From positions 1-49,313 of IMG/VR virus record IMGVR_UViG_3300001041_000026: a DNA stretch of 49,313 nucleotides, one strand, 5' to 3'. This document shows, piece by piece, positions 1-49,313 of this stretch (positions within the stretch are counted from its first letter, which is position 1; each line of letters opens with the position of its first letter). The stretch is from a virus. The position numbers and the translations under genes were made by a program. A model generated the notes under the pieces. The model did not search any database, was not told the origin of the DNA, and saw nothing but the letters and a program-made list of their open reading frames with translations.

Positions 1-773
1 GTTAACGTTATTTTAATGCTATTACTACCAACTGCATAATTAGAAGAATCAAGTGAGATAGAACATCCTCCATAACCCCACTTACTAATATCCTCACAGT
101 TTCCATCTTTACCTAGTATATTAAGTCTAGTTATTCCATTAAACGCAAGCGCATTAATGGGCGTTTTGCGGTCTGTTGTGACTAAGCTTAGTCCATGTGG
201 AATGGTGAGGGGTTGGGTTTGTATTACAGAAGTGGGTACTACTAAAGTACGATTGTCAGTAAATGTGTCTACACTTGTAATCGTTGCTACTGGTATATAG
301 GTTTTGCTTGTGTCAGAATTTGACTTCACAAGCTGAATTTGCTTTTGTGTCCGATGCGTAGTTTCTTCACCCACGCGACCATCTAAAAGATCGTTAGTAA
401 TGGTACTCCCACCACTTAGATTTCCGCTCTTTTTTAGGGTGGTTAAGCTCGTAACCTCAACTTCAGAAATAGCAGCGTACACCGTGTCACCGCTTGAGAC
501 ACCTAGTGACATATTCTCTAGGACTTCGATGAAGTCCCCATTAACTAGTATAGTATCTGCTGGGACGGTCAGAATGCTACTAGAAAGCGTCATAGCTGTT
601 TTTGCTACAAACCCATTAGTCACTAGTAAGCGTGCTAAAAGTGCCCGCTGGTAATTCTGGATTTTCTGAAGCTCATTTAACTCTACCTCTAAAAGAACAG
701 AATCACTTCCGAAGACCACCCGAGTAAATGACTTACTCGGGTCAAATTTATCCACAACTGTAAAATCAGGCAT
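1..773 (-). CDS. Baseplate/tail-fibre protein, DUF4815-like N-terminus (partial, runs off left edge)
   Basis: An open frame of 257 codons runs from ATG at 773 to the window edge with no stop, so the C-terminus is missing. The N-terminal segment (DKFDPSKSFTRVVFGSD, then VELNELQKIQNYQ and LLVTNGFV) resembles the start of DUF4815-type phage proteins, which open with an FDP-K motif followed by a helix leading into repetitive fibre. The visible remainder is Ser/Thr/Val rich and looks beta-structured. It is the last gene of the baseplate cluster, where a fibre, collar or adhesin connector is expected. The assignment rests on remembered family pattern and position. The receptor-binding part, if present, lies outside the window. 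Confidence 0.6.
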   Translation of the reverse strand, partial: MPDFTVVDKFDPSKSFTRVVFGSDSVLLEVELNELQKIQNYQRALLARLLVTNGFVAKTAMTLSSSILTVPADTILVNGDFIEVLENMSLGVSSGDTVYAAISEVEVTSLTTLKKSGNLSGGSTITNDLLDGRVGEETTHRTQKQIQLVKSNSDTSKTYIPVATITSVDTFTDNRTLVVPTSVIQTQPLTIPHGLSLVTTDRKTPINALAFNGITRLNILGKDGNCEDISKWGYGGCSISLDSSNYAVGSNSIKITL

Positions 774-813
774 CTGACTACCCCTCCTCTTAACCTAGGT
801 ATGGCACCTAGTT

Positions 814-1389
814 TTAGTATGTTATCTCCCAGCGGATAGTTAATTGCATAGTGTCATCTTTATTCCAGACCGCAAAGACCTTGTAGTTAAACATATATCC
901 GGTCCCTGCAGTAGCTGTTGCGTCACCACCGAATAAGCCCATCTCCACTAGAGCACCTATGGCCTCTAATTCTGTGAAAGTTGTTGAGTACTGCACCACG
1001 TTTGTCTCTGTAGCAGTTGGTGCGCCATCACCGTCAAGATAGGTCCACGCTGAAATAGGATTCCGTATAAGTGATGTTCTAAGTGCCTCCTGAGTTGAAG
1101 CTTCTGCCTGCGGTGCTTGAGTAGTTCCTGTGCCAACACCTGTGCCAAGCTCTAGGTATCCTATTCCTGCACCCCATGAAACACCGGGGACCATACGCTT
1201 TGCCATAAATTTAGATGCCTTAGCAACCACTAAATTCTTAACATGCATTTCTTGAACAATTGAATCTTTAGGGATAACGAAGTACCCCTGTTTTTCCCCT
1301 AGTCCAATTTTTACAAACTCTGGGCTACCCTTGTGGCCGTAAACATCTATAAATCCCTTTGGGGTTTTGAACTCTTCTGAGTATTGCAT
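814..1389 (-). CDS. Putative tail/baseplate structural protein (191 aa)
   Basis: The protein is compact and mixed alpha/beta with no signal peptide or membrane segment. The C-terminal half (QYSTTFTELEAIGALVEMG, then NYKVF and LTIRWEITY) has the look of small phage structural proteins that end in a beta strand. The middle holds a Gly/Thr/Ala-rich linker (GTGVGTGTTQAPQAEA). It lies between the baseplate wedge gene upstream and the fibre-like gene downstream, with 20-40 bp gaps, so it is probably part of the distal baseplate or a fibre attachment. I do not recognise a named family, and the function beyond structural is inferred from context. Confidence 0.5.
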   Translation of the reverse strand: MQYSEEFKTPKGFIDVYGHKGSPEFVKIGLGEKQGYFVIPKDSIVQEMHVKNLVVAKASKFMAKRMVPGVSWGAGIGYLELGTGVGTGTTQAPQAEASTQEALRTSLIRNPISAWTYLDGDGAPTATETNVVQYSTTFTELEAIGALVEMGLFGGDATATAGTGYMFNYKVFAVWNKDDTMQLTIRWEITY

Positions 1390-1409
1390 AGTGTTTTCCT
1401 CCTCTATTT

Positions 1410-2882
1410 TTACATCGCTTTGATGATTACTCCATCCACTGTTAAAAGCATACTTAAAGTTTCCTGCATTCGTATATCTCGTTTTGATAACTTAGCCTTA
1501 GCCAATGCATTTGTAGGGCTAAAAGTGCGACTATAGTTAGTCGTAAATCCCCAAGTACCCTTAATAGTAGGATCTTTATAACTTTCCTCTGTGGTAAGCA
1601 CTAGACTTTTACTCTGAACTTCGGAAGGTGGTACATAGGCATTATTGCACGTTACAAGTGCTATCTTAGATGCAACTTCTTCTAGCGGGGTTTCAAATTC
1701 CTCTAGGAAAGTACATAATACTTCCAGTGTGTGTATGTCTACAACTGCTTCAGTCAGTTCACTCAAGTGCACTTCTCTGTGCTCAGCTTCGGTTGGTGCT
1801 AAGTATACATCAGAATTAGTTGTCTGCATACTCTTAGAGTCTGAGGTTAGGGGAGCTACAAAAGCTTCAGTATAGGACCCTAGGGCACTCATAGAGCTTT
1901 CAGCAAGCACTGCTCTCATACTCTTAGATACTGTTGTCTTCGGCAGCAGCTTAAAACCACCTGTAAGTATTTTGGTAAAGCCGACCCGAAACATCTTGAG
2001 CCTGTCCTGTTCATAATCATAAGTATGCTCAGAACAGGTCATGTTCATTAAGCTACGCACGGCATCAGAGTCTGCAAAAGACACCCCGTTAGTATCCCTG
2101 AAGTAGGCTATGTAGCTCTCCTCTTCTACACTTAGGTAATTTAGGAAGTAATCAATGCCGGCACCTTTAGCTTCTGTAATAATTTGGTGAACAGATGCTA
2201 CCGTACTCATATATTTAGGGTCAATTAAAACCTTAAACTGAGCTGGTGCATGGTCTGAAACTATAGCACTGCCACCTGTTGTGTACTTCAGAAGCTCCTG
2301 AAGGGCTACATTATTGGTTTTCATGTTCATTAGAGCCACAAACAGGCGTTTTTGGAAGTGAGTATCCGATTCCTCAGGTAAGCGCTTAAGCTTAAAAAAA
2401 GTTGCCCAATAATCCATCCACGTCCCGGTAATTGAACTCGTGTACACCTGAGCCATAGCTTTTTCTGTATCGTTATCTAATTCCTCTAGTAGGCGGGATA
2501 ACGGATATAAAAGTTGCCATAAAGGTGAAGTAAAGGATGATAACGTAGCGCTTAGTATAGGTACGTTTTCAATAGGCATCAAAGTACAGGCTTTTAGACT
2601 TCCATAACCAGAGTCTACCGCTTTCTGTGTAATATATGCGCTGTACCCTAGGCTATTGATCGCCTCGGCAAGGCCACTAAGACTATATGCATCTAGAGAT
2701 AGAACTTGCCTGGCAGTCATGCTGCTTCGAAAGGGTGTAGAGTGAAAGGATATTTGACTTGTTTCTACAGTTATTAGGCTATGTGCACCGTTATTTTGCT
2801 GTAAGACTAAAGATTCAAAGTCCTTAGGGGCTGTGTTCCATACCCTACCTAGGTGGCCTAAAAGCTTGCTCATCATTTTCAA
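1410..2882 (-). CDS. Baseplate protein, tail protein I / gp48-like position (490 aa)
   Basis: It follows the baseplate J gene directly, the usual place of tail protein I or other wedge proteins. Residues about 130-215 contain LLEELDNDTEKAMAQVY, then TGTWMDYWATFFKLKRLPEE and FQKRLFVALMNMKTNN. This LDYWG-F-like, R-EESD-like pattern is characteristic of phage proteins that dock wedge to fibre. The C-terminal half is not recognisable and could be a second structural domain. The start is a TTG at 2882, seven bases after AAGGGGTG. Two ATGs three and four codons in are too far from that site. The family assignment is moderate; the structural role is fairly secure. Confidence 0.55.
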   Translation of the reverse strand: MKMMSKLLGHLGRVWNTAPKDFESLVLQQNNGAHSLITVETSQISFHSTPFRSSMTARQVLSLDAYSLSGLAEAINSLGYSAYITQKAVDSGYGSLKACTLMPIENVPILSATLSSFTSPLWQLLYPLSRLLEELDNDTEKAMAQVYTSSITGTWMDYWATFFKLKRLPEESDTHFQKRLFVALMNMKTNNVALQELLKYTTGGSAIVSDHAPAQFKVLIDPKYMSTVASVHQIITEAKGAGIDYFLNYLSVEEESYIAYFRDTNGVSFADSDAVRSLMNMTCSEHTYDYEQDRLKMFRVGFTKILTGGFKLLPKTTVSKSMRAVLAESSMSALGSYTEAFVAPLTSDSKSMQTTNSDVYLAPTEAEHREVHLSELTEAVVDIHTLEVLCTFLEEFETPLEEVASKIALVTCNNAYVPPSEVQSKSLVLTTEESYKDPTIKGTWGFTTNYSRTFSPTNALAKAKLSKRDIRMQETLSMLLTVDGVIIKAM

Positions 2883-2895
2883 GTAACTTCACCCC

Positions 2896-4065
2896 TTAAA
2901 CGTACACTACCGGAAAACTTACTAGAGCAATTTGTGCCCCTAGCACAGTAACATTATCTGTGGTAAATGTTACCCCATCATCAATTGACAGGTATACCTT
3001 CACATCATACACTCCATCTATTTTTTTAATACCTGCCTGTAAAGCAGATTGTACAACGGTCTGGTTTGGCTGCTCGATCATTTGCCCAATAATTAAACTG
3101 GCAAAGTACCTAGTTATCTCAGCCTCCATTAGAGGCTTCAGAAGGTCTACAGTTGTGTATATTTCAGCTACAGCAATTACTCTAACTTTGACGAGTTTAG
3201 TTGACGCTGAGTATACGTTTACCATAATACCAGCGGGCTTATACCCATACACAGGATTTCCATCCGAATCATAGTACCCTTTTAGTATAGTATTTATGGC
3301 AGTAATAAGGTCTGCTGATGCTACTCCTACACCATTCCACACATAGAGGTCAACTTCGCCTTTACGGATAGGTAGGTTTTCTATAGCTACGGCCTGCAAC
3401 ACGACTTCTATAGGACTGCCTGTTGTAGGGTCTATTACTTTTGCCAGTTTAGCACCATACTCCACGGATTGCAGAACTCCCCGGGCTTGGGCTTCAAAGA
3501 ATTCTTGAAATCTATCTTTCTGATTTTCTTTAGTTTCTTCTTCTGCACCTGTACTAAATTCTAAGGAATTTGTAACTGCTTCAATACCTATAGGTTTTTG
3601 TATAAATGTCGTTAAAGTTCCTGCTGCTATGTTTCCTTGTACTCCCGGTAAATCACAGATGACAGGGACGTCCACAGATGTAGTCCCAGTAGATAGCACA
3701 GCATCAGCACTCGTATAGAAGCGAATAGGTGCACTGTACTGAGTTGCTTGGGACATAAGCATTGTCCCTACAGTAATAGTATAATTCTGGTTTGCAGGCG
3801 TACTCCTAGAGAAAGTGACTATGCCTGTAGTATAGATTACAGGTATCTTATTGAAGTTGAAGATAGCATAGATACTATCTTCAATGAGCTGTCTAAGGCC
3901 TCTAAAAACTTTATCATAGAGCTCCTCAGTAACTAATGCTACAGCTTCAATAAGGGCCCGATTTTTTGAACCGACGCGAAAGTCAGTCAATCTAGTGGAA
4001 ACACCCTGCACCCAACCAATCATCCGATTGGTGAGGTACTCCATAGATTTTCGCTCAAAAGACAT
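2896..4065 (-). CDS. Baseplate J-like protein (T4 gp47 family)
   Basis: This is a 389-aa wedge component of the contractile-tail baseplate. Visible signatures are an N-terminal helical region (about residues 1-70), a beta-rich segment with VDVPVICDLPGVQGNIAAGTL at about 130-150, and EEETKENQKDRFQEFFEAQA at about 175-195 followed by GVLQSVEYGAKL. In Baseplate_J proteins a DLPG-GN-AG element precedes an acidic E-D-R-RF-F helix in the same way. The length is normal for the family. The start ATG has AAAGAGGTG seven bases upstream. The gene lies between the gp25-type wedge gene and the tail protein I-like gene, the canonical myovirus order. Confidence 0.88.
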   Translation of the reverse strand: MSFERKSMEYLTNRMIGWVQGVSTRLTDFRVGSKNRALIEAVALVTEELYDKVFRGLRQLIEDSIYAIFNFNKIPVIYTTGIVTFSRSTPANQNYTITVGTMLMSQATQYSAPIRFYTSADAVLSTGTTSVDVPVICDLPGVQGNIAAGTLTTFIQKPIGIEAVTNSLEFSTGAEEETKENQKDRFQEFFEAQARGVLQSVEYGAKLAKVIDPTTGSPIEVVLQAVAIENLPIRKGEVDLYVWNGVGVASADLITAINTILKGYYDSDGNPVYGYKPAGIMVNVYSASTKLVKVRVIAVAEIYTTVDLLKPLMEAEITRYFASLIIGQMIEQPNQTVVQSALQAGIKKIDGVYDVKVYLSIDDGVTFTTDNVTVLGAQIALVSFPVVYV

Positions 4066-4090
4066 TGTGTAGCACCTCTTTCAAAGTAGA

Positions 4091-5011
4091 CTATAAGCTT
4101 AGGGTGATACTGTCCGATGCTCCGTTCATCGACAGTTTGTAAGTTAAGCTTAACAATACACTTGTCCCAGTCACGGTAAGGCTCACTATAGAAACTTCTG
4201 TAATCCTACTTTCCTGAGCTAAAGACCTGTAGACAGCAATCTCCATAAGCTTTTCTCGGTTAGAGATGTTTGGGCTGCCAATTAAGTCCTGTAAGTCTGT
4301 TCCGTATTCCGGGTGTTGAGCTATATCATTAATCTCCGATTTTAAGCGTGATGCTACAGCATAGCGGATATTGTTGGTGCCACTTATGGATGCCAAGTCC
4401 CCACCGTCTTCTATAATAAGGTTTCCTGTATCATCAAGTAGTATATCTTCTCCACCGAGGAAACTAAGCATCTTTATGGCGTCCTCTGGGGCCATAATAG
4501 TTGATGCTACAGGGATGTATATAGACTCTCCGGTAATTCGTACATCCAAGGTCCTACCACCAGAAAATTTTAATTCATTATAGATGCTTAGGTACTGTAT
4601 ACCACTCAGCTGCACGGTATTATCCCCAGCTTCTGTAATCGTATACTCCATAACATTTCCGAAGTCTCCAGGGACGATGCACCGGAGAGGAACATCGTAC
4701 TGCTGAACCCCGGCGGGTATAACAGTATCCTCTATAACTTCGAATACCCTAACAGTGTTACCTGTTAGTAGGCTTGATTCTGTTTTAAACGTCCAACCCT
4801 TTTGTATAAGCGCTTCATTTTGGTACCCAGAACGTACAATAGTAATATAACCACTTCCGAAGAAGTCTTTTATATCTTCCTTACTTCGAAGTATGTACGG
4901 ATACCTAAGCCTATTATAATCAGCAATTTCCCCCCAGCGTGTAGCATCTTTTAGGTATGTAAGAGCTAGTGATTGTAGGGAATCAGCATCTGTTAGTACA
5001 TGCTCTATCAT
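4091..5011 (-). CDS. LysM-like plus gp25-like baseplate wedge fusion (306 aa)
   Basis: Two modules appear in one chain. Residues about 1-60 (VLTDADSLQSLALTYL, then WGEIADYNRL and YPYI) look like a LysM-like fold of the kind that links baseplate parts. Residues about 190-306 (LLDDTGNLIIEDGGDLASIS, RYAVASRLKSEIND, HPEYGTDLQDLIG, and a LMEIAVYRSL helix) match the GPW/gp25 wedge family, including the HPEYG-D-L-G motif. gp25-type proteins contribute to the sheath-initiation handshake. The middle (60-185) is beta-rich and unassigned. The gene is immediately upstream of baseplate J, as in T4-like and PBSX-like clusters. The two functions are usually separate genes, so the fusion is slightly unusual. 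Confidence 0.8.
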   Translation of the reverse strand: MIEHVLTDADSLQSLALTYLKDATRWGEIADYNRLRYPYILRSKEDIKDFFGSGYITIVRSGYQNEALIQKGWTFKTESSLLTGNTVRVFEVIEDTVIPAGVQQYDVPLRCIVPGDFGNVMEYTITEAGDNTVQLSGIQYLSIYNELKFSGGRTLDVRITGESIYIPVASTIMAPEDAIKMLSFLGGEDILLDDTGNLIIEDGGDLASISGTNNIRYAVASRLKSEINDIAQHPEYGTDLQDLIGSPNISNREKLMEIAVYRSLAQESRITEVSIVSLTVTGTSVLLSLTYKLSMNGASDSITLSL

Positions 5012-5028
5012 AAGTACCTCAACTCCTG

Positions 5029-5406
5029 CTACAAAATACTAGGCCTAATGGTCAAATTCGTAGGTACACCTATATACTGGCTTCCGTACCTATTTTTCAC
5101 AAATACAAGAGTTTGCAGTGTGTTTTGTAGGGACCTTATTTCTACTAGGATGTCATAGCAGACATTAGGAGCTAAGCCTAGAGTGCTACATACCGTACGG
5201 CATAACAGGATGCACCTTTGAAGATCCACGATGTTAAGGTTTATACGATCGAGTGTACTGCTAGTATAAGCTTTTATAGCATTACCAACTTCTATGGAAT
5301 ACCTAATAATATCTTTAATGTCACCCATCAAAGTGGCTACTTCAGGGTAATTTCTAAAGTTTAGGCGTTCTGCAGGTAAGTACAGAGTACCCTCCATGAT
5401 GGCCAT
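5029..5406 (-). CDS. Hypothetical baseplate-cluster protein (125 aa)
   Basis: The protein is mostly alpha-helical (residues about 20-100) and contains four cysteines: QRCILLCRTVCSTLG plus one in NVCYDILVE. It ends in a short beta-like tail. There is no signal peptide, membrane segment or recognised domain. It sits between the hub-associated gene and the LysM-gp25 gene in a continuous operon, so a small structural or assembly role in the baseplate is likely. ATG GCC ATC ATG gives two possible starts; the first is given. The family is not recognised. Confidence 0.5.
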   Translation of the reverse strand: MAIMEGTLYLPAERLNFRNYPEVATLMGDIKDIIRYSIEVGNAIKAYTSSTLDRINLNIVDLQRCILLCRTVCSTLGLAPNVCYDILVEIRSLQNTLQTLVFVKNRYGSQYIGVPTNLTIRPSIL

Positions 5407-5427
5407 AAGCCCTTTACACCTCCCCTT

Positions 5428-6030
5428 CTAAGTATTTCCTAGCATAGCATTTAGGACATTAGTAGCATTACCCGTAGACGTAAACAAGGATGTTTCTAGC
5501 GCGGAAAAATCAAGGCTGGAATCATATACCTCTGAGGCCTTATAACCTTTGATAGCCTCATTTAGGCAGGTGAAGGAAAATTCATAGCGGTAAAGGAGTG
5601 GTTCCGATACACTTCTTTGCAAGCGAAATGATATCGGCTGAATCCTGTAATATTCCTCGTCTTCCCAATTATACCAAAACATCATGTAGTCTGGGTCATT
5701 TGATTTAACAAATTTACGATAAACTTCATTTCGGAAGTGTTTAAATTCCTCAAATCCATCACGTAGCTCACCATCAGCATTATACCTTTGCTTATATCCT
5801 GTCGTACCCGCAATGGTTACCTGCTGAAGGCCCTCACCGAAGTCTGTGACATAAACCCCACCAATGGTCTGTGTTACACTTGTTTTTGCCTGCTCCGCTT
5901 GGGTTAAACTCTGTGGGTTAAGCATAAGTGTATGACGTACAACGACTTTAGTATTTCCACTTGTATGGATTTCAAATGTTTGATGATAGCTTTTTTTAAG
6001 ATTCGCTGTTCTATTTGATACTAAGGCCAA
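5428..6030 (-). CDS. Baseplate hub-associated protein (200 aa)
   Basis: Residues about 35-90 (LMLNPQSLTQAEQAKTSVTQ, then GGVYVTDFGEGLQQVTIAG and TTGY) match a pattern found in small myovirus proteins that cap the tail tube or link it to the hub, where NP-S-T-A-I followed by G-G-VTIAGTTG is typical. The C-terminus (YRYEFSFTCLNEA) is a beta element common to the same group. The gene lies between the OB-fold spike gene and the wedge genes. It is a structural virion protein with no enzymatic motif. The exact equivalent (gp53-like or a tube initiator) is not certain. Confidence 0.6.
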   Translation of the reverse strand: MALVSNRTANLKKSYHQTFEIHTSGNTKVVVRHTLMLNPQSLTQAEQAKTSVTQTIGGVYVTDFGEGLQQVTIAGTTGYKQRYNADGELRDGFEEFKHFRNEVYRKFVKSNDPDYMMFWYNWEDEEYYRIQPISFRLQRSVSEPLLYRYEFSFTCLNEAIKGYKASEVYDSSLDFSALETSLFTSTGNATNVLNAMLGNT

Positions 6031-6057
6031 TGCCTACACCCTCCTCTGCCTAACCAA

Positions 6058-6501
6058 TTAGCCAATAGTTGCTATCTGCTTACCATTTAGTGTAGCACCC
6101 GATGCAGTAAGTTCAAGTATGGTACGGCTAGCTTTCTTACTATCATCAAGCAAGTGGCCTTTTATATCCTCGGGATCTGTTGGTATCTGTAGGGTAATTT
6201 TGTCTTTTTCTACTAGGATAAAATTAGAAGTATAGGCTTCATTCCTGACATAACCTAGCATGTATGGACTATCTTGCCTACCTTGTATAAACCCTACAAG
6301 AATCATATCACCACTCACGGGCTCCCTATCTACAGAACCGCTTACCCATATAGGAAATGGTTGCCCATAGTCAAGAAAAATAGCTTCGATTCTCCCAAAT
6401 TCTTTAAAGCCCTCAGCACTGGTAATACGACCAATCTGTGTGCCATCATACGTAGGCATTCGATGTATTTTTCGAGCACCCAACCCTGATTGCTCATGCA
6501 T
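6058..6501 (-). CDS. Baseplate spike / gp5-gp45-like OB-fold protein
   Basis: This 147-aa protein has an OB-fold core typical of the central puncturing spike: GRIEAIFLDYGQPFPIWVSG, then PVSGDMILVGFIQGRQDSPY and MLGYV. The VGF-G-R-SPY-LG element is the common signature of gpV/gp5 N-domain proteins. A C-terminal segment (LELTASGATLNGKQIATIG) forms a short beta repeat like the tip of a spike. Length and position after the hub gene agree with this. It would form a trimer at the tail tip with the hub and pierce the host envelope. No lysozyme domain is attached; wall hydrolysis is supplied by the tape measure protein in this phage. Confidence 0.75.
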   Translation of the reverse strand: MHEQSGLGARKIHRMPTYDGTQIGRITSAEGFKEFGRIEAIFLDYGQPFPIWVSGSVDREPVSGDMILVGFIQGRQDSPYMLGYVRNEAYTSNFILVEKDKITLQIPTDPEDIKGHLLDDSKKASRTILELTASGATLNGKQIATIG

Positions 6502-6532
6502 AAAATACCCCCATTCCCTTCCGAAGGTGTAC

Positions 6533-8086
6533 CTACGTGATGAGTCTCCCCCGAGTTACTTGAGCAGTTGTGTGCCACTCCCCATACACTTGGTAGCTTT
6601 GTGAAACACCCTCTATATAAAATTCCATCCCTATGGATTTGTGTATAAGCTTCTGTCCAATTTTTAGATCACCCTTACCCCTAATTACCAGTGTTCCTGA
6701 CAGGTACTCATTATTATGTTCAAACCAATCCCTAAGTTTTTGATTTAAACTCTTTGCCATTGTAGTTAAAGCTATAGTTTGAGTAACATCTGTTAATTGA
6801 AGACCCTCAATTTGGACTTCTAAAGCACTTAGGCCATATCGCTTAACATTATCCTCATTGATCATAGGTGGGTTTACTCTTTTTAGATCAAATGTAGACG
6901 CGAAGGGTGTTAGTGTTGTACCGGCCCAGAAGATATTGTAGTTTTCGTTATCCGAATAAGATAGGCTTTCGCTAATAATATCCTCCTCTAGTATCTCATG
7001 TGACCTAAGCTTAGCCCATAGATCTTTTGTGAAGGGTGTATTTCTGAAGGTAACAACTGCCTGAGCACCGTCTTTCTTACCAAACATAGTGGCCGGGTAA
7101 GCCCACTTCCCTTTATCATCGGATAATTGACCTTTAGCCATGTCACTGGATTCCTCACATATCTCAGTAACAAGCTGTTGAGCATGTCCATCACCCCAGT
7201 CAACTTCCCAACGATCTCTTGTATCAATAAATAGCTCTGTGAAAGGTCTTAGGTTTACTCTCTCCATTAAGTTCCAGACGCTGCCCTCATACTGCTGCAC
7301 GGTCATGTAGAATGGTATACTAAAGTCTGTTGCAGCAAAACGATAGCGTAGCATACTCCCAAGTTCTGCAGTTTTAGCACCACCAGTAGACCCCGTTATA
7401 TTATCATCATACACTTTCCAGCTTATTCCTACTAGCTTTTTAAGAACGGATCTCATAATAGTATCCAGTATTTTAGCCGGTGTTCCTACGATAGCATCAG
7501 CACCTGTAAACGCCCGTAGGAGCGCTATCCATCCTGTCTGTGCCAGAAAAAAGTGCTGCTCTTTAGTCGTATCCCAGTTTAATTCTGGGTAAAACTTAAG
7601 CATCGATTTAATGAGGAGCTTTCCGAAGTCTCTACCTGTAACTGTGGTAGTGGTCTGTGGTTGAATGCCATTACCACCCCCAGACCTAGTGCGCGTAACT
7701 GTATCTATAAGACCTATCATTACAGTGCTCAGGTCTTCACTAGATGTATGACTAGTACCATCGATCCATAGTACACTGCTGCTTGGTGCTCTGTACCCCA
7801 TATAAATAATAGCTAGATCATTGGGCCTAAGTTTTGGGGTGCCATTAGGCATAAACCAATCGTCACCTGATAAAGATGTAGAAAAAGTGCCGGCCGGAGA
7901 ACTGAGCATCTTATTTGTAGTAATCGATAGCAGTTGATTTGTAGGATCTATATCGTGACTAGTGCCAGCTATTACCCCTCTAGCTTGATATAGTTTGTCT
8001 TCCGTATGAAAAGATACCTGTGCAATAGGCGAATGGTTCCTAGCGAATGACCCACCATCAGGCTTATTTGTAACACCAGTTGCCAT
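6533..8086 (-). CDS. Baseplate hub protein (gp27 / XkdQ-like)
   Basis: About 517 aa. An N-terminal beta domain (residues about 20-150) includes LRPNDLAIIYMGYRA and a GLIDTVTRTRSGGG segment followed by TTVTGRDFGKLLI. The phrase linking the ID-V segment to a TV-GRDF motif is typical of hub proteins related to gp27, gpD and XkdQ. The C-terminal part (GTLVIRGKGDLKIGQKLIHK, then EFYIEGVSQSY) matches the hub domain that meets the spike. The frame extends to a GTG at 8098, but ATG at 8086 has the better spacing to the GGGGTGG element and is used. The gene overlaps the tape measure stop, implying translational coupling. Confidence 0.78.
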   Translation of the reverse strand: MATGVTNKPDGGSFARNHSPIAQVSFHTEDKLYQARGVIAGTSHDIDPTNQLLSITTNKMLSSPAGTFSTSLSGDDWFMPNGTPKLRPNDLAIIYMGYRAPSSSVLWIDGTSHTSSEDLSTVMIGLIDTVTRTRSGGGNGIQPQTTTTVTGRDFGKLLIKSMLKFYPELNWDTTKEQHFFLAQTGWIALLRAFTGADAIVGTPAKILDTIMRSVLKKLVGISWKVYDDNITGSTGGAKTAELGSMLRYRFAATDFSIPFYMTVQQYEGSVWNLMERVNLRPFTELFIDTRDRWEVDWGDGHAQQLVTEICEESSDMAKGQLSDDKGKWAYPATMFGKKDGAQAVVTFRNTPFTKDLWAKLRSHEILEEDIISESLSYSDNENYNIFWAGTTLTPFASTFDLKRVNPPMINEDNVKRYGLSALEVQIEGLQLTDVTQTIALTTMAKSLNQKLRDWFEHNNEYLSGTLVIRGKGDLKIGQKLIHKSIGMEFYIEGVSQSYQVYGEWHTTAQVTRGRLIT

Positions 8087-8091
8087 ACTGG

Positions 8092-11000
8092 TTACCACCC
8101 CCCTACTGTAGGATTCATAGCCATCTGTTGCCTCTTATAGGCTTCTATACCTTGCTGAACAAGCGTCTGAACAAGCGATTTAAGAGTTTCTGCTGTCATA
8201 TTGTTAAGTTGAGAAACTTTATCCCCTGAGAGGTTAACATCTACTGTAATATGTGCATTAGTGCTCTGCCCTGTACTAGACACATTGTTCCCACCTAAAA
8301 TGCTAGAATCACCAGCATTGAGAGAGTTCAGAAGGTCTTCAGGATTTTGCGCGACACCATTAGCGTCTCTGTACCCTAGGTGTAGGTGTGACCCTGTTGT
8401 AGAAGATCCGCTCCCAGGCTCGTCTATATCCCCTCCCATACTCCCGAGATTATCTCCTGCGTTAACAGCTATATCATGATTACCTGAAAACCACTTAGAA
8501 AAAATGCCTGGGTTTATCTTAGACATATGACTATAGGAATAGGCACTACCATCCGGCATTGTAACCATCATTTCTGTGCCACCCATGTTTGTGTTCTTCC
8601 CTTTGCCCTGAGCGTCATTATCATACTGACTTCCATCGTCTATAGTAAGCCCTGTAACTCTACCTCCCGCTAAAGCATTTAGTGGATCACCCTGTTCTCC
8701 GTCAATGTCTAAGCCTGAGTGCTCATGGTCACCACGGTTAGCTCCGAACTTTGATGTTATCTTGCTCTGCCAATTCCTAAAAACACCACCTGTGGGAGAG
8801 CCTACTGAAGTCCCTAGGCTTCCATACTTATTAAAATAGCCGTTCGCTGATTTTGCACGTTCCTGTAATAGAGCGCCACCGGAGCGTTCAAAAGATTTTT
8901 CAAAGGTGCTAGATGCATCAGAAGCATTCATCTCATTAAAGGCACTAAGTCCACCATGCGAATTTAGGATAGAGCCTGTCGTTGGGTCGCCACCATTAAA
9001 TTCCTTCCAAAGGAAATCTATTTGCGTCTGCAGGTCACTAGGATCTTTACCTAAGTCTTTTGCATAGGTTTTTAAGTTGTCTAGGCGACCACCTAGCCAT
9101 TGACCAACACCATAAGCCCCACTACTAGGATTAACAGCTTTTGGGTCAAAACTTGATTCAGCATTAATATTACCCATGATACCTGAAATAGCTCCGGGCT
9201 TAAGACCCTTATCAGCTAACATGTTCCACACTTTTTCTTCCGTCGTATTCCCTGCTGTACGGCCAACACCGCTACTTACACCGTCTTTAATACCTAAAAG
9301 ATCATAGTAATTTTTGTGAATCTGTTTAATTTCATCGAATTTAGCTGCTGTGATTTGTTCAATGGATGTATAGGACATTAAACCCCTAGTTTTTAAGTCC
9401 TCTAAAGATGATTTTCCTTTTGTGCTAAGATCTAAGATATCTGTAACACCCATTTTACTCAAATTAGCTAGACTTCCGGGCTTTGTGCTCGTAGTACTTA
9501 GCATATCAGAGTCACCCATAGACTCTGCTGAGAAATTAGTCTTATTCCAGTCAAAAGGGAGTAGCTTTTCCAGTGCGCTACCTAATTTGTCTATAAAAGG
9601 AGCATCTGGATTCTCTTTTTCAGCCTCATAACCCGCTATACCAGCAGGTATGACACTAAGTATACTGTTTAAGGTATTAGTACCTTTGCCAAGTCCCTTT
9701 ACCTTATTTACAAAACGCCCAAACCTAGTACCCACTCCTTCTGAAGCTGAGCCACCAACCCCTTCTGAAGATGTAACCCTGTCTTGCAATCTTTGGTACT
9801 GTTCGGCCCTACTTCTAGTCGGACCTTCTTCTATTAGTTCTGTGTCTGCACTTCTAAACCTTTCATAGGCTTTAACACCTAAGCGCCCAGCTATTCCACC
9901 ACCAATAACTATGCCTGCTGCTGTTCCTAAGCCTGAGTCTGTACCCCCTGTACCATCTGTAGGTTCCTTTGGAGTTGATACAAAGGCTCCTACACCTGTA
10001 TCTTCAAATAATTTTACTATCTTTCCAAAAACTTCAGAAAAGTTAGCTGATCCATCAACTAATCCATATAGATCATTAATGCTAGACTTCATTTGTGTAA
10101 CAATAGGTAGCATTTTCTGTCCTATTTTTTCCAAGTTTTTACTAAATTCAGCATCAACGTCCATAATATGCTGCCCTAGTTCACCCTTTCTCTCGGTGTC
10201 GTATTTTGCCCCAGAGTCGGTGCCTAAGACCTTATCGATTTTGTCTGGATCAAAAGCTGTAAACCCATCAGTTACTTTATCGAGTTCTGTTACTTCACTC
10301 TTTGTGGCCTTAAATCCACCGTCCATAAGCCAACCTTGCATCATGCGCTTAAAGTTATCATTATCCCCACCGGATGTCTCTTTAAGGTACTTTGCCATAG
10401 CTGGTATGTTATCTTTATTCTGCATGCCATCTTCAAACGATGACTCCAGATCATAGAGTCCCATTTTGCTATATTTGTCTGGATTGTACTTCTGAAGGGC
10501 TGTTATACCCATCCATTTCCACTTATCGTTGTCCGGTTGGTATATTCCTCCCAGTCCGCCTATAACATTAGCACCTTGAGCACCTGTGAGCCTTGTCATA
10601 CCATTTTCGTTACCTAGTCTATCTAGGGTTGTCTGATATGCTATGATCTGCGAAGTGCTTCCATCTTTAAAGGATGTATTGAGATTCTGAAGGAGGGTAT
10701 TACTTGTCTTCATAACCTCTAAAATGCGAGGTGTCATACCTGACTTTTCTACAGAGGTAGCAATCATATCAGCAAATTGTTTAGGCCCAGATACTCCACC
10801 AAGTTGTTTAGCATTTCCGGCCATACTACCCACAGTAGTAGCATCTAAGCCATAGCCACGAGAGAACTTCTGAAGAGCTTCCTGTCCTTTTGCCCCCAAC
10901 TCCCCAGCTTCTGAAGTATAGGCCTCCTGTAACTGCCATGACTCCGCTTGAGAGTATCCCATACCACTGCTTCGCCCAATAGCTCCTACATCGTCATACA

Positions 11001-11670
11001 TTTTCGTATTTGAGCCACTAAAGCCATTACCTCTAAGACGTTGTGCTAAGTCTAGTGATCCTATCTCTCGTGTATGTGCTAACTGATAAGCTTCTGTAGC
11101 CATACCAAGTAGGCTACCCACGCCAGCTAAGCCTAAGGCAAATTTACCGATAATACTAACAGCACCCAAAGTTCTTGATATGACAGAACCTGCCCCGAGC
11201 ATAGCAAATCCGCTATCTGATCCGCTATCTGATCCACTAGATCTTCCACTAGGTGCAGGGTTAGAGCTCCCGTAGCTTTGAGCTTCTGTATTACGCCTTT
11301 GGTACGTCTGCTCAAGCTGTCTCCTTGTTCTATCAATAACGTCTAAATTCTCTCGACGCTGTTTTATCTGATCCTTAAGCTCTTCACGTTCCCAAGCGTA
11401 AGCTTTTTTCATCTTCGCGTTAAGAGCATCTACTGAGTCTGCTTGTTTTTCAAATTCCTTGTCTAGATCCGCTAGGGTTTCTTTAAAGCGCCTTCTGTAA
11501 ACATCTAGTGCCCTTAGCTGGGTATCATCAAACATCCCACCCCTACGTGCACCCTTATCCACTTCGCCTAAAACATTTTTAAGATCGCTTTGAAGGTCTT
11601 TAAGCCCTCGTTGCAGCTGTCCAAATTCTCCTTGTGCTGTAACACGTACAGCCTGTTCTGTAGAGCTCAT
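8092..11670 (-). CDS. Tape measure protein with tail lysozyme and M23 peptidase domains
   Basis: About 1192 aa; it sets tail length and crosses the envelope on infection. The N-terminus (about 10-140) is coiled coil with many K/E/R helices, and a hydrophobic Gly/Ala stretch lies near 165-190. Residues about 805-960 form a tail-lysozyme-like domain (GISGIMGNINAESSFDPKA pattern, then SGAYGVGQW). Residues about 975-1110 form an M23 metallopeptidase with the zinc motifs HSGLDIDG and GSHLHLGY. Both domains cut peptidoglycan, which suits a thick Gram-positive wall. ATG at 11670, eight bases after GGGGG, is preferred over the GTG at 11679. It lies directly after the frameshifted chaperone pair, as expected. 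Confidence 0.9.
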   Translation of the reverse strand: MSSTEQAVRVTAQGEFGQLQRGLKDLQSDLKNVLGEVDKGARRGGMFDDTQLRALDVYRRRFKETLADLDKEFEKQADSVDALNAKMKKAYAWEREELKDQIKQRRENLDVIDRTRRQLEQTYQRRNTEAQSYGSSNPAPSGRSSGSDSGSDSGFAMLGAGSVISRTLGAVSIIGKFALGLAGVGSLLGMATEAYQLAHTREIGSLDLAQRLRGNGFSGSNTKMYDDVGAIGRSSGMGYSQAESWQLQEAYTSEAGELGAKGQEALQKFSRGYGLDATTVGSMAGNAKQLGGVSGPKQFADMIATSVEKSGMTPRILEVMKTSNTLLQNLNTSFKDGSTSQIIAYQTTLDRLGNENGMTRLTGAQGANVIGGLGGIYQPDNDKWKWMGITALQKYNPDKYSKMGLYDLESSFEDGMQNKDNIPAMAKYLKETSGGDNDNFKRMMQGWLMDGGFKATKSEVTELDKVTDGFTAFDPDKIDKVLGTDSGAKYDTERKGELGQHIMDVDAEFSKNLEKIGQKMLPIVTQMKSSINDLYGLVDGSANFSEVFGKIVKLFEDTGVGAFVSTPKEPTDGTGGTDSGLGTAAGIVIGGGIAGRLGVKAYERFRSADTELIEEGPTRSRAEQYQRLQDRVTSSEGVGGSASEGVGTRFGRFVNKVKGLGKGTNTLNSILSVIPAGIAGYEAEKENPDAPFIDKLGSALEKLLPFDWNKTNFSAESMGDSDMLSTTSTKPGSLANLSKMGVTDILDLSTKGKSSLEDLKTRGLMSYTSIEQITAAKFDEIKQIHKNYYDLLGIKDGVSSGVGRTAGNTTEEKVWNMLADKGLKPGAISGIMGNINAESSFDPKAVNPSSGAYGVGQWLGGRLDNLKTYAKDLGKDPSDLQTQIDFLWKEFNGGDPTTGSILNSHGGLSAFNEMNASDASSTFEKSFERSGGALLQERAKSANGYFNKYGSLGTSVGSPTGGVFRNWQSKITSKFGANRGDHEHSGLDIDGEQGDPLNALAGGRVTGLTIDDGSQYDNDAQGKGKNTNMGGTEMMVTMPDGSAYSYSHMSKINPGIFSKWFSGNHDIAVNAGDNLGSMGGDIDEPGSGSSTTGSHLHLGYRDANGVAQNPEDLLNSLNAGDSSILGGNNVSSTGQSTNAHITVDVNLSGDKVSQLNNMTAETLKSLVQTLVQQGIEAYKRQQMAMNPTVGGW

Positions 11671-11694
11671 GCCTACCACCCCCTACCTAGCTTA

Positions 11695-11728
11695 AAGTCC
11701 GACGGTCATGTTCTTAACCATCGGACTT
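11695..11728 (-). terminator. Hairpin between tail chaperone and tape measure genes
   Basis: Arms 11695-11706 and 11717-11728 form a 12-bp stem with one C/T difference (a G-U pair on the minus-strand RNA) and a 10-nt loop. Only three T residues follow on the minus strand. It may be an inefficient terminator or attenuator, or an mRNA-stability stem, just before the tape measure ribosome binding site. Confidence 0.35.
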
Positions 11729-11737
11729 CATAAGAGT

Positions 11738-12127
11738 CTAATCATCACTAATGTCTTCCCACGAGGCATCGTCTTCTGAGATTTTAGGCAGTACCTGCGA
11801 AATATAGTCTGGAATATAATCGTCAGATAACCTATTATCCAATTCCTCGGATTCTTTTTCATAAGCATCGAAGTCTGGATCTTCATACTGCTCAGTATCA
11901 CCATCTTTAAGCTTTCGATCAATAGCTATATGGGCGAACTCTAGCTCTACCATTTCTGGTGTCATAGCTAAGATTCTAGGGTCTGTGGGAGGTAAGCATC
12001 CTGTACCTCCAGCATAAAATCTCCTAAGAATCCAAATTTTCCGTTCATTCGGGAGTTTCGCTATGCTCAGGTACTGGTTTTTCAAGGACCTTTCGAAAGG
12101 AGTTTTCCCATTCCTCATATTTCTCAT
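11738..12127 (-). CDS. Tail assembly chaperone C-terminal extension (T frame, expressed by frameshift)
   Basis: This frame overlaps the end of the upstream chaperone by 83 nt in the +1 (equivalently -2) frame. It has no ribosome binding site before its first ATG, so it is probably translated only as a fusion after frameshifting, as in lambda G/GT. The sequence after the overlap (CLPPTDPRILAMTPEMVELE, then FAHIAIDR) resembles the C-terminal part of chaperone fusion proteins, and the tail end is very acidic. The fusion would be about 245-250 aa. It would bind the tape measure protein, whose gene follows. The true start of this reading frame in the protein is the slip site, not 12127. Confidence 0.7.
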   Translation of the reverse strand: MRNMRNGKTPFERSLKNQYLSIAKLPNERKIWILRRFYAGGTGCLPPTDPRILAMTPEMVELEFAHIAIDRKLKDGDTEQYEDPDFDAYEKESEELDNRLSDDYIPDYISQVLPKISEDDASWEDISDD

Positions 12128-12485
12128 AAACGTGGTAGAGGATGTCAGGCTCTTGCACGCTGTCTAATTTAATGAGCCATTCTGGGGACTTCACAATAAC
12201 AACTTGTAGAGTGGCCATGACCTGGGCTATAAACTTAACGCTATTATCGACTAAATTAGCGTTAACAACCCCTGAACTCCGCAGATACTCGGATTTAATA
12301 GCACCTATTTTTACATAGTCGAGCATAGTAGGGCGTTTAAATACTACACTACCTTTAAGTTCCGTTCCGAAGACCGTTGTGTGGTCAATATACACTCCAG
12401 CTTTTAGTTCTCCCCCAAGTTTAACCTGCTCAGCTTTAGCCATAAGATCTGCTACTAGTGCTCTATTTTCCTCATTATTAGACAC
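12045..12485 (-). CDS. Tail assembly chaperone (G frame)
   Basis: 146 aa, starting at GTG 12485, about eight bases after AAAGGGGT. Its position between the tail tube and tape measure genes and its overlap with the next frame identify it as the short chaperone form. It has a small beta element (GSVVFKRPTMLDYVKIGAIK) followed by helices, the usual composition of the G-type N-domain. Candidate slip sites in the overlap are an A5 run at 12078-12082 (GAA AAA C on the minus strand) and CCC GAA TGA at 12045-12053. Frame geometry demands +1 or -2, as is known for some contractile-tailed phages such as Mu (-2). Confidence 0.75.
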   Translation of the reverse strand: MSNNEENRALVADLMAKAEQVKLGGELKAGVYIDHTTVFGTELKGSVVFKRPTMLDYVKIGAIKSEYLRSSGVVNANLVDNSVKFIAQVMATLQVVIVKSPEWLIKLDSVQEPDILYHVYEKYEEWENSFRKVLEKPVPEHSETPE

Positions 12486-12527
12486 TTTGCCAACCCCTTT
12501 TTATTAGTACTAGCTTATTGCCTTATT

Positions 12528-12566
12528 ATAGAATAACCCCCACCTTTTTGGTAGGGGTTATTCTAT
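12528..12566. terminator. Strong hairpin after the tail tube gene
   Basis: A 13-bp perfect stem (12528-12540 with 12554-12566) is extended by three inner pairs around a TTTTT loop. It lies between the tube gene stop and the chaperone start. No T-tract follows on either strand, so it is more likely an mRNA 3'-end stabiliser or attenuator that protects the abundant tube transcript than a classical terminator. A CTTCGGAAG palindrome lies immediately beside it at 12571. Confidence 0.5.
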
Positions 12567-12594
12567 ATACTTCGGAAGTTAATATGCGAGTGTT

Positions 12595-13131
12595 TTAGAA
12601 TACATCATTGATAGCATTAGAATCTGTAATAGCTTGAGCTGCTGATTCTGCAGCTGCGCTTATAATAGCTTGAGCAGCTGCATCAGGCGATGTAACTTCA
12701 ACTACACCATTGTCAGAGGAAAGGTACTGCCATGTAGCATTCTGACCAGCTATAGCATTAACACGAAAGTTTTCACTGCAATCCTGAAGAGAGCAGTTGC
12801 GGTAAACGATGATGATATCATTAGTATACTTATCAGTAACTTCGATATCAATAACTCCTAAGTTAAGAATACCGATACCTAATGCAGCTAATCCAAGATC
12901 CTTAAGTGACTTTTTACGCACCATGAATTTATCTACGGTTACTGTACCCTCGTAACGGAGGGCTACATGCTCTTTAGGCATAATAGATCCTAGCTCATAT
13001 TGAGCCTGCTGACCAAATGACCTACGGCCATCGACAGATTGTGCTCGGCCAACTACAGCACCATTAATTTTTAGCTTAATTGTATTACCAGAATGAACAG
13101 TTTGTGTACCCGAAGGTCCTAGAGTAGACAT
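12595..13131 (-). CDS. Tail tube protein
   Basis: 178 aa, of which about the first 150 form the beta-barrel type core of myovirus tubes: GNTIKLKINGAVVGRAQSVD near the start, then ALRYEGTVTVDKFMVRKKSL and VIDIEVTDKY. The C-terminus is an Ala/Ser-rich tail (AAAQAIISAAAESAAQAI) that may be flexible or helical on the inner face. The gene directly follows the sheath gene, the standard order, and is followed by a stem-loop, consistent with a highly expressed message. It polymerises into the inner tube around the tape measure. Confidence 0.82.
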   Translation of the reverse strand: MSTLGPSGTQTVHSGNTIKLKINGAVVGRAQSVDGRRSFGQQAQYELGSIMPKEHVALRYEGTVTVDKFMVRKKSLKDLGLAALGIGILNLGVIDIEVTDKYTNDIIIVYRNCSLQDCSENFRVNAIAGQNATWQYLSSDNGVVEVTSPDAAAQAIISAAAESAAQAITDSNAINDVF

Positions 13132-13170
13132 AGGCTATACCCCTCCCCACTATTTTAGAATTTTGAAGTT

Positions 13171-14595
13171 CTAGAGTCTTAGGTGCGTGGTTATCAGAAA
13201 GTTATTAATTGGAAGTGTCGGAATACCTTCCCAATCAATAATAAATGAAGTACCGGCTTTAGTGACTTTTTGCTTGGCGTAGCCAGAAATTAACCCAGTG
13301 CTTTTGAACCCCTCTAAAATAGAAACTAGGTCATTGTATATAGATACTTCGATGCCATAGACACCAGCTCTACCTACATACTTATCCTCAAGATAGCCTC
13401 TGATCGTTTGACTAATTTCTACCTTTATTGAGGATACTGAAAGCTCCTGCTGAGTAAGGTCAGAACTAGCAGAGCAAGTGACTCCTTGCACGACTCGGTA
13501 GCCTTTATTTCGGACATACTCAGTAGGTGATATATGTCCAGTGAGCAGAGTCTCGATCTCTACCCCGTCATATACCTTCTCTAACCCTACACACTTAACG
13601 TACTTATAGGTAATCGGATCTTGAGAGGATCTTCCAGCCCATAGACCGGCATACGCTGCTGCAAGGTAGTTCGACGGCTTCAAAACTTTGTTACCTACAT
13701 CATCAAAGACATACATGCCCGGGGTAGCCATCAGAGCCAACTCACTGTTTATGGCGCTCTGTAATGCAATAACTGCGGATACCGATAATCCAGTGGCATG
13801 CCCATAAAAAGCTCGGCGCTCTCTGCGGTTCTTAATCGAGGACATCAGGGTACAGTGCGTGTCAACTTTGACTTGGATAGCCTGTGCTGTACTGGCTATC
13901 ATAATCCCATCAACGCTCTCAACGGTTAGAAGGTCTATAGCAGCTTGCCAGTCAGAATCAGCTCCTATAGAAGCCACGGGAGATACTGCAATCAAGTCAG
14001 CACCATGACCCCAGCTAAGCTTCATAAGATCCAGAAGTTCACAGGATGCTATCATAGTTCCTGCTACTGTAGGATCATTAAAGTAAGATACTGTTCCTAC
14101 AGGAGTTCCGCTCGTCCCTCCCGGGGTTGCTGTAGTCGAAGTAAGTGCACTTGTCAGTCCAACACTCGTCCCATTGGCTACACTAATATTCAGTGAATCA
14201 TCGTTCAAGGCCGTGACTTTTGCAGTTAGTGTAACCACTGCACCAGTGCCCCCTACAGTGAAGAACCCAGCAATATTCGTGTCCGCGGATAACGATGCCC
14301 TGATTTTAGTTGCAACTGCAGAAGCATCATCAGCTAAGGCAACTGCAACTGAGATTGTTTTTGGTGAATTTGTCATTCCTAAGGCTGTAACTACCACGGT
14401 AACATTTCCAGCTGTAGTTATAGTGCCGACGACTGTAGTTGTCTCTACCTGCGCTGCTAGCCCAGGCACAATACCAATACAAGCCAAGACCTTAAATCCC
14501 CCAGCCGATGCAGGGGACATACTTGCAGTATCTACCGTTGAGTAGGCTCCTGGTCGTTTAATATTAGCTCCTCCAAAGGAGATGTTAATTGCCAT
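13171..14595 (-). CDS. Tail sheath protein with an inserted Ig-like domain
   Basis: 474 aa. The C-terminal region is typical of the contractile sheath: YLAAAYAGLWAGRSS, then YVRNKGYRVVQGVTCSAS, TIRGYLEDKYVGR and a closing IPTLPINNFLITTHLRL. The N-terminus (GGANIKRPGAYSTVDT) contains the conserved PG-Y start. Residues about 55-165 are an extra Ala/Thr/Val-rich beta domain (NVTVVVTALGMTNSPKTISV, then KIRASLSAD, and FTVGGTGAVVTLTAKVTA). Such domains decorate some phage tail proteins and probably face outward. It contracts on infection to drive the tube. The length is normal for sheath plus one domain. Confidence 0.85.
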   Translation of the reverse strand: MAINISFGGANIKRPGAYSTVDTASMSPASAGGFKVLACIGIVPGLAAQVETTTVVGTITTAGNVTVVVTALGMTNSPKTISVAVALADDASAVATKIRASLSADTNIAGFFTVGGTGAVVTLTAKVTALNDDSLNISVANGTSVGLTSALTSTTATPGGTSGTPVGTVSYFNDPTVAGTMIASCELLDLMKLSWGHGADLIAVSPVASIGADSDWQAAIDLLTVESVDGIMIASTAQAIQVKVDTHCTLMSSIKNRRERRAFYGHATGLSVSAVIALQSAINSELALMATPGMYVFDDVGNKVLKPSNYLAAAYAGLWAGRSSQDPITYKYVKCVGLEKVYDGVEIETLLTGHISPTEYVRNKGYRVVQGVTCSASSDLTQQELSVSSIKVEISQTIRGYLEDKYVGRAGVYGIEVSIYNDLVSILEGFKSTGLISGYAKQKVTKAGTSFIIDWEGIPTLPINNFLITTHLRL

Positions 14596-14613
14596 CCTTC
14601 CATACCTCCCCTA

Positions 14614-14829
14614 CTATTTATAGACGCGTTCAGATTGAGCTTTAAAGGCCTCTGCCCACGCTACTTGACTCCTAGGGCTGAGGTCCTTTTCTTCAACCTT
14701 AAAACTAGCCACTAGCCCCCTATGTGGCCTTAACTCAGTGATAAATTCAGCTAAGGTCATTTGACGGGCTAATTCTGCTGGGTACGCCACATCTTCTTCT
14801 TCTGAAGGTGTTTTCTTTTTATCAGGCAT
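14614..14829 (-). CDS. Hypothetical small protein between tail completion and sheath genes (71 aa)
   Basis: The protein is highly charged, with a Lys/Glu N-terminus (PDKKKTPSEEEDVAYP) and one or two helices (LARQMTLAEFITELRPHRG, then AWAEAFKAQSERVY). There are no cysteines, membrane segments or recognised motif. It is cotranscribed with the sheath gene. Short charged proteins at this locus are common in myoviruses and may assist assembly, but no function can be assigned from sequence. Confidence 0.5.
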   Translation of the reverse strand: MPDKKKTPSEEEDVAYPAELARQMTLAEFITELRPHRGLVASFKVEEKDLSPRSQVAWAEAFKAQSERVYK

Positions 14830-14849
14830 AGTTATCTCCCCCTTTCCCG

Positions 14850-15404
14850 TTAATAAATACCTAAAGTTCCTTGATCGTCTACGCTAGTAATAGGCTCTAC
14901 GACTTCTGTAAAGGACACATCAAGTGGATTTAAGTAACTCATGGTTATTGATGCCCAGTACATCACCATAGGGGCCTGTGCCATCGTACTGTCCTGCTCA
15001 TCCCTACCGCTACGCAGATTAAAGTTTATGAGCCCTTTTTCAGCTAAGTAATTTCTCATACTAAAGAGTATAGCCTTCGTTGCTAGGTATAGCTTCTCCC
15101 GCTCATCAGCGTTTGTGTGCCATATACGAATTTCTTGGGCTTCTGCAAAGAAGGTGCCATAGAATGTTGTGTTCACTTTTGTAATTGGATCATATGAAGT
15201 GCCCTGTCCATCAGATATCGATTGTGAACTTTCTGAGTCATCAGCACGGTTAATTCCTACGCATGGTAACTCAGTGGGCTTTTGCGGGTCAGCTTTTAGT
15301 ACATTAATTGTGTTCTTACCTGTGTAACCTAAGCCTACAAGACCTGCTTTTAGGCCATCAACAAGTTCCTGTTTCACATCAACTGTAGCAAAAGTAAAGC
15401 CCAC
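14850..15404 (-). CDS. Tail completion / tail terminator-like protein
   Basis: 184 aa. The N-terminus (VKQELVDGLKAGLVGLGYTG) begins with a helix, followed by a strand containing the INVLKADPQKPTELPCVGIN element. The middle (VNTTFYGTFFAEAQEIRIWH) forms strands and then a helix rich in Glu/Arg/Lys. This alpha-beta order suits proteins that cap the tail tube and join it to the neck. Its stop/start junction with the upstream neck protein (15404) and its place before the sheath gene support tail completion. I cannot tell whether it is a terminator or a sheath-end protein. Confidence 0.6.
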   Translation of the reverse strand: MGFTFATVDVKQELVDGLKAGLVGLGYTGKNTINVLKADPQKPTELPCVGINRADDSESSQSISDGQGTSYDPITKVNTTFYGTFFAEAQEIRIWHTNADEREKLYLATKAILFSMRNYLAEKGLINFNLRSGRDEQDSTMAQAPMVMYWASITMSYLNPLDVSFTEVVEPITSVDDQGTLGIY

Positions 15405-16243
15405 TATTGACCACCCCCTAAGCCCATAAAGTACAGGTCCATCTCAAAGCCACTCCGAATAAGCTGTAAGACTTCCTCTCGTGTATTTTCCACAACTGCT
15501 TCACGTATTGGCCTAGGCTTAACCCCAGGGAATTGCCAAGATGCAGGATCTGAGTTAGTCGATACTCTTCGGAAGGTCATATATTGAGAATGGTTTGGCT
15601 TACCCATTTTCACCATGCCACTAAATAGCCCGGTTTTCCATGTGTACCCCTTGCCTGGGTGCGGGCTTACGTGACTTCTTTGCCCATCAGACGTCTCCTG
15701 CAGGTGACCACCCCATGCATACTTTCGTCCGGTAACTAAGGCAGTTAAGAAGTTATTCTTGCGACTGAACCCAAGTGTCTTTGCTTGGTCGTGTACGTGC
15801 TTAGGCATCGCTGCCATCGTAACTGTCCCCGGTGTTCCATGCCTAAAGGGTACTGTGATGTATCGAGAGCCACCTTTTCCAACCTTAGCTTTTGGTGATG
15901 ATAGGAGTCCGTCTTTTTGGTTGTAGGGTTTTATGCCATCTTCAATGAGTCTTCCATGTCCTGAGGTCGTCATAACTTCACCTGTAAGATTCCCCAGCAT
16001 CTTAAGACCTTCTTGAATACTGCGGGTGTATTCCCCCGAAACAACGCTAATGTGGAACGTTCCCCCTGAGTAGGTCACTGTAACACCAGACGCATACTCA
16101 ACCCAAGTTCTCTGTATAACATCTGTAAGAGCTGCACGCACAGCTTCAGAAGTATACGGGAGGTTCCCCTGTCCTGCCTTTTCAACGGATCTGAGCACAT
16201 TATCTAGGTTAGGAACATCTGCTGCAATTGTTAGCAAACTCAT
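15404..16243 (-). CDS. Neck / minor head-tail joining protein (gp10-like position)
   Basis: 279 aa. The middle (YITVPFRHGTPGTVTMAAMP, then YAWGGHLQE and FRRVSTNSDPASWQFPG) and a C-terminal helix (REEVLQLIRSGFEMDLYF) resemble the HK97-gp10-like minor structural group. It lies between the zinc-binding stopper-like gene and the tail completion gene, overlapping both by a few bases, so translation is probably coupled. It likely forms part of the neck ring. There is no enzymatic motif. The exact neck role is inferred from gene order. Confidence 0.6.
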   Translation of the reverse strand: MSLLTIAADVPNLDNVLRSVEKAGQGNLPYTSEAVRAALTDVIQRTWVEYASGVTVTYSGGTFHISVVSGEYTRSIQEGLKMLGNLTGEVMTTSGHGRLIEDGIKPYNQKDGLLSSPKAKVGKGGSRYITVPFRHGTPGTVTMAAMPKHVHDQAKTLGFSRKNNFLTALVTGRKYAWGGHLQETSDGQRSHVSPHPGKGYTWKTGLFSGMVKMGKPNHSQYMTFRRVSTNSDPASWQFPGVKPRPIREAVVENTREEVLQLIRSGFEMDLYFMGLGGGQ

Positions 16244-16974
16244 ACAATGCGCTCAACTCCTCCAGACAAGTAGCGCAGGGCTACATAGCGCGGAAAGTCC
16301 TGACCATCTTGATGTCTAGGCTTCGGTAGCGTTGCTGTAACTACGTATGTTGGCCTATGGTAATATGCAGCGCTATACTGCTCCCCTACTTCAGGTGACA
16401 GCCCATCTTCAAGCCATAGTACGACATTTCCTGCCATTTCAAAGTCTATCCCAGGTCTATAGATCACTACTCCACCTGTCATAGGATTGTACTTTTGTAT
16501 GGACTTAACGTGGGTGATGTCAGTATTAAGCAGGGTATCTGGTGGTCGAGCATTAATAGGTGTGTCTCTGACCAGAACTTCAGAAGACTTGAACTCATCA
16601 TCAAGAAGTGTGATCTTATCATACATACCAATACCGAAGATTGGGTTGTTTGTGTATTGACCTGTAGGCATACTATTTAGTGGGTGGCGTACAGGGATTC
16701 TTTTTGGTACGGTCATTACCGCATCCCCAACTTCAAATACCCCGGCCATGGCCTCAAAGTCCTTACTCAGTGTGATACTCGTAATTAAGGCTTTTGATTC
16801 TATAGGTGTCTGGTACACATGCCCTTTACCATGGCAAGCTAGGCACGTATAATCCGGAGAACCGCTATCAGGGTTCCAGCAGGAGCATATAATAGTTTCT
16901 TGCCACCTAACAGGTCTGCCCCTACGATCAAGCATCTCCTCAAGCTTAACAACATTTAATACAGGAGTTTGCAC
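16240..16974 (-). CDS. Head closure / neck protein with CxC-CxxC zinc motif (244 aa)
   Basis: Near residues 30-53 the protein has CSCWNPDSGSPDYTCLACHG followed by KGH. This CxC...CxxCxGxG arrangement should bind zinc in a DnaJ-like knuckle. The remainder is beta-rich (FEVGDAVMTVPKRIPVRHP, then YNPMTGGVVIYRPGIDF and GEQYSAAYYHRPTYVV). Proteins of this type occur next to the adaptor in many Bacillota phages and probably close the head after packaging. It overlaps the downstream neck gene by 4 nt. Function is inferred from position and overall likeness. Confidence 0.6.
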   Translation of the reverse strand: MQTPVLNVVKLEEMLDRRGRPVRWQETIICSCWNPDSGSPDYTCLACHGKGHVYQTPIESKALITSITLSKDFEAMAGVFEVGDAVMTVPKRIPVRHPLNSMPTGQYTNNPIFGIGMYDKITLLDDEFKSSEVLVRDTPINARPPDTLLNTDITHVKSIQKYNPMTGGVVIYRPGIDFEMAGNVVLWLEDGLSPEVGEQYSAAYYHRPTYVVTATLPKPRHQDGQDFPRYVALRYLSGGVERIV

Positions 16975-16988
16975 GTATCCACCCCCCC

Positions 16989-17825
16989 TTAAAGGACTGT
17001 AAAGGTTAAGCCACGTTCAGAGCTTCTGACACCTGACTTCGTTTCATCAAAAAAGTCAGATATTTCTTCTTTGTACTGCTTAATGTGGGCGCTATACAAA
17101 GTACTGTTTGCAGAGGTTGTATAACTCACACTCTCAGATAGACCGTCAATTGACGTTGACATACCTGTTAAGCCAGACTTATAGGCTTCGCCGATAATAC
17201 CAAGAACATCGACTGCGACCATTTTAGCAACAATGTTTCGAATGTCTTCAGGTATCCTGTTCTTGGCGTACCCTGCAATGTAGTCGATGTACCACATTTG
17301 AGGTACTGAGCGGTTAAGCTGCCCCGTCATAAATCCATAACCCATCTGTGTTCCACCTAGAAGGCTAAAAATAGTTGGATCCCCAGCATAAGGGACAATC
17401 TGAAACTGCCCTGATTTAGGATAAAGTTTTACCCACTCTGGCCTAGTTAGGAAATCAACGATAACTTGACCATTCGGAAGGACCAACTTTAAACCGGTTA
17501 TCTTCTGTACTGGACGTTCCCTAAGCTGCGTAAAACCCATGTTAGCATAAGCTTTTGCATCGTAGTCGTAGGGTGGTTCAGCTATCTCATAATCCGTTCC
17601 TTCTACTAGTCCTCGTTCTTCAGGGTTAGAGGCGATTAACTTAGGCTTCAGAAAGATACCTAAGTGCCTCTCTACCTGACGTCTAGCCCCGTCTATGAGC
17701 TTCTGTACAGAGGTTTCCTCTATTGAGTTTCCATAGCTGTCGAAGAACGGAAGTCCAAAACACCATGTACTCTGTATTTCGTCTACATCTGGTAAGTTTG
17801 TCTCTGCATAGGTTATAATAGCCAT
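16989..17825 (-). CDS. Head-tail adaptor protein
   Basis: 278 aa. The LIDGARRQVERHLGIFLKPK motif at about residues 42-61 is typical of connector adaptors that bind the portal. Further landmarks are YDAKAYANMGFTQLRERPVQ, a beta segment with LVLPNGQVIVDF, and a C-terminal helical part (PEDIRNIVAKMVAVDVLGII). It lies two genes after the capsid protein, as usual. It would form the first ring beneath the portal and set symmetry for the neck. The C-terminal tail (SSERGLTFTVL) may insert in the portal channel. Confidence 0.72.
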   Translation of the reverse strand: MAIITYAETNLPDVDEIQSTWCFGLPFFDSYGNSIEETSVQKLIDGARRQVERHLGIFLKPKLIASNPEERGLVEGTDYEIAEPPYDYDAKAYANMGFTQLRERPVQKITGLKLVLPNGQVIVDFLTRPEWVKLYPKSGQFQIVPYAGDPTIFSLLGGTQMGYGFMTGQLNRSVPQMWYIDYIAGYAKNRIPEDIRNIVAKMVAVDVLGIIGEAYKSGLTGMSTSIDGLSESVSYTTSANSTLYSAHIKQYKEEISDFFDETKSGVRSSERGLTFTVL

Positions 17826-17836
17826 TAGATACCCTC

Positions 17837-18094
17837 CTACATCCCATAAGCTACAACAGTGACGGTGCCTGATGCTACGAAGTTATAACAAGTCACTGGA
17901 ATAGGTCGAGTTGTCCCGGCCTTAATAGGTATACCATCTGTAGCCGGATGACCACCCTCGGGAAAATCATTAAGATAGAGCAAAACGTCTGCTCCAGTAT
18001 CATTGGTAACTTCAATATAAGCATACTGAGTACCTAGAGTCCCTACTGCACCTACAATAACTTTATATTGTCTAAAACCTGCTACACCTAGCAT
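17837..18094 (-). CDS. Small beta-rich head protein (85 aa), possible decoration protein
   Basis: The protein is almost entirely beta strand: FRQYKVIVGAVGTLGTQYAY, then IEVTNDTGADVLLYLNDFPE and RPIPVTCYNF. It has no membrane segment or signal peptide. Small beta proteins between the capsid and adaptor genes often decorate the capsid or fill neck gaps. The strong upstream ribosome binding site suggests good expression. No family is recognised, and decoration is only a likely reading. Confidence 0.5.
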   Translation of the reverse strand: MLGVAGFRQYKVIVGAVGTLGTQYAYIEVTNDTGADVLLYLNDFPEGGHPATDGIPIKAGTTRPIPVTCYNFVASGTVTVVAYGM

Positions 18095-18109
18095 TTCATC
18101 ACTCCCTTA

Positions 18110-18415
18110 CTACCTAGAGGTAGATGTTCTTCGTTGTGCAGGCTTTTTAGGTACTACAGCTTGGTTAGTCTCTTCAGCAGGTGCTTCAGCTTGGTTAATT
18201 TCTTCAGCAGGTGCTTCAGCTTGGTTAGTTTCTTCCACTACTGTTTCTTCCACTACTGTTTCTTCCACTACTTCCTTATACCCGGGAACCTGCACCAGTA
18301 TTTCTGCTACCTCATCAGATACCTCTGCAAAACCGTTTGAGTCGAAAGACACGACTTCTGAAAGGACTACAACGTTTTCTGGTAGATCACCAAAACACTT
18401 TTGAACCTGTGCCAT
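18110..18415 (-). CDS. Small head-region protein with internal repeats (101 aa)
   Basis: Residues 1-50 form a small domain (CFGDLPENVVVLSEVVSFDS, then ILVQVPGY). Residues 50-90 are low complexity, with three VVEET units followed by repeats of the type NQAEAPAEE. The end is basic (KKPAQRRTSTSR). The DNA is repetitive to match (about 18170-18275), so copy number could change by slippage. It is located directly after the capsid gene. An acidic spacer with a basic tip would suit a flexible capsid or neck linker, but no function is known. Confidence 0.5.
   Translation of the reverse strand: MAQVQKCFGDLPENVVVLSEVVSFDSNGFAEVSDEVAEILVQVPGYKEVVEETVVEETVVEETNQAEAPAEEINQAEAPAEETNQAVVPKKPAQRRTSTSR
18170..18275 (-). 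repeat. In-frame tandem repeats in the small head-region gene
   Basis: Two adjacent repeat families are visible: about 30-nt units encoding NQAEAPAEE and about 18-nt units encoding VVEETV. They are in frame and encode an acidic spacer. The spacer length may vary between relatives. Confidence 0.7.
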
Positions 18416-18443
18416 GCTTTTACCTCGCTTTCAAAATCTAAAA

Positions 18444-18474
18444 GTGAGGGCTAGATACTAGCCCTAGCCCTCAC
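18444..18474 (-). terminator. Hairpin after the major capsid gene
   Basis: An 11-bp perfect stem (18444-18454 with 18464-18474) lies just after the capsid gene stop. On the minus strand it is followed by TTTTAG. It is a likely partial terminator or 3'-stabilising stem that separates capsid expression from downstream neck genes. Confidence 0.55.
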
Positions 18475-18497
18475 CTGTGTGTACTAAATAGATGGTA

Positions 18498-19967
18498 TTA
18501 CTGAAGGCTTGGGCGAACTGTACCGAAGCTAGGAGCATCATAATTTGGGGTGAAGAGCTCACGGTTGGAGTTAAGGCCCAGTGTTCCAATGTTTTTAAAC
18601 ACGATGATTCTCCGAGGGTTGTACACTTGAATCATGCCATAAAGCAGGATCATAAAGCGCTCTGCAGCTGAAATGCGAGCTAAAGGCAGCTTCATAAGTG
18701 GTGCAAGCTGTTTAAATGATAATACGTTTTCTGGATCATTATCTAGTGCCATTGCACTATGTGTTCCCGGAATATCAGCATTTGTGTCTATAATAGCTTG
18801 AGTTGTTTCTGCACCAGAGTCCTTGATTTCAAAGGCAAACAAGGCATCAGCAGCTGTAGACTTCGTACCACGATAGACCTTATAAGACTTTGCCGGAGGA
18901 TCACCGACTACTCGATTAATGGTTAAAGTAACTGCTTGTCCTAGAGTTACAGCTACAGACCCCATAGACACTGGTGCTGATTCTCCTGCGCTGTTTTTAG
19001 CTGTTACAAAGTAGTAGTAGGTTCCTGAAGGGATTGTAGCCCCGGATGATCCGGCTACTATCTGACCGCCCGGGTATGTTGGTACAGCAGGCGCCCCTTT
19101 AGCTGAGGCAGAAGGAACCGTAGCCTGTGGCTTAAGGAATATGTTATTAACAAACTCAATCGGGCCAGCATTTGCCATGTAGCCTCCGATAGGCTGGCCT
19201 AACATTATTTCCTGACCTTGGCCCATCATTACCCGCTGCCGACCACTTGAGCCCATAACAAGCTTGGATAGGTCCTTATTAACTTGGTTCGTTAAGTGCA
19301 GCTCTAATTTACCTCTTCCGAAGTTATCTGCAATAATCGCTGAAGCGTCTTCCATGGTATTCTCATCCAGTGGTTGACCCTTCATATCAATAACGTGCTG
19401 ATTCGCATAGGTTTTTCCAGCAACAGCATTTATAACCTGCATCATAACTCCGTCAAAAGCCAAGGGGTCAAGAGCGGAATTACCAAAGTATAGAGCTTTT
19501 TCAAGCTGCATCAAAAGCCAAGATGTTCCATTTGTAGTTTCGCGGGCAACGATATCACCAACTGTGTTACGCACTATAGTTGCAGGATGTGTGATGACAC
19601 GAGTTGTCCCGAGGAATTTAACGTACTGGGCTTGACGGAGGTAGTGTGAATCTTCTTCATTTGGAAGGCCACCCTCAACGAAGAACGGAGAAGAATTTCC
19701 CCCCATGCTGTCCATTACGTTGAACTCTTCAACAGTATTAAATGCCTGTTTCTTCCCGATGCGTTTCCAGAACTTAATTTGGTCTGTCGTCGCGGTAACC
19801 ACTTTAAGGGTTGCTTCTAAAGACTGTGGACGCAGCGCCGACATATCATTAAAACTACCATAGGCATCTCCCTGCTCCCCGGTGCCTAGCGCTTTATTAA
19901 GCTCCTCAAGTTCCCCAACTGTACCTTGCCCAAACCCGTCCTCAAGGCCGTTAAAGTTTTCAAACAT
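18498..19967 (-). CDS. Major capsid protein with an inserted FN3-like domain
   Basis: 489 aa, HK97-fold type. Core signatures are LEATLKVVTATTDQIKFWKR at about 50-70 and AFNTVEEFNVM at about 75-85, then a helix with TSWLLMQLEKALYFGNSAL. Residues about 283-402 are an extra domain (GTYYYFVTAKNSAGESAPVS, then SYKVYRGTK) that looks like fibronectin type III and probably projects from the capsid surface. The N-terminus is acidic and contains ELNKALGTG at residues 22-30, matching the putative prohead protease site seen in neighbouring proteins, so the mature form probably starts near residue 27. It follows the protease-scaffold gene and precedes a stem-loop, as for a highly expressed gene. Confidence 0.88.
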   Translation of the reverse strand: MFENFNGLEDGFGQGTVGELEELNKALGTGEQGDAYGSFNDMSALRPQSLEATLKVVTATTDQIKFWKRIGKKQAFNTVEEFNVMDSMGGNSSPFFVEGGLPNEEDSHYLRQAQYVKFLGTTRVITHPATIVRNTVGDIVARETTNGTSWLLMQLEKALYFGNSALDPLAFDGVMMQVINAVAGKTYANQHVIDMKGQPLDENTMEDASAIIADNFGRGKLELHLTNQVNKDLSKLVMGSSGRQRVMMGQGQEIMLGQPIGGYMANAGPIEFVNNIFLKPQATVPSASAKGAPAVPTYPGGQIVAGSSGATIPSGTYYYFVTAKNSAGESAPVSMGSVAVTLGQAVTLTINRVVGDPPAKSYKVYRGTKSTAADALFAFEIKDSGAETTQAIIDTNADIPGTHSAMALDNDPENVLSFKQLAPLMKLPLARISAAERFMILLYGMIQVYNPRRIIVFKNIGTLGLNSNRELFTPNYDAPSFGTVRPSLQ

Positions 19968-20006
19968 AGGTTTACCCCCTTTACTACTACTATTTTCTGT
20001 AGGTAC

Positions 20007-21611
20007 TTATTGCATACCAAGTTCAGCTTTTACTGAATCTGGCAAACCTAGGTTCTGCAGTGGTGTCCCTGCCTCGAATCTTGTAACAGCTGAACCTGGA
20101 ATTAGCTTAGCATCGAATGACTTCATGAGAATTGCCCCGGCTTGCTGCCGTGTGAGGCCACCTTTGTCGCCTTCAATAGACTTCTTAAGCGTTGTAATGT
20201 CTCGTGGACTTACTGCACCCTTACGCCCAATGGGGAGATTCATAACACCATCAAGAGACTTCTTAAGCTCTGCATTATCAGTCTGCATCGTCTCAATTTT
20301 TTCAGTCAAGCTCTTAATGACATCAAAGGCACCCATAAGGGCTTTCGTCATTGTTACCTGCTGCTTAGACACAAGGCCTAGAGACTTTGAAAGGCCACCC
20401 ATACTGTAACCAAGCTCGTCCACCATGTCTGATAAAAAATCAGATACTTCAAGCGCCTGAGCACCATCCTTATGGTCGATTAGAGATTTCCGGAAGTCCA
20501 TCTGAAGAGATTTTTCTTTCGTATCTTCATCATCTTCGTCGCCATCTGCATCTTCGTCGCCATCTTCGTCGCCATCTTCGTCGCCATCTGCATCTTCATC
20601 ATCTTCGTCATCCTTGTTACTGGACTTCGTAAGCGTTTCATCGTCTTCTGTATTCAGTTCTAAGGACTTTCGAAGTTCTTCCAAATCTGCGTCTAGCAGA
20701 CCAGCAAGTTCTTTTGTCTTACCCATAGCCCCACCCCCAAAATTTGTACTAAAAATAGATTTTAAAACAGCATGTTTACCTAGTATATAGGAGGCGAATG
20801 AGTACGCCTCTTCGTTATCTAGCCCGTTTTCCAAGGCGAAAGTATAGGTCATCGTACCTACAACGCCCTGTGAGCCAGCGACGAACTTATCACGTAGGGA
20901 CTTCTGTAAAAAGTTACCTCTACAAAACTTCCTAAAGAGCTTAACCCAATCTGTCTGGGGATCTTGAGTTTCACCTTCCAAGGACTGAGGCATGATAGCT
21001 GCAGCTCCTGAAGTATCCATTGATTTTTCAACATCTAAGCTAATCGTTAGCTCATGGTTTTTCTCAAACGACTTAGCAAGCTCAGCCCATGTAATTGTGT
21101 TCACCGGATTCATGGTAAGCACAAGATTTCGTAAAACGGATTTTACAATTTTTCCTGTCTTACGATTTCGTTCTTTAACATTTCCTTCAATAGACCAACC
21201 CATTGTGCGTTTAGTGTGGCTCTTCTGAAGGTCTTGCATAGTCTGAATTGCTTCTTGAGCGAGCTTTCTCTGAGCAAAAAGTTTAGCTTTTACAAAGATA
21301 CCCTTGACTACCTCATGTCTTGTAGGGTGTGTAAATTGACCTATTTTAACCGCTAGAGGCTCACCTATAAATTGCTTAGGGGAGTTACCATGCTCGTACT
21401 TTATCCAACCCTTATCCAGAAAATAGCTACAATCCATACCTTCTGGTGTGATGCTATCATCTTCTTCGTCTTTGTTATCAGACGTCATGACACCCTGTAC
21501 TATGTAGTCGCCGTTTTCATCGATCTCAATGGACTTTATAAGATCATGATCTTCAATAGGCACAAATACCCTATAAGTATCCTCTTGTACCGTTTCATTA
21601 CTGACTAGCAT
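20007..21611 (-). CDS. Prohead protease fused to scaffold (XkdF-like)
   Basis: 534 aa. Residues 1-190 resemble the prohead serine protease fold, with probable catalytic His74 (KYEHGN) and Ser140 (TMGWSIEG). Residues 190-534 are scaffold-like: helices, a highly acidic run at 332-363 (DGDED repeats) and coiled coil (IKSLTEKIETMQTDNAELKK). About thirteen [x]K-[S/A]-hydrophobic motifs (FLQKSL, VLKSI, LRKSL, LSKSL, MTKAL, LKKSI, LMKSF and others) stud the scaffold and probably are its own cleavage sites, so the scaffold is destroyed and removed during maturation. The start ATG lies after GGTGGTG; a large hairpin lies upstream in the leader. Confidence 0.8.
   Translation of the reverse strand: MLVSNETVQEDTYRVFVPIEDHDLIKSIEIDENGDYIVQGVMTSDNKDEEDDSITPEGMDCSYFLDKGWIKYEHGNSPKQFIGEPLAVKIGQFTHPTRHEVVKGIFVKAKLFAQRKLAQEAIQTMQDLQKSHTKRTMGWSIEGNVKERNRKTGKIVKSVLRNLVLTMNPVNTITWAELAKSFEKNHELTISLDVEKSMDTSGAAAIMPQSLEGETQDPQTDWVKLFRKFCRGNFLQKSLRDKFVAGSQGVVGTMTYTFALENGLDNEEAYSFASYILGKHAVLKSIFSTNFGGGAMGKTKELAGLLDADLEELRKSLELNTEDDETLTKSSNKDDEDDEDADGDEDGDEDGDEDADGDEDDEDTKEKSLQMDFRKSLIDHKDGAQALEVSDFLSDMVDELGYSMGGLSKSLGLVSKQQVTMTKALMGAFDVIKSLTEKIETMQTDNAELKKSLDGVMNLPIGRKGAVSPRDITTLKKSIEGDKGGLTRQQAGAILMKSFDAKLIPGSAVTRFEAGTPLQNLGLPDSVKAELGMQ
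20525..20610 (-). repeat. Tandem repeat encoding DGDED units in the scaffold
   Basis: A GATGGCGACGAA-like unit (minus strand) is repeated several times and encodes the Asp/Glu/Gly run at about residues 335-363 of the protease-scaffold. It is in frame and may vary in copy number. Confidence 0.75.
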
Positions 21612-21641
21612 TCATTTCACCACCTTCCGAAGTAGGTGTAA

Positions 21642-21744
21642 GTATAACACAGCTAGGATGTCCAAAGACACGCTGCTTGGCTAGGTGAGCTGGCGAAACC
21701 TTGGCCTAGTCTACGTGTCTTGGGCCATCCTAGCTGTGTTATAC
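21642..21744 (-). ncRNA. Large near-perfect hairpin (structured element) upstream of the prohead protease
   Basis: Arms 21642-21672 and 21714-21744 pair over 31 positions with only two mismatches, the outer 19 bp perfect. The 41-nt loop folds again (21679-21685 with 21705-21711, and an inner GG-CGAAA-CC). It lies in the intergenic leader of the protease gene, after the small zinc-ribbon gene. No T-tract follows, which argues against a simple terminator. Possible roles are a processing site for RNase III, a regulatory leader, a small structured RNA, or a DNA-level site. Both strands can form it; the minus strand is the transcribed one. Confidence 0.55.
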
Positions 21745-21822
21745 ACGGATTTTGTTGCCCTAAATATTTAACTATTGTTAATAGTACCAACTTCGGAAGT
21801 AAATGGCAAGATAAATTACATA

Positions 21823-21859
21823 ATTATTCATAAGTAAGCCCTACTTATTTATGAATAAT
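21823..21859. terminator. AT-rich hairpin overlapping the end of the zinc-ribbon gene
   Basis: 21823-21831 pairs with 21851-21859, and an inner ATAAGTA/TACTTAT pair closes around a short loop with a bulge. It overlaps the zinc-ribbon stop codon. There is no clear T-tract on the minus strand, so termination is possible but weak. Confidence 0.3.
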
Positions 21860-22044
21860 TTACTTTTATGTGGTTCTTCTGGTATAGCTCCTAGGATAAT
21901 CGGGACTTCAACATGTGTTTTACACGTAGGGCATATGGCTATGGCTTTACCATCTGAGAATAGAATCATCCGTGAGCGGATCTTGTACCCGCCACTCTGC
22001 ATTGAATCCATAATGATTCTTTTGCATCCAGGACACTGTACCAT
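21841..22044 (-). CDS. Small zinc-ribbon protein (67 aa)
   Basis: Two knuckles, CPGC at residues 4-7 and CPTC at about 38-41, form a typical zinc ribbon. Between them are strands (GGYKIRSRMILFSDGKAIAI). The tail is Pro/Glu/Lys rich. It may bind DNA, RNA or a protein partner. The ribosome binding site (GGGAGG) is good. The gene is in the head operon between the SNF2 giant and the protease, but no specific function is evident. The layout resembles small phage Com-like zinc fingers, a loose likeness only. Confidence 0.6.
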   Translation of the reverse strand: MVQCPGCKRIIMDSMQSGGYKIRSRMILFSDGKAIAICPTCKTHVEVPIILGAIPEEPHKSKLFINK

Positions 22045-22069
22045 AGCCTACACACCTCCCATGCTTAGG

Positions 22070-22321
22070 TTACTTGATGCCGTAGATAGCCTTTTTAGAG
22101 ACTACTATATAATCAGAGTACTTAAACTTAGCACACCTTTTGAGAAGGTTTACCCATAAGACTCCTACCTCTGTCTGTATCATATCATAGTCCATACCTG
22201 CAGAAGATAGCTCTTGCCTGAACTTTACTTCGTTTTTTGCTAGGTACTGTACAGCTGCTTTAACTTCAGAAGTATCTTTTAGCTCTTCAAATGAGTTAGC
22301 GTTGAACATTTGTTCATCCAC
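22070..22321 (-). CDS. Hypothetical small protein (83 aa)
   Basis: Starts at GTG 22321, nine bases after GGAGG. Mostly helical (FEELKDTSEVKAAVQYLAKN, then LLKRCAKFKYSDYIVVSKK). There is no membrane segment or known domain. It lies between the SNF2-domain giant and the zinc-ribbon gene in the same operon. Function unknown. Confidence 0.5.
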   Translation of the reverse strand: MDEQMFNANSFEELKDTSEVKAAVQYLAKNEVKFRQELSSAGMDYDMIQTEVGVLWVNLLKRCAKFKYSDYIVVSKKAIYGIK

Positions 22322-22340
22322 AGTCTTAAACCTCCGCGCT

Positions 22341-25300
22341 TTATAGAATAACTACCAACTTAAGAGCCTTAGCTACTTGCCTTCCTACTTGGGTTGGGGG
22401 ATTTTCATTAGACTTTGGTCTTTGGGCACTACCTGGGTCACCTGTTGTACCCTTTGGCTTAGCGCCTGCTCTGCGCTTCTGGCTCCTAGTGAAGTTCTTT
22501 GTTGAGCTAATTTTAGACTCTGAATCTCCAAATTTAGTAACCTCTTCAGCATCTCGCGTAGCCTTAGTGACTCTCTGAATATCCCCCATTTTAATATCTT
22601 CAGCGTTGAACATAAAGTCTTCGATGGTTCCGGGCATGTGCAGAGATTCGATGCGTACACTATTAGCTCGTCCTACTTGCTCATGTCCTTTTGTTGCAGA
22701 ATCTGAGCGCCTGACACGTGCAGTAAACTGCGCCATCTTCTGAGGGTTCCAATCCTGGTCCATCATAAGCATTAGGTGAGCATTACCAAAGTCTACACCC
22801 TCCTTGCCTGCTGGAGACACAGTGGTAGCCCACATATTACCCTGATCTTTTGCATAACTGTTTTTATTTCCTCTAAATCCGGTCTTAGTCTCCTCCCGGT
22901 CCTTAGCCTCTCCGGTAAACTGCCCCGCAGCTAGACTTTGACCCTGCTTCTGCAGCTTATCTGCCCAATAAGCTAAGTGTGGGTGCTCACGCTGTAGATC
23001 GCGAATAACCCCGTCTGCAACATCGGTTCCAAAGGTAGTGTAACTAGACTTCACAACGACTTTGGGCATCAGCTCTGGTTTACCTGCTTTAGCCCTAGCC
23101 TCGTTTTCCGTAGCTAATGAATCTAGGTAGGTGCTTATTCGCTGCTTCATGTACTCAGCCTTAGGGTTGTTGTGGTGCATTGGTGGGAGAAGCTTAGGAC
23201 TTCCGTCACTATTTCGTTTAAAACTACCTTCCCCATCGCTCTCAAAGTACCGCTTGTTGCCATGCTCATCGACTTTATAGTGGCCTTCACCTGTAACTGG
23301 GTTATAGGGTTTTAATCCTCCGGATTTCACTTTCTTGGCCTTGGCCCCAGCTTCTGCTACTGCCTGAACATCTGTATCTCCTGAATCTAGAGCACTTCCC
23401 CCACCGGGCACATACATCCTACTCGCCAGTGGTGCATTTAGGTGCTTCTGAAGCTTCTGCATAGCAGTTAGGTAATTCTTGGACGTTTCACCCTTTTCAG
23501 TGTTGTCATACCCCGTGGCACTAGCTTTAACCATCTCCTGAAGTTTAGCATCAGGCAGGTATTGCTTCTGAACTGCATGGTAATCGTTATAGAACTTCTG
23601 TTGAGCAGGGCTCAGATTAGCTGGCGAAGTTGTCTGGGATGTATATGTTTCACCATTTTTGCCTGTTACCTCATGACTTCCACTTTCAAAGTCAAACACA
23701 GAGTGCTTGGTTCCATAGTAATCCGTTGTCTTATGATCTCGGTTACGGTCTGCCATGTTACTCATGAAGTCTTCGGGTGCATTTTCCTTTTGAGCTGCGT
23801 CGCTTCCGATGATGTGGGGAAAGTGAATCTTGGACCTATCACTGTACTGTACGTCTTCTGAACCCCTGAACTGAACAATATTAGCTACGATATCCCCAAG
23901 CTTATCCGCCATGGCTGGCTTAACTCCAATAACTTTACCATTTTTGTCCTTCATAAGGAACTTATCTGTAAACTCCTTAGCTGTACCAAGTTCATGTCTT
24001 CCACCTGTGACGGTATCAATAAGGCTATGGACTTCACGAGCATCATTTTCCATGGGAGTACCAGACAGGCCCCAAACGTTTTTAAAGGAATCAGTTGTTT
24101 CAGCTAAGGATTTACCACGCTGTCTTCCTTGATTCTTAAAAGCATGAATTTCATCGACAATAATATTGTCGTACAGGCCGGACTTAGAAAGTACATCTCG
24201 GTGTTTCATGAATTGGTCATAGGACATAATGTGGAAGTCATGGTCTTCTGAGCCTATGCTGCTGATATTATTTACAAAGTGCTTAGAACTCACAGCCTCT
24301 TGTTCAGTGCCCTCTTGCCCAAACATATGACGCCCGCCCTCAGACTTCATCCAGTTACCACTAGAATCCTTCTTCCGAAGATTACCCTCAGACCCAATGT
24401 AGAGAGCTCTGGAATTAGTCTCTCCACCGATCTCCTTACCCCAGTCCGATTGAATTCCAGCAGGGGAGACAACAAGCGTCTTTCCTGGCTTTCTTCCTTC
24501 AGAAATAGCCTTAGCCTTCTCGTGTAAAGCAGCTGCTACACCTGTGATTGTTTTGCCGGTGCCCATTCCGTGTCCAACTATTCCCCGCCCTCGTTCAACT
24601 AAGTGGGATACCCCAGCAAGCTGCGTACTATAAAGACCTTGCTTCATTATCCGACCACCTGGTTTAAACTGTGCTTGGTACGCTTGGCCAAAGGCACTTT
24701 CTGAGTCACTAGCATTCGGTTGATAGGCCTTCTGAAGCTCTTCAGGACTCTTAGGCTTACGATCCTTACGGTTGAAATGTTCTGCTAGATGTTCTCTAGC
24801 ATCATGACTTACAGACAGGCCTCCTAGGGCTTCTCTAAGCTCTTCAAACTTACCTGCTGAAATCTTAGCTGTTCCATTGCTTAGGACTCTAACCCCATAG
24901 GTAGATACTTGATCTCTCATAGCTTCAGGTACATGAATTTCAAGTTCTTTTGTATAAGCACTCTTAAACTGCTTAAGAAGTTCTTTACCTGCTTTTGATC
25001 TTCCGAGACGTTTGGTTAGCTGCTTCATCATAGCGTCTGATAGTTCTAGTTGGTTATTCATAACACCGTCTTTATCAAAGGCGCTGTTTATACCTGCCTT
25101 CTGAAGGGCTTGACTGAATAGCTCTTTTACCTTGTCAACTTTCTTCTGATCCTTAGGATTATCCGCTTTGAAGGTGCTCGTGGTATCCATCCGGTGTGTG
25201 CCCGTCTTTGCTGTTTTAACAACTGACTGGCCACTCGCTGATAAGGTTCGGCCTTCTTCAGAAGCTTGCTTAAGCTCTGACTTCTTGAACATCCCTATAA

Positions 25301-28300
25301 CATGGCCTTTACCGTCCGTTACCTTGTAAGTGTCCCCTTCGATAGCATGAATACGCCCTTTTCTGAATCCTTTTTCTCCAGGATAAAGAACAGCGTTTCC
25401 TTCCTTCATGGCTACTTTGTTCTTAGTAGTCAGACCTCGATCTACAAGCTTTCCGCCTTTGAATAAGGCTTTGATAGGCTCTCCTGTTGCAGGATCCACC
25501 GCTCCCTTGGGGATGTCATTGGTGTCCATAAATCTGTAACTGTCATACTCTCCACCGACTACCCTAGGGGCACCTTTTCCATCATATTCAAGCTGAATGT
25601 GATGACCTAAGGAGTCACTAACATGAGTTCCAGAACCTGAATGAGCAGTAACCCATGCCCTATTACCTACGGCTCCTTGCATGACCTCATGCAAATCGCC
25701 AGCATTGGCGATAGGTTTTCTCTGTTTCAGAAGACGCGCCATGACTGGATCTGTGATCGTCCCCTTAGCATCTACCATAACCGTGTTTTGGGTTCCATCG
25801 GGCATGTCCTGTGCATACGTGTGACTTGTTACTTCACCTTTTTTATTCCGACTTTGATTAACAAGCTTGAAGTCCTTGTGAGCCATGCCCTCCTGAAGTC
25901 CTAGCTTGGTATTGGACCGTGCCTTAGCATATTCAGCTTCATCGATCTGCTTCATAAAGGGCTTATCACCCTCAGAGTTGGCTTTTTTAGCTAAGATGTC
26001 TTGAAGTCCTGAAGCATCAGCACCTGTGTACCCTAGAGCCTTCCCTAGACCACCCCATGTATTTAGGTCCTCGTGCTGACCCCCATCAGGGTCAAAGACT
26101 TCAGCAATCGTTGATCCGAACCTTGTATGAGCCCCACCCTGGCCCGCCTTAGTGACTTCGTTCTTAATCTTTAGTGCTATTGTCTTACCTGTAAGAGGAT
26201 TTCCTACCAGATACGTCCCATCAGGTAAAAGTTTTTTACTAGCCTCTTCTTTAGCCCTTGTAAGTTCGTTCTGACCTAGCAAGTCGACTATGGTATCTTC
26301 ATCAGCGCCTTTACGTACTTGGGCTAATAGGCCACTGTTACCTGTTTTACCAATCATCATCTTTGCATTTTTACCTGCCATAGATCCTGCCTTGGATAGG
26401 GCATCCATAGCCTCTTTTCGATCTGCTTCAGTATCTCCACTGTCACGGTACTTCTGTAGAGCTTCTTTAACTCCTTCTTTGCCCAGATAACGGTTACCTA
26501 GAAACTTTTTGCGCTCGTCCTCACTCATGCTCTCATAGGCTTTTTGCTCATCTTCTGTGAAGTTGGCATAGTCATGGTGCCCTTTGTGCTCGTGTTCTCT
26601 CAGGTAGGTCTTCCGTATGCCTAAGTCCTTATCCGTTTCGTCACCACGCCAGGACTTACGCATACCTTCCATGTCTTCTTTAAAGGCTTCGATACCCGCA
26701 TCCTTATGCCCAGTGTCTTGCTCATGGTGGAAGTCAATCTTATCTTCTGGAGCCCCTTGATTATGTTCCTCTCTATGAACTTCATTCGCTGAATCATAGA
26801 TGAGATTACCATCAGACGTGTTGACTAGGACCCGCTTACCGCCCCATGTAATCCATGCGCTGCCCGGGTTCTTCAGAAGGAGTTCTTCTGACCATGTATG
26901 CCCAGAACTCTTTTTCTTAGCCGATCCATGCTGGGCTTCAGAAAGGCTAGAGTACTTTTTTGCATTGGCTTTTACATAGTCACCCATCTTTTTATTGACT
27001 TCGTGTTGCTTACCTTTATGAGGAAACATGGACTTCTCTAAAGACGAGTTGAAGCTTTTATAAAGCTCATTATCTTCAGGTAAACCGAACTCCACAATTC
27101 GGGCATGGAGCTCTCCACCCTCGGTGTAGACTATCGATCCAATGTACTCTTGGGGTGCCATAGACTTCTGCAAGGAAAGAAGGTTATCTGCCGTGGCAAT
27201 TCTCGTTTGCTTGTATACTAAAATATCAGTGCCTATTCCCCATGAATTCAGGGACTTCACAAGATCATACTCATAGAGTGACTTCATAACGAGATTGAAT
27301 ACGAGAGACTTCATCATAGCAAGTTCTTTTAAGGCCGGGTGATTCTTTGTTCGAGCATCAGATAATTTAACCATAGCGCTTCTGTAATACTTATTAACCC
27401 AGTCCTTGGTTGCCTGCTTACCACCTTCGTACCCGCCCTGCCTGTTAATAGCTTCAGCTACTTCGTCAAGGGTCATATTTCCTTTGTTGATCTTAGCTGA
27501 GGGACTTCCAAACATAACCATGAAGACTAGTTTTTCTTTGCTGCTAAGGCCTATGTCCTGCAGAACTTTAGGGATCGCTGTCTTAAGCTCTTTTTGACGC
27601 TCCTTCTGCTCATACTGTTCATCAGGTGTCGCTTCTGTACTTTTTACATTAGCTGCAGCTGAACCTGCTGTCCCTTCTTCTCCATCAATGTCCTTATCTA
27701 AGGTACTGGTCTTCTGACGATCCCTATAGGCCTGCAGTGTCTTTAGACGCTCAACTGGATCTGTGATCCGTTTCTTGGTAGCTACCCATTGACCTGTCTT
27801 TTCATCATAGGTTGGATTGTCCATAATCGGTGCGCTTTTAAACTTAGCCGAAGTCTGTTGCAAATGATTTGCAAGTTCCTCCATCGATGGTGTATGGCCT
27901 AGGCTCTGGATTAGTTCTGCTTCCCCTTTATGCAGGTCTGCCAGTGCTCCCCTGATCTCATGAGGTGCCGGGACTTCATTCAGAAGAGCATACATATCCT
28001 TGTGAAGCTTCTGCTTCATACGGGATATGACATGGGCTCCAATATTAGTATCTTTACCAGGATTCTGACTTCCGCTCATGACCCGGTATAGAGTCTCATA
28101 CATAGATGCTCGGGCTGTTTGAAGAAGATCCCCATAATACCCCGTCTCTTGGTTGTGGACCTCTCCATCACCGCTCGGTCCAACGTCCTCAATTCGGTTA
28201 ACTTGACTTAGGAGATTCATTCCCCGGGCCTTTCCCATCTGAAGGGTTGTGTGATAAGCTAATCGGTCATTTTGAGTAGTCATATCCCCAGCGATTCTGC

Positions 28301-28979
28301 GAATATCAGCCTCTGATCGTTTACCTGGCTCTTTCTTCATAAGCGCCTTAGCTTCTTTTGAGTTCCACATCTCATCAAGCCTTGACGTAGCTTCAGGGTT
28401 ATTCTCTAAATCTTTGTAGTCCTCTGCATGAGAACTCTGCTCAGTATTTTTCATCTGGGATGACCTACCAGTCGTTCCCTGTTCAATGGGCTTCCGAAGT
28501 ATATCAGGGGCCGAAAGGTCACGCTCTTTCTTAGCTCTTCTATTTGCTTTGTTCTCGGCCGTGGCCTTCTGCTCCATTGCTTTTACCTTAGTGGATTGCT
28601 GCTTTTTGCCACTGGTCAAAACTAGCTTAGGCTCTGTGGCTTTACCTGTACCATTAGCCCTATTCGCTGCTTTGGTTGTTTGACCCACTGCAGCAGAAGC
28701 CTTCCGCTTCTTGGTCTTAGCCTGGGCGTCCATGATCTTTTTGTGGTCATTGGCATGGATGACATTACTACGTTTAACTCTGCTTTTCTTGCCATCTGCA
28801 TGACGCACATGGTAATAGTCCCCGTCTACCTTCTCAACAGTGCCTGTTTTTCCAGTATGAGTAACGACACTTGAGCCACCTTTGATAGAGGAAAACTTTC
28901 CGAATTTATCCCGAGGGTGAATTTCCTCTCTCCATGATACTGTACCTATGGCTTTCTCTAAATCTATGTATAGATTCAT
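22341..28979 (-). CDS. Giant polyvalent protein: sigma-70-like region plus SNF2-family helicase (2212 aa)
   Basis: Order of parts: N-terminal tag LYIDLEKAIG (3-12) and EIHPRDKFGKF; a small beta-barrel (36-75); a basic linker; a sigma-70-like region at about 230-545, with a region 2-like helix pair (YYGDLLQTARASMYETL, then IGAHVISRMKQKLHKDM), a region 3-like GHTPSMEELANHL and a region 4-like IGLSSKEKLVFMVMFG plus MTLDEVAEAIN; a cluster of K-S/A tags at 556-656 (VMKSL, LVKSL, LQKSM, LYKSF, LEKSM); a long unassigned region; and a SNF2 helicase at about 1440-2130. Helicase motifs are GHGMGTGKT (1469-1477), DEIH (1609-1612), SGTP (1639-1642) and QFTARVRRS (2084-2092). The C-terminus ends in VAKAL. 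Likely packaged in the head and injected. A good terminator separates it from the 2488-aa gene upstream. Confidence 0.8.
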   Translation of the reverse strand: MNLYIDLEKAIGTVSWREEIHPRDKFGKFSSIKGGSSVVTHTGKTGTVEKVDGDYYHVRHADGKKSRVKRSNVIHANDHKKIMDAQAKTKKRKASAAVGQTTKAANRANGTGKATEPKLVLTSGKKQQSTKVKAMEQKATAENKANRRAKKERDLSAPDILRKPIEQGTTGRSSQMKNTEQSSHAEDYKDLENNPEATSRLDEMWNSKEAKALMKKEPGKRSEADIRRIAGDMTTQNDRLAYHTTLQMGKARGMNLLSQVNRIEDVGPSGDGEVHNQETGYYGDLLQTARASMYETLYRVMSGSQNPGKDTNIGAHVISRMKQKLHKDMYALLNEVPAPHEIRGALADLHKGEAELIQSLGHTPSMEELANHLQQTSAKFKSAPIMDNPTYDEKTGQWVATKKRITDPVERLKTLQAYRDRQKTSTLDKDIDGEEGTAGSAAANVKSTEATPDEQYEQKERQKELKTAIPKVLQDIGLSSKEKLVFMVMFGSPSAKINKGNMTLDEVAEAINRQGGYEGGKQATKDWVNKYYRSAMVKLSDARTKNHPALKELAMMKSLVFNLVMKSLYEYDLVKSLNSWGIGTDILVYKQTRIATADNLLSLQKSMAPQEYIGSIVYTEGGELHARIVEFGLPEDNELYKSFNSSLEKSMFPHKGKQHEVNKKMGDYVKANAKKYSSLSEAQHGSAKKKSSGHTWSEELLLKNPGSAWITWGGKRVLVNTSDGNLIYDSANEVHREEHNQGAPEDKIDFHHEQDTGHKDAGIEAFKEDMEGMRKSWRGDETDKDLGIRKTYLREHEHKGHHDYANFTEDEQKAYESMSEDERKKFLGNRYLGKEGVKEALQKYRDSGDTEADRKEAMDALSKAGSMAGKNAKMMIGKTGNSGLLAQVRKGADEDTIVDLLGQNELTRAKEEASKKLLPDGTYLVGNPLTGKTIALKIKNEVTKAGQGGAHTRFGSTIAEVFDPDGGQHEDLNTWGGLGKALGYTGADASGLQDILAKKANSEGDKPFMKQIDEAEYAKARSNTKLGLQEGMAHKDFKLVNQSRNKKGEVTSHTYAQDMPDGTQNTVMVDAKGTITDPVMARLLKQRKPIANAGDLHEVMQGAVGNRAWVTAHSGSGTHVSDSLGHHIQLEYDGKGAPRVVGGEYDSYRFMDTNDIPKGAVDPATGEPIKALFKGGKLVDRGLTTKNKVAMKEGNAVLYPGEKGFRKGRIHAIEGDTYKVTDGKGHVIGMFKKSELKQASEEGRTLSASGQSVVKTAKTGTHRMDTTSTFKADNPKDQKKVDKVKELFSQALQKAGINSAFDKDGVMNNQLELSDAMMKQLTKRLGRSKAGKELLKQFKSAYTKELEIHVPEAMRDQVSTYGVRVLSNGTAKISAGKFEELREALGGLSVSHDAREHLAEHFNRKDRKPKSPEELQKAYQPNASDSESAFGQAYQAQFKPGGRIMKQGLYSTQLAGVSHLVERGRGIVGHGMGTGKTITGVAAALHEKAKAISEGRKPGKTLVVSPAGIQSDWGKEIGGETNSRALYIGSEGNLRKKDSSGNWMKSEGGRHMFGQEGTEQEAVSSKHFVNNISSIGSEDHDFHIMSYDQFMKHRDVLSKSGLYDNIIVDEIHAFKNQGRQRGKSLAETTDSFKNVWGLSGTPMENDAREVHSLIDTVTGGRHELGTAKEFTDKFLMKDKNGKVIGVKPAMADKLGDIVANIVQFRGSEDVQYSDRSKIHFPHIIGSDAAQKENAPEDFMSNMADRNRDHKTTDYYGTKHSVFDFESGSHEVTGKNGETYTSQTTSPANLSPAQQKFYNDYHAVQKQYLPDAKLQEMVKASATGYDNTEKGETSKNYLTAMQKLQKHLNAPLASRMYVPGGGSALDSGDTDVQAVAEAGAKAKKVKSGGLKPYNPVTGEGHYKVDEHGNKRYFESDGEGSFKRNSDGSPKLLPPMHHNNPKAEYMKQRISTYLDSLATENEARAKAGKPELMPKVVVKSSYTTFGTDVADGVIRDLQREHPHLAYWADKLQKQGQSLAAGQFTGEAKDREETKTGFRGNKNSYAKDQGNMWATTVSPAGKEGVDFGNAHLMLMMDQDWNPQKMAQFTARVRRSDSATKGHEQVGRANSVRIESLHMPGTIEDFMFNAEDIKMGDIQRVTKATRDAEEVTKFGDSESKISSTKNFTRSQKRRAGAKPKGTTGDPGSAQRPKSNENPPTQVGRQVAKALKLVVIL
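27012..27314 (-). other. Cluster of putative prohead-protease sites in the 2212-aa protein
   Basis: Residues 556-656 contain six motifs of the type hydrophobic-x-K-[S/A]-hydrophobic (MMKSLV, VMKSL, LVKSL, LQKSM, LYKSF, LEKSM) within 100 residues. They lie exactly between the sigma-like region and the rest. Cleavage here would free a roughly 550-residue sigma-like fragment. Inference from motif sharing with scaffold and capsid proteins. Confidence 0.5.
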
Positions 28980-29004
28980 ATGAATCCCTCCTTCTGGACA
29001 AATA

Positions 29005-29044
29005 AAAATGGGGCTAAGCAGCCTAAGCCACTTAGCCCCATTTT
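29005..29044 (-). terminator. Intrinsic terminator between the two giant genes
   Basis: A 14-bp perfect stem (29005-29018 with 29031-29044) and 12-nt loop are followed on the minus strand by a T-run (ATTTTTATTTG). This is a good Rho-independent terminator, placed after the stop of the 2488-aa gene and just before the ribosome binding site of the 2212-aa gene. Readthrough must supply some of the latter unless a promoter exists nearby. Confidence 0.8.
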
Positions 29045-29084
29045 ACCAGACTTTAGGAATTAATTATACACAGACTTCCGAAGG

Positions 29085-32000
29085 CTATCTTTTACCATTG
29101 TATATGGAATCGTAACTTCTTCTGTAGCTACCCCATGCCTCTACTGACAAATGATCCGTAGATCCCTTAACTTCTTTTTTGACGTACTCATCAAACGTAG
29201 GCGCTGTCTTAGGAGATTCACCATGTTTTTCAATATGCTTCTGAATCATAGTATCAAGATTTTCCCTGTTGCGCTCTATTAACTCCTTAGCTATTTTTAC
29301 AGCTAAATTCTTACTACTGTTGCTCGTAATTTTAAGACCAGAGCGGGCTTCTGAAACTGCCCAGTCTCCTTCTCGCCCATGGATAAAAGCATGGATACCT
29401 TTTCCTACGTTCACTTTTTCCGCATTGTGCACGGGCGTATACTTAGCTTTACCGTTTTTACCCTTAGGTACAGCTATATGGTAGGGTGTTACTGGCTGCT
29501 CAGAACCGAATATGGTGCCAGCTTTACCTGGCTCTGCTGTTGCTGGACTTTCACCATGTTTGTCTATGTGCTTCTTTACCCCTTCAGCTAGTTTAGTAGG
29601 GCCTAACTTAGTCACGGCTTCCCGAGCTTTTACCATTGTTTCATCTTGAGTTTTACCATTAGCAAGCATAATACCTGAACGAACTTCTGTGATCACCCAA
29701 CCTCGACCCCCTGCTCCTTTGTGTATGAAAGCATGGACATCGCCACCTATATCAATCCGTTTACCATCTACAGGTACATAAGTTAACTTACCTGTTCTGT
29801 CTCCTACAGATTTATTTGACTTATAGTACTGGGCTATTTTTGGCTCTTCTTTGGGTTTATTAGCATCCATAAACTCCTTGAAAGCATCAGCCATAGAAGT
29901 AGTCTCTGCATGATGTTTGAGTATTAGTTTTTTATGCTCTTGATCTGACCATTCTTTCTGCTGTGCTAAGCTAGCACTACCTGCTAAGTGTTCCCTGTAT
30001 CGATCATGTATAACTCCTACGTATTCACCTTGTGCCCCTTTCATGTACCCCGTTTTAACCATCTTGTCATGAAAGTATTCATCAGGTGTCATCTCCCAAG
30101 GTTCTTTATTAGGCTCAGTACCTGCCATCAGAAGAGCCAAAGGGTCAAAGTCTGCAAAAGCTTTTTCGTCTGCAGCAACCTGCTCAGGAGTTCTGTTCTT
30201 CTTAGCTTCACGTGTTTCCTGATCTTTATACATCTGATCAGTGTTAGCTTTGATCGTCTCTAAGAATTCATCATGTTCCAGCTCTTTTTGAGCCTTAGCA
30301 TCACTCTTAGCCTTTTTCTCCTGTTTAGCAGCATCATTTATGGCTATGGCCTTAGCAGCGACGTCTTTAGCAAACTTCTTATCTTTCTTATAGGATTCGA
30401 CGGCCTTCTGAACATCCACCGCGCTATACTCTCGTCCTATAACTTGTTTACTACCTGTGACATCTAACTCATCCCGCCCTTGGGCACTAAAGCTATTTGA
30501 CGTTGTGCTGTGTTTCAGTGTATTCAGTACGGCTTCTCTATGACCTGCTGGTACACCGTACTCGCCCATAAGTTTTTTAGCATTGGTTGCGCTCAATCTA
30601 CTACCCATCTTAGCGTCCACTCCTTTTGTTTTGGAGGTTCCTTCCCCCTTAGCCTTATCATACACAGGCTTTTCAGATTTATGGACGCTAACTAATTCAG
30701 GGTAATCTTTGAGTACTTCAGGAGGAACTTCTTTTCCTTCCTCCAGTGCCCTTTTAACAAAGTTATAGTGCAGTTCTAGCTCACGCCTTAGCCCATTATT
30801 AGGTAATCTGTTCATCTTGGCTAGAGCATTAAGGGGCATTTCATCACTGCCTATAAAACCTTGATACTCTCTAGCAGTACTATAAAAGTCACCATAAGTT
30901 AGCTTGTGAGGGTCAGTTCCTAGCCTATCCTTGTATTCACTTACTTTTCGTGCATAGGCATTATACGTATCCTCTGAACTATGAATATCTCCTAGCTTAG
31001 CCCTTAATTTCTTCCCCTTAGCTAGTGCGGTCATACCCCTATCTAATTGCCCCACTTCTCTTTGTACTAATCCCTTAACTTCATTAGCCTTTGGTACAGC
31101 CTTCTTAGCCTCTTTATCAATGGTCTTCTGATGCCCTGCTAGATGCTCCTTAGTCGCCTTCTTTACACCTTTGACCCCGGGTACTGATCCCGCTAAGATC
31201 TTACCGTCTTTGATGTAGACGTGGTGGCCCATGAGTGTACGCCAGACACCACCTTCAGGAAGGTCTTTGTGTACTTTCTTAGCCTCTGAGCGGGTTATCG
31301 ACTTTTTTAAGTCAATGTAGAGTCCTTTCATTACTGGAGTCTTAGGAACTGGAATCACACCAAAGATGGAGCTAGCAGGTGTCTTCTCTAGAACTTCTAT
31401 TTCACCTAGCTCATTTTCTACTCCCCTGTATTCTACAACTAAAACATAGGCCATTGTCTCGTTGTATAGATCATAGTTACTTCTAGCATAACCTTCTGCT
31501 TGACTGAAGAGGGTACTGAAGCAGGTAACAACATTCTCTTGGTCTGCATCGTTTCCTTTACCCTTGGTCTGGATGTACCCAGACTTCTGAATGAAGTCAT
31601 ACTCTTTTTGGCCAATACCACGGAACATAATCCCCGATGCATTATCATAGGGAAAGGCGCTTAGCCCAGTGTCTACCTCTGGTAAGTAGACCAAGGACTT
31701 CTGAAGCTTATTGCTGTTAAGAGCGGTCTTATCACCATTAAGATATGATAGTACTTGTGCAAGGTTATGCTTATGGTTCTTCTCATCGGCAATAATCTCT
31801 ACAAGGATCTTCCGGATCCTAGGGTCTTTGATCTGCTTCAGGCGCTCGGAGTAATCAATAATGGCTTTCTTTTCACCGTCTAGGTCCGTGGTTTCGATGT
31901 CTGTCTTTAAAGATCTAGTTTTATACTTTTTGGGTTCAGCGTAGTCTTCCCTAAAGGATTTCCATAGCTCCGAGTACTCTTCAAAAAGCCTCTGCTTGTC

Positions 32001-35000
32001 GATGCCGTTGAATTCACCAATGATACATGGGCAGTGGGTATAGCCTTGTATTTTACTTGCCTCAAGCTTGTGATGGCCATCATGGACCTCATAGTTCCAG
32101 CCAATGATGATAGGGTCAATGTTTTCACCATTTTCCATCCGGGTTACATTGGATCTGACCTTATCGAAGTCAAGAGCTTTGTCTGTCTGAAAAGGGGTCT
32201 GCAAACGGTTGGTAGGGATATAAAGTATACCTTCTGTATTCGCTACGTTGTATGCACTTCGGGTAATAGGTATTACGGGTCTTTGTAGGTCACTTCGTCC
32301 AATAATGCCCTTCTGAAGATCGAAGGATAGGCCTTTCTGAATGGCTCCTGAGTTTCTAACGTTCTTCATAAGCTCATCAAATGCACCATTGATAGCATCA
32401 CGTTCTTTACCTTTTGGGTATGGTGTAGACTTTGTATCATACCAAGACCCATGCACTAGGTAATCGTTTTTGATCTTTCCTGTCCTCATCTTGCTCTCAA
32501 CATAGGTTTCAAAGGCCCGTGCAAAGAGTTCACAGTTACTAATCCAGTAATCAGTATCCCCGCCTACATTCTTAGAATCTGTGTAAAATTGGGACATACC
32601 ATTTGGTACGGGTATCTTGTCTAGTACTTCGCCTGTTAGTTTTTTATGGTGATAGGCCATTTCCTGAACCATAGCGTTCTTATCCGTGGTGTGTTTTCGT
32701 AAAATCTTTTTGATTTCTTTTTCTTTCTTAGCTTTATCATAATTATAGCGTTGTGCCCAGTCTTCTGTACTGGACAATGCCCTATCACGCGCAGAGTCTA
32801 GCTCTTTGCTGTATTTGAGTACAGCTCCTGCTATTCCTAAATCGGCTACTGCCTGTCTTCGCTTAGGATAATAGCTATAGTAATCATTGTCTTTATTGTC
32901 AACGTATTCAATCCCTGAGCCATCGCCTTTAAGAATAGCATCCATAAGGACTTCGTAAGACGCTTTGATTCGCTTATCCCCTACGTCTCCCATACCTTCA
33001 GAAGCTAGATTCGTTGAATTTCTGCCTGCGCTCTCCTGATAGAGAATATTATCCATGGCATGGCCCCACTCGTGGGCTAAGGACCCGGCCCCGCCTTCTT
33101 TAGTAATATTTATAGCCTTACTTAAAGCCTCATAGTGAGCTAAGGCTTTACCCTTACCCCGGGCACCAAAAGCCATAGATAACCTACCATTCATCGACAC
33201 ATCTTTGTCCTGAAGACCTAGAATATCCGCTAGGTCATGAAAGGCTTCAGCACACTTGACTAGGTGAAAGTTTCCGCTCTTATCGTCAACCCAGTTACCA
33301 AATTCTATCCCCTTAAAGCCGAAAGTTTTTACCATTTCTTCAGGTTTTTGAACCTTAGTATCACGTCCACCTGAGCGCTGAATCTTAGCAGGCATCATCT
33401 TTTCCCACTTAGTCTTAGTCTTCGCTCCTTTTTCCTCTTTATGTGCTTCCGAAGCTTCTTTTTGCTTAGAGATGTATTTATCCCATGTCATATTTTTACT
33501 AGCTACCGTCTGCATAGTCCGATCACGACTCTCGTAATTTGTAAAGAAGTTCGTTAACTTCTCTCCGAGCGGTGCATATGGGCTTTGTGCAGTTTTTTTA
33601 GCAAATTCAATGTCTCGCTTGACATCATTTACCCTATCCAGCTTTTTCTTCTTCCACTCATCACGCGTAAGTGTTACCCATTTTACATCTGATCCTGGTG
33701 TATAGACCCTTTCCTTTAGGTCATCTTCAGTTGGTTCTTTTTCATACTGTTTTTGGGCATATTCTAAGTAGCGTTGCTGGTCACCCATATTCTTAGGCGT
33801 TTCAGCCTTCATCCAGTCTCCTAGGTTACGAGTTGCTTTCTTAAACTCATCCCATGATGTAACAGGTTCTAGCTGCCGTTGTAGTTCTTTAATAGCATGT
33901 AGATATCCTGCCCTTGCTTCAGGGGTATCATCGCTAGGCTTAGGGGTTATACGATCATAAATAAGCTGTTTTGTGATAGCTACATTTATGTCCACGCCTC
34001 GTTTATAATCTGCTTCAAAGTCTACAGGCTTTAGAAGATTCTTCTTAACACACAACTTCTGCGCCTGTTCAGGAGACATCTTTTCCACATCCCCTAAGCT
34101 TTGCCCACTTAAGCTCTTCAGAAACGCATCAAAAACTGCGACATCTTTACGAGCTCCACCGATCTTAGCCCCCACATCGTAAGCTGTTTCATTGTTGGCT
34201 TGTTTTTCGGTTCGGATATCATTAACACCTTTGCGTTTAATAACCTTATCTGTCGCCCGTTTAGCTTCTGTAAGCTCAGAAGCTGCCTGAATAATCTTAT
34301 CTTGTTTATCGTTTTTAGAGTTTAAAATCTCTTTTGCTTTATCTTTAGGTTTAGTGGTAGGCTCAAGCATCTTCTTAGCTTCAGCCTGCTGCTCCTCAAG
34401 CGTTGCTTTCTTGCTCTTAGGCTTTGGTTTCTTAGCAAGCGCATCCACGGCTTCCTTTTGCTTTGCCATAAACTCAGGGGTTACCTTGGTTCGTTTTGTC
34501 GAGGATTCTTTATTGTTAACTTCTTTGAGTGTATCTTCAATAGCCTCTTTCCCCGTTTTAGTTGTAGGCTTCTTACCCTCTAGGCCTGCTGGATCTCTTC
34601 TTGCTTTAAGCTTCTTAAGCTTAGCAGCAGCCTTAGCTTCTTTGTCTATGGTTTCCTGATGTTCTGCTAAATGGGCCTTCGTTGCTTTCTTAGCACTCTT
34701 TACCCCCGGGATAGCCCCGGCCAATACCTTACCATTGAGGATGTAAATATGATGCCCATTCATCGAACGCCATACTCCTCCAGGTGGAAGTTCCTTGTGC
34801 AGAGCTTTTGCCTGCGTCTTGGTTACTTTGCCTGGTGCAAGGGCCTTCTGAAGATCAATATAGAGTCCTTTAACAAGGTTCATTATGCTTCTCTCAGCAT
34901 AGGAGCGAAAGGTCCAGTGCCCAGCATCAATATCCTGCCGGCTATTGGTATTAGGAACAATGACATCGTAGAGCTGGATACCTAGAGTTTTAGAGGCATC

Positions 35001-36551
35001 TTGTATCCCTGCATTATGCATAACTTCACTTGACCCAAAACCCGTGTACATAAAAAAGCTTTTACTATTTGCTTTAATAAGACTCTCAAGTGCTTTCTTC
35101 CGAAGCTTATTAGGTGATAAAGTTACATCAAGGGGCTCAGCATGGGTGATACCATTTTTGGTATCAACTCCAATAATATAAATGGCCTTATCAGCATCAT
35201 GGATACTAAGATTATTTTTGATGTAGTCTTTTACATCATCTACACCATTCATCCTAGGCCCAGGTACACTGGCATCTTTCTCTTGATAGGTTTCATAGAT
35301 AGGTGCCTGCTCAGTTCTCATGATTTTAGAACGATCCATATTTTTGTTGAATTCAACGATACTTCCATTACCATTTAGAGCTGTGTACTCATTGTCACCT
35401 ATAACAACGTGACCACCGAACCGCATACCCATGTGATCTGCTACATCCCTAAAGCGCTCAGTAACTGCCACATCCGGTTGACTCGGGGTACTATCTCCTG
35501 TTGGGTGATTATGGATTAGGTAAACTGTATCTGCACCAGATAGGAGCGGTACTTTCATCATGTCCTTAGGGTCAATAATACTTGAATCAACATTACCTAT
35601 GTGAGCGCAGTGGATGCCCACGACTTCCCCATTTTTAGTTCCCAGCACATAGCTCTTTTCACGATCTGAGTCGGTTAAATCTGCAAAAACTTGGGCCACA
35701 TCTTCACGACTATTTACCTGCATATTAGGCACAGCGTAACTACCTACTCGACGTGCAATAACTCTTACACGCCCTTTGTTTTGGAAGTCAGGAGCTAAGT
35801 CACTAAACTCTGAATCACTAGTCTTAGGTAGCAAAACAACCTTAGGCCTTGGTACTCTTTTCTTAACTAGATCATCAACTACCGGGGGCATCTTAGGCGC
35901 TGTTGCTTCCTTAGTTTTAGCTGCAGGTTTAGCTACTTTCTTAGGATTCTCATGCCCTGGTGCTAGACCACGGGCCATTTTATTTGTAGACATCCTATCC
36001 TCAAAATATTCCTGTCCCCAGCCCTTGAGCCTAGACTCTGCCATTTTTATAGCATCTTTTTCTCCAGTGAAGCACGAAATTATCCTAGTCCCTGTTGTAG
36101 TCTCATAGATATACGTGTCCTCGGGATGTTCAGGGTCCGGGTGCTCCATGAAAAATGATCCTTTAACAGCCTTTAACTTGACTTCCTTAGCCCCTACTGC
36201 CTCTATAAAGCTGCTTGCACCGGGGCTATACCTATAGAATTTCTTAGCTTCTTTTGGCTTAGCTACCTTTTTAGCTGCAGTTTTCTTGTCTGGTACCTTA
36301 ACTGCTGGATCAGGTTTCTTAGGAGCGGTCTTTTTTGGGGTAGTCTTGCTCTTGGTATCCTTTTTTGGTGTACTTGCCTTAGGTTTTGCCTTTGCACTTG
36401 TCTTAGAGGCCTTTTTAGGCTCCTCTCTAACAACTGGAGAGACAATACCCTCATGCTTTTTAGCAAACTTACCATCTCTTGCTCTTGGGTGAAGTTCTTG
36501 CTTAAAATACCCCTTTATAATATTTAGGTCTTTTAAGTTGAGTATTTCCAT
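29085..36551 (-). CDS. Giant polyvalent polyprotein: RadC/JAB, LPD1 metallopeptidase, ParB-like, ART-like (2488 aa)
   Basis: Parts in order: N-terminal IIKGYF and ELHPRARDGKF (11-29); Lys/Ala/Pro linker; a RadC/JAB domain (about 256-400) with HNHPTGDSTPSQPD, giving H347, H349 and D360; a second MPN-like copy without the HxH (about 430-555); tag LYIDLQKAL (563-571); repeat unit A1 (about 575-640); charged helices; LPD1-type metallopeptidase (about 1076-1350) with FGFKGIEFGNWV, HEWGH (1160-1164) and ELFARAFE; tags GAIQKGL and DLQKGII (1403-1417); ParB-like domain (1432-1525, VHDGHHKLEASKIQGY); tag KLQKSLV (1615-1621); an ADP-ribosyltransferase-like domain (1637-1735, MFRGIG, then CFSTLFSQAEGYA); tag LYIDLKKSI; repeat A2 (1754-1818); helices; and a C-terminal duplication (2257-2338 and 2370-2449). 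Such architectures are known as polyvalent proteins of phages (Iyer and co-workers, 2017). Most likely packaged and injected. Confidence 0.85.
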   Translation of the reverse strand: MEILNLKDLNIIKGYFKQELHPRARDGKFAKKHEGIVSPVVREEPKKASKTSAKAKPKASTPKKDTKSKTTPKKTAPKKPDPAVKVPDKKTAAKKVAKPKEAKKFYRYSPGASSFIEAVGAKEVKLKAVKGSFFMEHPDPEHPEDTYIYETTTGTRIISCFTGEKDAIKMAESRLKGWGQEYFEDRMSTNKMARGLAPGHENPKKVAKPAAKTKEATAPKMPPVVDDLVKKRVPRPKVVLLPKTSDSEFSDLAPDFQNKGRVRVIARRVGSYAVPNMQVNSREDVAQVFADLTDSDREKSYVLGTKNGEVVGIHCAHIGNVDSSIIDPKDMMKVPLLSGADTVYLIHNHPTGDSTPSQPDVAVTERFRDVADHMGMRFGGHVVIGDNEYTALNGNGSIVEFNKNMDRSKIMRTEQAPIYETYQEKDASVPGPRMNGVDDVKDYIKNNLSIHDADKAIYIIGVDTKNGITHAEPLDVTLSPNKLRKKALESLIKANSKSFFMYTGFGSSEVMHNAGIQDASKTLGIQLYDVIVPNTNSRQDIDAGHWTFRSYAERSIMNLVKGLYIDLQKALAPGKVTKTQAKALHKELPPGGVWRSMNGHHIYILNGKVLAGAIPGVKSAKKATKAHLAEHQETIDKEAKAAAKLKKLKARRDPAGLEGKKPTTKTGKEAIEDTLKEVNNKESSTKRTKVTPEFMAKQKEAVDALAKKPKPKSKKATLEEQQAEAKKMLEPTTKPKDKAKEILNSKNDKQDKIIQAASELTEAKRATDKVIKRKGVNDIRTEKQANNETAYDVGAKIGGARKDVAVFDAFLKSLSGQSLGDVEKMSPEQAQKLCVKKNLLKPVDFEADYKRGVDINVAITKQLIYDRITPKPSDDTPEARAGYLHAIKELQRQLEPVTSWDEFKKATRNLGDWMKAETPKNMGDQQRYLEYAQKQYEKEPTEDDLKERVYTPGSDVKWVTLTRDEWKKKKLDRVNDVKRDIEFAKKTAQSPYAPLGEKLTNFFTNYESRDRTMQTVASKNMTWDKYISKQKEASEAHKEEKGAKTKTKWEKMMPAKIQRSGGRDTKVQKPEEMVKTFGFKGIEFGNWVDDKSGNFHLVKCAEAFHDLADILGLQDKDVSMNGRLSMAFGARGKGKALAHYEALSKAINITKEGGAGSLAHEWGHAMDNILYQESAGRNSTNLASEGMGDVGDKRIKASYEVLMDAILKGDGSGIEYVDNKDNDYYSYYPKRRQAVADLGIAGAVLKYSKELDSARDRALSSTEDWAQRYNYDKAKKEKEIKKILRKHTTDKNAMVQEMAYHHKKLTGEVLDKIPVPNGMSQFYTDSKNVGGDTDYWISNCELFARAFETYVESKMRTGKIKNDYLVHGSWYDTKSTPYPKGKERDAINGAFDELMKNVRNSGAIQKGLSFDLQKGIIGRSDLQRPVIPITRSAYNVANTEGILYIPTNRLQTPFQTDKALDFDKVRSNVTRMENGENIDPIIIGWNYEVHDGHHKLEASKIQGYTHCPCIIGEFNGIDKQRLFEEYSELWKSFREDYAEPKKYKTRSLKTDIETTDLDGEKKAIIDYSERLKQIKDPRIRKILVEIIADEKNHKHNLAQVLSYLNGDKTALNSNKLQKSLVYLPEVDTGLSAFPYDNASGIMFRGIGQKEYDFIQKSGYIQTKGKGNDADQENVVTCFSTLFSQAEGYARSNYDLYNETMAYVLVVEYRGVENELGEIEVLEKTPASSIFGVIPVPKTPVMKGLYIDLKKSITRSEAKKVHKDLPEGGVWRTLMGHHVYIKDGKILAGSVPGVKGVKKATKEHLAGHQKTIDKEAKKAVPKANEVKGLVQREVGQLDRGMTALAKGKKLRAKLGDIHSSEDTYNAYARKVSEYKDRLGTDPHKLTYGDFYSTAREYQGFIGSDEMPLNALAKMNRLPNNGLRRELELHYNFVKRALEEGKEVPPEVLKDYPELVSVHKSEKPVYDKAKGEGTSKTKGVDAKMGSRLSATNAKKLMGEYGVPAGHREAVLNTLKHSTTSNSFSAQGRDELDVTGSKQVIGREYSAVDVQKAVESYKKDKKFAKDVAAKAIAINDAAKQEKKAKSDAKAQKELEHDEFLETIKANTDQMYKDQETREAKKNRTPEQVAADEKAFADFDPLALLMAGTEPNKEPWEMTPDEYFHDKMVKTGYMKGAQGEYVGVIHDRYREHLAGSASLAQQKEWSDQEHKKLILKHHAETTSMADAFKEFMDANKPKEEPKIAQYYKSNKSVGDRTGKLTYVPVDGKRIDIGGDVHAFIHKGAGGRGWVITEVRSGIMLANGKTQDETMVKAREAVTKLGPTKLAEGVKKHIDKHGESPATAEPGKAGTIFGSEQPVTPYHIAVPKGKNGKAKYTPVHNAEKVNVGKGIHAFIHGREGDWAVSEARSGLKITSNSSKNLAVKIAKELIERNRENLDTMIQKHIEKHGESPKTAPTFDEYVKKEVKGSTDHLSVEAWGSYRRSYDSIYNGKR
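29205..29783 (-). repeat. C-terminal tandem duplication in the 2488-aa protein
   Basis: Two related units of about 80 residues (2257-2338, DNA 29538-29783; 2370-2449, DNA 29205-29444) share the pattern Y-PV, then HAFIH, a WVI/WAV strand, SE/TE-RSG, a helix, and KHIxKHGESP-TA at the end. They differ enough (about 40 percent identical by eye) to be an old duplication. The fold is not recognised. Confidence 0.7.
31098..31334 (-). repeat. Second copy of the tag-plus-A unit in the 2488-aa protein
   Basis: Residues 1739-1818 (MKGLYIDLKKSI followed by GGVWRTLMGHHVYI, then DGKILAGSVPGVK and KATKEHLAGHQKTIDKEAKK) repeat the unit found at residues 560-640 (MNLVKGLYIDLQKAL, GGVWRSMNGHHIYI). The two copies are about 60 percent identical by eye. 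The A unit always follows a putative cleavage tag. Confidence 0.75.
34632..34880 (-). repeat. First copy of the tag-plus-A unit in the 2488-aa protein
   Basis: Residues 558-640: LVKGLYIDLQKAL tag, then KALHKELPPGGVW, NGHHIYILNGKVLAGAIPG and KKATKAHLAEHQETIDKEAK. It is paired with the copy at 31098-31334. The position is just after the JAB region and before the long helical and metallopeptidase region. Confidence 0.75.
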
Positions 36552-36562
36552 GCTCGTCCCTC

Positions 36563-36817
36563 CTATACTTCAGCTACCTCCGGTTCTTTTACTGATATCT
36601 TTGATGGCCACATGTTTTCTGTGTAGTAGGCCTTAGTCATTTGACCTCTGCAGTGTAATTCTAAGGACTTCACTAGGCCTTTCCGCTCCATATGCCTAAG
36701 CTGCTCCCGGTCAACATCAATGGACTTCAGAACTTGAGCGGTTACCGGGTAACCTGTGCCCCTTACCAGTCGTTCGATGGTTTGAGCAACGAACTGCGTA
36801 TCAATAGGTTTTTTCAT
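36563..36817 (-). CDS. Small winged-helix-like protein (84 aa)
   Basis: The helix-turn-helix-like order (GYPVTAQVLKSIDVDREQLR, then HMERKGLVKSLELHCRGQMT and KAYYT) fits a small winged helix, with RGLV and KAYY at the wing. Two K-S motifs (VLKSI, LVKSL) also match the putative prohead protease tag, although here they may just be part of the fold. It is the first minus-strand gene after the divergent promoter, directly upstream of the giant gene. It could regulate transcription or be a packaged small protein. Confidence 0.5.
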   Translation of the reverse strand: MKKPIDTQFVAQTIERLVRGTGYPVTAQVLKSIDVDREQLRHMERKGLVKSLELHCRGQMTKAYYTENMWPSKISVKEPEVAEV

Positions 36818-36842
36818 TCTTTGCCAGCTCCTCTTTTACTAA

Positions 36843-36871
36843 TTGTGTATTACCTGTGATTGCAGTATAAT
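36843..36871 (+). promoter_or_regulatory. Sigma-A-like promoter for the plus-strand endonuclease gene
   Basis: -35 TTGTGT (36843-36848), 17-nt spacer, -10 TATAAT (36866-36871). The ATG of the gene is 35 bases downstream with AAGGGGG before it. The -10 overlaps an inverted repeat. Confidence 0.6.
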
Positions 36872-36892
36872 GTCTATGACTACATTATACAA
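36864..36892 (-). promoter_or_regulatory. Overlapping divergent promoter for the minus-strand giant-gene operon
   Basis: On the minus strand: TTGTAT (36892-36887), 17-nt spacer, TATACT (36869-36864). It faces the small winged-helix-like gene and the 2488-aa gene. It interleaves with the plus-strand promoter, so one regulator could control both. Confidence 0.5.
36866..36889. promoter_or_regulatory. Operator-like inverted repeat between divergent promoters
   Basis: TATAATGT (36866-36873), 8-nt spacer, ACATTATA (36882-36889): a perfect 8-bp inverted repeat covering both -10 regions. Typical of a dimeric repressor site. The repressor is unknown; the endonuclease's own helix-turn-helix-like part or the small winged-helix protein are candidates. 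Confidence 0.5.
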
Positions 36893-36905
36893 GGGGGAAT
36901 TACTA

Positions 36906-37745
36906 ATGGCTGTACGATGGAAATTAAAACATCTTTCTGATGATGAACTGGCTGAATTACTAAGATACAAGGTAGAGATTGAATTTAAGACAGTAACAAT
37001 GATTATGGATGACTTAGACGTATCACGAACAATGGTGCTAAACTGGCTCAAGAAATTTAGTGTTCCGTTACCTATGGTAAGAAAAATATTTAGGCATCTA
37101 ACTGATCCCCAACTTAAAGACCTTCTAAATCAAAAAATATGGGTAGAGAATAAATCTATTGAAGCACTTGAACGTGAGTACAGTGTTTCTACCCCTGCAC
37201 TATTCGATTGGTGTAAAAGACTTGGTGTACCAACTCGTAGTGGCTCAGAGGCTAACTTAATTCGCTTTGCCAATTCAACTAAAGAGGAAAATCTTGCTAT
37301 AACAGCTAAAGCACATGCTGCGGTGCGTGGCTCCAAACGTAGTAAAGCTGACTTAGAGAAACGTGCCCTGAGCGTCGAGCACCAACCAATGTCTAAATGG
37401 GAACTATGGTTTGCTAAATGGCTACTTGAGGCTAACATCACAGGCTTCAGACATAACTATGCTCTTAATATATTTAATTTAGACTTTGCTTTCCCAGAAA
37501 ATAAGATAGCTATTGAGATAGATGGTGGTGGGTGGCACTCTTCTGAGCGTAAACAACTACAGGATGCAAAGAAAGAAGCCTTTTTATTTGAACAGGGGTG
37601 GACTCTATACAGAGTAACTAGCAACGGTTGGAAAAGTAAAAGAGTTATTACTGAATATCCACAAAGTTATAAACGTAGGTCCTTAGAATTGATACAAGTA
37701 TTAAAAGCTACTTTAAATTCAAATCTGGACCAAGGCCCCTTTTAA
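36906..37745 (+). CDS. Putative homing endonuclease, Vsr-like nuclease domain (279 aa)
   Basis: Residues 1-120 contain two helix-turn-helix-like segments (VTMIMDDLDVSRTMVLNWLK; IEALEREYSVSTPALFDWCK) suited to DNA binding. The C-terminal 110 residues have WELWFAKWLLEANI, then FRHNYALNIFNLDFAFPENK, IAIEIDGGGWHSSE and LFEQGWTLYRVTSN. That is the Vsr/DUF559-like PD-(D/E)xK layout, found in free-standing phage homing endonucleases such as I-Bth0305I. It is the only long gene against the direction of transcription in the head module, it has its own promoter, and its 3' end overlaps the MuF gene by 38 bp. ATG 36906 with AAGGGGG eight bases upstream is the start; the frame extends upstream through the promoter but is not used. 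Confidence 0.75.
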   Translation: MAVRWKLKHLSDDELAELLRYKVEIEFKTVTMIMDDLDVSRTMVLNWLKKFSVPLPMVRKIFRHLTDPQLKDLLNQKIWVENKSIEALEREYSVSTPALFDWCKRLGVPTRSGSEANLIRFANSTKEENLAITAKAHAAVRGSKRSKADLEKRALSVEHQPMSKWELWFAKWLLEANITGFRHNYALNIFNLDFAFPENKIAIEIDGGGWHSSERKQLQDAKKEAFLFEQGWTLYRVTSNGWKSKRVITEYPQSYKRRSLELIQVLKATLNSNLDQGPF

Positions 37746-38958
37746 GCCTTTCCTCCTGAATAAGCTCTACAGTGGTCTTAAGCTTAGGTTTCCCGTCTTG
37801 GTCTACTTTGTAGAATCGAGACACGGCGTGGAAACGGTGCCGACATTGAACGTGCAAGGGAACACAGGGTATCCACTCCTTAACCGTCCGGCCATAGTTA
37901 CTCTTGCCTACCCATATGTACTTCTGAGGGTCAGCTCCCGGGTCTGAGGTCACTATGAAGGTCTTGCCTTCAATAAGTTTTTTACAGTGTTCGCAACTAC
38001 CCTCAACAGGTGGAACCCACACTGTATCCCCTTCTGAACAGCCTGCTAAAAACGCGTCATTACTTGCCATGGATATTTCTGTGAGGCTAACTCTTCTCCA
38101 ATCTCTGTTCTGCTCCCCAAAAGCATCAAAGAGGGCTTGAGCTAACTTCTGAGCACCCCAGCGCTCATTCTGTGCTCGGATCACTAATTGCCGGACACCT
38201 GCTCGGTGGCGATCACTTATCTCTGTCAGCTTATCGCCCGCTCGTAAATTTGCATGTTCTACTGCCCTAAGTTCTTGGGGTTGTAGAGGAAGGATCTTCA
38301 CTGTTCGACCTTCTGCCTTAGCCCTCTCCTGCTCTTTAAGAGTTAGAACTAACCCTTCATGCTCTGCCTCTTTAATCGTTGAGGGAAAGCGGTCTACAAA
38401 AGCGCCTACAGTGCTCAACATCTCAGTGTCTGCATGACTCCGGATCTTAGCTATAAACGCTGCTCTTACTGCAAACTGCTCAGCTAACTTTGCATAGTCC
38501 GGTAACTTTTGTTTCATGATATCGTCAATTTGCTTAAGCTTAGCTTTTGTCCACTCACTACCCTCCTGCAGTAGCTTAGTAAAAGCATTGCGCTTAGTCT
38601 TCGATAGGTTGATAAGATCACTTAACTTGTGCTTACCATTGTCCAAGGCCTTAAACAATTGATCTTCATAGGTTAAGTATTCTGGACTGAAGGCCTTCTG
38701 TAGTTGTATTGGCTCATCACTTCGCTCCAAGGCTGCTATGAGCTCAGCCATATTCTCTAGAGCTGGACCCACTAGTATTTCATAAAGTTCATCCTCAGCT
38801 TCACCGAGTAACTGCTCATCGTTCGTGGTCCACACTGTGCGTTCTAATCCCGAGGCCTTAGGGCTTTTAATATCTAGGGCCTTAGATAGTTCAGAGACTA
38901 TCTGAAGCTTATGATCATTTGACAATGCCTGCAGAGTCTTCGGAAGTACGATATTCAA
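37708..38958 (-). CDS. MuF-like phage head morphogenesis protein
   Basis: About 416 aa. Residues about 250-390 hold the MuF domain: RWGAQKLAQALFDAFGEQNR, then RVSLTEISMASNDAFLAG, VEGSCEHCKKLIEGKTF and PLHVQCRHRF, with three Cys and a His that can bind a metal. MuF-type proteins enter the head with DNA in SPP1-like phages. The N-terminal half has the putative protease tags ELSKALDIK, LQKAFSPEYL and LFKALDNG. TTG at 38958 is nine bases from AGGAGG; TTG codons at 38967 and 38976 are too close to it, though the frame extends to 38976. The 3' end overlaps the convergent endonuclease gene. Its place next to the portal is typical. Confidence 0.82.
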   Translation of the reverse strand: MNIVLPKTLQALSNDHKLQIVSELSKALDIKSPKASGLERTVWTTNDEQLLGEAEDELYEILVGPALENMAELIAALERSDEPIQLQKAFSPEYLTYEDQLFKALDNGKHKLSDLINLSKTKRNAFTKLLQEGSEWTKAKLKQIDDIMKQKLPDYAKLAEQFAVRAAFIAKIRSHADTEMLSTVGAFVDRFPSTIKEAEHEGLVLTLKEQERAKAEGRTVKILPLQPQELRAVEHANLRAGDKLTEISDRHRAGVRQLVIRAQNERWGAQKLAQALFDAFGEQNRDWRRVSLTEISMASNDAFLAGCSEGDTVWVPPVEGSCEHCKKLIEGKTFIVTSDPGADPQKYIWVGKSNYGRTVKEWIPCVPLHVQCRHRFHAVSRFYKVDQDGKPKLKTTVELIQEERLKRGLGPDLNLK

Positions 38959-38981
38959 TTGCTTCAACCTCCTCAACTCCT

Positions 38982-39341
38982 CTAATCAATATCATTTTCG
39001 TCCAATTCAGGTAAATCCACTGTTTGGCCTGCTAACACATGAGTTGAATCACTAAGAAACTGTATTCTACCGTCTGTTACAAAACTATGACATACCAGTG
39101 GAATTGACTCAATATGCTCACCATTCAGGATTCTCTTAGCTTCTTCATCACTTATTGGTTTTGTACCTCGCACTAGTATTGAAGGTGTAACTGTCGGTTT
39201 TTCTTGACTTCCATTCCAATTCCAACCATTTGAAGTGTTAACTTTAACTGCATGGTACTCGTTACACCCTGGGCACCAGAGCCACAGAAGATCATATTCT
39301 TGAACGCCATCCTTGCAGTGCCTTAATCTAGACTTAGTCAT
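38982..39341 (-). CDS. DUF6527-family phage protein (119 aa)
   Basis: The C-terminal region (SIPLVCHSFVTDGRIQFLSD, then THVLAGQTVDLPEL) matches the family pattern in which a CHxFV-DGxIQFL-D-TH-LAG-TVDLP string is conserved. The N-terminal CPGC at about 23-26 and NGSQEKPTVTPSIL also fit. The function of the family is unknown; homologues are often labelled ammonia monooxygenase or anaerobic dehydrogenase in error. It lies between the portal and MuF genes, so a head-related role is possible. Confidence 0.75.
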   Translation of the reverse strand: MTKSRLRHCKDGVQEYDLLWLWCPGCNEYHAVKVNTSNGWNWNGSQEKPTVTPSILVRGTKPISDEEAKRILNGEHIESIPLVCHSFVTDGRIQFLSDSTHVLAGQTVDLPELDENDID

Positions 39342-39357
39342 TTACACCGTCCCCTTT

Positions 39358-41160
39358 TTAGTAATCTCCCCACTCAATTGATACCTGCAGCTCGTCCTCT
39401 TCGGAATCTAATACTTCGGAAGAATCTATAAGAGATTTCTTAAGCGGTGGCTTCTTAGCCTGTGCTTTTGCTTTCATCTGTTCAATATTTGTCTGATGCT
39501 TTTGGTCAAGCTGTTTACCTTCAAGACCTTGTTTATGCTTGATTTTCTCTAGGTTAACTTGATGTTCTTGATCCAACTTCTTAGCTTCTAATCCCTGCTG
39601 GTGTTGCTTATCCATGACTTCTAAAGCCTTACTATGGGTATCATCAGCAGTCATCTTCTCCTGTGCTCCGTCGATAGCACCCTGCTGTTGTTGCTGTGCT
39701 TGCTGTTCTTCTGCCATCTTAGCATTGACTTCAGCCATAAACACCTGAATTAGGGTGGGGTTACCAGGTGCTGTTGTCCATTGAGCGGGTTTACCTTCCT
39801 CATCCAACAGTTCATCCATGTCTTCTTTCTTCCGGATCTCTGCAACGACGACAACTCCCGAGTCAATCTGCTCCTTATACCGCGCCCACTTCTGCTCCTC
39901 ATCTTGTTCATCAATTCCAATCCATGTAAAGGCAAACTGATCATCAATCCGGTCCACGACTTCTGAATTGAAGGTATTGGCTAAGAACTGCATGAGCGGG
40001 ACGAATCCTTTATCCTTTGACTGGTCAATCTTGACTTCTGTATTGTCCGATTTCATAGCTCCGTTGCCACCACTGGTCCAAGACTTAAAACCTACTTCAT
40101 TGGGATCGATCTGATACACTGCACAGGCGATATTGAACAAAAACTCTAAGAACTCATTGAACTCCATATCCCGATTATTTGCCTTAAAGTTTGTGAACTT
40201 AAACCCTGCTCCTTCTTTTAAGGCCATCACAGGCACTGCCCACTTCCCTGATGCGCCACTAGTCATCGCTTTCCAGTGCTTCTTAAAACCTTCTAAGTGT
40301 GAGTCTTCATAGCTACCCACGATTTCTAGTATCCCTTGGGGTAGGTGTGATTCACTGAAATAGCTTGTATTGTACCGGACGCTATTCATAATTCCTGTGA
40401 CAATCTCTATTAGTGTTTCAAGTTCTGACATTCCGAAGTCCACCATGTTGATATCTGTCTGAGGATTGCGAATAGCAAAACACAATTCGTCTTCTGTAAA
40501 CTCCGCAATAATCTGGCCATTAACCCTCTGCACATAGGATATGTCCTTAGCTATTGACTGCCCGGCCCGGGTCATTGGCTCATAGACAGGCATTTCCCGC
40601 TCTGCACCTGTTAGATCACTGGCTACAAGTTCAATCGTTGCGCCATCAATAGCCCATATCTCAGCTATGGTTCCTTTGCGATTACCTACATTTTCAAAGG
40701 TCACAACATCTAATGTCAAGGTATCACGTACAATCTTACGCATGAACTTATCAAAGTTGTCTTTGCGCTTAGCATTAGGCACGGCACCTGTGGTCATGAA
40801 GAACTCTTCCAGCTCGAAGGCTCGTTTTTTCTGGGCCTCTGACATTTTAGCTTCTCTGTCCTTCAGTACGATCTTAAATCCCATATCCCCTTCAAATCGT
40901 GGCCGTCGAGAGAACCGTGCAACTTGATTGAGTCTTGTGTTAATGATCGCAGCTACTGCAGGGACCTTAGCCATTCGTCTAAGCACAGAGTATGGAACAG
41001 CAGTAGGTTTCTGTCTTAGGCCGTTAGCCCCTGTCGTCATATACGGATCAATAATTGCAGACTTAGGCTTACCCATCTTTATCTTTTCTCCACTAGCAAA
41101 GGCCTTCAGAAGCTCTTCAGCTTTTGGGGCTGTTGCACAAATGTCTAGTATGTTATCCAT
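39358..41160 (-). CDS. Portal protein
   Basis: About 600 aa, HK97/SPP1-like. Landmarks: VPAVAAIINTRLNQVARFSR near the start; a clip or wing segment with TFENVGNRKGTIAEIWAIDG; ELCFAIRNPQTDINMVDFGM; and the stem region NRDMEFNEFLEFLFNIACAV plus YQIDPNEVGFKSW. A C-terminal extension has a Gln run and three about 20-residue Lys/Gln/His-rich repeats (KALEVMDKQHQQGLEAKKLD type) forming coiled coil, then the tag PPLKKSLIDS near the end. ATG 41160, seven bases after GGAGG, is a better start than ATG 41166. A terminator lies just upstream in the leader. Confidence 0.88.
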   Translation of the reverse strand: MDNILDICATAPKAEELLKAFASGEKIKMGKPKSAIIDPYMTTGANGLRQKPTAVPYSVLRRMAKVPAVAAIINTRLNQVARFSRRPRFEGDMGFKIVLKDREAKMSEAQKKRAFELEEFFMTTGAVPNAKRKDNFDKFMRKIVRDTLTLDVVTFENVGNRKGTIAEIWAIDGATIELVASDLTGAEREMPVYEPMTRAGQSIAKDISYVQRVNGQIIAEFTEDELCFAIRNPQTDINMVDFGMSELETLIEIVTGIMNSVRYNTSYFSESHLPQGILEIVGSYEDSHLEGFKKHWKAMTSGASGKWAVPVMALKEGAGFKFTNFKANNRDMEFNEFLEFLFNIACAVYQIDPNEVGFKSWTSGGNGAMKSDNTEVKIDQSKDKGFVPLMQFLANTFNSEVVDRIDDQFAFTWIGIDEQDEEQKWARYKEQIDSGVVVVAEIRKKEDMDELLDEEGKPAQWTTAPGNPTLIQVFMAEVNAKMAEEQQAQQQQQGAIDGAQEKMTADDTHSKALEVMDKQHQQGLEAKKLDQEHQVNLEKIKHKQGLEGKQLDQKHQTNIEQMKAKAQAKKPPLKKSLIDSSEVLDSEEDELQVSIEWGDY

Positions 41161-41183
41161 AACCATACCTCCTCTACCTAAAA

Positions 41184-41222
41184 CAAAAAGAGCAGACGAA
41201 GGTTGTCCCCTTCCTCCGCTCT
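41184..41222 (-). terminator. Intrinsic terminator upstream of the portal gene
   Basis: A 14-bp stem (41189-41202 with 41209-41222, one mismatch and one G-U) is followed on the minus strand by TTTTTGTTTT. It lies after the Ig-repeat gene and before the portal ribosome binding site. It should reduce expression of the portal gene relative to the Ig-repeat gene, or act as a control point. Confidence 0.75.
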
Positions 41223-41253
41223 TTCTTTAATTCCCCCTGGGCTCGTGGTTAGC

Positions 41254-42534
41254 TTATACTTGATTACTAATTGTAATTATCCTCTCACCAACAATACCTG
41301 AGGTATCATTAGCTGTAGCTTTTACGGTCACTGTACCATTGGTTACCGCAGTGAGTAACCCAGTATCACTGATCGCAGCTGCCCCGGTTCCCGGCTCTAC
41401 GGACCATGTATAGGTACCATCATCGGCATCAACAGGTAAAACTGCTGCAGCCATCTGAAGGGTGCCATCATTTACATCAATGATTACTGCACTTCCCGCT
41501 CCAGTTACTACAATGCTAGTCACCAGCTTAATTTGATTACTGAGCGTAATTACTAGATCATCTGTAACTCCACCCGCATCGTCTGCTGTGGCTGTGACGG
41601 TTACTGTTCCATCTGTTACTGCGGTTAACAATCCACCCGCACTAATCGTTGCTGTACCAGTTCCAGCTGCTACACTCCATGTTACAGAAGCATCTGTAGC
41701 ATTAGCAGGCAATGCAGCAACATCCATCTGTAGGGTACCACCATCTACTGTGATAGTTGTTGCACCAGCTGCACCCGATACAACTAGGCTAGCTACCCAG
41801 ATACTCTGATTACTTAACATGATCACACGGCTACCAATAACCCCTGAGCCATCATGAGCGGTTGCTACAACGGTTACAGTCCCATTAGACACTGCAGAGA
41901 GTAGGCCTTCTGCACTAATTGTAGCGGTTCCCGTACCCGCTGTAACACTCCAGACTACAGCACTATCCGCAGCATTAGCAGGTAATACTGCTACGGCCAT
42001 TTGGAGGGTGCCTCTGTCTGTTTCTACGGTTGTGGCATTCCCTGCCCCAGTAACTACTAAACTCTGTACCCAGATACTCTGGTTACTTAGCGTGACTACC
42101 CTGCTTCCGGATACCTTAGTCACATCGTTAGCTGTAGCCAACACGGTAACAGTGCCGTTTGTTAGTGACTGCAGTAAGCCACCAGAACTGATTGACGCTG
42201 TTCCTGTCCCAGCTGCTACACTCCATGCTACTGACTTATCGGTAGCAATAGCAGGAAGGACTTCAGATAACATTTGCAGCCTAGCCTTATCCACTGCAAT
42301 GGTTACCGCTCCTGCAGTCCCAGTTACAGCAACTGTTAGCACCTTTGTCGGGAAGGTTCCCCGGCCAAAGATCTGGCCACAATTAGGGCAGTGCTTTTCA
42401 CCTGGTGCCCCCGGACTCGTTGAGTTGATTCCCTTCGGTACTGCTTTTACCTGACATTGTGGACACTTAGCAAGCAACTTGCTGGCACTCTCATCAATAT
42501 TTGTATACTCTCGTGTATCTCCAATCTGACTCAT
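41254..42534 (-). CDS. Zinc ribbon plus four BIG2-type Ig-like repeats (426 aa)
   Basis: Residues 23-53 hold a CPQC ... CPNC zinc ribbon. Residues about 65-426 are four tandem repeats of about 88-90 residues with the pattern LQM...LPA-A-D-W-SV-GTGTA-IS-GLL-AV-NGTVTV-ATA-D, then V-LSNQ. This is the bacterial Ig-like group 2 fold. There is no signal peptide. The most likely role is capsid decoration (compare Hoc of T4) or a surface adhesin on the virion, anchored through the zinc ribbon. It lies alone between the large terminase and portal groups with a terminator on its downstream side. The combination is uncommon. Confidence 0.72.
   Translation of the reverse strand: MSQIGDTREYTNIDESASKLLAKCPQCQVKAVPKGINSTSPGAPGEKHCPNCGQIFGRGTFPTKVLTVAVTGTAGAVTIAVDKARLQMLSEVLPAIATDKSVAWSVAAGTGTASISSGGLLQSLTNGTVTVLATANDVTKVSGSRVVTLSNQSIWVQSLVVTGAGNATTVETDRGTLQMAVAVLPANAADSAVVWSVTAGTGTATISAEGLLSAVSNGTVTVVATAHDGSGVIGSRVIMLSNQSIWVASLVVSGAAGATTITVDGGTLQMDVAALPANATDASVTWSVAAGTGTATISAGGLLTAVTDGTVTVTATADDAGGVTDDLVITLSNQIKLVTSIVVTGAGSAVIIDVNDGTLQMAAAVLPVDADDGTYTWSVEPGTGAAAISDTGLLTAVTNGTVTVKATANDTSGIVGERIITISNQV
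41257..42340 (-). repeat. Four about 265-bp tandem repeats encoding Ig-like domains
   Basis: The repeats are in frame and encode BIG2-type domains in the zinc-ribbon protein. They share long blocks of similar DNA (for example the region coding for GTGTA and NGTVTV), so recombination between copies could change the number of domains. Confidence 0.75.
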
Positions 42535-42568
42535 ATAAATTCCCCCGTCCCATTTGCATATTAAACTA

Positions 42569-42595
42569 ATAATACCATTATTTATGGAAAATCAA
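42569..42595 (-). promoter_or_regulatory. Candidate promoter for the Ig-repeat gene
   Basis: On the minus strand: TTGATT (42595-42590), 15-nt spacer, TATTAT (42574-42569), in an AT-rich 85-bp gap. The spacer is short and the evidence is weak. A CTTCCGAAG palindrome lies just upstream at 42607. Confidence 0.3.
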
Positions 42596-42619
42596 TAGCC
42601 CTTTTACTTCCGAAGATTA

Positions 42620-42910
42620 TTAAACCTTACTACGACGCTCATTTCTACGGTACGGGCTCCTTGTAGGTTTATCTGCATGGGTTATTTCCCAGTTATGTTT
42701 TAGTGGTGGTTCTGCCTTATGTTTAGCCATTTGATTGCTGCAGTAAGTACCTTTACCACTTGACACAGCTCTGCACATCAGCACGCATTCGTCACACTTT
42801 GGTTCCTTTGCCCCTGCAAAGAATCCGAGGATTAGACAACCGATAATTACCCCAACTAATACCGCAAGTACAAGCCATCCGACATGCACAGTCCACCCAG
42901 CGTCTAACAT
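42620..42910 (-). CDS. Small membrane protein with Cys-rich domain (96 aa)
   Basis: The N-terminal segment (VHVGWLVLAVLVGVIIGCLI) is one clear transmembrane helix. Four cysteines follow (CDECVLMCRA and YCSN) and can bind metal on one side of the membrane. The C-terminus is basic (SPYRRNERRSKV). It is the third gene after the large terminase, with good AGGAGG. The function is unknown; a role in lysis or superinfection is possible but unsupported. Confidence 0.55.
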   Translation of the reverse strand: MLDAGWTVHVGWLVLAVLVGVIIGCLILGFFAGAKEPKCDECVLMCRAVSSGKGTYCSNQMAKHKAEPPLKHNWEITHADKPTRSPYRRNERRSKV

Positions 42911-42926
42911 ATTCCCCTTCCTCCTC

Positions 42927-43541
42927 TTAGCGCTTCATGAGCTTATAGTCTTCAGCTAACAGAGCTGCCGACTCTGCATCATCCCAATAGCTTAGGTTAC
43001 CAGCGTACATCCGGCCTTTTCGAATATCGTTATCTACCAGCTCTAGCCAGTAAACCACACTATCCCCATCCATCCAGTAGGTTCTTGTGACCTTATACCC
43101 TAACTTCAGAAGCTTCAGGGCCACTGAGAAATCAAAGGTTGTCCCCTCTAAGGATTTTATGTCTATGGTATTTGGCACACAGAGCGCTGTTACTTTAGGT
43201 GATCCTGGACTACACATCGCAGTTCTCCATGCTTTCTTAAATGACTCAATCTCTTCGTGTGAGAAGTCCTCTTTAAATTTGATTATACAAACACTTGAGT
43301 CAATCGGTTTGATTTCTAGGCCTTCACCTATGGCACTCCTAGTCCCAAATTTTGTGTATGCCTTTTCAAACTGAGCTTTAGGTGACCATGAGGTGTAGCC
43401 ATCTTCATACTTCACTAGATAGCCATTACCTTCTTCATCAGCGTTCTCAGTGCTAATTGGCCGATCAAATAGTATTAGGCTAGCCTCTTTTGCTGTCATA
43501 GGCTTTGCCTCGATCATCTTAAATCCAATGTACATATCCAT
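42927..43541 (-). CDS. Phage protein with Tad2-like (DUF2829) C-terminal domain (204 aa)
   Basis: The N-terminus (MYIGFKMIEAKPMTAKEASL, then GYLVKYEDGYTSWSPKAQFE and KAY) follows a pattern common in phage proteins. The C-terminal 70 residues (TFDFSVALKLLKLGYKVTRT, YWMDGDSVVYWLELVDN, then LLAEDYKLM) match the DUF2829/Tad2 layout, FD-AL-LK-G-KV-R--W followed by LLAEDW. Tad2 proteins block Thoeris defence by binding its cyclic nucleotide signal. Here the domain is fused to an extra N-domain, so the activity is only inferred. ATG 43541 is nine bases from AAGGAGG; the frame extends to 43595. Confidence 0.65.
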   Translation of the reverse strand: MDMYIGFKMIEAKPMTAKEASLILFDRPISTENADEEGNGYLVKYEDGYTSWSPKAQFEKAYTKFGTRSAIGEGLEIKPIDSSVCIIKFKEDFSHEEIESFKKAWRTAMCSPGSPKVTALCVPNTIDIKSLEGTTFDFSVALKLLKLGYKVTRTYWMDGDSVVYWLELVDNDIRKGRMYAGNLSYWDDAESAALLAEDYKLMKR

Positions 43542-43833
43542 TTGTTTCATCCTCCTTATAGTCAATGACTGCAGGAATCTTAGCGTACCAGCCATCTGTG
43601 TATGCCATAGTCATACTCACAGGCTCTAGAACTTCTAAGGCATCTCTGCTTACCCATGGTTTTAATCGTGTAAACTTACCAGTTTCTCTAAACTCCTTGA
43701 GCATGCGCCTACCTTCCTTAGGCATAGCAGTCAGGTATTGTACTTCAGAACCCTCTGACATTCTATAGGCTAGTACGGCTACCCTATGTTCTTTCAAATG
43801 TACAACTTTCTGCACAATCTTCCGCATTTTCAT
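43519..43833 (-). CDS. Hypothetical protein (104 aa)
   Basis: The protein is mixed alpha/beta and basic in the first half (KMRKIVQKVVHLKEHRVAVL) with TRLKPWVSRDALEVLEPVS in the middle. There is no membrane segment. It overlaps the Tad2-like gene start by 23 bp, so the two are translationally coupled. It follows the large terminase gene. No family recognised. Confidence 0.5.
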   Translation of the reverse strand: MKMRKIVQKVVHLKEHRVAVLAYRMSEGSEVQYLTAMPKEGRRMLKEFRETGKFTRLKPWVSRDALEVLEPVSMTMAYTDGWYAKIPAVIDYKEDETNGYVHWI

Positions 43834-43845
43834 ATTAATCCTCCT

Positions 43846-45663
43846 CTAGAAAAAGAAATCTCCCCCGCCACCTTTACCAACCTTCCGTAAGGCGATTGTC
43901 AAATAGTTCGTTGCATGGGCAAAGTGATCTCCACCTGGAAGGGTGCCCACTCTCTCAGATATGATCTCTTTTTTAGTCTTCTCATCTTCTTCAATATCTC
44001 TTATCAGGACAATGTTGGTTAGGTGCTTGATAAAGAAGGTTTCAAAGAGCGGATTAAGCACAACCCATGCTGGTATCACAAAGAGCCCTTCTCTAAACAT
44101 CCGGGCCATAAGCTTAAGGTCTAGTGTTCGATCAACGTTAACCTTGGCCTCATCCTCGTGCCACTGATCATCTACATTCTTCGTTGAGGTCGTTGACAGA
44201 TTAGGGTAGAAACAGCTAAATACTTTACCCGGGAATACTTGCATAAGCTCCCAGTTACGGTCCTTGCCATAGCCTGCGTCAAATACCCCACGTTTAGCAT
44301 CCCATTGTCTCATCTTATCAGCGGTCCTCGATATATGTGGGTTGTTCTTCCGGCCATCTGTAGTCACTGCTTCATCATCTTTAACGTCCCATATGTCCAG
44401 AATAATGATCTTACTTGGGTTATCTGGATGAGGCATGCCAGCAGTACCCCACGATGTGTTACCCCAGTCTACACCTAGACACACACGATCCCTTCTGAGG
44501 TCATAGGGATTCGTAAGCGACGTATCACAGCATCTAAGAATATCCCCCTTAGATATCATGACATTGTCCCCAAGGTAGGTTAGGCCAATAACATAGTTCA
44601 TAAACAGCTGCTCTAGCTTATAGTCAGCTTTCTTCTGCATGAGTTGGCTAGGGCTTATCCACGGGCACATAAGTTGGCTTATTTGATAACCCCTGATTCG
44701 ATCTCTATGAGGGTAGAGCGGTTGCCATATGCCATTGATCCGCATTTCGTCACTAATAGGTCTCTTACACTTCAAACAAGTGTATATGTACCTGTCTGAC
44801 TCCTGCACCCAGTCATAGACTAGATGCAAGTTGTGATTTGGCCGATCATGGCGGTCTACAGTAAGCTGCTCTACACCCTTCGGAAAGTCATGTATCATCG
44901 TAGTCCAATGATTACAGTGTGGGCATTTCATAAACCAATGCTGTTGATCTGAATCTTTGAAGCTTGCATTCACACCTACACCAGGGAGGCTAGGGGTTGA
45001 TACGTCCCTTCTCCATCCATAGGCGCTGGATGACAGCGTTTCATTGAAGGCAATCATGACATTTGGTGCCATTCTGTCGATCTCATCGAACACAACCACG
45101 TCGCATGGTATTCCTTCTCCGGCTTTTGGTGTACTACCACTACGGAAATAGAGCCAGCTGTTATCCCCCATCTTCCGTAGTCGTACATTGTCCACAGGAT
45201 CTTCACCCTGCCTCTTTTTACCTGTCTTTGGGTCATAGCCCATACGACTCTTCACATGAGGTGACTCTCTCATAACCTCCTCGATCCGTGTCTTTGAGAA
45301 GTCAGCCACTTGGTCAAACGTTGGGAAGACATAGACGATAGATGAGTAGGGATGAGTATCAGCAAACCATAAGACTTCTCTAACCTCGTTCTCACTGGCC
45401 CCACATTGCCGGGACTTCTGTTCTGACTTATATGGGTGCTGGTCATCTAGCATTTGCTGAAGAAACTGCCTTTGACCACGGAGCCCTATATTCTGCTCTT
45501 GAGGGGATATCTGAAAGGCCTTCCGTAGGTCCAAGGAGCCATCAGGATTGAGTTGTTCGAAGCGATAAGGCTTTCCCCTTAGCTTAGTGTGGTACTGAGC
45601 CCATATAGAGGGCCTAGTGCGTATTTGATAGTCAAATATCTCCTGTCGTGAGAAGCCCTCCAT
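43846..45663 (-). CDS. Terminase large subunit (GpA-like)
   Basis: 605 aa DNA-packaging motor. ATPase part: adenine/Walker A-like KSRQCGASE at about 82-90 and Walker B VVVFDEID at about 191-199. A zinc-finger insert is formed by CPHC at about 247-250 and CLKC at about 297-300. The nuclease part has acidic residues in LGVDWGN (about 398), VFDAGYG (about 464) and GGDHFAHA (about 577). The Walker A is of the SRQ-G-S type seen in lambda gpA relatives. The C-terminus ends GGGGDFFF. It docks on the portal, and the small terminase is four to five genes upstream, a looser arrangement than usual. Confidence 0.9.
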   Translation of the reverse strand: MEGFSRQEIFDYQIRTRPSIWAQYHTKLRGKPYRFEQLNPDGSLDLRKAFQISPQEQNIGLRGQRQFLQQMLDDQHPYKSEQKSRQCGASENEVREVLWFADTHPYSSIVYVFPTFDQVADFSKTRIEEVMRESPHVKSRMGYDPKTGKKRQGEDPVDNVRLRKMGDNSWLYFRSGSTPKAGEGIPCDVVVFDEIDRMAPNVMIAFNETLSSSAYGWRRDVSTPSLPGVGVNASFKDSDQQHWFMKCPHCNHWTTMIHDFPKGVEQLTVDRHDRPNHNLHLVYDWVQESDRYIYTCLKCKRPISDEMRINGIWQPLYPHRDRIRGYQISQLMCPWISPSQLMQKKADYKLEQLFMNYVIGLTYLGDNVMISKGDILRCCDTSLTNPYDLRRDRVCLGVDWGNTSWGTAGMPHPDNPSKIIILDIWDVKDDEAVTTDGRKNNPHISRTADKMRQWDAKRGVFDAGYGKDRNWELMQVFPGKVFSCFYPNLSTTSTKNVDDQWHEDEAKVNVDRTLDLKLMARMFREGLFVIPAWVVLNPLFETFFIKHLTNIVLIRDIEEDEKTKKEIISERVGTLPGGDHFAHATNYLTIALRKVGKGGGGDFFF

Positions 45664-45675
45664 GATGTCACCTGC

Positions 45676-45882
45676 CTATTCCATCTTCTGTTTAGTCACT
45701 CGCTTATCTCGGTATTTTTTAATCAAAAACTCAACGAAGCATTTTTTAACGCCTAATACTTCTAGTATCTTGGTAAAGGCCCAATCCCACGCATAAAATA
45801 CAGCTACAACAAGCAGACCAGTTAGTCCGGATAAGGATAGAATAATAATCGCATGTATTAAAGTGTCTGATACCTTGAACAT
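45676..45882 (-). CDS. Small membrane protein (68 aa)
   Basis: One transmembrane helix of about 25 residues (IHAIIILSLSGLTGLLVVAV) is followed by FYAWDWAF and a basic tail (KKYRDKRVTKQKME). The ribosome binding site overlaps the stop of the preceding small membrane protein, implying coupled translation. A holin-like or inner membrane role is conceivable; there is no direct evidence. Confidence 0.55.
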   Translation of the reverse strand: MFKVSDTLIHAIIILSLSGLTGLLVVAVFYAWDWAFTKILEVLGVKKCFVEFLIKKYRDKRVTKQKME

Positions 45883-45894
45883 AGTGTTCCCCCT

Positions 45895-46074
45895 CTAGGA
45901 CCAGTTATAGTACTTAGGCTTTCGGCCTAAAGCTCTAATCTTGGTATACTTAGCTCTTAAGGCTTTAATTACCTTCTTTAGCTGAATGATCTTTACAGCG
46001 AATATTAGGCTAACGACCATAAGGCCTAGTGTAAGCACAATGATGATCGATACAGTTGTCCCTGCATCATACAT
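45895..46074 (-). CDS. Small membrane protein (59 aa)
   Basis: The ATG at 46074 is nine bases after AAAGGAGG, and the frame ends at TAG 45895-45897. Residues 8-29 (VSIIIVLTLGLMVVSLIFAV) form a transmembrane helix; the rest is a basic tail (QLKKVIKALRAKYTKIRALG and a KPKYYNW end). It is paired with the 68-aa membrane protein downstream. Two adjacent small membrane proteins suggest a holin-type or membrane-anchoring pair, which is inference. Confidence 0.6.
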   Translation of the reverse strand: MYDAGTTVSIIIVLTLGLMVVSLIFAVKIIQLKKVIKALRAKYTKIRALGRKPKYYNWS

Positions 46075-46111
46075 CGGTGTATTCCTCCTTTATGCTCTGG
46101 TCTATTTGACC

Positions 46112-46702
46112 TTAGTCCTCAACTTCTGAAGATGATTCTAATTTCTTTTGTTTTAGCCTAGCTTGTTTACGCTCAAACTTCCTTACTCCCTTTTCATAGG
46201 ATCTAATTATATCCTTATAGAAGTCTGTATTAAACCAAAAAGCCCCTTCCCTCAGCGTCATACCATCTGGCACAAAACGCTCAAAAACATCCATTTGAAG
46301 ACCTGTCATAGTAGCTAGGTTTATAAAGGGATGCTCAGGTACTTTTAGCTTTTTTAAGTACTCTTGTCTCAGCCACTCAAAAGTATCAATGTACTTTAAT
46401 TTCCAAGCAAATGCCTTTTCCCCTGTAAAACCCATAGTAAGAAGTATAAAACCTCTAAAAGTCATATCATAGAATCTTTGTACCCTACCATGCACATCTG
46501 CATACTTAGCTGGCACAAAATAGCTTTCAGAGATGTGCCCAATTTTGGACACATCTATTTGCGCAATTAGATTATCAATATCTCGTAATACGTGCCTGTG
46601 GTCCTTTTCAAAGTTTTTAGCAATAATTCTGCTGTCTACTTTAAAGATATCGCCTTCAACAACTATCTTAGTTAATTCATTCATAGGTATGTACCTGTTC
46701 AT
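46112..46702 (-). CDS. Rha-family phage regulatory protein
   Basis: 196 aa. The N-terminal part (FKVDSRIIAKNFEKDHRHVL, then RDIDNLI) and the middle (YDMTFRGFILLTMGFTGEKA, then FAWKLKYIDTFEWL) match the Rha domain, with its DSR-IA-xF-K-H-HVLRDI and MT-GF-LL-MGFTG-KA signatures. A basic C-terminal tail (RKFERKQARLKQKKL) follows. Rha proteins are known from temperate phages where they interfere with growth in hosts lacking certain factors; the function is poorly defined. The start overlaps the upstream gene by 26 bp. Its presence hints at a temperate lineage. Confidence 0.75.
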   Translation of the reverse strand: MNRYIPMNELTKIVVEGDIFKVDSRIIAKNFEKDHRHVLRDIDNLIAQIDVSKIGHISESYFVPAKYADVHGRVQRFYDMTFRGFILLTMGFTGEKAFAWKLKYIDTFEWLRQEYLKKLKVPEHPFINLATMTGLQMDVFERFVPDGMTLREGAFWFNTDFYKDIIRSYEKGVRKFERKQARLKQKKLESSSEVED

Positions 46703-46943
46703 CTAACTCCTTATTACCTAAGATAGTTTGTAGGCACTCTTCATAGGTGTCCTTACCATGTAACTCGCATAGCTGTTTTCTCATTACAGGTGCTAATTCG
46801 GAATTAAGCCAATCTTTAGCTGCCTCTACATCCATATGTCGTGGTGTAATTTGCATAAGATCAACTAAAGATACTTCCCGATTAAGCGCAACATCAATAA
46901 AAACTCTAAATACTGCCTGAGCCTGTTCCTCTGTCTTAAACAT
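46677..46943 (-). CDS. Hypothetical protein (88 aa)
   Basis: The protein is alpha-helical and acidic (EEQAQAVFRVFIDVALNREV, then YEECLQTILGNKEL). There is no membrane segment or known motif. It overlaps Rha and begins just downstream of the intergenic region that separates it from the divergent RHH regulator. It might be involved in regulation or counter-defence; nothing in the sequence decides. Confidence 0.45.
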   Translation of the reverse strand: MFKTEEQAQAVFRVFIDVALNREVSLVDLMQITPRHMDVEAAKDWLNSELAPVMRKQLCELHGKDTYEECLQTILGNKELDEQVHTYE

Positions 46944-46971
46944 CCTAATCCCACTCCCTTGCTAATTTAGT

Positions 46972-47000
46972 TTGACATTTAGTGTACTTCCTAGTAGCAT
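46972..47000 (+). promoter_or_regulatory. Promoter for the ribbon-helix-helix gene
   Basis: TTGACA (46972-46977), 17-nt spacer, TAGCAT (46995-47000). The gene starts about 78 bp downstream after GGGAGG. Two further TATACT boxes at 47019 and 47024 could act as alternative -10 elements. The gap also contains the leader of the divergent minus-strand gene. Confidence 0.5.
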
Positions 47001-47077
47001 AAACAGTAATTACTTGGATATACTATACTGCTAAATGCTTCCACTTACAAGTCATACCACTTTAGGGAGGGCTACCC

Positions 47078-47245
47078 ATGCTTAAGAATAGGGTTAAATT
47101 AGGCTCAGCCGTTGATCGTGAAACATACGAAATACTAAAAAACCTATCAGTAGACTCAAGAATTTCCATTGCTAAACTACTAGATGAAGCTATAAAAGAC
47201 CTAGCTGTTAAGTTCAAACTTCAACAGCAGAAGATCAACTCTTAA
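47078..47245 (+). CDS. Ribbon-helix-helix transcriptional regulator (55 aa)
   Basis: ATG 47078, seven bases after GGAGG; TAA at 47243-47245. The sequence (MLKNRVKLGSAVDRETYEIL, then KNLSVDSRISIAKLLDEAIK) has the RHH layout: strand, helix, SxxS-type turn, helix, ending in a helical tail. It is a small dimeric DNA-binding protein, probably a repressor of its own or the divergent operon. It is one of only two plus-strand genes, and it has its own promoter and terminator, so it is an independent transcription unit. Confidence 0.75.
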   Translation: MLKNRVKLGSAVDRETYEILKNLSVDSRISIAKLLDEAIKDLAVKFKLQQQKINS

Positions 47246-47260
47246 CGAGTTGATCTTTTT
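47231..47260 (+). terminator. Intrinsic terminator of the RHH gene
   Basis: An 11-bp perfect stem (47231-47241 with 47247-47257) is followed by T residues (47256-47260) and CTTA. The stop codon lies in the loop. It sits between the converging RHH gene and the zinc-finger gene. Confidence 0.85.
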
Positions 47261-47261
47261 C

Positions 47262-47450
47262 TTATACCTTCACAAACCCATGCCTTTTACACACCGGGCA
47301 CGACTCCTTAAGTTCTAGTCGTGTAGGTAGCCCATGGTTATTATGTATCATACAAGATACTGGAACCTTGCCTGAACCGTTGCAATGGCTACACCGCTTT
47401 GACTTCCGCATATGGGTTGTAGCAGGTTCCTCCTGCAGCACATTAGCCAT
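47262..47450 (-). CDS. Small DnaJ-like zinc-knuckle protein (62 aa)
   Basis: Two CxxC knuckles, CSHCNGSGKV and CPVCKRHGFV, with the CxxCxGxG style of DnaJ zinc fingers, are separated by about 25 residues. No other domain is present. Its ATG overlaps the stop of the next gene (TAATG), so the two are coupled. It probably binds nucleic acid or a protein through the zinc site; the specific role is unknown. Confidence 0.6.
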   Translation of the reverse strand: MANVLQEEPATTHMRKSKRCSHCNGSGKVPVSCMIHNNHGLPTRLELKESCPVCKRHGFVKV

Positions 47451-47638
47451 TAGTGAGTACCAAAGTATGGATTCTTATGCTGCTCCATATCCGCTTGGAG
47501 AAGTTGCAGACTGCTGTTTGGGCACATGCCCTGGCTGGATACAATTTGAAGAGGCCTCTCACAGTAGCTGCATTTCGTTTGGTTGGTACTTCCATAGGTA
47601 ACATTGCATACTTGACAAATCTTAGGCACGACAATCAT
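47450..47638 (-). CDS. Small zinc-ribbon protein (62 aa)
   Basis: The CQVC ... CSYC pair (about residues 8-11 and 23-26) plus a third Cys (MCPN) suggest a zinc ribbon. The C-terminus is polar. ATG 47638 lies only one base after AGGGGG, so a GTG at 47629 could be used instead. The alternative frame at 47443-47634 overlaps it and is less likely. Function unknown. Confidence 0.5.
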   Translation of the reverse strand: MIVVPKICQVCNVTYGSTNQTKCSYCERPLQIVSSQGMCPNSSLQLLQADMEQHKNPYFGTH

Positions 47639-47724
47639 TCCCCCTGTTTACTCATTCGTTTAACACGAACCCGCTCATAGCCATAGTTTGTCCACTCTAT
47701 GGCGTTGTGCAGGTTGTTTAACAA
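47635..47724 (-). CDS. Possible very small peptide gene (29 aa)
   Basis: TTG 47724 to TGA at 47635-47637, overlapping the next start in the coupled ATGA manner. The predicted end (IEWTNYGYERVRVKRMSKQ) looks protein-like and the frame fills the gap between two genes. There is no clear ribosome binding site, so it is only a possibility. Confidence 0.25.
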   Translation of the reverse strand: MLNNLHNAIEWTNYGYERVRVKRMSKQGE

Positions 47725-47727
47725 CTA

Positions 47728-48003
47728 CTATTCGAAGATAACTATCTTCCCTACATGCTCTGCATGTAGCTTTCCAATATTTGCACCAATACTAGGCTCC
47801 CAGCCACGTAGTAGGTATATCGCCTCACAAATATTAAGCATTGGGATACATACACTCATGTACTCCTCTTGTGTAAATCCTTTAGGTAGTAGTGCAGGAT
47901 TAAGCACTGTGTTCCCTAATTCCGTTAACTCTTTCTCAGCCTGTGCAAATTCTGCTTGATAATTTTCATTGCCTGTTATAGCACCAGCAATGTATATTTT
48001 CAT
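47728..48003 (-). CDS. DUF4406 nucleoside deoxyribosyltransferase-like protein (91 aa)
   Basis: The start KIYIAGAITGNENYQAEFAQ and the later NPALLPKGFTQEEYMSVCIP, then MLNICEAIYLLRGWEPSIGA match DUF4406, a small fold related to nucleoside 2-deoxyribosyltransferases. The YIAG-ITG and YLL-GWE-S-GA motifs are present. It may hydrolyse or exchange nucleotides, but the activity is unproven for phage members. ATG 48003 is used; the frame extends upstream into the small terminase gene, whose stop overlaps the AAGGAG site. Confidence 0.75.
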   Translation of the reverse strand: MKIYIAGAITGNENYQAEFAQAEKELTELGNTVLNPALLPKGFTQEEYMSVCIPMLNICEAIYLLRGWEPSIGANIGKLHAEHVGKIVIFE

Positions 48004-48010
48004 ATTCCCT

Positions 48011-48832
48011 CTACTCCTTCTCACCAGTGATACCCCGAATCACATCATCACTGACATCTTTAAACTGGGCTTCTAAAGCCCTTCGTTCTTCAGCGCTTTT
48101 GCTGGCCATTATAGTATCAATATTAGCGATAGCTATACCAACGACACCGCTCAAGTTGGTATTCTGCTCCACCTTCGATTGCTCTACAAATTCATCTTTT
48201 TCTTGAGCGATCTGCTTGGCAATCGTTTGGATGGCTGTTAGCACTGGGCCAATAGACTTATCTGTTAAGTTAACCCCATCAATCTCCGCTACAACCTTAT
48301 CAAAGAGTAAGCGGGTCACTTTGTTAAGCCCTGCAATCCGCTCCTGCTTATTGGCCCATCCTGTCTCCATCACGAGCCCATTAACATGACCCTTGAACTC
48401 TGGATGCTGCAACCATGCATAGATCATAGACTTATGCATGCCTAGCACTTTAGCTATTTGGGTAATAGGATGCCCAGCACCTATCATATCAGCAGCCTTG
48501 TAGCGCCTAGGGTTCCATCTCCAGGTCTTCGGTATCACGTTCTTGTAGCTAGCAGGAACGACAATTGTATATACCTTATCGCCAGAACCTCTAACCTCAA
48601 GCTGCACATACTTCGGAGACTTGCCCGTTAGTACTTTGCGTGCTGTTATGGGGTTTTTTCTTTTGCTAACAGCTATAACCCTAGTCTGTGTGGCAGGGAC
48701 GGGCATATTTAGTTGCATGCGTTGTCTTTTCCCTTTAGCTATTTTTGGGGCCTCTGCTACTGCTATTTCTTCAGGTGTATACTTAACAGGTTTTGCAGCC
48801 TGCTTTATCTTAGATATTAGTTTATGCCCCAT
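48011..48832 (-). CDS. Terminase small subunit
   Basis: 273 aa. A helix-turn-helix at about 112-140 (KAADMIGAGHPITQIAKVLG, then MHKSMIYAWLQHPEFKG) recognises phage DNA for packaging. The N-terminus (1-70) is basic and flexible; the C-terminus is helical (LTAIQTIAKQIAQEKDEF) and suited to ring assembly. The order resembles small terminases of Bacillota phages (phBC6A51-like). It is the first gene of the late operon, after an AT-rich leader with a candidate promoter. The large terminase is about 2.3 kb downstream, with other genes between them. Confidence 0.78.
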   Translation of the reverse strand: MGHKLISKIKQAAKPVKYTPEEIAVAEAPKIAKGKRQRMQLNMPVPATQTRVIAVSKRKNPITARKVLTGKSPKYVQLEVRGSGDKVYTIVVPASYKNVIPKTWRWNPRRYKAADMIGAGHPITQIAKVLGMHKSMIYAWLQHPEFKGHVNGLVMETGWANKQERIAGLNKVTRLLFDKVVAEIDGVNLTDKSIGPVLTAIQTIAKQIAQEKDEFVEQSKVEQNTNLSGVVGIAIANIDTIMASKSAEERRALEAQFKDVSDDVIRGITGEKE

Positions 48833-48901
48833 GGGTAAAATCGCCTCCTCCCTAGGTGTATAGGGACTCCCAGGACCTGCGTCCGAGGAATTCTATGGAG
48901 T

Positions 48902-48910
48902 ATTTTACCA
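48902..48910 (-). promoter_or_regulatory. Candidate extended -10 promoter of the terminase operon
   Basis: On the minus strand TGG (48910-48908) directly precedes TAAAAT (48907-48902), an extended -10. No strong -35 is seen at 17 bases. The small terminase start is about 70 bases downstream with GGAGGAGG before it. Confidence 0.4.
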
Positions 48911-49313
48911 CATCTATAAGAAAATTGATAGACAATAGTTCACAACTTTGAACAAACAATTTTAAAATACATATATAAGAAGAAATAAAAAATAAACCTA
49001 ATATAAATAAAACTATTTTTTCATCCTTAAAGTACTTATTTCCTTTGTCGTTTTCTTATGAATTTTTATGCACTTTATACACTACATTTTTAAAATATAT
49101 TTCAAAAATAGGTCATTTTAACTGTTTTCAAGGTTTTCTCGATTACGTACGAGTTGATACGTAATTATCAGGTGCCAAGCGTTTTATTTTTTGCAAATTT
49201 TTTTTTTATTTTTTTGTGCACTTTTTTATGAACAACTATGAACAAATTTGCAGTATTGGTACAAAAACCATTTTTTTTTTTTATAGACCCCTTTTTTCTT
49301 TGTGTCTTTAATA
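48911..49313. other. AT-rich non-coding leader at the right edge
   Basis: I see no gene here. The stretch is about 75-80 percent A+T with long T runs (49198-49216, 49270-49282) and an inverted repeat at 49142-49165. It is a likely regulatory region for the late operon and for genes beyond the window. Packaging-site and origin functions cannot be excluded. Confidence 0.5.
49142..49165. promoter_or_regulatory. Operator-like inverted repeat
   Basis: ATTACGTA (49142-49149), 8-nt spacer, TACGTAAT (49158-49165): a perfect 8-bp inverted repeat in the leader. The same 8-8-8 geometry occurs in the operator at 36866-36889 but with a different sequence. A dimeric regulator site is likely. Confidence 0.45.

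What the first reader, a model, noticed from the sequence alone, without database searches (positions are those of the whole stretch)
22341..41160. A shared tag motif suggests the two giant proteins are cut by the prohead protease into separate injected effectors
Seen: the motif hydrophobic-x-Lys-[Ser/Ala/Gly]-hydrophobic recurs about 13 times in the scaffold part of the protease gene, near the capsid N-terminus (ELNKALGTG), in the MuF protein (ELSKAL, LQKAF, LFKAL), near the portal C-terminus (LKKSL), and in the two giants at 3-12, 556-656 and the C-terminus (2212 aa) and at 558-572, 1403-1417, 1613-1622 and 1739-1753 (2488 aa). In the giants the tags fall between recognisable domains. Known: prohead proteases of phages such as T4 cut scaffold, capsid and internal proteins at short motifs, and Twort/SPO1-type capsid proteins have a similar KSF-type segment near their N-termini (from memory). 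Inference: the giants are polyproteins, released in the head as a JAB module, a metallopeptidase module, a ParB module, an ART-like module, a sigma-like module and a helicase module. This would be a defined maturation code for polyvalent proteins. Caveat: the motif is short and also occurs inside folded parts (LEKALY in the capsid protein).
Basis: partly seen in the sequence, partly recalled or inferred. Interest (0 to 1): 0.92.

Follow-up and report, generated by a model that had tools for sequence, protein, structure and literature searches.

The report
Phage polyproteins with built-in cutting tags
Two giant proteins of an uncultured tailed phage carry, at the borders between their functional parts, the same short lysine-serine tag at which this phage family's head-maturation protease cuts its coat protein, so they are probably chopped inside the young head into a set of separate proteins; related phages swap, split and insert parts exactly at these tags.

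Summary
The motif hydrophobic-x-K-[S/A/G]-hydrophobic occurs 16 times in the protease/scaffold gene (0.9 expected), and 11 and 13 times in the giants (3.5 and 4.9 expected), at the stated positions. It is anchored as a cleavage site: mature coat proteins of Listeria phage A511 (record annotation) and a phage K-type phage (PDB 9row) begin right after K, at the aligned site (ALK|SF, VVK|SF); scaffolds of about 50 related phages are packed with it. In the 2212-aa giant six sites between the sigma-factor-like and helicase modules, plus a C-terminal one, are kept across relatives, while chance matches inside domains are not. In relatives of the 2488-aa giant, modules are reordered, inserted, replaced or split into separate genes at the tags; two near-identical phages diverge at the codon after the K-S of one tag. 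So the giants are most likely polyproteins cut by the prohead protease. Cleavage, packaging and injection are not shown. The tag often sits beside a hydrophobic peptide (LYIDL, LKLVVIL-COOH) that may be the head-targeting signal. One module is an encapsulin-cargo-type ferritin.

The parts
22341..28979 (-). 2212-aa giant: HPRDxxGKF/KOW-like start, sigma-70-like module (about 200-545), tag cassette, SNF2 helicase module, C-terminal tag
   Evidence: ORF; Pfam SNF2 2e-18; sigma factors by Foldseek prob 0.99-1.0, E 2.5e-4 and profile search HrdB E 2.3e-4
28944..28973 (-). N-terminal tag of the 2212-aa giant, LYIDLEK9|AI
   Evidence: LYIDLxK or a variant, then W-R-E-x-HPRD, in the relatives with this end
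27027..27317 (-). six-tag cassette of the 2212-aa giant, K557, K566, K575, K605, K641, K649
   Evidence: K kept in 10/10 sequences (9/10 at 566); K-[SAG] kept in 6/6 divergent lineages at five of six sites
22344..22376 (-). C-terminal tag K2204|ALKLVVIL-COOH
   Evidence: K kept 10/10, K-[SA] 5/5, flanks only 30% identical
29085..36551 (-). 2488-aa giant, six predicted products
34869..36512 (-). predicted product 1 (aa 14-561): RadC-like JAB domain
   Evidence: Pfam RadC 1.6e-23 at 280-395
34839..34877 (-). double tag K561|GLYIDLQK569|A
32334..34844 (-). predicted product 2 (aa 570-1406): PGGVW hairpin, HEWGH metallopeptidase region, LPD1
   Evidence: LPD1 4.1e-21; CLCA_X 2.3e-33; PHROG hits
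32304..32345 (-). double tag K1406|GLSFDLQK1414|G before the ParB module
   Evidence: two tags with variable spacer in all nine sequences compared
31959..32309 (-). predicted product 3 (aa 1415-1531): ParB-like nuclease domain
   Evidence: PHROG 7e-24 and 5e-23
31953..31967 (-). tag ELWK1531|SF after ParB; insertion and swap point in relatives
   Evidence: WK[SG] kept in every lineage
31698..31958 (-). predicted product 4 (aa 1532-1618): ferritin-like domain of encapsulin-cargo type
   Evidence: NCBIfam EncB 5.9e-9, TIGR04535 2.2e-6; PDB bacterioferritin 8e-11
31692..31706 (-). tag LQK1618|SL before the ART-like module
31326..31697 (-). predicted product 5 (aa 1619-1742): ART-like module (FRGIG...)
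   Evidence: weak fold match to Tpt1/ART folds, E about 0.2; conserved sequence in relatives
31296..31334 (-). double tag K1742|GLYIDLKK1750|S; gene boundary at this point in L051/L053/L054
29088..31301 (-). predicted product 6 (aa 1751-2488): second PGGVW hairpin, otherwise no named domain
20007..21611 (-). prohead protease with fused tag-rich scaffold tail (tail about aa 190-534)
   Evidence: PHROG 1028 head maturation protease 4.4e-42, scaffold PHROG 1.5e-10; 16 tags
18498..19967 (-). major capsid protein; predicted cut ELNK25|ALGTG
   Evidence: aligned with SPO1 gp6.1 at LNKAL and matching the mapped A511 and phage K sites
39358..41166 (-). portal protein with N-terminal tag LLK21|AF and C-terminal tag LKK577|SL...VSIEWGDY
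   Evidence: Pfam portal 4.3e-18; C-terminal tag kept in L053, L141, L142, L143
37708..38976 (-). MuF-like minor head protein with tags K32, K94, K109

Best explanation
The tag [E/D]x[L/I/V/M]xK|[S/A/G][L/I/F/M/V] is the recognition and cut site of the phage's HK97/SPO1-type prohead protease. The protease empties the prohead by cutting its own scaffold tail at about 12 such sites, trims the coat protein at K25|A26 and the portal at both ends, and cuts the two giant polyvalent proteins, packaged as precursors, at the same tags. Cutting releases a sigma-like module and an SNF2 helicase module from one giant, and JAB, metallopeptidase/LPD1, ParB, ferritin-like, ART-like and C-terminal modules from the other. 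Short hydrophobic peptides beside or between tags (LYIDL, LKLVVIL-COOH) are probably the head-targeting signals and are removed. The freed modules are then injected with the DNA. Shown: the sites, their enrichment, their identity with mapped coat cut sites, their conservation at borders, and module exchange at tags. Inferred: cleavage of the giants, the targeting role of the peptides, injection.
For: (1) Mapped sites: the A511 record's mature capsid starts SFTTGYG after ALK; PDB 9row/9rox/9roz capsid chains start at S25 of the phage K capsid after VVK; the window capsid has LNK|AL at the aligned place, invariant with SPO1. (2) The window protease is homologous to Herelleviridae head maturation proteases. 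(3) Tags packed in scaffolds: SPO1 gp3.3 8 vs 0.32, phage K 6 vs 0.25; scaffold ORFs of the capsid loci typically 5-12 vs 0.2-0.5; unbiased profile around all scaffold lysines: L at -2 z=19, S at +1 z=23. (4) Protease tails of SPO1-type phages copy the capsid N-arm including the cut site (A511 score 119, shuffled maximum 42). (5) Six-tag cassette and C-terminal tag kept in relatives, in-domain matches not. (6) Junction rate 36/1542 vs 27/11693 elsewhere; shuffled junctions mean 2.8, maximum 8. (7) Module order changed in G004 with tags at the borders; gene split at a tag in L051/L053/L054; L053 and L054 identical through the K-S codons and unrelated from the next codon; in G009 and G011 the after-ParB tag is also the ART tag, while other lineages carry a module inserted at that K|S.
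Against: No proteomic data; the phage is known only from metagenomic contigs and no isolated phage carrying these giants was found. The motif is short; motif density in the 2488-aa giant alone is only modestly above chance (p about 0.01 by independent profile), and several matches lie elsewhere (812, 1145, 2049, 2384). Some rearrangement points between relatives are not at tags. The AlphaFold model shows the 555-650 cassette as helices of moderate confidence, not an open linker; the second model is too poor to use. K-G sites are not enriched in scaffolds. The basis of the A511 mat_peptide annotation is not stated in the record.
Confidence: 0.75

Rival explanations
1. The tags in the giants are head-targeting or scaffold-binding peptides, not cut sites: they dock the giants to the scaffold or shell, and the giants stay whole.
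For: A recurrent hydrophobic peptide LYIDL(x)K[SAG] occurs 20 times in 134,000 aa of ORFs upstream of the capsid gene and once in 138,000 aa downstream; tags sit at N- and C-termini of giants and portals.
Against: The conserved core is the K-[SA] dipeptide seen at the mapped coat cut sites, not the hydrophobic peptide, which varies (GLSFDL, ALEMEL, GLRIQMLLEL). One targeting signal per protein would suffice; tags at every module border are not explained. Docking and cutting can both be true.
Confidence: 0.15
2. The metallopeptidase (HEWGH/LPD1) module within the 2488-aa giant processes the giants itself, as proposed for polyvalent proteins such as P1 DdrB; the K-S tags are incidental to that.
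For: A HEWGH region with CLCA_X/LPD1 matches lies in the giant; autoproteolysis by such domains was proposed by Iyer et al. 2017 (PMC5512222).
Against: The tags are shared with capsid, portal, scaffold and the other giant and match the prohead-protease cut site; nothing ties the metallopeptidase to K-S sites.
Confidence: 0.06
3. The motif is a by-product of Lys/Ser/Leu-rich composition or helical scaffold-like segments and has no role in the giants.
For: Short motif; modest density in the 2488-aa giant; matches also occur in apparently folded proteins such as the small 84-aa ORF.
Against: Shuffle tests, conservation only at borders, and module exchange at tags.
Confidence: 0.04

Closest known systems
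SPO1/Twort-type (Herelleviridae) prohead protease and its coat/scaffold substrates
   Same: Homologous protease; coat cut at hydrophobic-x-K|S/A-hydrophobic; scaffold full of the same motif; same order protease-scaffold-capsid
   Different: Here scaffold and protease are one ORF, and two giant polyvalent proteins lie in the head gene cluster and carry the motif at module borders; no such giants were found in the phage records searched
Polyvalent proteins (Iyer et al. 2017, PMC5512222)
   Same: Giant multi-domain proteins with LPD1, metallopeptidase, ParB and other enzymatic domains, encoded among virion genes, presumed injected
   Different: That paper proposes autoproteolysis by metallopeptidase domains; 'prohead protease' occurs once in it and 'sigma' and 'ferritin' not at all. 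A cut-site code set by the prohead protease is not described in the passages read
Processed ejection proteins of giant phages (SPN3US gp47, gp53, gp54; phiKZ gp86)
   Same: The prohead protease cuts internal ejected proteins as well as capsid and portal; propeptides hold several copies of the cut motif (PMC5694885, PMC10052503)
   Different: Motif there is A-x-E or S-x-E; the identified cuts, other than the protease's own, remove N-terminal propeptides; release of several different mature effectors from one chain is not described in the passages read
T4 internal proteins with cleaved capsid-targeting sequence
   Same: Cleavable targeting peptide on proteins packed in the head (referred to in PMC7411985)
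   Different: One N-terminal peptide per protein and a different motif (from memory)
HK97 capsid maturation
   Same: From memory, cut between Lys103 and Ser104 of the coat protein, the same K|S specificity
   Different: Scaffold is part of the coat protein; no polyvalent cargo

Membership tests
SPO1-type prohead protease system | Protease homologous to Herelleviridae head maturation protease | tested here: met
   PHROG 1028 4.4e-42; tblastn 30-37% identity to Herelleviridae proteases over the domain
SPO1-type prohead protease system | Coat protein N-arm with cut site x-K|[S/A/G] | tested here: met
   Site present and aligned to mapped sites; the cut itself not observed in this phage
SPO1-type prohead protease system | Tag-rich scaffold next to the capsid gene | tested here: met
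Polyvalent proteins | Several unrelated enzymatic domains in one giant chain | tested here: met
Polyvalent proteins | LPD-type domains and virion-gene context | tested here: met
   LPD1 4e-21; located between capsid/protease and MuF/portal genes
Polyvalent proteins | Packaged and injected | not testable with these tools
   No virion proteomics available
Prohead-protease-matured polyprotein | Cut sites at module borders, conserved | tested here: met
Prohead-protease-matured polyprotein | Mature fragments present in virions | not testable with these tools
   Needs N-terminomics of virions
Encapsulin ferritin cargo (module 1532-1618) | EncFtn/EncB-type ferritin-like domain | tested here: inconclusive
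   NCBIfam EncB 5.9e-9 but 36 bits against a cut-off of 90
Sigma-70 family (2212-aa giant, about 200-545) | Sigma factor fold | tested here: met
   Foldseek top hits are sigma factors, prob 0.95-1.0; profile match to HrdB region E 2.3e-4; whole-chain superposition is poor (TM about 0.1-0.3), so the identification rests on local matches

The most novel reading that the evidence does not exclude
A general plug-in code for phage head cargo: a hydrophobic targeting peptide flanked by K|S cut sites (K|GLYIDLxK|A) lets any domain inserted between two tags be packed into the prohead as part of a polyprotein and freed by the maturation protease. Evolution then swaps injected effectors at these sites, including a virion-borne sigma factor and an encapsulin-type ferritin, and the code extends across SPO1-like phages well beyond this group.
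Probability: 0.4. Interest if true: 0.92.

Novelty: new variant of a known kind. Interest (0 to 1): 0.83.

Why it matters
Why phages build proteins of more than 2000 residues, and how these pass a narrow portal and tail tube, is open. A defined cut code would answer it for a large uncultured phage group, would let injected effectors be listed from sequence alone (any module bounded by tags), and predicts exact mature N-termini that one proteomics experiment can test. It also suggests a way to load chosen proteins into phage heads, and predicts a sigma factor delivered with the DNA.

Tried and rejected
LPD3 family search in the window: no match, uninformative because nothing rang in the controls. 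Genome-contig scan with the 2212-aa giant: no relative. AlphaFold of aa 1380-1870 of the 2488-aa giant: pLDDT 51, not used as evidence. Two family searches failed on wrong coordinates and were repeated. Tags as plain disordered linkers: not supported for the 555-650 cassette. Chance: rejected by shuffles and conservation. Tags in the 84-aa ORF (3 hits) look like matches inside a winged-helix-type fold and were not counted. Conservation of the capsid cut site in L066-L127 is not used as evidence, because a pattern used to find those loci ([ED][LV][DE][EA]LNKA) contains the site. Search for a published cut site or virion N-terminal data in SPO1-type phages: none found in the library.
Full report
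Check of the observation. The ORFs and their modules are as described. The motif [LIVMFYW]xK[SAG][LIVMFYW] was counted in every protein and in 500 shuffles of each. Protease/scaffold 16 vs 0.91, 2212-aa giant 11 vs 3.54, 2488-aa giant 13 vs 4.93; tail and other proteins are near expectation. A profile trained only on the scaffolds of distant phages gives the same ranking but a weaker signal for the 2488-aa giant (7 vs 2.4, p=0.011).

What the motif is. The Listeria phage A511 record annotates the mature major capsid protein from residue 24, SFTTGYG..., directly after ...QEDALK. PDB entries 9row, 9rox and 9roz hold a phage K-type capsid protein whose chain begins at residue 25, SFQTGYG..., directly after ...EDVVK. 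The window capsid has ELEELNK|ALGTG at the aligned place, and L-N-K-A-L is invariant with SPO1 gp6.1. The window protease is a relative of these phages' head maturation proteases. The scaffold proteins next to the capsid gene are full of the motif: SPO1 gp3.3 8 vs 0.32, phage K 6 vs 0.25, and typically 5-12 vs 0.2-0.5 in the other capsid loci. Asking without any motif which residues surround lysines in 37 dereplicated distant scaffolds gives L at -2 (z=19), S at +1 (z=23), A at +1 (z=6), hydrophobic at +2 and E/D at -4; G at +1 is not enriched. In SPO1-type phages the tail of the protease itself is a copy of the capsid N-arm with the cut site (A511 score 119 against a shuffled maximum of 42). 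So the motif is very probably the prohead protease cut site.

The 2212-aa giant. Eleven sequences were aligned, ten of which cover the cassette. The lysines at 557, 575, 605, 641 and 649 are kept in 10/10 and at 566 in 9/10; five of these six keep K-[SAG] in all six divergent lineages although flanking residues are only 43-60% identical. The C-terminal tag KALKLVVIL is kept (K 10/10) with flanks 30% identical. The N-terminal tag LYIDLxK or a variant is followed by W-[RK]-[ED]-x-x-H-[PK]-R-x-x-x-G-[KR]-F. In-domain matches (775, 980, 1417) are not kept. Upstream of the cassette lies a sigma-70-like module, downstream a helicase module. AlphaFold models the cassette as short helices around a small beta domain with moderate confidence, so it is a dedicated region and not a plain linker.

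The 2488-aa giant. In relative G004 the order is ART-tag-metallopeptidase-tag-ParB-tag-other, against JAB-tag-metallopeptidase-tag-ParB-tag-ferritin-tag-ART-tag-C-terminal in the window; tags stay at the borders. In L051, L053 and L054 the chain is two genes: the first ends ...STIKKSIALYIDLRKERR*, the second starts five bases later as MAITRAQAKGVHKDLPPGGVW, the counterpart of K1750|SITRSEAKKVHKDLPEGGVW. In G010 the equivalent genes start MLVNLHGIQVVNDDLDLFK|SITRSQAK... and MILKPGEFDLIK|AITRTQAK.... L053 and L054 are 99% identical over 2.8 kb up to and including the codons for W-K-S after ParB, and unrelated from the next codon; the right-hand end of that swap lies inside the ART module, not at a tag. 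The slot between that tag and the ART tag holds a ferritin-like domain (window), a metallopeptidase-like domain (L051), and unrelated stretches in L052, L054 and G010; in G009 and G011 it is empty and one tag, WK|SII[AP]DP, serves both sides. Across nine sequences the junctions before ParB, after ParB and before ART hold 36 tags in 1542 residues against 27 in 11,693 elsewhere; shuffled junctions give 2.8 on average and never more than 8 in 1000. The junction windows were set from domain landmarks after the pattern was known, and some lineages are close relatives, so this is descriptive and not a clean test. Not all rearrangements between relatives fall at tags.

Mechanism. Best reading: precursor giants enter the prohead by short hydrophobic peptides next to tags (LYIDL at N-termini and between paired tags, LKLVVIL-type at C-termini; 20 hits in ORFs upstream of capsid genes vs 1 downstream). 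The prohead protease then destroys the scaffold, trims coat and portal, and cuts the giants into modules for injection. Steps shown by sequence: sites, enrichment, conservation, exchange at tags. Steps inferred: cutting, targeting, injection.

Comparison with the literature. Iyer et al. 2017 (PMC5512222) defined polyvalent proteins and suggested autoproteolysis; the prohead protease is mentioned once, and sigma and ferritin domains not at all. In SPN3US and phiKZ the prohead protease cuts injected proteins at A-x-E or S-x-E, with several sites in propeptides (PMC5694885, PMC10052503). A prohead-protease code that partitions one polyvalent chain into several mature effectors was not found in the papers searched; the library is incomplete, so absence there is weak evidence. 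The finding is therefore a new variant: known parts in a new combination, with strong comparative evidence and no biochemical proof.

Correction to the proposed test. Because the cut follows lysine, tryptic peptides cannot show it; N-terminal labelling or a protease other than trypsin is needed.

Noticed in passing
window 31698-31958 (aa 1532-1618 of the 2488-aa giant): A ferritin-like domain closest to encapsulin cargo ferritins lies inside a phage head polyprotein between two cut tags. Encapsulins share the HK97 fold with phage capsids, so this is a possible evolutionary link.
   Followed up: partly
window 27345-28380 (about aa 200-545 of the 2212-aa giant): A sigma-70-like module sits in a protein that may be packaged in the virion: a candidate injected sigma factor.
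   Followed up: partly
L049, L050, L048, L046 protease genes; also L087, L093, L114, L122: The tail of the prohead protease copies the N-arm of the capsid protein, including the cut site (e.g. phage K ESFMKSFLTGHGTSPDTQVDAGALRKE vs EDVVKSFQTGYGITPDTQIDAGALRRE).
   Followed up: partly
L093, L114, L116 (449-466 aa ORFs); L087-L106 (1089 aa ORFs): Other uncharacterised ORFs upstream of capsid genes begin MELYIDLxK or end KSLGLFVDLGGSKA; they are candidates for further head cargo in distant SPO1-like phages. No Pfam match for those tested.
   Followed up: partly
L056 4502-5143: A 213-aa ORF resembling a LAGLIDADG homing endonuclease (YYWLGVLFADG) lies between the two halves of the helicase giant, suggesting an intron or intein-like insertion.
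   Followed up: no
window 36843-37745 (+ strand): A 300-aa ORF on the opposite strand between the giants and the MuF gene looks like a mobile endonuclease; relatives carry different ORFs in the same slot (L014 2512-3372, L143 4655-5158).
   Followed up: no
L051 about aa 1188-1277 of ORF 1083-5390: The module swapped in at the tag is a putative zinc metallopeptidase with HEIGH motif; Pfam ATLF 26.8 bits, just below its cut-off.
   Followed up: no
L014 8060-9154: In this relative a 364-aa ORF (IKGIDISNNNGSIDFKAV), apparently a GH25-type lysozyme, lies between the two giants.
   Followed up: no
window 42927-43595: A 222-aa ORF has a sub-threshold match to Tad2-like anti-Thoeris domains (22.6 bits, cut-off 25).
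   Followed up: no
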